Assembly: GCA_030636025.1 (NCBI GenBank)
Contig: DAOVXQ010000003.1
Coordinates: 1-32,480 of the forward strand
Origin: an archaeon
Lineage (GTDB): Archaea; Nanobdellota; Nanobdellia; Pacearchaeales; GW2011-AR1
Reading direction: 5' to 3'
Length of the DNA stretch: 32,480 nt
Part shown: piece after piece, positions 1-32,480 of the stretch
How positions within the stretch are numbered: position 1 is the stretch's first letter
How the letters are laid out: every line of letters begins with the position of its first letter
Notes under the pieces: generated by a model
What the model saw: the letters and a program-made list of their open reading frames with translations, nothing else
The model's database searches: none
What the model was told of the DNA's origin: nothing
Position numbers and translations under genes: made by a program

Positions 1-118
1 CCCCAGAGCTTGCAGCCCTATTACACCAGCAAGCAACGGGTAACGCGACATCACAAGGGTTTGCTCGCTCTTTGCAATCAGGACTTCAAAGAACAGCACC
101 AGCGTCCCAAGCAATCCT
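1..118. other. GC-rich segment (63/120 G+C by hand count) unlike the rest of the AT-rich window; open in several frames; possible foreign/chimeric edge
   Basis: Composition break; + frame 3 reads ...PELAALLHQQATGNATSQGFARSLQSGLQRTAPASQAIL* ending at the ATGA that overlaps the ATG at 119. Confidence 0.45.
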
Positions 119-1441
119 ATGAATACTAATGGAGTTTATTCTCTTGAAGCAAATGATTTAAGCATGACTAATAAATTAAAAAGTTTATATTTAGATAAAG
201 ATTATGTTTTAGGTGGGAAATTTGAGAAAAATGGCAGGGATGTTCGGTTAATTATTTCAGAAGAGGCATTTAATTTTGTGTTTAATCCTAAGAAAATTGT
301 GGCAGAAAATACAAGTGCAGAGTTGCAGATTTGGTTTGTCAGGGCGGGGGGTTCTGGAACAGAGGTTTATTTTAATGATAAGTTGATTGTGCCTGATTTA
401 GGTAACTATAATTTAGTGCAAAGTTTTGAAGATGAAAACACAGAAGTTTGGGTTAAGAAGGAGTTGGTAAGGGAGAGTTATGTTGATGCAATTAAAGCAG
501 AAAATTTTATTTACGAAAATTTTCCGCAACATAGTATTTATTCATTTGCTGAATTAGATGGCGGGACCCCGATAATTCAGGATTATACTAAAGAAAAAAC
601 AAAAATTGACACGCAATTTAGAGACAATCTTAAATTTGCGGTTTATGCTGAGGGGAGTTTGAATATTGAATTTACAAAGCGAGATTTGAATTCATATGTT
701 GGAAAAGATGAATATACTGTGGAGATTAAGGATTTTCAGGGAAAAGAATATTTTAAAGAAGTTTATGAGGATGATGGAGAGAAAAAGGACACTGGAAAGT
801 GCGAGGAAGAGCAGGATTTTGAAATTAGTTTAGATAATTTGCCGAGGAATATTTATTATGTTTCTTTTGTGAAAGATAAGAATAATCGGGGCTCGGATTC
901 AACAATAAAAAATATTAAGATTAATTCTAATAAAGTTTTGATTGTTGGAGACTCCCTTCCTTGGAGTAATTTTAATTTTTATACCGAAGTTAGTTCTTCA
1001 AAAAAAGTTGATTTTTATTATTGGTGGGAAAATAAGGCTCAAAAAATAAAAATTATTGGAAGTGAGTCAAAAATAATTGATTTAGATGAGCCTTGGTTAA
1101 ATAAAAAATATGAGGAAGAATTTGAGGCAGGAGAGTATTATTTTGATATTCCAAAAGGTTATTTGTGGATTCGGGGTTCTGATGCAATTTCTCCATCAAA
1201 AGAAAACTGGTTTTATTTTCCACAAAACTCTGATAAAAAATTAATTAATTCAGACATTATAATTATTGATAAAAATAAGTTGGAAATTAATGGGGATGAT
1301 GTGGTTTATACAGAGAGATTAAAAGTAAATGAAGATAGTAAGTTTAAATTTCAGGTTTTAGATAAAACTCAGATTTATTTTGAGAAGATAAAATTGGTTT
1401 TGGATGGTGAAAATTGGGATTCTGATTTGAGGGTGTTGTGA
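119..1441 (+). CDS. Uncharacterised protein, probably surface/extracellular; start looks mid-protein
   Basis: 440-aa ORF of beta-rich character; no signal peptide at the annotated start; abuts the GC-rich edge. Confidence 0.6.
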   Translation: MNTNGVYSLEANDLSMTNKLKSLYLDKDYVLGGKFEKNGRDVRLIISEEAFNFVFNPKKIVAENTSAELQIWFVRAGGSGTEVYFNDKLIVPDLGNYNLVQSFEDENTEVWVKKELVRESYVDAIKAENFIYENFPQHSIYSFAELDGGTPIIQDYTKEKTKIDTQFRDNLKFAVYAEGSLNIEFTKRDLNSYVGKDEYTVEIKDFQGKEYFKEVYEDDGEKKDTGKCEEEQDFEISLDNLPRNIYYVSFVKDKNNRGSDSTIKNIKINSNKVLIVGDSLPWSNFNFYTEVSSSKKVDFYYWWENKAQKIKIIGSESKIIDLDEPWLNKKYEEEFEAGEYYFDIPKGYLWIRGSDAISPSKENWFYFPQNSDKKLINSDIIIIDKNKLEINGDDVVYTERLKVNEDSKFKFQVLDKTQIYFEKIKLVLDGENWDSDLRVL

Positions 1442-1442
1442 G

Positions 1443-1553
1443 ATGAAAATATCAATATCTCACAACATTAATCCATTTAGAGATTTAGGTTATGGGGGCA
1501 GGAATTTAAGAGATATAAACAGGGGGGGGGTGGAGAACACAAATTCAATATGA
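1443..1553 (+). CDS. Leader-repeat small ORF copy A (36 aa: MKISISHNINPFRDLGYGGRNLRDINRGGVENTNSI)
   Basis: Starts 1 nt after the stop of ORF 119-1441; TGA overlaps the ATG at 1550; matches other copies (ISISHxINxFRD). Confidence 0.6.
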   Translation: MKISISHNINPFRDLGYGGRNLRDINRGGVENTNSI

Positions 1554-1798
1554 AAAATAAAATATCAAAATCTTATAGTATTAAGGAGTTTGGGAGAAGA
1601 GTAGTTGATTTAAAATTTCTCACTTTTAGAGGTATAAGTTTTGGGGGCGGGGCGTCTCCTGTATCTTATAGTTTGGCGAAAGGCAAGATTTATAAATCAA
1701 GTATACTTAAGGGTATTACTAATCTTCGGATTAGGTTTATATCCCCCAGTGATCTCCGGGTTGCTGGATGTTTTCATATTTTTGGAGGATTTTTATAA
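1550..1798 (+). CDS. Leader-repeat small ORF copy B fused in frame to a GT4 N-terminal fragment (FGGGASPVSYSLAKGK) and then to promoter-like sequence; likely a mosaic remnant
   Basis: MKNKISKSYSIKEFGRRVVD matches copy D (5231); GGGASPVSY matches the GT4 at 10856-11944; stop TAA overlaps the ATG at 1798. Confidence 0.5.
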   Translation: MKNKISKSYSIKEFGRRVVDLKFLTFRGISFGGGASPVSYSLAKGKIYKSSILKGITNLRIRFISPSDLRVAGCFHIFGGFL

Positions 1799-2367
1799 TG
1801 GAAGATTGTATTATTATTGTTGATAATGGTTTCTTTAAATTAGTTAAGAAAGAATTTGAGATTAAGACAAAAACAAAAAAGAAACTATTACAGACATTTA
1901 GGAATGTTTGTAAAAATGAGAATCTTAATCTTAAACATTTATTTTTTTGTGCAGCCCCACCATATCAAAGCAATAGTCCCAATAAAAAAGAAGATGAACT
2001 AAAAAGAGGTTATGACAATTTGATTAAATTATTAAATTATAAAAAATGGATTACGGTTCGTGAAGGTAGATGCCAGAGATTAAAAATTAATGGCGAATAT
2101 ATATATTCTCAAAAAGGGGTTGATTCTTGGATTGTAGCAGATTTATGCAGAATTTCAAGATATTTTCCTGATGTAAAAAAAGTAATTTTAATTTCTTCAG
2201 ATTCTGACTTTGCTCCAATTGTTAAGGAAGTTAAAGAAAAAGATAATATTGAGGTTATATTGTATACTTATTTTGACAGAAAAAGAAATAGCTGTTTCTC
2301 GCTAAGCAATCATCTTCAAGATGTTTGTTCTAAATGGATAAAATTAAAATCAGAGGACTTTGATTAA
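1798..2367 (+). CDS. NYN-domain (LabA/DUF88-like, PIN-superfamily) putative RNase
   Basis: IIIVDNGFF..., KGVDSWIVADLC..., KKVILISSDSDFAPIVKEVKEK; RBS-like ggagg before ATG 1798 (ORF track start 1768 less likely). Confidence 0.75.
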   Translation: MEDCIIIVDNGFFKLVKKEFEIKTKTKKKLLQTFRNVCKNENLNLKHLFFCAAPPYQSNSPNKKEDELKRGYDNLIKLLNYKKWITVREGRCQRLKINGEYIYSQKGVDSWIVADLCRISRYFPDVKKVILISSDSDFAPIVKEVKEKDNIEVILYTYFDRKRNSCFSLSNHLQDVCSKWIKLKSEDFD

Positions 2368-2368
2368 T

Positions 2369-2503
2369 ATGAAAACTAATACATCAAAATCTTATAATAT
2401 TAATCTCTTTGTAGATGATATCCATAGTAAAGCAAACTACTCATCTCCAAAGCTCCCCCCATTTATAGAATATAAAAAGTTCGTGGGGGCGGGGCGGATT
2501 TAA
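2369..2503 (+). CDS. Leader-repeat small ORF copy C (44 aa: MKTNTSKSYNINLFVDDIHSKANYSSPKLPPFIEYKKFVGAGRI)
   Basis: Direct translation; TAA (2501-2503) overlaps the ATG at 2503 of the degenerate copy of the 5349 gene. Confidence 0.6.
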   Translation: MKTNTSKSYNINLFVDDIHSKANYSSPKLPPFIEYKKFVGAGRI

Positions 2504-2660
2504 TGAAAAAAACACAAATTACTACAACATACTAAAACATTTTACAATAGGGATAGATGTTTTGTTTGGGTTTATGCTTTTGATAAGTCCGATTATTTGG
2601 GCGTGGAGGTTGCCTTATTCGATTATGATGCGGGTTTATGGGGAGGGGTGGAAAGATTTA
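2503..2660 (+). pseudogene. Degenerate, internally deleted copy of the 5' end of the membrane glycosyltransferase gene at 5349
   Basis: caaattactacaacatactaaaacattttacaatagggatagatg matches about 5358-5405, then jumps to ataagtccgattatttggg.gtggaggttgcctta (matches about 5953-5990). Confidence 0.7.
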
Positions 2661-2667
2661 TAAACAA

Positions 2668-2687
2668 ATGGAAATATATATTTCCAT
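2668..2687. promoter_or_regulatory. 20-bp perfect palindrome ATGGAAATATATATTTCCAT, putative autoregulatory operator
   Basis: Between TATA-like gatttataaac and ATG 2688 of an HTH-MNT gene. Confidence 0.7.
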
Positions 2688-3218
2688 ATGGAAAGAAAAT
2701 TAAATATATTAAAACCTTTTTTTGAAGATTCAACCAGAAAAATTAGCATCAGAGAATTATCAAGAATATTGAAAATCAACCACACTACTGCAAGACAGCA
2801 TCTAAATAAATTAACTGACGAAGAGATTTTACATCTTGAAAAAAAAGGAGTTTATTCCTTTTATGAGATAATTTTATCCCGGAAATTTTTGAATTTAAAA
2901 TTATTTTATAATCTTGAAAAAATAAGAAAATCTAACCTCATTGATTTTCTTCTTGAAAATTATGAGTTTCCAACAATGGTATTATTTGGAAGTTATGCTT
3001 CTGCTACAGATAATATGAATAGTGATATAGATATTTGTTTAATTACTAATGTAAAAAAAGAAATTTCTTTTGAGAAGTTTGAAAAAAAATTAAATAGAAA
3101 GATAAGTTTGCATAAATTTAATAAAACTGAATGGGAAAAATTGAAAAAAAGAAATCCGAATTTAGTAAATAATATTTGCAACGGGTTAGTGTTATCTGGG
3201 GAGTTTGAGGTAATATAA
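2688..3218 (+). CDS. HTH + MNT-type minimal nucleotidyltransferase (antitoxin of MNT/HEPN module)
   Basis: N-terminal HTH (ISIRELSRILKINHTTARQHLNKL) + VLFGSYASATDNMNSDIDICLI. Confidence 0.85.
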   Translation: MERKLNILKPFFEDSTRKISIRELSRILKINHTTARQHLNKLTDEEILHLEKKGVYSFYEIILSRKFLNLKLFYNLEKIRKSNLIDFLLENYEFPTMVLFGSYASATDNMNSDIDICLITNVKKEISFEKFEKKLNRKISLHKFNKTEWEKLKKRNPNLVNNICNGLVLSGEFEVI

Positions 3219-3631
3219 TGAATTTTAATAATTCTCTAAATAGTGGAAAAGCAAAAAAGATTTTGCCAAATAAAATCCGTGCAGATAGTTTATTTAAGTC
3301 ATCAGTTCAGGCGATTGAAACAGCCAAGATTATACCTTTAAATCCCTCCACTGCAAAAACTATCCTTAGGGAATCTTATGAAGGATTAAGAGAGTGTTGT
3401 GAGGCGATTGGTTTTTTACAGGGATATAAATTCTTAGACCATCAATCAATAGGTTATTTTCTAAGGGATATTCTTAAACAGGAAGCAATATTCAATAAGT
3501 TTGACAGATATAGAAAACTAAGAAATGGAATTAGTTATTTTGGAAATAGTATTGAAGTTGAAACTATTAAAGAAATAATTGTGGAAATTCCAAAATTGGT
3601 TAGAGAACTAAAGAAAATTATCCAAAAATAA
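3218..3631 (+). CDS. HEPN-domain protein, putative toxin partner of 2688-3218
   Basis: Start overlaps upstream stop; helical; C-terminal RKLRNGISYFG resembles the HEPN R-x4-6-(H/Y) motif. Confidence 0.75.
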   Translation: MNFNNSLNSGKAKKILPNKIRADSLFKSSVQAIETAKIIPLNPSTAKTILRESYEGLRECCEAIGFLQGYKFLDHQSIGYFLRDILKQEAIFNKFDRYRKLRNGISYFGNSIEVETIKEIIVEIPKLVRELKKIIQK

Positions 3632-3715
3632 ATTCTGTATAATAAAAATTTGAATTCTAAGTTTCCCTCTTTCCCCACACCAAACCTTTAAATATAGTCA
3701 TTCTTGAATAGTAAA

Positions 3716-3988
3716 ATGAGGATTCACGCAATAAAATCTGTTAGTGAAGTTAGTGGCAAGGCAGTTAATCATTTTAAAGAATATGATTATTACAGCATAC
3801 TAAAACATTTTATAATAGGGATAAATGTTTTGTTTGCATTTATGCTTTTATTTAATTATCTTGGGTTTTTGCCTGAATTTTGGAATATGAATATGATTTA
3901 TGTTTTTTATGGGGTTGTTGGTTTGAATACTTGTTTTTTTGCTTTTAAGATAAATAAGATTCCTGAGGGGGAGAGAAAAAATATTTAA
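3716..3988 (+). pseudogene. Truncated copy of the N-terminal region of the glycosyltransferase at 5349
   Basis: YYSILKHFIIGINVLFAFMLLFNYLGFLPEFWNMNMIYVFYGVVGLNTCFFAFKIN nearly identical to 5349-5535; diverges after FKIN; TATA-like tttaaatatag about 27 nt upstream of ATG 3716. Confidence 0.8.
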
Positions 3989-4007
3989 GGATTGTTTAAA
4001 ATTTAGA

Positions 4008-4559
4008 TTATTTTTTAAAAATAATCTCTTTGGTTTGGTCAAGGCACTCCTTGCATAACTGAATATTTGTTTCAATTTCTTCCTTGTTATTTACTGAAGA
4101 AGTTGTTCCATAGGTATAAAATTCTCTTTTTTCGATTATATTTGTTTCATGTCGTTCTTTTTCATCATATGTTTCAAGCGAGAATATAAATTTTTTATTT
4201 ATTTCTATTTTTCCTGTTTCTATTAAGTGTTTAATTAATGCAAGTGTGCATTCTTGATTTCTGCTTTCGTAACCAAATTTTAAAGCTATTGCTAAAAAAC
4301 AGTGATAGATGCAGTAAAAAACCGCACTCATGCTCCAATCAGAAAATCCTCCTTCTGCGAAATAATTTATTGCAAGAAGATTATGTTCTGCTTTAGCAAG
4401 ATGCTTTCTTGCTTCATTGACATTTTGATTTACTTCAATCAATCCTCTATGCTTTTTATTTTGGCTTATTTCCTCTTGTGCTTTTTTTAAGCACCATCTT
4501 ATTTTATTTTTTGCATGAGTCATTTTATTGAATTTTTTTGCTAATTTTTTCTTGACCAA
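4008..4559 (-). CDS. HEPN-domain protein, putative toxin
   Basis: AEHNLLAINYFAEGGFSDWSMSAVFYCIYHCFLAIALKFGYESRNQECTLALI resembles HEPN; paired with an HTH-MNT gene. Confidence 0.8.
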   Translation of the reverse strand: MVKKKLAKKFNKMTHAKNKIRWCLKKAQEEISQNKKHRGLIEVNQNVNEARKHLAKAEHNLLAINYFAEGGFSDWSMSAVFYCIYHCFLAIALKFGYESRNQECTLALIKHLIETGKIEINKKFIFSLETYDEKERHETNIIEKREFYTYGTTSSVNNKEEIETNIQLCKECLDQTKEIIFKK

Positions 4560-5094
4560 ATAAGACTACTCCTGTTTTTATTATTTCTATTAAAGTTTTA
4601 TTCTGATTTTGAATGTCTTTTTCAAAATCTTTTTTCTCTTGAAGTATTAAATGAATTTTTTTTAATAATATTGTATTCTTTTGATTTATTATTTTTTTAA
4701 TATCTTTGAACATCTTTTTGTCTGCAACAACAAGCAAATCTATATCTCTTGCAGATTTTTCTCTATGCAATATTGACCCAAATAAAATTGCAAAGTGCAT
4801 TTTGTTTTTTAATTGCTTAAATTCTTCAATCCATTTTTTATTGTTCTGGGCTTCAATAGTCAGAGCCATTTCAATTTCTCGTTGTGTAAGGGGATTTTCT
4901 ATGTCCAATGAGTAGATAACTGCTTGACCAATTTTTTTTGCTTTAACAATCTCTTTTTTTTCAAGTTTTTTTAGTATCTTAAATGTTCCTGCATGACTAA
5001 TTCCTACAACTTTACTCATATTTCTACTATTATAAGGTGTTAAAAAATCCTTAAAAAGAGTTTTTATTATCTCTTGTTCTTTTTTTAGTTCCAT
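4525..5094 (-). CDS. HTH + MNT-type nucleotidyltransferase
   Basis: HTH (NMSKVVGISHAGTFKILKKLEKK) + FAILFGSILHREKSARDIDLLVV. Confidence 0.85.
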   Translation of the reverse strand: MELKKEQEIIKTLFKDFLTPYNSRNMSKVVGISHAGTFKILKKLEKKEIVKAKKIGQAVIYSLDIENPLTQREIEMALTIEAQNNKKWIEEFKQLKNKMHFAILFGSILHREKSARDIDLLVVADKKMFKDIKKIINQKNTILLKKIHLILQEKKDFEKDIQNQNKTLIEIIKTGVVLFGQEKISKKIQ

Positions 5095-5109
5095 TATTTT
5101 ATATTTCCA

Positions 5110-5140
5110 TTTAGTTAATATATATTTACTTTTAGTTAAT
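5110..5140. promoter_or_regulatory. Two direct repeats TTTAGTTAAT spaced 21 bp upstream of the HTH-MNT gene (putative operator)
   Basis: 5110-5119 and 5131-5140 identical; TATA-like tttaaataaag (- strand) adjacent. Confidence 0.55.
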
Positions 5141-5149
5141 GGCTTTATT

Positions 5150-5230
5150 TAAACCTTTCTTCAATGCTTGTTACTACTCTAAAATAATCCTCTTAGTAAA
5201 ACTTATAAACGAGTTTTATGATGAAATTGT
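5150..5230 (+). promoter_or_regulatory. Conserved leader-repeat promoter, copy D
   Basis: cttataaacgagttttatgatgaaattgt shared with 12073-12153, 13364-13444 and 14191-14270 (reverse strand); TATA about 27 nt before ATG 5231. Confidence 0.7.
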
Positions 5231-5338
5231 ATGAAAAATAAAACATCAATATCTTATAGTATTAATGAGTTTGGGAGAAGAGTAGTTGATTCAAAGCTCC
5301 TTCTTTCAGGAGATATAAATCGGGGGGTGGGGAAATAA
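5231..5338 (+). CDS. Leader-repeat small ORF copy D (35 aa: MKNKTSISYSINEFGRRVVDSKLLLSGDINRGVGK)
   Basis: Direct translation; ends 10 nt before ATG 5349. Confidence 0.65.
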   Translation: MKNKTSISYSINEFGRRVVDSKLLLSGDINRGVGK

Positions 5339-5348
5339 CCCATTTAAT

Positions 5349-7583
5349 ATGAAAACACAAACAAATTACTACAACATACTAAAACATTTTACAATAGGGA
5401 TAGATGTTTTGTTTGCATTTATGCTTTTATTTAATTATCTTGGGTTTTTGCCTGAGTTTTGGAATATGAATATGATTTATGTTTTTTATGGGGTTGTGGC
5501 TGTGAATACTTGTTTTTTTGCTTTTAAGATAAATTCCCAAAGAGGGATGACCCATGAAGGGCCTAAAATTCCAGAAAAAGGGTCCCGTGGGGATGACCCA
5601 ACTCTCGAAGTTGGGCCTAAAGATTCAAAGATGATTTATTATTTTAGTCATTTCTTTTTGCTAAGTTTGGTTGTTATTGCTTTAAATCAATTCCTTAAGA
5701 GGCAGATAATTATTGATAATTTAGGGGCGATAAGTGCTGTGGCGATTGCATTTGGGTTTTTGACATTTTATGCTTATAGGAATAAGGTAGAGAAAGAGAT
5801 AGAGGATGAAAAGGTTGGAGAAGAAAAGGCAGAGAAGAAGAGGTTGGGGGAGTTTGATAAGAAGTTTAAGTGGTTGAAGTTTTTTGATTTTAATTATGGT
5901 ATTGGGAGGGCTTTCAAGGAAGGGAGATATTTTTTTGGGATATTTAGGGTTTTAATAAGTCCGATTATTTGGGTGTGGAGGTTGCCTTATACGTTGGGGA
6001 AGTGGGTTTACAAAGAAGGGTGGTTGTATTCTGCATTATTCATTTTATTAGTAGTTCTGTTTTTAGGATTAAGATTATACTCATTAGATTATATTGATGG
6101 AAGTGATAATTATAATGATGTTGCCATAAAAGCATTATACGAAAACGGACATTCATTTTATAATTATTCCATAATAACAACTCAACTAATGTTATTATCT
6201 GTTAAAATGTTTGGATTTAATTTTCCTGCATTAAAATTGCCCTTTATTTTTTATAGTTTAATTACAATTATATTTATTTATTTTATTTCAAAATTTATTA
6301 ATAAAAAGGTTGCATTGTTAAGTATGTTCTTATTTGCAATTTCTCCATGGTCAATAATTTTATCAAAAGTAACTCGGGATTATGCCTTTGATTGTATGAT
6401 TGGAAGTATTGTTTTATATTTAGGTATTTGTATTTATCAAAAAACTAAAAATAAAGATATTAAAAAGAATTTTTATAATCTTTTGTATTTGTTTCTTTTA
6501 TTTGTTTCAGTTTATGTTTTATCAAAATTAAATATTAGGCCCCAAATGCTTCTGGTTCTTATCTTTCCATTTATAATTGGTATTTTTATTATTTATAATC
6601 TTTTAAAAGATTATTTAAACAGAACCCTCAAACCCTTAAAATTTTTAAGGGCCTCCTATTTTTCAATTCTTCTATTTGTTATGGCTGTTTGTTTTTATTT
6701 TGTAAAATCTTCTCCATTTATAAAAGGATATTTATTTGATAGATTTTATTTTGATGTTTTTTTTAATCCACTAATAGGATCTCCTTGGCAATGGTTCCAG
6801 GATAATGTTATTTCAATTCTTTTAGTTTTTTCATTTTTTCTTTTGCCCATTTTATTTAATTTTTTAAATTATAAGAAAAAAGATCTAGTTAATATCTTTT
6901 ATTCGATATTCTTTTTTGGAATCAGTCTTTATTTATTTAAATTTGAAAGTTATTTAAAATATAATCCTACAAGATATATTTATTTTTTATTTCCAATTTA
7001 TTGTATCCTCTTTTCGTTATCGATCTTTTATTTTATTAAAAATTATAAAAAAATGAATTTTCAAAAATTACTTGTAATTTTAACACTTATCATTTTATTT
7101 TTTAATTTTACCTCCATTAATTATGCAATTAATCCTATAAAAGCATATGAAAAAGATGGGATATCAAACTTACAAATTGATAATATTGGCACTGGAAGAT
7201 TTAAAATGGAAGCCATTATTTCATTTATCAAAAAAAATGATCCTAATTTAGAAGAAATTTATGTTATTTCTGGGAGATTTGACGAATTTATTTTATTATT
7301 GGATTGGCCAATTGATCAAAATAGAGGTATTACTAGTTATGAAAGGATGAAATATGATGTTGGAAAAAATATGTTTATTGAATCATCTTATTTCGACATT
7401 TATGAATTAGAAATTGCTTTAAAAAAATATCCCTACGGGTATTTTATTACTGAAGAGAATTCAATTTATTATGGAATCGATAAAGAATATACATTAGAAG
7501 AAAAAGATATTAAGTATAATGGATTTTTTCTTGAATTTATGGGGTGCTTTAATAATTATAAGGTTTACAAATGGGATATCTAA
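5349..7583 (+). CDS. Multi-pass membrane glycosyltransferase (GT39/PMT-like)
   Basis: About a dozen hydrophobic segments; DYIDGSDNYND and SPWSIILSKVTRDYAFDCMIGSIVLYLGI typical of GT39/PMT_2-like enzymes. Confidence 0.7.
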   Translation: MKTQTNYYNILKHFTIGIDVLFAFMLLFNYLGFLPEFWNMNMIYVFYGVVAVNTCFFAFKINSQRGMTHEGPKIPEKGSRGDDPTLEVGPKDSKMIYYFSHFFLLSLVVIALNQFLKRQIIIDNLGAISAVAIAFGFLTFYAYRNKVEKEIEDEKVGEEKAEKKRLGEFDKKFKWLKFFDFNYGIGRAFKEGRYFFGIFRVLISPIIWVWRLPYTLGKWVYKEGWLYSALFILLVVLFLGLRLYSLDYIDGSDNYNDVAIKALYENGHSFYNYSIITTQLMLLSVKMFGFNFPALKLPFIFYSLITIIFIYFISKFINKKVALLSMFLFAISPWSIILSKVTRDYAFDCMIGSIVLYLGICIYQKTKNKDIKKNFYNLLYLFLLFVSVYVLSKLNIRPQMLLVLIFPFIIGIFIIYNLLKDYLNRTLKPLKFLRASYFSILLFVMAVCFYFVKSSPFIKGYLFDRFYFDVFFNPLIGSPWQWFQDNVISILLVFSFFLLPILFNFLNYKKKDLVNIFYSIFFFGISLYLFKFESYLKYNPTRYIYFLFPIYCILFSLSIFYFIKNYKKMNFQKLLVILTLIILFFNFTSINYAINPIKAYEKDGISNLQIDNIGTGRFKMEAIISFIKKNDPNLEEIYVISGRFDEFILLLDWPIDQNRGITSYERMKYDVGKNMFIESSYFDIYELEIALKKYPYGYFITEENSIYYGIDKEYTLEEKDIKYNGFFLEFMGCFNNYKVYKWDI

Positions 7584-7584
7584 C

Positions 7585-8556
7585 TTAGAAATTTTTATAG
7601 AAAATTAATCTGATTTTTTTTAAAAATACCTGGGGCAGAATTGAATAAAGATAATAAAAATAAAATTTTAATTTTAAAGGAAATCTCCTTATACCTTTTC
7701 TTGAATTTATTTTCAATGAAAGATATTCTTTTAATTTTATATTCTTTTTAATTTTATATTCTAAATTAATTGGAGAATCTTCTAGAAAAAATTCTTTTTC
7801 TATTTTATACAAATTAAATTTTCTATAAGAATCCTTTTTATTTTTTGTTCTTTCAATATAAAAATCTCTTGCTTTTTTTTGAAATGCCATTTGTATATCT
7901 TTTTTATTATGACAAATAGAATTTCTCCTTATCCTATATTTTAATAAAGTCTCTTTTATATTTTCTAATTTTAAATTCTTGGTAAGTAATCTTAAATAGA
8001 GATCGTAATCTTCCACATATAACATTTTTTTTCTATATTTTAACCACTTTTTATTATGAAACATAATTGTTGGATGATAAATGCAATTTCTTTTTTTAAG
8101 GATTTTTTTTATTTTCTGTGTGCCACTGGGCTGAAAAGCATTTCTTAACTTTATTTGATCTTTATCCATTTGTATAAGCCCAGAACCGATTAAAAAAATG
8201 TCTTTATGTTTTTCCATATAATCATATTGTATTTTAAATCTTTTTGGCAAAGAGATATCATCTGCATCCATTCTTGCGATATATTTCCCTTTTGCTTTTT
8301 TTAATCCTTTATTTAATGATTTAATTAATCCGATGTTCTGTTTATTTTTTATTAAAATAATTCTCTTATCTTGTTTTTTATATTTCTCTAAAAATGTTTT
8401 TAATTCTTTTCTTTTAGGATTATCATTAATTATAATAAATTCAAAATCGGTAAATGTTTGATCGAGAATAGAATCTATACTCTCAGTTATCCATTTTAAT
8501 GGTTCATTATATGTGGACATTACAACAGAGATTTTTGATTTGTTTTTCTGTTTCAT
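7585..8556 (-). CDS. GT2-family glycosyltransferase
   Basis: ISVVMSTYNEPLKWITESIDSILDQTFTDFEFIIINDNP ... KGKYIARMDADDISLP. Confidence 0.92.
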   Translation of the reverse strand: MKQKNKSKISVVMSTYNEPLKWITESIDSILDQTFTDFEFIIINDNPKRKELKTFLEKYKKQDKRIILIKNKQNIGLIKSLNKGLKKAKGKYIARMDADDISLPKRFKIQYDYMEKHKDIFLIGSGLIQMDKDQIKLRNAFQPSGTQKIKKILKKRNCIYHPTIMFHNKKWLKYRKKMLYVEDYDLYLRLLTKNLKLENIKETLLKYRIRRNSICHNKKDIQMAFQKKARDFYIERTKNKKDSYRKFNLYKIEKEFFLEDSPINLEYKIKKNIKLKEYLSLKINSRKGIRRFPLKLKFYFYYLYSILPQVFLKKIRLIFYKNF

Positions 8557-8559
8557 TTT

Positions 8560-9813
8560 TTAGATTAATTTTTTAATTTTTGAATAATATCTTATATGTA
8601 AAAATAGTGTTCCAATTATATGTGAAATTAAAGTTGCATAAATAATTCCTATAAAACCTAAGAAATTTAATAGGATTAAACTCAATATAAGATTAAAAAT
8701 TCCCAAATAGATATTTAAACTTGTCATTAATTTTGCATACCCTGTTGATACAATAATTCCAGCATTAATAGCTGTAACATACACATGTATAGAATAAATT
8801 ATAATACAAGGATAAAAAATCATAAAGAATAAAGGAGTATAATAATTTGAAAATAATATCTTTACTCCAATTGGTAAAATTAAATAAGTTAATAATGCAA
8901 AAATTAAAGCTACCATTATAAAGAAAATTGTATATTTTTTTAATTTTTTGTAAATCAATTCATATTTTTTTAAAGCATAATCTCTTGCGAAATTTGGAGC
9001 TACTATTTGCCCAATTATTGCAAAGGGGACTAATAAAACTAAAAATATTTTGTTTATTAATTCATAAGTTGCTATTTCATTTATGTAATTAAAATGCCCT
9101 AAAATTAATATATCAATTCTTGAAAATAAAAAATATCCAAAAACAGCAATTCCATAAACAAAAGCATATCTCCCAATCTCCCTCATCACGCCCTTATTAA
9201 TCTTTAAATGAAACTCCCTATATCCCAAAGCCAAAGCCAAAAATAAAATAAAGTAAAATAAATTCTGAGAGATTAAAGCCCCGATTAATCCATATTGTTT
9301 TATTAAAACATAAACAAAACTAAAGGAGAAAACTCCTACTATTATAGAGATTATTGAAAGATATTTAAATTTCTTTAATCCCCTATAAATCCCATCATAA
9401 AGAGAGGTCATAGGGATAAGGAATATTAAAGGCAAAAGATAAAGGACATAAATATATTTATCTCCAAGATAAAACTTTCCGAACAAAATTGTTATTAAAC
9501 TAATAATTATTGTTAATCCTAAGATGATAATTCCTGAATTAAATAAAACAGATTTTAGTTTTTCTTTATCTGTAACATTATATTCTGCAACATATTTGGA
9601 TGTTGCAGTTGATATTCCAAAATCTGCAAACATAATTAATAAAAAAACTATTGCAAGAACATAATTATATATTCCAAAATCATAAGGGATAAGAAGTTTT
9701 GCACATAAAATAAAGATTAAGAAAGTTATCCCTTGTTTGCCCCCTATTTGCAAAGCTCTCCAAATAAAGTTATGAATTGTTTCTTTGTGTTGGTAGTATT
9801 TATAGGTTAGCAT
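8560..9813 (-). CDS. Polysaccharide/oligosaccharide flippase (MOP/Wzx-like)
   Basis: Multi-TM; GGKQGITFLIFILCAKLLIPYDFGIYNYVLAIVFLLIMFADFGISTATSKYVAEY. Confidence 0.88.
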   Translation of the reverse strand: MLTYKYYQHKETIHNFIWRALQIGGKQGITFLIFILCAKLLIPYDFGIYNYVLAIVFLLIMFADFGISTATSKYVAEYNVTDKEKLKSVLFNSGIIILGLTIIISLITILFGKFYLGDKYIYVLYLLPLIFLIPMTSLYDGIYRGLKKFKYLSIISIIVGVFSFSFVYVLIKQYGLIGALISQNLFYFILFLALALGYREFHLKINKGVMREIGRYAFVYGIAVFGYFLFSRIDILILGHFNYINEIATYELINKIFLVLLVPFAIIGQIVAPNFARDYALKKYELIYKKLKKYTIFFIMVALIFALLTYLILPIGVKILFSNYYTPLFFMIFYPCIIIYSIHVYVTAINAGIIVSTGYAKLMTSLNIYLGIFNLILSLILLNFLGFIGIIYATLISHIIGTLFLHIRYYSKIKKLI

Positions 9814-10859
9814 TTTTCTTTTAAAACATCATTATAAACTTTAATATATTTTGGGACTTGCTTTTCTGCTGTAAATTTATGGACATCTTTTAGATTATTC
9901 TTACTAATTCTTTCTATTTCTTTTGGATTATTTTTTAAATATAAAATTAATTCTTTCATTTTTTCTATATCTCCTGGGGGAAAAAGGTAGCCATTTCTAC
10001 CTTCTTTTACTATTTCTCTCATTCCGGGGATGTCTGAAACTAAAATGACTAATCCCCGAGCCATTGCTTCTAGAATAGTTAAAGGAAATGCTTCTGTATA
10101 AGATGGTAGAATAAAAATAGAAGAGTTATCATAATATTTTAAAATTTTATGGTTATCAATTTTCCCATAATTCTTAATATTTTTTTGTTTTGTATTAATT
10201 TTATTGCCTCCAATAAATTTAAAATTAACATCTTTTATAATTTTACTAATCTCTAGTAAATCGTAGAATCCTTTTCGTCTTTCATATCTTCCAACAAATA
10301 AAATGTTATTATTATATCTCTTTTTCTTTCTAATAATATTTTTCTTATCTATAAAATTATTAATTACTTCTGATTTTTTAAGAAATTTTTTTTTAAATAA
10401 AGTATATCTCATTAGGTTCTCTTCTTGACCTTTTGTTAAAAAAATTAATTTTTTTGAAACCAAAGTACAGTAGTTAATAATTAAATAAATAAAAATATTT
10501 TGGGTAATATCTTTTTTTATTGCTGCTCCGAAATTTCCATGGAAAGAATATATTATCTTATTCTTAAATAAAAAAAAAGGGGAAAATAATATCCAGGTTT
10601 TTACATGATGGATATGGAGATAATCTGATCTTAAAAATTCCCTTAATTTTGACCATAAACCAAGATAAACCACTTCCCCTTTTATTCTAAAACAAAAGAT
10701 TTTTTCTTTTTTAAGTTTTTTAAACATCTTTTTTCCCAGAGAAGAAAAATAAAAAATCCTTCCATTTATTTTATTTTTTTCTAGGAATTTATAAATTTTT
10801 TTAAAAATTATCTCTGCCCCACCATTAAATCCTGGGATAATATGTAAAACCTTTTTCAT
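9807..10859 (-). CDS. GT4-family glycosyltransferase
   Basis: ILFVGRYERRKGFYDLLEI ... SYTEAFPLTILEAMARGLVILVSDIPGMREIVKEGRNGYLFPPGD. Confidence 0.92.
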   Translation of the reverse strand: MKKVLHIIPGFNGGAEIIFKKIYKFLEKNKINGRIFYFSSLGKKMFKKLKKEKIFCFRIKGEVVYLGLWSKLREFLRSDYLHIHHVKTWILFSPFFLFKNKIIYSFHGNFGAAIKKDITQNIFIYLIINYCTLVSKKLIFLTKGQEENLMRYTLFKKKFLKKSEVINNFIDKKNIIRKKKRYNNNILFVGRYERRKGFYDLLEISKIIKDVNFKFIGGNKINTKQKNIKNYGKIDNHKILKYYDNSSIFILPSYTEAFPLTILEAMARGLVILVSDIPGMREIVKEGRNGYLFPPGDIEKMKELILYLKNNPKEIERISKNNLKDVHKFTAEKQVPKYIKVYNDVLKEKC

Positions 10860-11944
10860 CCTTCCACCTCTCTAATATATTCCTTAACCACATTATCCCA
10901 ATTAAACTTTTCATTTAATTTAACCCTTACAAAACCCCCCCTCATCACATCCTCAATCTTCTTCTTTAATTCTTTAATATTCTTAACTTCAAACAAATTC
11001 TTCTTCGGCACAACTTCAGGATTTCCTCCGACATTACTTGCTATGATTTTACATCCAGAAGCTATGGCTTCTAAAAGAACTATGCTCATATTTTCAAACC
11101 AACTCGCACTTACAAAAATACTCGCTTTTCCATAAAGTTCTTTCATTTCTTTACTATTATTGTCTATCCATCCATGAAACTTAACAACCTTGCCTAAACC
11201 ATTTACCTCAACTTTATTCTCCAATACCTTCCTATAAGGACCATCTCCAACAATATCCACTTTCCAAGCTTTTTCTTTTAGATTAATGCCCTTCAGGGCA
11301 TCTAAAATATCTTGAACACCTTTGTTTTCAAATAATCTTGCAACTACTAAAATTCTTTTTTGCTTCTTTAGGGGTTTGAATTTATTTTTATCAATCCCAT
11401 TAGGAATAACTATGAATTTTCCTTGTGTTGTTATTTTTTTAATTTCATCTTGTAAATATTTTGATGGGGTTGTGATGATGTTCGCATTTTTTATTATTTT
11501 CTTCCAAGGTTTTACTAAAAAAGGGTATAGTTTTTTGAATCTTTTATTATAACCCAAAACATCACTACCATGACTTGTAACAATATACTTTAACCCAAAC
11601 TTTTTCTTCAACCACAAAGCCAAAACCCCTGTCGGAATAATAAAATGGCAATGGCAAATATCATACTTATTATTTTTCATATGTTTCCTCAGAAACATCT
11701 TTGCAGAAATTAAATATGTTAATTGCTCCCAAGGATGACAGATTTCTTTCTTGCTTCTTAAACATTTCACCCGATAAATCTCAATTCCATCCTTAATCTC
11801 TTTTTCTGGCAATCCTTTAAACCCCATCGTCACAACCCCAACATCATGCCCTAATTTAGTGTAACCTTTGGCAATCTCAAAAGATACAGGAGACGCCCCA
11901 CCCCCCAAAGGCGGAAATTCATAGTTAAGCATTAGGATTTTCAT
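10856..11944 (-). CDS. GT4-family glycosyltransferase; source-like gene of the GGGASPVS(Y/F)EIAKG fragments
   Basis: MKILMLNYEFPPLGGGASPVSFEIAKGY ... LVVARLFENKGVQDILDAL ... VLLEAIASGCKIIASNVGGNPEVV. Confidence 0.93.
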   Translation of the reverse strand: MKILMLNYEFPPLGGGASPVSFEIAKGYTKLGHDVGVVTMGFKGLPEKEIKDGIEIYRVKCLRSKKEICHPWEQLTYLISAKMFLRKHMKNNKYDICHCHFIIPTGVLALWLKKKFGLKYIVTSHGSDVLGYNKRFKKLYPFLVKPWKKIIKNANIITTPSKYLQDEIKKITTQGKFIVIPNGIDKNKFKPLKKQKRILVVARLFENKGVQDILDALKGINLKEKAWKVDIVGDGPYRKVLENKVEVNGLGKVVKFHGWIDNNSKEMKELYGKASIFVSASWFENMSIVLLEAIASGCKIIASNVGGNPEVVPKKNLFEVKNIKELKKKIEDVMRGGFVRVKLNEKFNWDNVVKEYIREVEG

Positions 11945-12072
11945 ATTGAATTCCCCACACCCAATTTTATATTATTGAAATGAAGGAGTTTTGGATAAGA
12001 GTTGTTGCTCTTAATATCATCTCTAAAAAGGTTAATGCTGTGAGATATAGATATTTTAGTTTGTTTTTTCAT
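11941..12072 (-). CDS. Leader-repeat small ORF copy E (43 aa: MKKQTKISISHSINLFRDDIKSNNSYPKLLHFNNIKLGVGNSI)
   Basis: Reverse-strand translation; TGA overlaps the GT4 ATG (ATGA) at 11944. Confidence 0.7.
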   Translation of the reverse strand: MKKQTKISISHSINLFRDDIKSNNSYPKLLHFNNIKLGVGNSI

Positions 12073-12153
12073 ATAATTTCATCATAAAACTCGTTTATAA
12101 GTCTTATGTTTATCTTAATTGTGAAGTAGTGACAGGTATCGAAGAAAGATTTA
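12073..12153 (-). promoter_or_regulatory. Conserved leader-repeat promoter, copy E
   Basis: 84 nt (12070-12153) identical to 13361-13444; TATA-like cttataaac. Confidence 0.75.
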
Positions 12154-12246
12154 GCAAACCCCATTATTACTTAGAATTCCAAAAAATCATAGTAATATTT
12201 AAAAACTTAGAGATATTAAAAATTATATAAATAATTAAAGAATAAA

Positions 12247-12510
12247 ATGGAACAATTTCAAATAAACTCTCCTAAAGATTTTGTTAATATTATTGATTCG
12301 CGTAGAGAAGAAATCAAAAATATGGTTTGCAGACAAGCTCAGGAAATAGTTGATAATGAATTAAATTTACTTGAGTTTAATCTTTGCATATCTTTGATTG
12401 GAAAAGAAAAAATTAATAAGGCGACAAAAAAAGTCAATGAATTAAGGGAAAAGGCAGATAGAGGGGAAATTGATTTATCTAAATATGAAGATATGGCTGA
12501 AGATTTTTAA
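12247..12510 (+). CDS. Small helical protein, possible antitoxin/partner of the PIN gene
   Basis: 87-aa ORF convergent with, and overlapping by 4 nt, the PIN-domain gene. Confidence 0.55.
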   Translation: MEQFQINSPKDFVNIIDSRREEIKNMVCRQAQEIVDNELNLLEFNLCISLIGKEKINKATKKVNELREKADRGEIDLSKYEDMAEDF

Positions 12511-13082
12511 TATTTTTTCTTTCTATATTTCTTTTGATAAAGATTTCTTAACATTCTCTGAACATCTTGCTCAGAACCAACTTCTATTTCAAAATGCTTT
12601 TCATAATTTATGTTTAAAAATCTGCAAGGTGCTTCAAAATGTTTTTTATCTGCAGAAAATATACAATCAATATTAAAACAGTAAAAAATAGCAATAATCT
12701 TCAAATCACTCTCATTTATTTTATCTTTAAAATTCATATTTAATTTGCATAATGTTTCTTTAAGTTTTTTTCCATCAATAAATTTTTTCTTTAGAAGAGA
12801 GATATTATTTTTTCTTAAGAAATTAAAAATAGTCTCTTTTATTCTGCTAATATTTTCGTCAGGATTTTTCCCAACTAATAACCCCATTAATTCTCCAAAT
12901 ATTTTATAATTTATAAAAAGCCTATTTTTTTTATAATAAAATTTAGGTTTATATTCTTTAAAAGATTCTTCATTTTGCATCCATGAAAAAATTAAATTAG
13001 TATCAATCCCTACTTTTCGTATTGCCTTATTTCTTACAACAAATCTTCTAAATCTAATTAATTTATTAGGTTTCTCTTTCAT
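12507..13082 (-). CDS. PIN-domain protein (putative RNase toxin)
   Basis: KVGIDTNLIFSWM ... INESDLKIIAIFYCFNIDCIFSADKKHFE. Confidence 0.8.
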   Translation of the reverse strand: MKEKPNKLIRFRRFVVRNKAIRKVGIDTNLIFSWMQNEESFKEYKPKFYYKKNRLFINYKIFGELMGLLVGKNPDENISRIKETIFNFLRKNNISLLKKKFIDGKKLKETLCKLNMNFKDKINESDLKIIAIFYCFNIDCIFSADKKHFEAPCRFLNINYEKHFEIEVGSEQDVQRMLRNLYQKKYRKKKY

Positions 13083-13106
13083 TTTTCATAAAAGAAAAGT
13101 TATTAA

Positions 13107-13238
13107 TTAAATCTTTCTTTTTTTATTGTTTATCTTTATGTTATAAATAACTATCTTGCCTTTGGCAATTTCATAACTTACTGGTGATGCCCCACCCCCC
13201 AATGGTGGAAATTCATAGTTAAGCATTAGGATTTTCAT
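13107..13238 (-). pseudogene. Truncated GT4 N-terminus (MKILMLNYEFPPLGGGASPVSYEIAKG, then non-homologous tail)
   Basis: First 27 codons match the GT4 at 11944 with mainly synonymous differences; homology stops at AKG (13158). Confidence 0.85.
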
Positions 13239-13363
13239 TTAATCCCACTCCCCTGTTTATATTCTATAAATGAAAGGAGTTTTGGATAAGAGTTGTTGCT
13301 CTTAATATCATCTTTAAAGAGATTAATGCTGTGAGATATAGATATTTTAGTTTGATTTTTCAT
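13235..13363 (-). CDS. Leader-repeat small ORF copy F (42 aa: MKNQTKISISHSINLFKDDIKSNNSYPKLLSFIEYKQGSGIK)
   Basis: Reverse-strand translation; TGA overlaps ATG of the truncated GT4 at 13238. Confidence 0.7.
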   Translation of the reverse strand: MKNQTKISISHSINLFKDDIKSNNSYPKLLSFIEYKQGSGIK

Positions 13364-13444
13364 ATAATTTCATCATAAAACTCGTTTATAAGTCTTATGT
13401 TTATCTTAATTGTGAAGTAGTGACAGGTATCGAAGAAAGATTTA
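13364..13444 (-). promoter_or_regulatory. Conserved leader-repeat promoter, copy F
   Basis: Identical to 12073-12153. Confidence 0.75.
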
Positions 13445-13513
13445 AAAAGTATGGCTTGATTGTAATTATGCCACAGGAAGGCTATAATCTGTTTACAGAA
13501 TCCTGAGCTGTAT

Positions 13514-13535
13514 CCCGGCTGTGTTGAACACCGGG
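13514..13535 (+). promoter_or_regulatory. Short GC hairpin CCCGgctGTGttgaaCACCGGG just upstream of the NYN start
   Basis: Complementary arms CCCG/CGGG and GTG/CAC, 7 nt before ATG 13543. Confidence 0.4.
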
Positions 13536-13542
13536 TTTTATT

Positions 13543-14109
13543 ATGATAAAAAATGAAAGTTCTAAAAAGAGAATCTGTTTTTATATTGATGGTGCAAATT
13601 TTTATGGGGGACTAACTTCAATTAATCGTAGATATACTGATAATAAATTTGATTTTGAAAATTATATTAATTATTTAGTTGGAAAAGATAAGTTAGTTCA
13701 AATTTATTATTACAATGCTCTGGTTAAAAAAAGAATTAATGAAAAAATTTGGGAAAAACAAAAAAACTTTTTTAACAGATTGCATAAAATTCCAAAATGC
13801 AAGGTTAGTTTATGCACGAGAAAATCTCGTTTAAATATTTTAGGAGAAGAATATCATACCATCAAAGGAGATGATATCCTTTTGGCATTAGATATGATTG
13901 AGGATTGTTATAATAATAGATTTGATAAAGTTATTTTAATCTCGGGGGATGGAGATTTTACTGAATTATTAAAAAGAGTAAAGAAAAAAGGGAAAGAAAT
14001 TGAGATTTGCTATTTTAATAATTGTGTTTCAAATATTTTGTTGAAGAAATCTGATAAAATTCATTTAATCAATAAAAAGATTATAAAAAAATTTTTCTTT
14101 ATAAAATAA
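13543..14109 (+). CDS. NYN-domain (LabA/DUF88-like) putative RNase
   Basis: RICFYIDGANFYGGL ... KGDDILLALDMI ... KVILISGDGDFTELLKRVKKKGKEIEICYF. Confidence 0.88.
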   Translation: MIKNESSKKRICFYIDGANFYGGLTSINRRYTDNKFDFENYINYLVGKDKLVQIYYYNALVKKRINEKIWEKQKNFFNRLHKIPKCKVSLCTRKSRLNILGEEYHTIKGDDILLALDMIEDCYNNRFDKVILISGDGDFTELLKRVKKKGKEIEICYFNNCVSNILLKKSDKIHLINKKIIKKFFFIK

Positions 14110-14190
14110 GGTTAGCGAAGCTCCTAAGTTTATTGTTTAATTCAGAGTAATTAGTTTGTTTTTTCATTTTATTTGTGGATTTTCTTGGGT

Positions 14191-14270
14191 TTGTTTATAA
14201 TTTCATCATAAAACTCGTTTATAAGTCTTACTAATATGATTATTTTAGAGTAGTAACAGGGATATTTAAA
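14191..14270 (-). promoter_or_regulatory. Conserved leader-repeat promoter, diverged copy followed by degenerate ORF
   Basis: catcataaaactcgtttataagtctta shared with copies E/F; gagtagtaaca shared with copy D (reverse strand). Confidence 0.6.
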
Positions 14271-14424
14271 TCTAAACATTTTATTATTCAAATACATCGG
14301 TTGTATTCTGGGGTTTTAACAGATAGATTCATAAAATTTTTGAATTCTTGGCAAAGCGTGCAAAAAGAAAGATTTATAAATCATTAAGTATACTTAAGGA
14401 TTATTATAAACTATACTTTACGAT

Positions 14425-15696
14425 ATGATAAAAGAAATAATTAAAGATTATTGGAAAAGAGAACTTCCTGAAATCATAGATAGAGATATTTCGCTTAAGA
14501 TAAAGACAGATTTAATAAATGATGTAATTGGTATGAGAAGATCTGGGAAGACCTTTCTTATGTTTGAGGAAATAATCAAACTTTCCCGCAAGTGTGGCAA
14601 ACAAGCAACTATTTATATTAATTTTGAAAACAGAAAACTTCTACCTTTAAAACAAGAGTATTTCAATGATATTATAGAGTTTATTTACCAAGAAAAATTG
14701 TTTGATAAACATAAAAAAATTTATTTGTTTTTAGATGAAGTTCAAAAAATAAATGGATGGGAGAGATTTGTTCGAGGTATTTATGATGAATTTAAAGGAA
14801 AAATAAAAATATTTGTTTCTGGCTCAAGTGCAAATCTTCTCAGTAAAGATTATGGAACATTATTAACTGGAAGGCATTTAACCACAACAGTCTTTCCGCT
14901 TAGTTTTAAAGAATTTCTTAAGTTTAAAAAATGCGACTATGAGGGAAACAAAATACAAACAAAAGTATTATTAAAGGAATATCTAAAATATGGCGGATTT
15001 CCAGAAGTAGTTTTATCAAATATGAAAGAAGATATATTAGGACAGCTTTTTAGTGATGTTCTATCAAAAGATGTTTTAAGCAGGGCAGATATAAGAAAAG
15101 AACATATCCTTGAAGAATTCGCATATTATTTATCAAGCAATATTTCCAATAAATTTAGTTTTAACAAGATGTCTAAATATTTTAAATCAAAAGGGATAAA
15201 AATATCTGTTCAAACATTAGAAAATTATTTTTATTTTCTAAAACAGGCATTTCTTTTTTTTGATAATTTAATATTTTCATATAAGATAAAAGACCAACTT
15301 CAATATCCAAGAAAAATTTATTGTTTAGATACTGGGCTTGCGAATCTTATTGGTTTTAAATTTAGTGAAGATATTGGCAAACTTTATGAAAATGCGGTTG
15401 CTGTAGAACTTCTTAGAAGAAGTTCCATAATTACAAAAATTTTCTACTGGCAGGATCAACAACAACGAGAAGTAGATTTTGTGATAAAAGAAGGAATAAA
15501 AATTAAACAGCTAATTCAGGTTTGTTATGATTTAAATGAAGATAATAAAAAAAGAGAAATTAAATCATTGTTAAAAGCAAGTAAAGAATTAAAATGCAAA
15601 AATCTTCTTGTGATAACAGGGGATAAAGAAGGAGATGAAACTATTGAAAAAACTAAAATAAAATTTATCCCATTATGGAAATGGCTACTTGTTTAA
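14425..15696 (+). CDS. AAA-type ATPase with DUF4143-like C-terminus (COG1373-like)
   Basis: DVIGMRRSGKTFLMFE; YLFLDEVQKINGWERFVRGIYDE; GRHLTTTVFPLSFKEFL; C-terminal AVAVELLRRS...FYWQDQQQREVDFVI. Confidence 0.9.
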   Translation: MIKEIIKDYWKRELPEIIDRDISLKIKTDLINDVIGMRRSGKTFLMFEEIIKLSRKCGKQATIYINFENRKLLPLKQEYFNDIIEFIYQEKLFDKHKKIYLFLDEVQKINGWERFVRGIYDEFKGKIKIFVSGSSANLLSKDYGTLLTGRHLTTTVFPLSFKEFLKFKKCDYEGNKIQTKVLLKEYLKYGGFPEVVLSNMKEDILGQLFSDVLSKDVLSRADIRKEHILEEFAYYLSSNISNKFSFNKMSKYFKSKGIKISVQTLENYFYFLKQAFLFFDNLIFSYKIKDQLQYPRKIYCLDTGLANLIGFKFSEDIGKLYENAVAVELLRRSSIITKIFYWQDQQQREVDFVIKEGIKIKQLIQVCYDLNEDNKKREIKSLLKASKELKCKNLLVITGDKEGDETIEKTKIKFIPLWKWLLV

Positions 15697-15712
15697 TATT
15701 CTTTTGGCAATC

Positions 15713-15816
15713 TCGTAAGATACAGGAGATGCCCCCACGAACTTGTTTATATCCCCTAAATGGAAGGAGTTTTGAAGCAACAAAATCATCTCCAAACTCA
15801 TTAATATTATAAGATA
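15713..15816 (-). repeat. Leader-repeat copy G (..ISYNINEFGDDFVASKLLPFRGYKQV) fused to a GT4 fragment ending at AKx
   Basis: Reverse strand: cttataatattaatgag ... cttccattt ... aagttcgtgggggcatctcctgtatcttacgagattgccaaaag. Confidence 0.6.
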
Positions 15817-15876
15817 TCAAAAAAAAGGTTAAAACTTAGGTTGGCGAAGCCCCAAGTTTATTGTTTAATTTTATTT

Positions 15877-15990
15877 TCATCTTGAATTCCCCACACCAAT
15901 ATTTATATCCCAAAAAGAAAGTGGCTTTGAAGATGAGTTGTTGCTCTGGACATCTACAAAGAGATTAATGCTGTGAGATTTTGGTAATTT
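15877..15990 (-). repeat. Leader-repeat copy H, degenerate start (..KLPKSHSINLFVDVQSNNSSSKPLSFWDINIGVGNSR*)
   Basis: Reverse-strand translation; no ATG in the expected place; TGA still overlaps an ATG at 15880. Confidence 0.55.
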
Positions 15991-16023
15991 ATATAATCCG
16001 CCTTTGTAAAATATTTTTTTAAT

Positions 16024-16117
16024 ATTACAAATGTAATAATATATTGTTACAATTGTAAAAAAGAAAGGTTTAAATAGTTTTGTTACATTTGTAATAGATT
16101 ATAATTACAAAAGTAAT
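16024..16117. promoter_or_regulatory. Array of four palindromes ((A)TTACAnnTGTAA(T) type) around a TATA-like tttaaatag
   Basis: 16024-16037 ATTACAAATGTAAT; 16047-16058 TTACAATTGTAA; 16083-16094 TTACATTTGTAA; 16104-16117 ATTACAAAAGTAAT. Confidence 0.75.
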
Positions 16118-16127
16118 AATTATTAAA

Positions 16128-16529
16128 ATGAAAATTGAAGAACATGAAAAAGCATACAAAGAACATTTAGAAAATCTTAATCAGGCGATTGAAGAAGGAA
16201 TAGAAGAGAATCAGAGAAATGTTGGGTATAATGTTTCTCAGGGCTCTGTAGAATTGTTTGCAATATATCTTCATAAACTGCGATTTATACAAGATTCAGG
16301 AGACCAGTTTGACCATAGAATTTTTAAGAATAAAAATCAAATAGACAAAAAAATACCTGCAGAATTTCCAGATAGGGAAAAGATATTGAGCTTGATGAGA
16401 GATATAGAATTAGAAAGAAACATTCTTTGCTATGGAAGAAGAAAACAAAACGAAAAAATTGAAAAACTTATTAAAATATTTAATAAATTAAGGAAATTAA
16501 TAAATACAAATTTAAAACAAAATGGATAA
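16128..16529 (+). CDS. HEPN-like protein, putative toxin of HEPN/MNT pair
   Basis: All-helical; RNILCYGRR near C-terminus resembles the HEPN R-x4-6-(H/Y) motif; overlaps the MNT gene start. Confidence 0.65.
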   Translation: MKIEEHEKAYKEHLENLNQAIEEGIEENQRNVGYNVSQGSVELFAIYLHKLRFIQDSGDQFDHRIFKNKNQIDKKIPAEFPDREKILSLMRDIELERNILCYGRRKQNEKIEKLIKIFNKLRKLINTNLKQNG

Positions 16530-17139
16530 AGAAAAAGATTTAGTTGCATATGCAATTGATTTTGTAGCTTATTTAATCACTAAAACAAATAATTTAGATA
16601 GGGTTATACTTTATGGTTCTGTGGCAAGAGGGGATTTTAATGAAGATTCTGATGTTGATTTATTTATAGATTCAAGAGAAAATATTGAGAAAAAAATAAA
16701 TAAAATTGTGGATAATTATTATAAGACAAAGAAATTCAAAGAATGGGAATTAAAAGGAATTAAAAATACGATTTCGGTTATTGCAGGAGAATTAGATTCT
16801 GAAGAATGGAAAAACCTCAAAAGAAGCATCCTAAACACTGGAATTATTTTGTATGGAAAGTATAAGGCAGAATCAGATAAAATAAATCAGTATACTTTAT
16901 TTTCTTTTGAGAATATAGTCCCTAATAAAAAAAGGATTTCAATTTTCAGAAAATTATTTGGATTTAAAGTTGGGAAAAAAGAATATCCAGGGTTGGTTGA
17001 GAAAATTAATGCTATCAAGGTTGGAAAAGGTAGTCTTCTCGTTCCAATTGAACATACAAATGAACTAAAGAAATACTTTCATAGTAAAAAAGTTGCAGTA
17101 AAATTATATGATTTGTGGTCGGATAGTAAATTAAATTAA
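16522..17139 (+). CDS. MNT-type nucleotidyltransferase
   Basis: LDRVILYGSVARGDFNEDSDVDLFID. Confidence 0.88.
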   Translation: MDKEKDLVAYAIDFVAYLITKTNNLDRVILYGSVARGDFNEDSDVDLFIDSRENIEKKINKIVDNYYKTKKFKEWELKGIKNTISVIAGELDSEEWKNLKRSILNTGIILYGKYKAESDKINQYTLFSFENIVPNKKRISIFRKLFGFKVGKKEYPGLVEKINAIKVGKGSLLVPIEHTNELKKYFHSKKVAVKLYDLWSDSKLN

Positions 17140-17147
17140 AAAAATTT

Positions 17148-18101
17148 CTATCTCGCAATGATTTCCCGGATATAATATCTTTTTTCGTAAGGGGAATTAT
17201 TTAAATGTATTTTCATTAGTAAATCTATTACAATTCCAAAACTGAAAAGGATAATTCCTGAGATAATTAGGAAAAATGTTAAGAAAAACCACCCGTCCCT
17301 GTTAAGACTTAATCCTAAAAATAACTTTCTGTATAATGAAAATAATCCTGATAAAATTCCTGCTCCGAATGAAGTGATTCCTGCGATTCCGAAAATGTGC
17401 AAGGGCCTTTGAGAGTATTTGTCTAAAAACCAGATGTAGATTAAATCAATAAATCCTTTTATTGCTTTGTCATAACCGTATTTTGTTTTCCCGTTTGTTC
17501 TTGGTCTGTGATTAACAACAACTTCGCCGATTTTGAATCCTTTCCATCTTAGGATTGCTAAAATATATCTGTGCATTTCTCCAGAAATATCAAGACTTTT
17601 TACAGCTTTCTTTTTGTAAACACGAAGAGTGCAACCAGTGTCATGAACCCTGTCTTTAATTAATACTCTTCTTAAAAATCTCCCTGTTTTTGTCAAGATT
17701 TTAATCCCAGATTTATCTTTTCTGTGCAATCTCCATCCAGCAATAACATCAAGATTTCTTTCTTTTAATGATTTTAATAATTTCGGGATATCTTTTGGGT
17801 CGTTCTGCAAATCTCCATCCATAGAAATAACAATCTCTCCTTTTGCAGATTTAAAACCTGCATCCAAGGCAGTTGCCTGCCCATAATTTTTATTCAAGTC
17901 AATAATTTTCACTTTTTCTAATTCCTTAAGCTCATCAATTGTTCTATCTGTTGAACCATCATTCACATAAATTACTTCATAATTTTTCCTAAGCAAAGTC
18001 ATAACCTCTTTTATTTCTTGATTCAATTTTTCTACATTCCCTTGTTCATTAAACACAGGAACAACTACTGAATAGGTTATTATTGGTTTTATTTTTTCCA
18101 T
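17148..18101 (-). CDS. GT2 polyprenyl-phosphate glycosyltransferase (DPM1/ArnC-like) with C-terminal TMs
   Basis: YSVVVPVFNEQGNVEKLNQEI ... VISMDGDLQNDPKDIPKLL ... two C-terminal TM helices. Confidence 0.93.
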   Translation of the reverse strand: MEKIKPIITYSVVVPVFNEQGNVEKLNQEIKEVMTLLRKNYEVIYVNDGSTDRTIDELKELEKVKIIDLNKNYGQATALDAGFKSAKGEIVISMDGDLQNDPKDIPKLLKSLKERNLDVIAGWRLHRKDKSGIKILTKTGRFLRRVLIKDRVHDTGCTLRVYKKKAVKSLDISGEMHRYILAILRWKGFKIGEVVVNHRPRTNGKTKYGYDKAIKGFIDLIYIWFLDKYSQRPLHIFGIAGITSFGAGILSGLFSLYRKLFLGLSLNRDGWFFLTFFLIISGIILFSFGIVIDLLMKIHLNNSPYEKRYYIREIIAR

Positions 18102-18238
18102 TTTATTTTGCTACTATAATTTTGTTGCTCATAGGTTTTTAAATGTTGTTATTTTAAAGGGGTTACAGGATGGCAAAGTTTAAAAAGGGAATTTATGTTT
18201 ATTTTCTATTAACATCTAACAAAGATATATATTAAAAT

Positions 18239-19159
18239 ATGAAAATGAATAAAAACTCAAAAAAATTGAAAAATACAATGAAAATAGGGAATAGTTCAAG
18301 GATTATAGCAGGGATTTTAACATTAGCAATAATTGGATTGCTTATTTTTGCAGGCCCTGCACAGGCATTTGTTTTGGGATTGACAGCAGATAAAGAAGAT
18401 GTAAAAAAAGGAGAGACAATTACTTTTAATGCAACTCTGGATATTCAATCAATGGACAAATATTTGCCTGTTGAACATCTTGAATTACATATTAATGGTC
18501 CAGAATCAGTAGTTTGCAAATTTGATATTAATGGGAAGATAATTAATGAAGAAGGTTGTGAGGGCATGGAGATTGAAAGAATCTACTTTAATTCAGAAAA
18601 TTATTTAGGTTATGGCTACGGCTATGGGTATGGTCAAGAGAATTCTTATGGTTATGGTTATGAAATTGATTATGGGTACGGATATAATTTTGGTTATGAT
18701 TATGGATACGGATATGGATATGGGGCGGGTGGAAAGGAAATTAATTTAATTTATAAAATTACATTAGATACGATTAGTTATGAAGCCGGAGATTATATCT
18801 CTCAATTAAAAGCAGATATTGGTGGTGAAATTTTTGCATCAAAAAGTAAACCAGAGTTTACTGTAATTTCTTCTAATTCTTTTAGTGGGCAAGGGGGAAG
18901 TGGAAGTGATAATGGTGAAAATAATGACACTATTGGTGGTTTGTCAAGCCAGAATAATGGGGATTCTAATGGCAATGGAGAGGAACCTGATGAAAAAGAT
19001 GAACCTCCAACAACTTTTTTTTCAAGGTTAGCAGGAATAACAGGAGCAGTTATTGGTGCATTGGGGACAACTGGAACTACTGTTGTCGTGATTTTCTTAG
19101 TTGGTTTACTTGGTTCTGCAATTACTGTTAGACAGATTAGAAAGAGGAAGAAATTGTAA
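18239..19159 (+). CDS. Secreted/anchored surface protein with Gly-Tyr repeat and C-terminal FFSRLAGITGAVIG-TM-basic tail
   Basis: Signal-like N-terminus; YGYGYGYGQENSYGYGYEIDYGYGYNFGYDYGYGYGYG; Ser/Gly/Asn linker; TM + RKRKKL. Confidence 0.8.
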   Translation: MKMNKNSKKLKNTMKIGNSSRIIAGILTLAIIGLLIFAGPAQAFVLGLTADKEDVKKGETITFNATLDIQSMDKYLPVEHLELHINGPESVVCKFDINGKIINEEGCEGMEIERIYFNSENYLGYGYGYGYGQENSYGYGYEIDYGYGYNFGYDYGYGYGYGAGGKEINLIYKITLDTISYEAGDYISQLKADIGGEIFASKSKPEFTVISSNSFSGQGGSGSDNGENNDTIGGLSSQNNGDSNGNGEEPDEKDEPPTTFFSRLAGITGAVIGALGTTGTTVVVIFLVGLLGSAITVRQIRKRKKL

Positions 19160-19164
19160 ATTAG

Positions 19165-19416
19165 TTATATCTCCCAAAACTCTTCTTTTGTTTTAGAAAA
19201 AACATTTTTTACATCCTGTTCTTTTACTGTTTTTCTTCCTTGAATAATTATTTCTTCTTTTATTTTTTCAATTATGTTTCTTAAGTTTTTTTCTAATTCT
19301 CTTTCTAATAAATAAACTGCATCAGGGCTTATTCTCTTAATTCCTGCTTTTTTTATCTGCAGGATTAAATTTCTTCTCTTTATTAATGTGTTATTCTTTT
19401 TCTTGCTTTTTTCCAT
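19165..19416 (-). CDS. Archaeal histone-fold protein
   Basis: KRISPDAVYLLERELEKNLRNIIEKIKEEIIIQGRKTVKEQDVKNVF. Confidence 0.85.
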   Translation of the reverse strand: MEKSKKKNNTLIKRRNLILQIKKAGIKRISPDAVYLLERELEKNLRNIIEKIKEEIIIQGRKTVKEQDVKNVFSKTKEEFWEI

Positions 19417-19422
19417 CTTTAG

Positions 19423-19974
19423 TTAATGTATTAATACATAAAATTTCTTGAATTTAATTTTAAAATTTAAAAAAAGCTTTTCAAAAATATTCTCATTTTC
19501 TACAGGCAAAATAAACACCTGATTTGCAAGCCATTCCCCATTATTTTCTCTAACTAAACCTTTTTCTTTATTTTTCCCCCTTAAAATATTCACAATTTTA
19601 ACTTTTATAGAGGGTTTTAGACTAATAAGTTCATATTTAAACAAAACTTTATTTGAAAACTTATAAATCTGAGAAAAAGAGCATTTATTTTTAATGCTAT
19701 ACCCTTCCCTTAATAAAGTGTGGATTATCGACGGAGGATTTGCAAAAAAGTCATTTGGTTTTAGGACAGAAACATGAAAACCTGAGATTTTTATTCCCGG
19801 TTTATTGGTTATTACTGCTATATCTGTGTCTTGTGGAACTGCTTTCCCTTTTACAGCAGAGCCAAATACAATTATATCTAAAATTTCTTTATCTTTAAGA
19901 TATTTTTTTAATTTATTTTTTATTAGTAATAATCTTTTTGAGTTCATTTGCATATTCTTTAAGTTTATTTGCAT
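19423..19974 (-). CDS. MNT-type nucleotidyltransferase (true start probably at an internal Met)
   Basis: LDIIVFGSAVKGKAVPQDTDIAVI; overlaps the HEPN gene. Confidence 0.8.
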   Translation of the reverse strand: MQINLKNMQMNSKRLLLIKNKLKKYLKDKEILDIIVFGSAVKGKAVPQDTDIAVITNKPGIKISGFHVSVLKPNDFFANPPSIIHTLLREGYSIKNKCSFSQIYKFSNKVLFKYELISLKPSIKVKIVNILRGKNKEKGLVRENNGEWLANQVFILPVENENIFEKLFLNFKIKFKKFYVLIH

Positions 19975-20245
19975 CTTTTTGTCTTAAGCGAAGATTATAA
20001 GATTGAGTGTAAATTTTAAAAAAATCAGAAACTTTTTGATATGCCTCATTAAAATATGTTTCCAGTAAAGAAAATCTTTGATTGTGATTTTTTGGCATAA
20101 CTCTAATTTGATTGTAAATTAAATAATCACACAAAATTACAATTGCTTTAAAAAAATCTGAGACAGCTACATTAAATCTTTTTTTTATTAAATTTTCTTC
20201 TCCAGATTCTAAAAATTCTTCAGCATTTTTTAAAAGTTCTTCCAT
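19913..20245 (-). CDS. HEPN-domain-like protein
   Basis: NAEEFLESGEENLIKKRFNVAVSDFFKAIVILCDYLIY; adjacent MNT. Confidence 0.7.
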   Translation of the reverse strand: MEELLKNAEEFLESGEENLIKKRFNVAVSDFFKAIVILCDYLIYNQIRVMPKNHNQRFSLLETYFNEAYQKVSDFFKIYTQSYNLRLRQKDANKLKEYANELKKIITNKK

Positions 20246-20296
20246 TAATACATTAATAGATTATTGACTTTTTAAACTTATTGGTTAATGCATTAA
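20244..20296. promoter_or_regulatory. Palindromes ATTAATACATTAAT (20244-20257) and TTAATGCATTAA (20285-20296) flanking a TATA-like ttttaaa; putative operator
   Basis: Direct reading; related TTAATGTATTAA at 19423-19434. Confidence 0.55.
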
Positions 20297-20451
20297 TTTT
20301 AGTGATCCTATTACATAAGAAAACGAAAAGAAAGATGTTGATTATTTTTTTAGAAAGTATATACTTGGTTGCACATTGTTTTCACAATCGGTAAATATAA
20401 AAACCATCTATTCTCAATACACCTACTAAATAGAAGAGTTCTGATATTAAG

Positions 20452-20892
20452 ATGGAAAATTTAGAGCAAATGAGTTTAAGTAAACAAGTTCAACGGCTTG
20501 GAAAAATTATTTCTAGAGAAAGATATGTTAAAAGGTATTCACAGAATAGTTGGACTACTGGAGAGGGAGGAGATGGGCATTCAAGTAAGGCAGAGACAAT
20601 TACAGAGTATACTCCCGTTTATGCGAGCAGATATAATTTTAATAAAAAAATAAGAAAAGATGCAGAAAATAAATTAAAAATAATAAAAGAATTTTCCATT
20701 GATTCTGAAATTAAATCAGAGGTTAATGCCCAATTTGCGAACGCAAAAAAAATGCAGGACAAATATGTAATCAATGTTATCGGAAAGAGCATGGCAGGAG
20801 TTTTCATGGGGGGTTTTATTACTGGAATGATTGCGGGTTATGGATATCTGGCATGGAAACTTTACGAATTTATACAAGAGACAAAATTCTAA
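20452..20892 (+). CDS. Uncharacterised protein with one C-terminal TM
   Basis: 146-aa ORF, C-terminal AGVFMGGFITGMIAGYGYLAWKLY. Confidence 0.6.
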   Translation: MENLEQMSLSKQVQRLGKIISRERYVKRYSQNSWTTGEGGDGHSSKAETITEYTPVYASRYNFNKKIRKDAENKLKIIKEFSIDSEIKSEVNAQFANAKKMQDKYVINVIGKSMAGVFMGGFITGMIAGYGYLAWKLYEFIQETKF

Positions 20893-21034
20893 TTTCTAAT
20901 AATAATCTTTCTTAACTTAAGGGATAATGTTTTTTTTAGAAAGTATATATTCTGTTGCAACTTTATTTATAAATAAATTTAGCTTTTTTACATTATCATT
21001 TTGAAGTGATTGAAAGGAGGTAAAATAAAAAAGA

Positions 21035-23791
21035 ATGAAAAAAATTTTAATAATTTTTAGTTTATTGGTGATGAGTTTGATGGTTGTTGGTGTGAGTGCT
21101 GATACAATAAGTTTTCTTTATGAAGATGGTTTTGCTGGAGTTGATGGTGATACTTCTTCGTGGTCTGATGATAATGGTATGGTTAATTTAGGAGAAACTC
21201 ATTGGAGTCTTTTAGATGGAAAGGCAGAAGTTTTAGGTTATTTAAATTCTCAGAACGACGGCATTCTAACACATAGAGGAACAAGAGGATTAGGAATCTA
21301 TGGTGGAGAACCTGATGAAATTGATTCTATTGAAGAAGGAGAAAATCTTAGAATTGTGTTTGACGAACCTTATTATATAAATTCTATTGAAACAAGGTCT
21401 CTTTTTGTGCCTGAAGGAGAAGGAGATCCTGAAGAAGGGGATATTACTTTTAAGCTTCTTGGCTCAGAAATAGAAGATGACCATATGGTGGCTAGTGAGA
21501 ATTCTGGAAACGGAGTTTGGAGTGAAACTTATGAGGATTTGCTTGTTGATGAAATTATATTTTATATTAATGAAACAGAAGATTATGCTGACTGGAGTGA
21601 ATTTGCAGTAACAAAATTAGAAGTTGAATCTCAATGTAAAATAATCATAGATGAACCTCAAGAATCTCATTGGTATGACCCTGTAGATATAGAATGGCAT
21701 TATGAAGGAAATTGTGATATTTTGAATCAGGAATTATACTATTATGAAGGAAGTTGTGAAGCTGGTTCAAACCTCATTGCAGTTTTAAATTCTGAACCAA
21801 GAGAATATCCTTGGGATGTTTTTGCATTAGAAGATGGAGATTATTGTGTAAGCATTTATGTTGAACAACATAATCCCCCTGCATTAGATGTAGAAGGATT
21901 TTCAGGAATTTTTCATCTTGATTTAACCCCTCCTGAATCAGAAATTTCGTTTGGTAATCCAAATGTCGGATGTGATGGAGAAGGAGATTGTTATATTAAT
22001 AAAAATACTCCAATAACAATTACATGCGAGGATGGAGAAGGAAGTGGTGTTGACACTATTTACTATAACATCTTTGTAGAAGATGGATATGGTGGATGGG
22101 AATTAGCACATTCGTTTTCTGAGGAAGATGATGAGGTAGAATTTAATTGTCATGAAGATTCAAGACATAAAATAGAATATTGGTGTGTGGATAAAGTTGG
22201 AAAAGTAGAAGAGCCAAATGAAGAAATAATCTATGTAGATACTGTTGCTCCAATAATTACAAAAGAAATAGTTGGTCCTAAGGTTGGCGATTGTCCTCCT
22301 GAAGAAGAAGGCGATGAATGTTGGATTGCAGACCATAGAACACAAATAGTTGTAGAAGCTATTGACCCAGAACCGCATCCTGTTGACGATGTTTATTGTG
22401 AATGGGGATATTGGTTTGAAGATTATTTTTATGGTTTATGGTATCCATATGTAGAACCAATAATTTTCTATGAAGATTGTATCCATGAACTTCATATAAG
22501 ATGCTGGGATGCATTAGGAAACGAGGCATATGATGTTGAAACATTTTATGTTGATTCATCTGCCCCATATACATGGAAATGGTATGAAGGTCCATTTTAT
22601 GAATTTGAAGGAATAAAATATATTAATGGAGTCACAACTGTGAACTTAGATGCTTATGATTTACCAGAAGAATCTATTTGTGCAGTTGGCGTTGATGAAA
22701 CTTATTATAGATATGAGATTGTTGATGAATTTTATTGTGAAGGCGAAGGACAATGGGAATCTACATCTAAAGAAGATTGTAGTTGGAATCTATATGAAGA
22801 GCCATTCACAATGGAAGAATCATGCCATGTTATTGAATATTATTCAATAGACTTATTAGGGAATGAAGAATCTGTTCAATGGCAGTTTGTCTTCGTCGAC
22901 AAAACAGCACCAGAACCAATTAAAGAAGTAGGAAAACCAAGTCATGATTGTAATGGACTTTGGGAAATTCTTGTTGGAGAATGTGAAGATAACTGGGACT
23001 GGATTGTTACTATGGAAACACCAATTACATTAAGTTGTGAGGAACAAGGACCTCATCCGTCTGGAATAAAAGAAATTTGTTATAGAATTACTTTAGATGG
23101 AACATTAATGGAAGATTGGGCATGTGTTGAAGTAGATGAAAATGATGAAATAGAAGTTATTTTTAATGAAGAATCTGAACATTTGTTAGAATTCTATTGC
23201 ATAGATAATGTTGATAAAACATCTGAAATAGATTCAGAATTGTTCAAGGTTGAAGGAACTGCTTTTGAGATTGAATTATCTGAAAAGTGGAATTTAATAT
23301 CTATTCCTTTCCCATTAATTAGTAATAATATTGAAGAAGTATTTGAGGATATTTCAGAAGATATCGAGGCTGTTTGGTCTTATGATGAAACTGGATGGCA
23401 TGTTTATGCACCAGAAGGGCCTTCGGATTTAGATGAAATAAATCCTGGTTATGGTTATTGGGTTAAAGCAAAAGAAGAGACAACATTAATTGTTGGCGGA
23501 AGTTTATTAGGTCCTGCACAAAGTATTCCCCCAAGTAGGCAATTGCAAAGTGGATGGAATTTAATTGGGCGTTATGGATTAGTAAATCAAGAAGCATATT
23601 GTGCTTTGTTCTCATTAATAGATACAACAATAGGATATCCAAGATGGAGTTCTTTGTATGGTTATGATGCAGATTCAGATGAATTTACTATCTTAGATAC
23701 AGAGAGCAATACAAATCCTGGAGAAGGATATTGGATTGAAATGGACATAGCAGACACATATAGCCCAGCAACAGTTTGTTGGGGAGTTTAG
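21035..23791 (+). CDS. Large secreted S-layer/adhesin-like protein with Cys-containing Ig-like repeats and WNLISIPF / GWNLIG C-terminal modules
   Basis: Signal peptide MKKILIIFSLLVMSLMVVGVSA; repeated ...C.D..G..E....YVDT.AP...K segments; acidic composition. Confidence 0.85.
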   Translation: MKKILIIFSLLVMSLMVVGVSADTISFLYEDGFAGVDGDTSSWSDDNGMVNLGETHWSLLDGKAEVLGYLNSQNDGILTHRGTRGLGIYGGEPDEIDSIEEGENLRIVFDEPYYINSIETRSLFVPEGEGDPEEGDITFKLLGSEIEDDHMVASENSGNGVWSETYEDLLVDEIIFYINETEDYADWSEFAVTKLEVESQCKIIIDEPQESHWYDPVDIEWHYEGNCDILNQELYYYEGSCEAGSNLIAVLNSEPREYPWDVFALEDGDYCVSIYVEQHNPPALDVEGFSGIFHLDLTPPESEISFGNPNVGCDGEGDCYINKNTPITITCEDGEGSGVDTIYYNIFVEDGYGGWELAHSFSEEDDEVEFNCHEDSRHKIEYWCVDKVGKVEEPNEEIIYVDTVAPIITKEIVGPKVGDCPPEEEGDECWIADHRTQIVVEAIDPEPHPVDDVYCEWGYWFEDYFYGLWYPYVEPIIFYEDCIHELHIRCWDALGNEAYDVETFYVDSSAPYTWKWYEGPFYEFEGIKYINGVTTVNLDAYDLPEESICAVGVDETYYRYEIVDEFYCEGEGQWESTSKEDCSWNLYEEPFTMEESCHVIEYYSIDLLGNEESVQWQFVFVDKTAPEPIKEVGKPSHDCNGLWEILVGECEDNWDWIVTMETPITLSCEEQGPHPSGIKEICYRITLDGTLMEDWACVEVDENDEIEVIFNEESEHLLEFYCIDNVDKTSEIDSELFKVEGTAFEIELSEKWNLISIPFPLISNNIEEVFEDISEDIEAVWSYDETGWHVYAPEGPSDLDEINPGYGYWVKAKEETTLIVGGSLLGPAQSIPPSRQLQSGWNLIGRYGLVNQEAYCALFSLIDTTIGYPRWSSLYGYDADSDEFTILDTESNTNPGEGYWIEMDIADTYSPATVCWGV

Positions 23792-23832
23792 TTTTTTTCT
23801 TTTTTTTCTTTTTTTCTTTTTTTATTTAAAAT
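23792..23832 (+). terminator. T-rich transcription termination tract
   Basis: gtttttttcttttttttctttttttctttttttattt directly after the stop. Confidence 0.65.
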
Positions 23833-23897
23833 ATAGAGAGAAATATCCTATATCATACCACAAAAAACATTATAAACGAAAAGAGTATCTAAATAAT

Positions 23898-24767
23898 ATG
23901 AAAAAGGTAATTATATTCACATTTATATTTATTTTATTATCAACAAGTTTAGTATTGGCTTTTCCTTCAACCCCTTGTGCATTTTATGGAACAGCAAAAT
24001 ATACAAATGGAGATTCTATTCCTAATGGTTATATCATCACAGCAGAACTTAATGGAATTATCAGTGGAAGCAGCGTGATTAAAGATGGAATGTATGGGAT
24101 AGATGATAGTTTAATTGTATTATCTCAGAACCAAATTGGCGGGACTGTCAAATTTTATATAAATGGAAAAGAAACAAATCAAGAGGCAGAGTTTAAGGAT
24201 ATGGGCGTAATTGAATTAAATATCACTGTAGAAAAATCTGATGATGGGAATTTTATTGGATGTGGTGATGGAATTTGCGATGTAAGTTCTGATGAATGTT
24301 TGTTTTGTTTAGTTGATTGCAATGCTGAAAAAACAAATATATGCTCCGGGGATTCTCGTTGTGACACTGAAATAGGTGAAACATATATCAACACCCCAAG
24401 TGATTGCACTAAGCCATCAAGTGGAACCAACCCAAGCAGTAACTCTCCAAGCAGCAGTTCATCAAGCAGTAGCTCGTCATCAAGCAACCCTAACCCAATT
24501 ACAATAACCCCTCCGGCAGATAATGAAAATTCAGAACAACCTGAAAATGATTCTGACTTGGGAATACTTAAAACCACAAGCAACCCTGAACCTGAAAAAG
24601 GATTTTTCAGCAAAATCACCGGGGCTGTTGTCGGCGGAGGAAAAGCAAAATACACTGTTCCCCTGATTTTTATTGTTTTAGTTTTTTTAATCACCTTAGT
24701 TACTTATACTAAAAGAAAACCTGCAAGAGTTGAAGAACTTGTTGAGAAAAATTCTGAGGAAAAATAA
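23898..24767 (+). CDS. Secreted/anchored protein with CGDGICD Cys motif, poly-Ser linker and FFSKITGAVVGG-TM-basic tail
   Basis: Signal peptide; CGDGICDVSSDECLFCLVDC; SSSSSSSSSSSS; C-terminal TM and RK-rich end. Confidence 0.82.
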   Translation: MKKVIIFTFIFILLSTSLVLAFPSTPCAFYGTAKYTNGDSIPNGYIITAELNGIISGSSVIKDGMYGIDDSLIVLSQNQIGGTVKFYINGKETNQEAEFKDMGVIELNITVEKSDDGNFIGCGDGICDVSSDECLFCLVDCNAEKTNICSGDSRCDTEIGETYINTPSDCTKPSSGTNPSSNSPSSSSSSSSSSSSNPNPITITPPADNENSEQPENDSDLGILKTTSNPEPEKGFFSKITGAVVGGGKAKYTVPLIFIVLVFLITLVTYTKRKPARVEELVEKNSEEK

Positions 24768-24806
24768 ATCCAAAACATTTATTAACTAATTTCTCTAAAA
24801 AATACT

Positions 24807-25574
24807 ATGGCATTTGAAACAGGGTTTGGATTTTGGGGAATTCTTATTTGGGTCGGAGTTTTATTTGTTTTATCAGGATTAAAAATCGTTAAAGAATATC
24901 AGCGAGGTGTGAAATTTACTTTGGGAAAATATGCAGGAATAATGTCGCCTGGCTTGAGAATTGTTGTCCCTATTATTCAATCATGGCAAAGAGTTGATAT
25001 AAGAGTTAAGGCAGTTGATGTCCCAGACCAGGATGCAATCACAAAAGATAATGTTTCAATAAAAGTAAATGCAGTGCTTTATTACAAAGTTGCAGATTCA
25101 AAGAAGGCGATTATCGAGGTTGAGGAATTTGATTATGCTGTTTCGCAGTTGGCTCAAACAACAATGAGAGATGTTGTTGGCGAGGTTACATTAGATGAAT
25201 TATTGAGCAAGAGAGATAATATTTCTAAAAGAATAAGAGAAATTGTTGATAAGGCGACAGACCCTTGGGGGATTAAGGTTGAATCTGTTGAGTTGAAACA
25301 TGTTGAACTTCCAGAGCAGTTAAAGAGGACGATTGGTAAGGAAGCAGAGGCAGAAAGAGAGAAAAGGGCTGTGATTATTAAGGCGAGTGGCGAGGTTATT
25401 GCTGCAGATAATATGGCAAAGGCCGCGAAGACTTTAGCGACAGGACCTGGTGCTTTGCATTTGAGAACATTGCAGACACTTAATGATTTAAGTTCTGATA
25501 AAAGCAACACTGTTGTGTTGGGTTTGCCTTTAGAGATTCTGAGGGCGTTTGAAGGGGATAAGAAAAAGAAGTAA
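24807..25574 (+). CDS. Stomatin/SPFH-family protein
   Basis: N-terminal TM; VKEYQRGVKFTLGKYAGIMSPGLRIVVPIIQSWQRVDIRVKAVDVPDQDAITKDNVSIKVNAVLYYKV. Confidence 0.96.
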   Translation: MAFETGFGFWGILIWVGVLFVLSGLKIVKEYQRGVKFTLGKYAGIMSPGLRIVVPIIQSWQRVDIRVKAVDVPDQDAITKDNVSIKVNAVLYYKVADSKKAIIEVEEFDYAVSQLAQTTMRDVVGEVTLDELLSKRDNISKRIREIVDKATDPWGIKVESVELKHVELPEQLKRTIGKEAEAEREKRAVIIKASGEVIAADNMAKAAKTLATGPGALHLRTLQTLNDLSSDKSNTVVLGLPLEILRAFEGDKKKK

Positions 25575-25645
25575 TTGGAAGATTTAAAAAACCTAAAATT
25601 TATATCTTTTTGCCCTAAGGAAAGAGAGTTCTGATAAATATTAAA

Positions 25646-25969
25646 ATGATAACTTTAAAATCATTAACTGAAGAAGGAAAGAAATATTTTTTTGAAGGAT
25701 TTGGATTTGAGACAAAAACTATCGAACAAGGACATGCTCATCCAGATGCTAAAGGAAAAGTAATTGGAAAATTAGAAATCTCACTTGAATCTAATGAATA
25801 TTTTAATGACCCAGATTTAAAGGCGATTCTTAAAGATTGTTGCCCTATTGAAATTATAGCGGGTCAAGGGATTAAGGCAAGTTTGAGTTATATTGAATCA
25901 TGTTCACCAAATGGAAAGATGTATAAACCCGACAACAAAATTTATGTTCATACAATTCAAGAAGAATAA
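25646..25969 (+). CDS. Uncharacterised 107-aa protein
   Basis: Complete ORF in a well-spaced intergenic context; no family recognised. Confidence 0.55.
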   Translation: MITLKSLTEEGKKYFFEGFGFETKTIEQGHAHPDAKGKVIGKLEISLESNEYFNDPDLKAILKDCCPIEIIAGQGIKASLSYIESCSPNGKMYKPDNKIYVHTIQEE

Positions 25970-26035
25970 AAAGCCACACATCCTCATATTTTCTAAAATC
26001 GCAAATCTTAAAAACCTTTAATTCTTAAGTTTTTT

Positions 26036-26291
26036 GTAGACAGGCTGGCGTGTTAGCCCTACGCCATTTGCAAGTGGGCTTTAGGCAGGCTGTAAGGAGG
26101 GAAGTGATATATGCTTTAAGAAACCCTTAATTTAACGTTGAGGTTTCGTCCTCTTTGACATTGCTATTGTAAATTGAGTCAGACCCTGACCGGAGCAGCT
26201 CTAAGCAGTAATTAATGTGCTTAGAGGGTCGCGAGGCTGAGGAGAATTAGGGTAACTTTTTTAAGGTTTGTTGAGCAACCCTCTGGTCTAC
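26036..26291 (+). ncRNA. Signal recognition particle RNA (archaeal 7S-like)
   Basis: Helix 8-like GAGtcagACCctgaccGGAGCAGCTC with AGCAG loop, co-linear with eukaryotic CAGGUCGGAAACGGAGCAG; downstream GGGTCGCG; Alu-domain-like CTGTAA; ends pair (GTAGAC 26036-26041 / GTCTAC 26286-26291); TATA-like cttaaaaacctttaa upstream. Confidence 0.75.
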
Positions 26292-26322
26292 GCTGAAACT
26301 TTAATCCCCTCTAAACCACTTC

Positions 26323-26365
26323 TTCCGAAATCCCAAAAGCACTAAGAACTGCGTGAGGATTTTTA
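26323..26365. repeat. 43-bp direct repeat (copy 1) of the 3' end of the secretion ATPase gene
   Basis: ttccgaaatcccaaaagcactaagaactgcgtgaggattttta; 41/43 identical to 27537-27579. Confidence 0.9.
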
Positions 26366-26383
26366 GTTTTTTAATCACGAATA

Positions 26384-26866
26384 TTATCTTCCTTTATTTA
26401 TCTTTACTTGAAACTTTCCCCTTATTTCATTAATCTTCTTTTCATTTAACTTGATAAGAATAGACTTGCATTTAACTAAAAATTCAGGGGATTTCGTCAT
26501 CATTTTGTTATATTGCTCGTCAGGAACAGTTCTATTAATATAATATTGGGAATTAATTCTTGCCTTTAATGAATCTTCAATAAAATCTAAATCCTCTTCA
26601 TTAAAATAATCTTTAAGAAACATCTTAGCGAATTCTATTGTGCAAGAATGAATCTCACATTTTATTCCTATTTTTGTTAAAATAGAATATAATGAAAAAT
26701 AAATTGTGTAATATGCAGTTGAAATTTTCCAATCTTTTATTATGTTTAATCTAATTGATTCAAGAGCTTCTTCAGCCTTTTTAACATAAGCTTCTGCAAT
26801 GTCTGAATTTGGTTTGATTAAGCTTAATCCTTCTTTCTTTCCAGAACACCATTTTATTTTATCCAT
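26384..26866 (-). CDS. HEPN-domain protein, putative toxin
   Basis: DIAEAYVKKAEEALESIRLNIIKDWKISTAYYTIYFSLYSILTKIGIKCEIHSCTIEF; overlaps the HTH-MNT gene by 8 nt. Confidence 0.82.
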   Translation of the reverse strand: MDKIKWCSGKKEGLSLIKPNSDIAEAYVKKAEEALESIRLNIIKDWKISTAYYTIYFSLYSILTKIGIKCEIHSCTIEFAKMFLKDYFNEEDLDFIEDSLKARINSQYYINRTVPDEQYNKMMTKSPEFLVKCKSILIKLNEKKINEIRGKFQVKINKGR

Positions 26867-27449
26867 TTTTTAGTGCCTTTTGAATAAATTGTTCTGCATT
26901 AATAAAAACTATATGGTTTTTTAATATTTCTTTTAATAAAATATCTTTATTTATGTTCTTTTCAAAAGTTTTTATTGGATAACATTTTATACTTATTTCT
27001 ATTCCTAAATTTTTTGAAACCCTTTTTATTTCTTCTTTATTGTAATTGCCTGCTACAAAAATGTCTAAATCTGATTCTTTTTTTTCTATTCCCTTAGCAT
27101 AGCTCCCAAAAATAATCCCTATGCCTTGGATATTTGGAGTTATCTTATCTACAACTTCTTTTATCATAAGATTATTTTCTAAAAATGCAATTGCCTTATA
27201 GTTCTCCACAAAAACAAGGTATTTTTTAGTAAATCCACTAAATTTTATTTTATATGTTTTAATTTTGCCTTTTATTTTTGATTCAATAATCCCTTTATTT
27301 TCTAAATTTTCAAGAAGAAGCTGGGAAGTTCTTGGACTTATTTTTAACAATTTTTCAACTTCCCTAATATAATATTCTCTACTAAAATCATTAGTAAATA
27401 GAGATAAGACTTGTAAGGTATTTTCGGTTATACTTATTTTTTTATACAT
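26859..27449 (-). CDS. HTH + MNT-type nucleotidyltransferase (start at ATG 27449 preferred over 27473)
   Basis: MYKKISITENTLQVLSLF..., HTH, IGIIFGSYAKGIEKKESDLDIFV; TATA-like tttatatag about 28 nt upstream of ATG 27449. Confidence 0.83.
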   Translation of the reverse strand: MYKKISITENTLQVLSLFTNDFSREYYIREVEKLLKISPRTSQLLLENLENKGIIESKIKGKIKTYKIKFSGFTKKYLVFVENYKAIAFLENNLMIKEVVDKITPNIQGIGIIFGSYAKGIEKKESDLDIFVAGNYNKEEIKRVSKNLGIEISIKCYPIKTFEKNINKDILLKEILKNHIVFINAEQFIQKALKNG

Positions 27450-27467
27450 ATGTATTATTAATAATAC
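27444..27467. promoter_or_regulatory. Overlapping palindromes ATACATATGTAT and GTATTATTAATAATAC at the MNT start; putative operator
   Basis: Direct reading, 27444-27455 and 27452-27467. Confidence 0.6.
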
Positions 27468-27533
27468 GGTCACTATATAAATCTTGCGGAATCATCAATT
27501 ATGTTTTTTACTACTAAAATCATCTCAATCAAC

Positions 27534-29060
27534 TTATTCCAAAATCCCAAAAGCACTAAGAACTGCCTGAGGATTTTTATGATATTGATTGATGATTTTT
27601 TGAGTCTGGTCAAAATCAAAAATTTTCTTCTGTTGCAAAACATACAAAAGTTTTGCCCTCGAGGCAAACTCTTTATTCAATTCTTCAATAGTCAGTCCAA
27701 ATCTTTCTGCGATTTTATTAAAAACTTTATTGTCTTTTTTAAAATAAAAAATATCATCCGCCGGATTCCACATAAAAGGCGTATTTGTTATTGCAGTTCC
27801 GTTCGCATCAACATTAACTATTTCAACAATTTTTCTCAATTTCCTTATTTCTTGTTTATCTACAATTGCATGAGTCATTATAGCGACGCAGTCCAAAGTA
27901 TTAAGCAATGTTGGAGAAAGTTCAATCGGAGGAGTCTCAAGTCTTTTAACAAGTGTGTCAACAGAATCTGCATGCATTGTGCTTATTGAAGAATGCCCTG
28001 AAGCCATTCCCTGAAACAGCACAAATGCCTCCTTTCCTCTGACTTCGCCGACAATAACATAATCTGGATTTTGCCTAAATGAATTTTTTAATAAACTAAA
28101 CAAATCAACCTCCCCCACCCCTTTCTCCCCCAACGCAGTTCTTGAAACACTTGGCAGCCAATTTTCCCTCGGTAAATGAAGCTCCCGAGTATCTTCAATT
28201 GAAACAACTCTTGCCTCAGGAGGTATAAAAAAAGCAATAGCATTCAACAAAGTTGTTTTCCCCGAAGAAGTCCCCCCAGTAATTAAAATATTTGATTTAT
28301 AATCTAACAATATCCAGAAATAAGCAAGCATTTCCGGACTCAATGTTTTCATATTCAGCAACTGAATCGGAGTCCACGGAACTTTAGTAAATTTTCTTAT
28401 TGTAAAAGTCGGTCCTTTTGTTGTAATGTCTTTTGTATAAGTGGCATTAACCCTGCTCCCATTTGGCAAACTACCGTCCAGCAAAGGCGAAGCATATGAA
28501 ACATATTTCCCGCACCTCTGAGCTAATTTTTCAACAAAACTTACAAGCTCGTCCATGGATTTGTAAACCACTCTTGTTTTTATATTCCGGTATAATCTAT
28601 GAACAATATAAATCGGGGTATTCACGCCATTGCATTCAATATCTTCAATAAAATAATCCCGAATCAATGGCTCAATTTCATTTAATCCAACAAAATCCCT
28701 AAACAAAAAATAAAATATTTTTTTATAACTCTCGTCGCTGATGTTCAAAGATAATTCTTCAATCAAAAGTTTCGATGTTTTATTTATATATTCAATCATT
28801 GATTCTGTTGTTTTCTGAACAGCAATGCTCACATTAATCATTTCCCCTAAACTTTTTTCAAGGGTCGCTAACAGCAACTTTTCATTTTCATCTAAAATCG
28901 GTTCTTCTACTTCATAAATTAACTCATTGGTTTTTTTATCCCAATAAATATGGACGCTGACATACGGCGCAATAAGAGTATACCTGACATTAATTTTTGT
29001 CTTATCCTCAACTCGCGGAAGCGCAGGAATACTTGGATTTAAATTTATTTCTATTGACAT
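27534..29060 (-). CDS. Type II/IV secretion / type IV pilus assembly ATPase (TadA/VirB11/GspE family)
   Basis: ILITGGTSSGKTTLLNAIAFFIPPEARVVSIEDTRELHLP ... PDYVIVGEVRGKEAFVLFQGMASGHSSISTMHAD. Confidence 0.96.
   Translation of the reverse strand: MSIEINLNPSIPALPRVEDKTKINVRYTLIAPYVSVHIYWDKKTNELIYEVEEPILDENEKLLLATLEKSLGEMINVSIAVQKTTESMIEYINKTSKLLIEELSLNISDESYKKIFYFLFRDFVGLNEIEPLIRDYFIEDIECNGVNTPIYIVHRLYRNIKTRVVYKSMDELVSFVEKLAQRCGKYVSYASPLLDGSLPNGSRVNATYTKDITTKGPTFTIRKFTKVPWTPIQLLNMKTLSPEMLAYFWILLDYKSNILITGGTSSGKTTLLNAIAFFIPPEARVVSIEDTRELHLPRENWLPSVSRTALGEKGVGEVDLFSLLKNSFRQNPDYVIVGEVRGKEAFVLFQGMASGHSSISTMHADSVDTLVKRLETPPIELSPTLLNTLDCVAIMTHAIVDKQEIRKLRKIVEIVNVDANGTAITNTPFMWNPADDIFYFKKDNKVFNKIAERFGLTIEELNKEFASRAKLLYVLQQKKIFDFDQTQKIINQYHKNPQAVLSAFGILE
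27537..27579. repeat. 43-bp direct repeat (copy 2), 3' coding end of the secretion ATPase
   Basis: ttccaaaatcccaaaagcactaagaactgcctgaggattttta. Confidence 0.9.
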
Positions 29061-29211
29061 TTTCTCTTTTTATATTAAAGACTTCTTGAGTTTAAAAAAT
29101 GTTTTATTTATTTTGTTCGAAATTTACAGAAGATTTATGGTTTAAGTATGTCTACAAAACTAAATTTGTCTACAAAATTAATTACCTAATTTCTCGTGTA
29201 ATTTCTCCAAA

Positions 29212-29760
29212 TCAAACAACACTAAAATCTAAATGCGTCGGCTCACCAGCACTAACATCATTGTCTCCTTTGTTTTCAATAAAAATATTATAAGGAACAT
29301 TCCCTGCCTGCAAAACTCCTAATTTTTCTGAACCTTCAAATGTAATATTTAAATTATCATACTTTCTTTCTAAACTGACTTTAAATCTGCCCCCATATCT
29401 TTCAGTTAAGAGGATAAAATTTCCTTGCTCAATTGGAAAATCCACCTCGCTGAGTTCTAATTTTGTGTCTTCAAGAATATATTTTATAGAATCTCCTCCG
29501 GAATTTATTTCAAGTCGCCCTTTTGCTATTTTAAAAATCACCTTCCCAATACTTCCCTCTGCCTCTTCGACCTCTGAAATTTTTTTATCAAGCACATCCA
29601 TTGCAGAAAGAGTTTGTGTTATTATCCCTCTGTCTTTAATTTTTTCAATTTGAGGATAAGCCAGAGACAGCAAAACCGCGATTATCGTCAATCCAATCAG
29701 AATATAAATTACATTTTCTATCCAAATCTGCGATTTAATGTTTTTTTTTAATATGCTCAT
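29212..29760 (-). CDS. Pilin-like protein with N-terminal hydrophobic helix
   Basis: WIENVIYILIGLTIIAVLLSLAYPQIEKIKDRG; in pilin cluster. Confidence 0.7.
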   Translation of the reverse strand: MSILKKNIKSQIWIENVIYILIGLTIIAVLLSLAYPQIEKIKDRGIITQTLSAMDVLDKKISEVEEAEGSIGKVIFKIAKGRLEINSGGDSIKYILEDTKLELSEVDFPIEQGNFILLTERYGGRFKVSLERKYDNLNITFEGSEKLGVLQAGNVPYNIFIENKGDNDVSAGEPTHLDFSVV

Positions 29761-30282
29761 TTAACAATCCTCAATATAGTCGCCTAAAATACTGTCTTCT
29801 ACAGGGCAAGTTTTTCCACCCTGCAAAACAGAATAAATTTTAATGTCGTCGGGTTTTTCAGAAATTTGAATAATATATATCTTTTCTCCATTATCTTCAG
29901 GGAGTTCAATTTCTGAATCACTATACATAGAAACTCCTGTGATGGCAGTTCCATTTTTTATTTTAATTGTTTTACCTTCTGCGCCCCCGAGTTTTATATT
30001 AAAACCTTCTATTAAATCCCTGATATCTCCAATCTGAACTTTCAAACTTAAATTTGTAACATCCTCTGAAGAATCAATTCCATAGCAAGTATATTTTGGA
30101 TTATGGTCTATTTCTAATTTTCCGATAACATCTAAACAATTTCCAGAAGAAAGTTTGTCTCTGACAAATGGGAGAACAAAACTGAAAATTATCGTCGCTG
30201 TTGCAAGAACTAATAAAATTAAAATTACTGTGGAGATTATCTGACTCTGTGCTTTTCGGTTAGATATATTTTTTGAAATCAT
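29761..30282 (-). CDS. Archaeal type IV pilin/archaellin-like protein
   Basis: NRKAQSQIISTVILILLVLATATIIFSFV class III signal-like. Confidence 0.82.
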   Translation of the reverse strand: MISKNISNRKAQSQIISTVILILLVLATATIIFSFVLPFVRDKLSSGNCLDVIGKLEIDHNPKYTCYGIDSSEDVTNLSLKVQIGDIRDLIEGFNIKLGGAEGKTIKIKNGTAITGVSMYSDSEIELPEDNGEKIYIIQISEKPDDIKIYSVLQGGKTCPVEDSILGDYIEDC

Positions 30283-30764
30283 ACTATAACTCCTGTGTTT
30301 TCAGGACATGGAAATGGCTTTATCATCCCAGATTGAGTTTTCCCCAAAAGAACTGGAATAATTTTTACCTCATCAAATTCTTCTTCATAATATTTTTCAC
30401 TATCATCTTCATCTTTGAAAACAGTAGAAAGTCCAATATCAACTTTCCCGCCCCTATCACTGCCAATTTCATCTATGGTAGATGTTCCATCTGTGTTAGT
30501 TATTTTTAAATTAATAGAATAAATAGGAACATTTCCAATATTATGAAACCCAAATGATTTTGAGGTGCTGTCTTCATTCACAAAACTTCTAATGCTAACT
30601 TCTGAACAAACATTTTCTATTGGTTTTTCTGCACCTCCTGAAAATTTCAAAATCTGTTCTCCTTGAAATCCCTGATACCATAATAAAATTATAATCGCAA
30701 TTATAATTACAATCATAATTAAAACTACTGTAGATACCATCGGGCTCACCGCCTTTTTTCCCAT
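30279..30764 (-). CDS. Archaeal type IV pilin-like protein
   Basis: MGKKAVSPMVSTVVLIMIVIIIAIIILLWYQG; 4-nt ATGA overlap with the next gene. Confidence 0.87.
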   Translation of the reverse strand: MGKKAVSPMVSTVVLIMIVIIIAIIILLWYQGFQGEQILKFSGGAEKPIENVCSEVSIRSFVNEDSTSKSFGFHNIGNVPIYSINLKITNTDGTSTIDEIGSDRGGKVDIGLSTVFKDEDDSEKYYEEEFDEVKIIPVLLGKTQSGMIKPFPCPENTGVIV

Positions 30765-30811
30765 ACACTTTAATATTTTCTAAGTATATAAATCTTTTTT
30801 AAGAAAGATGA

Positions 30812-32152
30812 TTAAGGGCAAGGGGAATAATCATCTGGTGTGGTTGGCCAACTTACACATCCACTAACACTATTAAAATTATTATCATTACCAAAACCAA
30901 TTAAATCTATACCATTACATAAAAAATCCTTGTCAATATTATCGCAGGCACGATTTCCAGTAAAGTTATTATTTGAAATTGAATTTCCTGCACGGAACCC
31001 ATATCTTGAATGATGAAGATTATTGTTGATAAAATCATTATTTGAACCTAAAACATAGATTGATTCTCCATCAATACTTCCCAATATACTAGAGACTTCA
31101 TTATTTATTATTTTATTATTGCTTCCTAAAATATAAATTCCCATTTCAGAATCTTCAATTTGGTTTCCTTCAATATAATTAAATTCAAATGAATTCAGTT
31201 TAATCCCCACCCCTCCGTAATTAATTAAATTATTAGTTATATTATTTTTATTAGAATTTATCAAAATTCCTGTTCCTTCAGTTGTAAGGATTATCTTGCA
31301 ATTCTTTATTGTGATATTATCTTGATCAAAATAAATTCCTGCAACATCATTATTACTTTTTATATAATTGTCATAACTTTGGCAATCAAATGTAATGTTT
31401 TGAGCAGTTATAATAATGCATCCAATTCCCTCTATTGAATTATTAGCTATACTATTCATTAATATATAATTTGTGTTTGGACTATCTAATGTGCTACATT
31501 CAACAACTGGCTCTCCGATTGGGTCTTCGGGTGGCTCTTCTGGTGGCTCCTCACCCCCAGACCCCCCTATATCATCTTCTCTGATTATAGATTGCATACA
31601 AATAATCATTTTATCATTTTCATCAAGCATATATGGCTGAATTTTCAAAACCGCAACCCCCTCTTCAATTGTATAATTAACATTTCTAATTTCTCCAGGT
31701 TTTAATTGTCCAAGAGGATTTTCACCATGAACCACATTTAAGGTTTTCGTTGGCTCTTTTTTTGTGTCATTTTCAACCTGCAATATAATTCCGTCAATAG
31801 TAAAAAGCCCGTTATTTTTCAGATATAATCTCAAAATATTATCACTAGAATTATAACCAACTAAAATTATAGAAGTTCCGTCCTTGCAATCCACAGGTGG
31901 CCGAATTATATCTGGATAATGTTTAATCCAGCTATAAGCACTAATCGAAATTATAATCCCCAATGAAATCAAAATTACATAAGATATCATTAAACTCACT
32001 GCTTTCACATCTGATTTTGACTTAACTTTTCTCGGAAAAGTTATTTTTTTGTTCAAACTTGTTTTTTTAAAAAAGTTCGATTTTGACTTAACTTTTCTCG
32101 GAAAAGTTATTTTTTTGTTCAAACTTGTTTTTTTAAAAAAGTTTGTTTTCAT
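30812..32152 (-). CDS. Class III signal peptide/pilin-like protein carrying a NosD-type parallel beta-helix domain
   Basis: KAVSLMISYVILISLGIIISISAYSW; Glu/Pro linker; ITIKNCKI...GTGILINSNKNNITNNLINYGGVGIKLNSFEFNYIEGNQIEDSEMGIYI. Confidence 0.8.
   Translation of the reverse strand: MKTNFFKKTSLNKKITFPRKVKSKSNFFKKTSLNKKITFPRKVKSKSDVKAVSLMISYVILISLGIIISISAYSWIKHYPDIIRPPVDCKDGTSIILVGYNSSDNILRLYLKNNGLFTIDGIILQVENDTKKEPTKTLNVVHGENPLGQLKPGEIRNVNYTIEEGVAVLKIQPYMLDENDKMIICMQSIIREDDIGGSGGEEPPEEPPEDPIGEPVVECSTLDSPNTNYILMNSIANNSIEGIGCIIITAQNITFDCQSYDNYIKSNNDVAGIYFDQDNITIKNCKIILTTEGTGILINSNKNNITNNLINYGGVGIKLNSFEFNYIEGNQIEDSEMGIYILGSNNKIINNEVSSILGSIDGESIYVLGSNNDFINNNLHHSRYGFRAGNSISNNNFTGNRACDNIDKDFLCNGIDLIGFGNDNNFNSVSGCVSWPTTPDDYSPCP
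32013..32144. repeat. Two tandem 66-bp units (NFFKKTSLNKKITFPRKVKSKS x2)
   Basis: 32013-32078 and 32079-32144 identical except the last base. Confidence 0.95.
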
Positions 32153-32158
32153 TTTAGA

Positions 32159-32281
32159 TTAATCCCCCCCCACAAACTTATTTATATTATTAAAAGGAAG
32201 GAGTTTTAAAGATGAGTTGTGGCTCTGAATGTCATCTCTAAAGAGATTAATATTATAAGATATAAATAATTTGTCTTTCAT
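32159..32281 (-). CDS. Leader-repeat small ORF copy I (40 aa: MKDKLFISYNINLFRDDIQSHNSSLKLLPFNNINKFVGGD)
   Basis: Reverse-strand translation; 1 nt after the upstream CDS stop, same frame as the beta-helix CDS and separated from it by TAA TCT AAA. Confidence 0.7.
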   Translation of the reverse strand: MKDKLFISYNINLFRDDIQSHNSSLKLLPFNNINKFVGGD

Positions 32282-32282
32282 T

Positions 32283-32480
32283 TTAGTTCCTCTCGACATA
32301 TATTTCACCTTCTTTTTCCTGAGTTATTAAAAAATAAAACATTTCATTTTCCCGAACATCAAAGACAAAAGTTTTATTTAAAACCATTATATTTATTTTA
32401 TCGTCGGTTATATCTGTAATTTTAGATTTATTTGAATACACTCCCAAGGGATTCCAGTTTACTCCGCTTCCTCCAATTGT
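32283..32480 (-). CDS. C-terminal part of a CDS running off the window
   Basis: Open reverse frame ...TIGGSGVNWNPLGVYSNKSKITDITDDKINIMVLNKTFVFDVRENEMFYFLITQEKEGEIYVERN*. Confidence 0.7.
   Translation of the reverse strand, partial: TIGGSGVNWNPLGVYSNKSKITDITDDKINIMVLNKTFVFDVRENEMFYFLITQEKEGEIYVERN

What the first reader, a model, noticed from the sequence alone, without database searches (positions are those of the whole stretch)
1443..32281. Dispersed family of about 40-codon small ORFs (at least nine copies), apparently undescribed, preceding surface/glycosylation genes
Copies read directly: A 1443-1553(+), B 1550-(+), C 2369-2503(+), D 5231-5338(+), E 11941-12072(-), F 13235-13363(-), G about 15733-15816(-), H 15877-15990(-), I 32159-32281(-). 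Consensus about MKxxxxIS(I)S(H/Y)xINLFrDDIxSxNSSxKLLpFxxIxxxVGxG. The longest intact copies (E, F, I, C) differ at many bases but keep an open frame, length (40-44 aa) and end position. They precede a PMT-like GT, a GT4 and a pilin/beta-helix gene. Apart from B, these ORFs are not in the supplied ORF track, so a standard gene caller would likely miss them. Function (leader peptide, small protein, translational linker) is inference.
Basis: partly seen in the sequence, partly recalled or inferred. Interest (0 to 1): 0.93.

Follow-up and report, generated by a model that had tools for sequence, protein, structure and literature searches.

The report
Palindromic gene-spacer repeat carrying tiny ORFs
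The nine look-alike tiny genes in this archaeal window are copies of a roughly 95-base imperfect palindrome that, in three related archaea, sits by the dozens between the stop of one gene and the start of the next; only in this genome have the copies kept an open reading frame, so a spacer repeat may here have become a small translated leader.

Summary
Nine related copies lie where stated, all open in one common frame over the 26 codons compared. G and H lack a start codon and A is homologous only in part. The interpretation changes. A nucleotide profile made only from same-genus genomes ranks these copies as its best matches in the window, so they are derived members of a ~95-bp imperfectly palindromic repeat. 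Three relatives give 90-113 matches each. There it is non-coding (open frame in 5/43 copies, about the random rate), not found inside genes (0/50), and fills stop-to-start gaps of core operons (L23|L2, L2|S19, Rrp4|Rrp41, Rrp41|Rrp42) that are mostly a few bases or overlapping in relatives without it and in the window's own genome. Signs of translation in the window: nine of nine open, in-frame indels in the ORF body, omega about 0.5 (p 0.03-0.08), start codon one base after the preceding stop (A, C, I) or 28 nt after a TATA box (D, E, F), stops overlapping the next start. Against: a 1-nt frame difference at the 3' end, no protein relatives. Best reading: a spacer repeat exapted as a short coupling or leader cistron; fortuitous ORFs are the main rival.

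The parts
1443..1553 (+). Copy A: 36-codon ORF; ATG one base after the stop (TGA 1439-1441) of the 440-aa ORF; stop overlaps the ATG of copy B
   Evidence: R1 E 6.6e-7
1548..1652 (+). Copy B (repeat part); ORF 1550-1798 continues into a GT4-start-like fragment (GGGASPVSYSLAKGK)
2369..2503 (+). Copy C: 44 codons; ATG one base after the stop of the NYN-domain gene 1768-2367; TAATG overlap with the next ATG; best window match to the repeat of relatives
   Evidence: relatives-only model R3, E 7.2e-7
5164..5230 (+). Upstream promoter module of D (TTATAAA 28 nt before the ATG); 91% complementary to 14196-14263
5231..5338 (+). Copy D: 35-codon ORF in front of the 744-aa membrane GT-like gene 5349-7583
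11941..12072 (-). Copy E: 43-codon ORF; TATA 28 nt before its ATG and TATAAA 27 nt before the ATG of the GT4 gene (10856-11944); stop/start overlap ATGA
13235..13363 (-). Copy F: 42-codon ORF; 98% identical to E over a 171-nt stretch that includes the promoter; followed by a truncated GT4 start
13143..13238 (-). Decayed GT4 gene start downstream of F (89% identical over 80 nt to the GT4 start after E)
14196..14263 (-). Orphan copy of the promoter module without a repeat core
15731..15831 (-). Copy G: repeat core without ATG, running into a GT4-start-like fragment
15885..15995 (-). Copy H: repeat core without ATG; stop overlaps the next ATG
   Evidence: R3 E 1.9e-5
32159..32281 (-). Copy I: 40-codon ORF inside the pilin-like operon; ATG one base after the stop (TAA) of the 179-aa pilin-like gene 32283-32822; the 11-nt string CTAAAATGAAA stands at both edges
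   Evidence: R3 E 5.3e-6

Best explanation
The nine ORFs are copies of a ~95-bp imperfect palindromic repeat that belongs between genes. SHOWN: the repeat occurs in large numbers in three same-genus genomes, between a stop and the next start in the direction of transcription, at junctions that are mostly short or overlapping in relatives without it. INFERRED: in the lineage of this genome a copy acquired a start codon and an open frame. It was multiplied by segmental duplication together with promoters and 5' ends of glycosyltransferase genes (D/E/F, decayed copies) and by placement between cistrons (A, C, I). It is translated as a 35-44 codon leader or coupling cistron: ribosomes start leaderless at its ATG (D, E, F) or re-initiate one base after the preceding stop (A, C, I), read through the inverted repeat, and end on or beside the start codon of the next gene, which keeps that gene translated.
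For: Homology: model R3, built from relatives only, has J as its top hit in the 733-kb genome (E 2.1e-7), and copies of this family fill its first twelve places in the window, with opposite-strand hits (C 7.2e-7, I 5.3e-6, H 1.9e-5, B 7e-5, D 1.1e-4, F 3.5e-4, E 2.4e-3, G 6.8e-3). Pairwise C-J alignment score 65 against a shuffle maximum of 35. Abundance: 113, 90 and 90 matches in G002, G008 and G017. Placement: 0 of 50 inside genes; 30 of 40 with both neighbours called lie between co-directional genes, 27 of 30 co-oriented. Filled and empty junctions at L23|L2, L2|S19, Rrp4|Rrp41, Rrp41|Rrp42. Translation: 9/9 window copies open in the same frame against 5/43 in relatives and 10% for random sequence; ORF-body indels (A, E/F, H, C, D/B/G) are multiples of 3; omega 0.45-0.6, 2dlnL 3.0-4.6; TATA 28 nt before the ATG in D, E, F, where this genome's TATA distances peak at 27-29; stop-N-ATG in A, C, I; stop overlaps next start in A, C, E, F, H.
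Against: No expression data. G and H have no ATG; J and K are not open. A 1-nt indel class changes the C-terminal frame. Omega differs from 1 only marginally, on 24 codons with related copies. No protein relative in 136 related genomes. Several copies are tied to decayed genes. D, E and F share one promoter module, so their TATA spacing is one event, not three. The stop/start overlaps could follow from AT-rich sequence plus insertion at junctions. R3 scores of the window copies are modest at whole-genome scale (B 0.0016, C 0.0028, D 0.0038).
Confidence: 0.55

Rival explanations
1. Purely non-coding intercistronic repeat with fortuitous ORFs: the window copies descend from one copy that happened to be open and have not yet decayed; no peptide function.
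For: Relatives' copies are non-coding (5/43 open); G and H lack ATG; J and K are closed; 1-nt indel near TATAAA; E/F and D/B are close duplicates; neutral survival of the frame per lineage is about 0.18-0.55 at 15% divergence, depending on the indel rate.
Against: Nine of nine open, in-frame indels, omega about 0.5 and gene-like spacing at both ends all point the same way.
Confidence: 0.3
2. A genuine small-protein family of independent function, with the palindrome incidental.
For: Conserved core MKx(2-5)ISxSINLFxDDIxSNNSSxKLLPF across copies; omega below 1.
Against: The same DNA is an imperfect palindrome shared with non-coding repeats of relatives; the protein profile finds nothing convincing outside this genome nor in viral contigs; C-terminal frame not kept.
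Confidence: 0.08
3. Structured RNA (riboswitch, attenuator or guide) whose pairing, not peptide, is selected.
For: Inverted repeat AGATGA..TCATCT; orientation with transcription (27/30).
Against: RNAalifold gives no consensus pairs on 9 or 40 sequences; the top co-varying columns are mostly not Watson-Crick pairs; folding mostly no better than shuffles; no Rfam match.
Confidence: 0.04
4. Integron-type attC recombination sites delimiting gene cassettes.
For: About one site after a gene, co-oriented, imperfect palindrome; toxin-antitoxin-like genes in the window.
Against: No terminal RYYYAAC/GTTRRRY pair in the consensus; neighbours in relatives include core genes (ribosomal proteins, exosome, SecY, aIF2-gamma); copies dispersed; tyrosine recombinases occur in genomes with and without repeats.
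Confidence: 0.01
5. No mobility at all in this genome: copy number arose only by segmental duplication of promoter plus GT-gene 5' ends.
For: E/F 98% over 171 nt, D/E/F share a promoter module, GT4-start fragments follow B, F, G.
Against: A, C, I sit after unrelated genes without the promoter module; relatives show filled and empty junctions.
Confidence: 0.02

Closest known systems
Rickettsia palindromic elements (RPE)
   Same: ~150 bp palindromic repeats, many copies, carrying an open frame with a conserved peptide (review PMC10969869)
   Different: RPEs are often inserted in-frame inside genes; here 0/50 copies in relatives lie inside genes and the ORF is a separate cistron between genes; other domain of life; no sequence relation tested or claimed
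[quoted passage not shown] Chunjie, Correia
   Same: Short, inverted-repeat arms, high copy, filled and empty sites; some known MITEs sit in operons or carry ORFs (PMC10969869)
   Different: No target-site duplication established, no cognate transposase found; unusually strict stop-to-start placement and co-orientation
REP/BIME intercistronic palindromes
   Same: High-copy palindromes in spacers of operons
   Different: ~95 bp, not 20-40 bp; no GTAG/CGTC end in the consensus; not linked to Y1/RAYT transposases (G008 has 90 matches and no Y1 hit)
IS200/IS605-derived MITEs (PATE)
   Same: In G017 several repeat-like cores sit between hairpins that look like IS200/IS605 ends
   Different: The other copies lack those ends
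Leader peptides / translational couplers
   Same: Short ORF in front of a gene, stop overlapping next start
   Different: Not tested functionally; derived from a repeat

Membership tests
MITE | Short non-autonomous element with inverted-repeat arms | tested here: met
   Consensus resembles its reverse complement; many loci are hit on both strands
MITE | Occupied and empty sites in relatives | tested here: met
   Four operon junctions, about 16 genomes each
MITE | Target-site duplication of fixed length | tested here: inconclusive
   CTAAAATGAAA at both edges of I only; none consistent in relatives
MITE | Cognate transposase with same ends | not tested
   Only Y1 and tyrosine recombinase families were searched
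Rickettsia palindromic element | Palindrome with open frame and conserved peptide | tested here: met
   Window copies only
Rickettsia palindromic element | In-frame insertion inside protein-coding genes | tested here: not met
   0 of 50 sampled copies inside genes
REP | 20-40 nt palindrome with GTAG/CGTC tag | tested here: not met
   ~95 nt, consensus lacks the tags (definition from the abstract of PMC3733652)
REP | Associated RAYT/Y1 transposase | tested here: not met
   Y1 presence does not track repeat abundance
Integron attC | RYYYAAC / GTTRRRY at the two ends | tested here: not met
   Consensus TATCAATATCTTATAA...TTTATAAAGATATAAATAA
Integron attC | Mobile cassette array next to IntI | tested here: not met
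   Repeats dispersed, many in core operons; no IntI-specific model was run, only PF00589
Translated small-protein family | Purifying selection on the amino-acid sequence | tested here: inconclusive
   omega 0.45-0.6, p 0.03-0.08
Translated small-protein family | Detected peptide or ribosome footprint | not testable with these tools
   No expression data
Structured RNA | Covarying base pairs | tested here: not met

The most novel reading that the evidence does not exclude
A mobile palindrome that specifically enters stop-to-start junctions of operons has, in one species, turned into a translated coupling cistron: the birth of small genes from a spacer repeat caught at several stages (non-coding in relatives and in J and K, open but startless in G and H, complete in C-F and I), with a dedicated but unknown machinery that targets intercistronic junctions only a few bases wide.
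Probability: 0.3. Interest if true: 0.82.

Novelty: new variant of a known kind. Interest (0 to 1): 0.66.

Why it matters
If right, it shows a high-copy repeat in small archaeal genomes that sits within core operons (ribosomal proteins, exosome), differs in position between sister species, and can become coding. It gives a natural series for studying how spacer DNA becomes a small gene and how archaeal ribosomes pass from one cistron to the next. It also warns that small-ORF families can be repeats in disguise. The targeting of stop-to-start junctions is a concrete open question that strain comparisons can address.

Tried and rejected
RNA structure: no consensus pairing or covariation. Known RNA families: none at gathering score in the window or in two repeat-bearing loci. 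Integron attC: end motifs and context do not fit. IS200/605-REP link through Y1 transposase: not correlated. A target-site duplication that includes the start codon: suggestive for I only, not consistent in relatives. Protein relatives: none convincing in 136 genomes, none in viral contigs; one exact 19-nt piece of the relatives' repeat is absent from viral contigs. A database scan with the downstream GT4 gave GT4 relatives from many phyla; R1 on 21 of those loci gave two weak hits, best E 0.009. The weak G008:C15 hit of the protein profile (E 0.008, two stops) reads as part of a nucleotidyltransferase-like gene and was taken as chance. Papers: no description of this repeat was found in the open library, which is not proof of absence.
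Full report
WHAT WAS CLAIMED AND WHETHER IT IS THERE. The nine copies are present at the stated places. A nucleotide profile of nine copies (B-I and J; model R1) recovers B-I at E = 4e-27 to 2e-17 and A at 7e-7 in the 733-kb genome, plus J (C6:74833-74942, E 1e-16, itself in the model) and K (C13:1595-1702, E 1e-8) outside the window. J and K are real relatives: alignment scores C-J 65 and I-K 63 exceed all of 500 shuffles. G and H have no start codon; A is homologous only in its first ~16 codons and its TATAAA/G-rich end; B and G run into fragments of a GT4 gene start.

ANATOMY. The core reads approximately ATATCtATATCTTATAATATTAATCTCTTTGGAGATGAtATTcAGAGCAACAACTCATCTTCAAAACTCCTTCCTTTTAaggGATATAAATAAG followed by GTGGGG. 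Its two halves are imperfect reverse complements (ATCTTATAA..TTTGGAGATGA against TCATCTCCAAA..TTATAAGAT), as shown by opposite-strand profile hits. D, E and F also share an upstream promoter module, an orphan copy of which lies at 14196-14263. Decayed 5' ends of glycosyltransferase genes follow F, C, B and G.

RELATIVES. Three genomes of the same genus (G002, G008, G017) gave the tell-tale weak R1 hits on both strands. A profile including them (R2) finds 113, 90 and 90 matches there, 6 in G009, 18 in the window's genome and 0 or 1 in the others of the genus. Matches on both strands of one locus are counted twice: in the sampled contigs 73 matches collapse to 58 loci. To avoid circularity a third profile (R3) was made from 40 copies of the relatives alone. 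In the window's whole genome its best hit is J (E 2.1e-7), followed by B and C; searched without filters in the window its first twelve places are copies of this family. It finds nothing at E <= 1e-4 in 108 other genomes of an order-wide sample, a search that used stricter filters and did not include the three repeat-rich genomes among those listed. The homology between the small ORFs and the repeat therefore does not depend on the model that included them.

WHERE THE REPEAT SITS. Of 50 sampled copies in the relatives none lies inside a gene. Of the 40 with both neighbours called, 30 lie between co-directional genes, and 27 of those 30 point with transcription (p 8e-6). They begin typically 0-20 nt after the stop and end about 1-20 nt before the start, with some longer exceptions. 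Neighbours include core genes: SBDS, Rrp4, Rrp41, S6e, aIF2-gamma, L2, S3, SecY. Comparing the same junctions across the genus: L23|L2 is about 1-11 nt or overlapping in most genomes, 1 nt in the window's own, but 106-179 nt with repeat sequence in G008, G017 and G002; L2|S19 is filled in G017 and G002 but 2 nt in G008; Rrp4|Rrp41 and Rrp41|Rrp42 are filled in G008 and G017 but 6 and 1 nt in G002. In G017 some of these fillings are too diverged for a significant profile hit and were judged by eye. A few unrelated longer spacers also occur (for example G010, G005, G003, G011). The assignment of the downstream partners as S19 and Rrp42 rests on conserved archaeal gene order, not on a search. So the repeat comes and goes at junctions only a few bases wide. 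Selection against insertions in genes, or targeting, must explain that; the data do not decide which.

CODING OR NOT. In relatives the frame homologous to the small ORF is open in 5 of 43 copies, near the random rate (10%); in the window it is open in 9 of 9 (Fisher p 5e-7; 7 of 7 if close duplicates are merged, p 8e-6); J and K are closed. Shared ancestry of the window copies makes these p-values optimistic; by simulation an open frame survives neutrally in about 0.18-0.55 of lineages at 15% divergence, depending on indel rate. ORF-body length differences (A -6, E/F +6, H -3, C +6, D/B/G -12) are multiples of 3, whereas near TATAAA a 1-nt difference separates E, D, I, H from F, C, G. Pooled pN/pS is 0.62 in frame against 0.81 and 1.09 in the other frames; third-position excess p 0.05-0.09; codon-model omega 0.45-0.6, p 0.03-0.08. 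In this genome TATA-like motifs peak 27-29 nt before ATG, the mark of leaderless transcription; D, E and F have TTATAAA exactly 28 nt before the small-ORF ATG, and E and H also have TATAAA 27 nt before the next ATG. In A, C and I, behind three unrelated genes, the ATG stands one base after the stop; ATG occurs at about 1.5% of positions. Stops overlap the next ATG in A, C, E, F and H.

READING. Shown: homology to a spacer repeat, its abundance, placement and turnover. Inferred: acquisition of a start and frame in this genome, translation, and a coupling or leader role. I put translation (now or recently) at about 0.55, a role in coupling at about 0.35, and fortuitous ORFs at 0.3.

KNOWN SYSTEMS. 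It works like a MITE-type intercistronic repeat and, in this genome, resembles Rickettsia palindromic elements in carrying a conserved peptide (PMC10969869), but RPEs enter genes in frame and this repeat was not seen to. It fails tested features of REPs (size, tags, Y1 link) and of integron attC sites. Membership in MITEs is open: no target duplication or cognate transposase has been shown. All genomes are anonymous drafts; gene calls were simple ORF calls; the archaeal, small-genome (DPANN-like) placement rests on the genus sharing archaeal marker proteins and an archaeal SRP RNA match in the window.

Noticed in passing
L141, L142, L144, L145 (G017): Near-identical elements with end hairpins CTACCTCC..GGAGGTAG and GCCACGGGCTTTAGCCCGTGG..GATGTCAC, the look of IS200/IS605 MITE ends, enclosing a ~75-nt core that resembles the spacer repeat.
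   Followed up: partly
window 26034-26293 (+): Archaeal SRP RNA, 71 bits, below the Rfam gathering score of 96.5, so a standard scan misses it; fits a divergent archaeal host.
   Followed up: yes
window 32013-32144: 66-nt head-to-tail duplication (98%) at the 5' end of the 446-aa beta-helix ORF, a multiple of three (22 codons twice).
   Followed up: no
window 2688-3631, 4008-5094, 16128-17139, 19423-20245: Four nucleotidyltransferase genes, each beside a small partner (one partner is a HEPN hit), like MNT/HEPN toxin-antitoxin pairs, clustered around the repeat copies.
   Followed up: partly
window 2506-2651, 3704-3988, 5349-6023: Fragments of the 744-aa membrane GT-like gene: 2506-2651 joins two distant parts of it, 3786-3955 is a 95% copy of its start.
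   Followed up: no
window 26313-26365 and 27527-27579: 53-nt direct repeat, 91% identical: the end of the T2SSE ATPase gene appears duplicated next to the SRP RNA.
   Followed up: no
L150 1365-1433 (G000:C14, about 68365-68416): A half copy of the palindrome placed directly after the stop codon of a gene ending ...KIISPEEALEFI*.
   Followed up: partly
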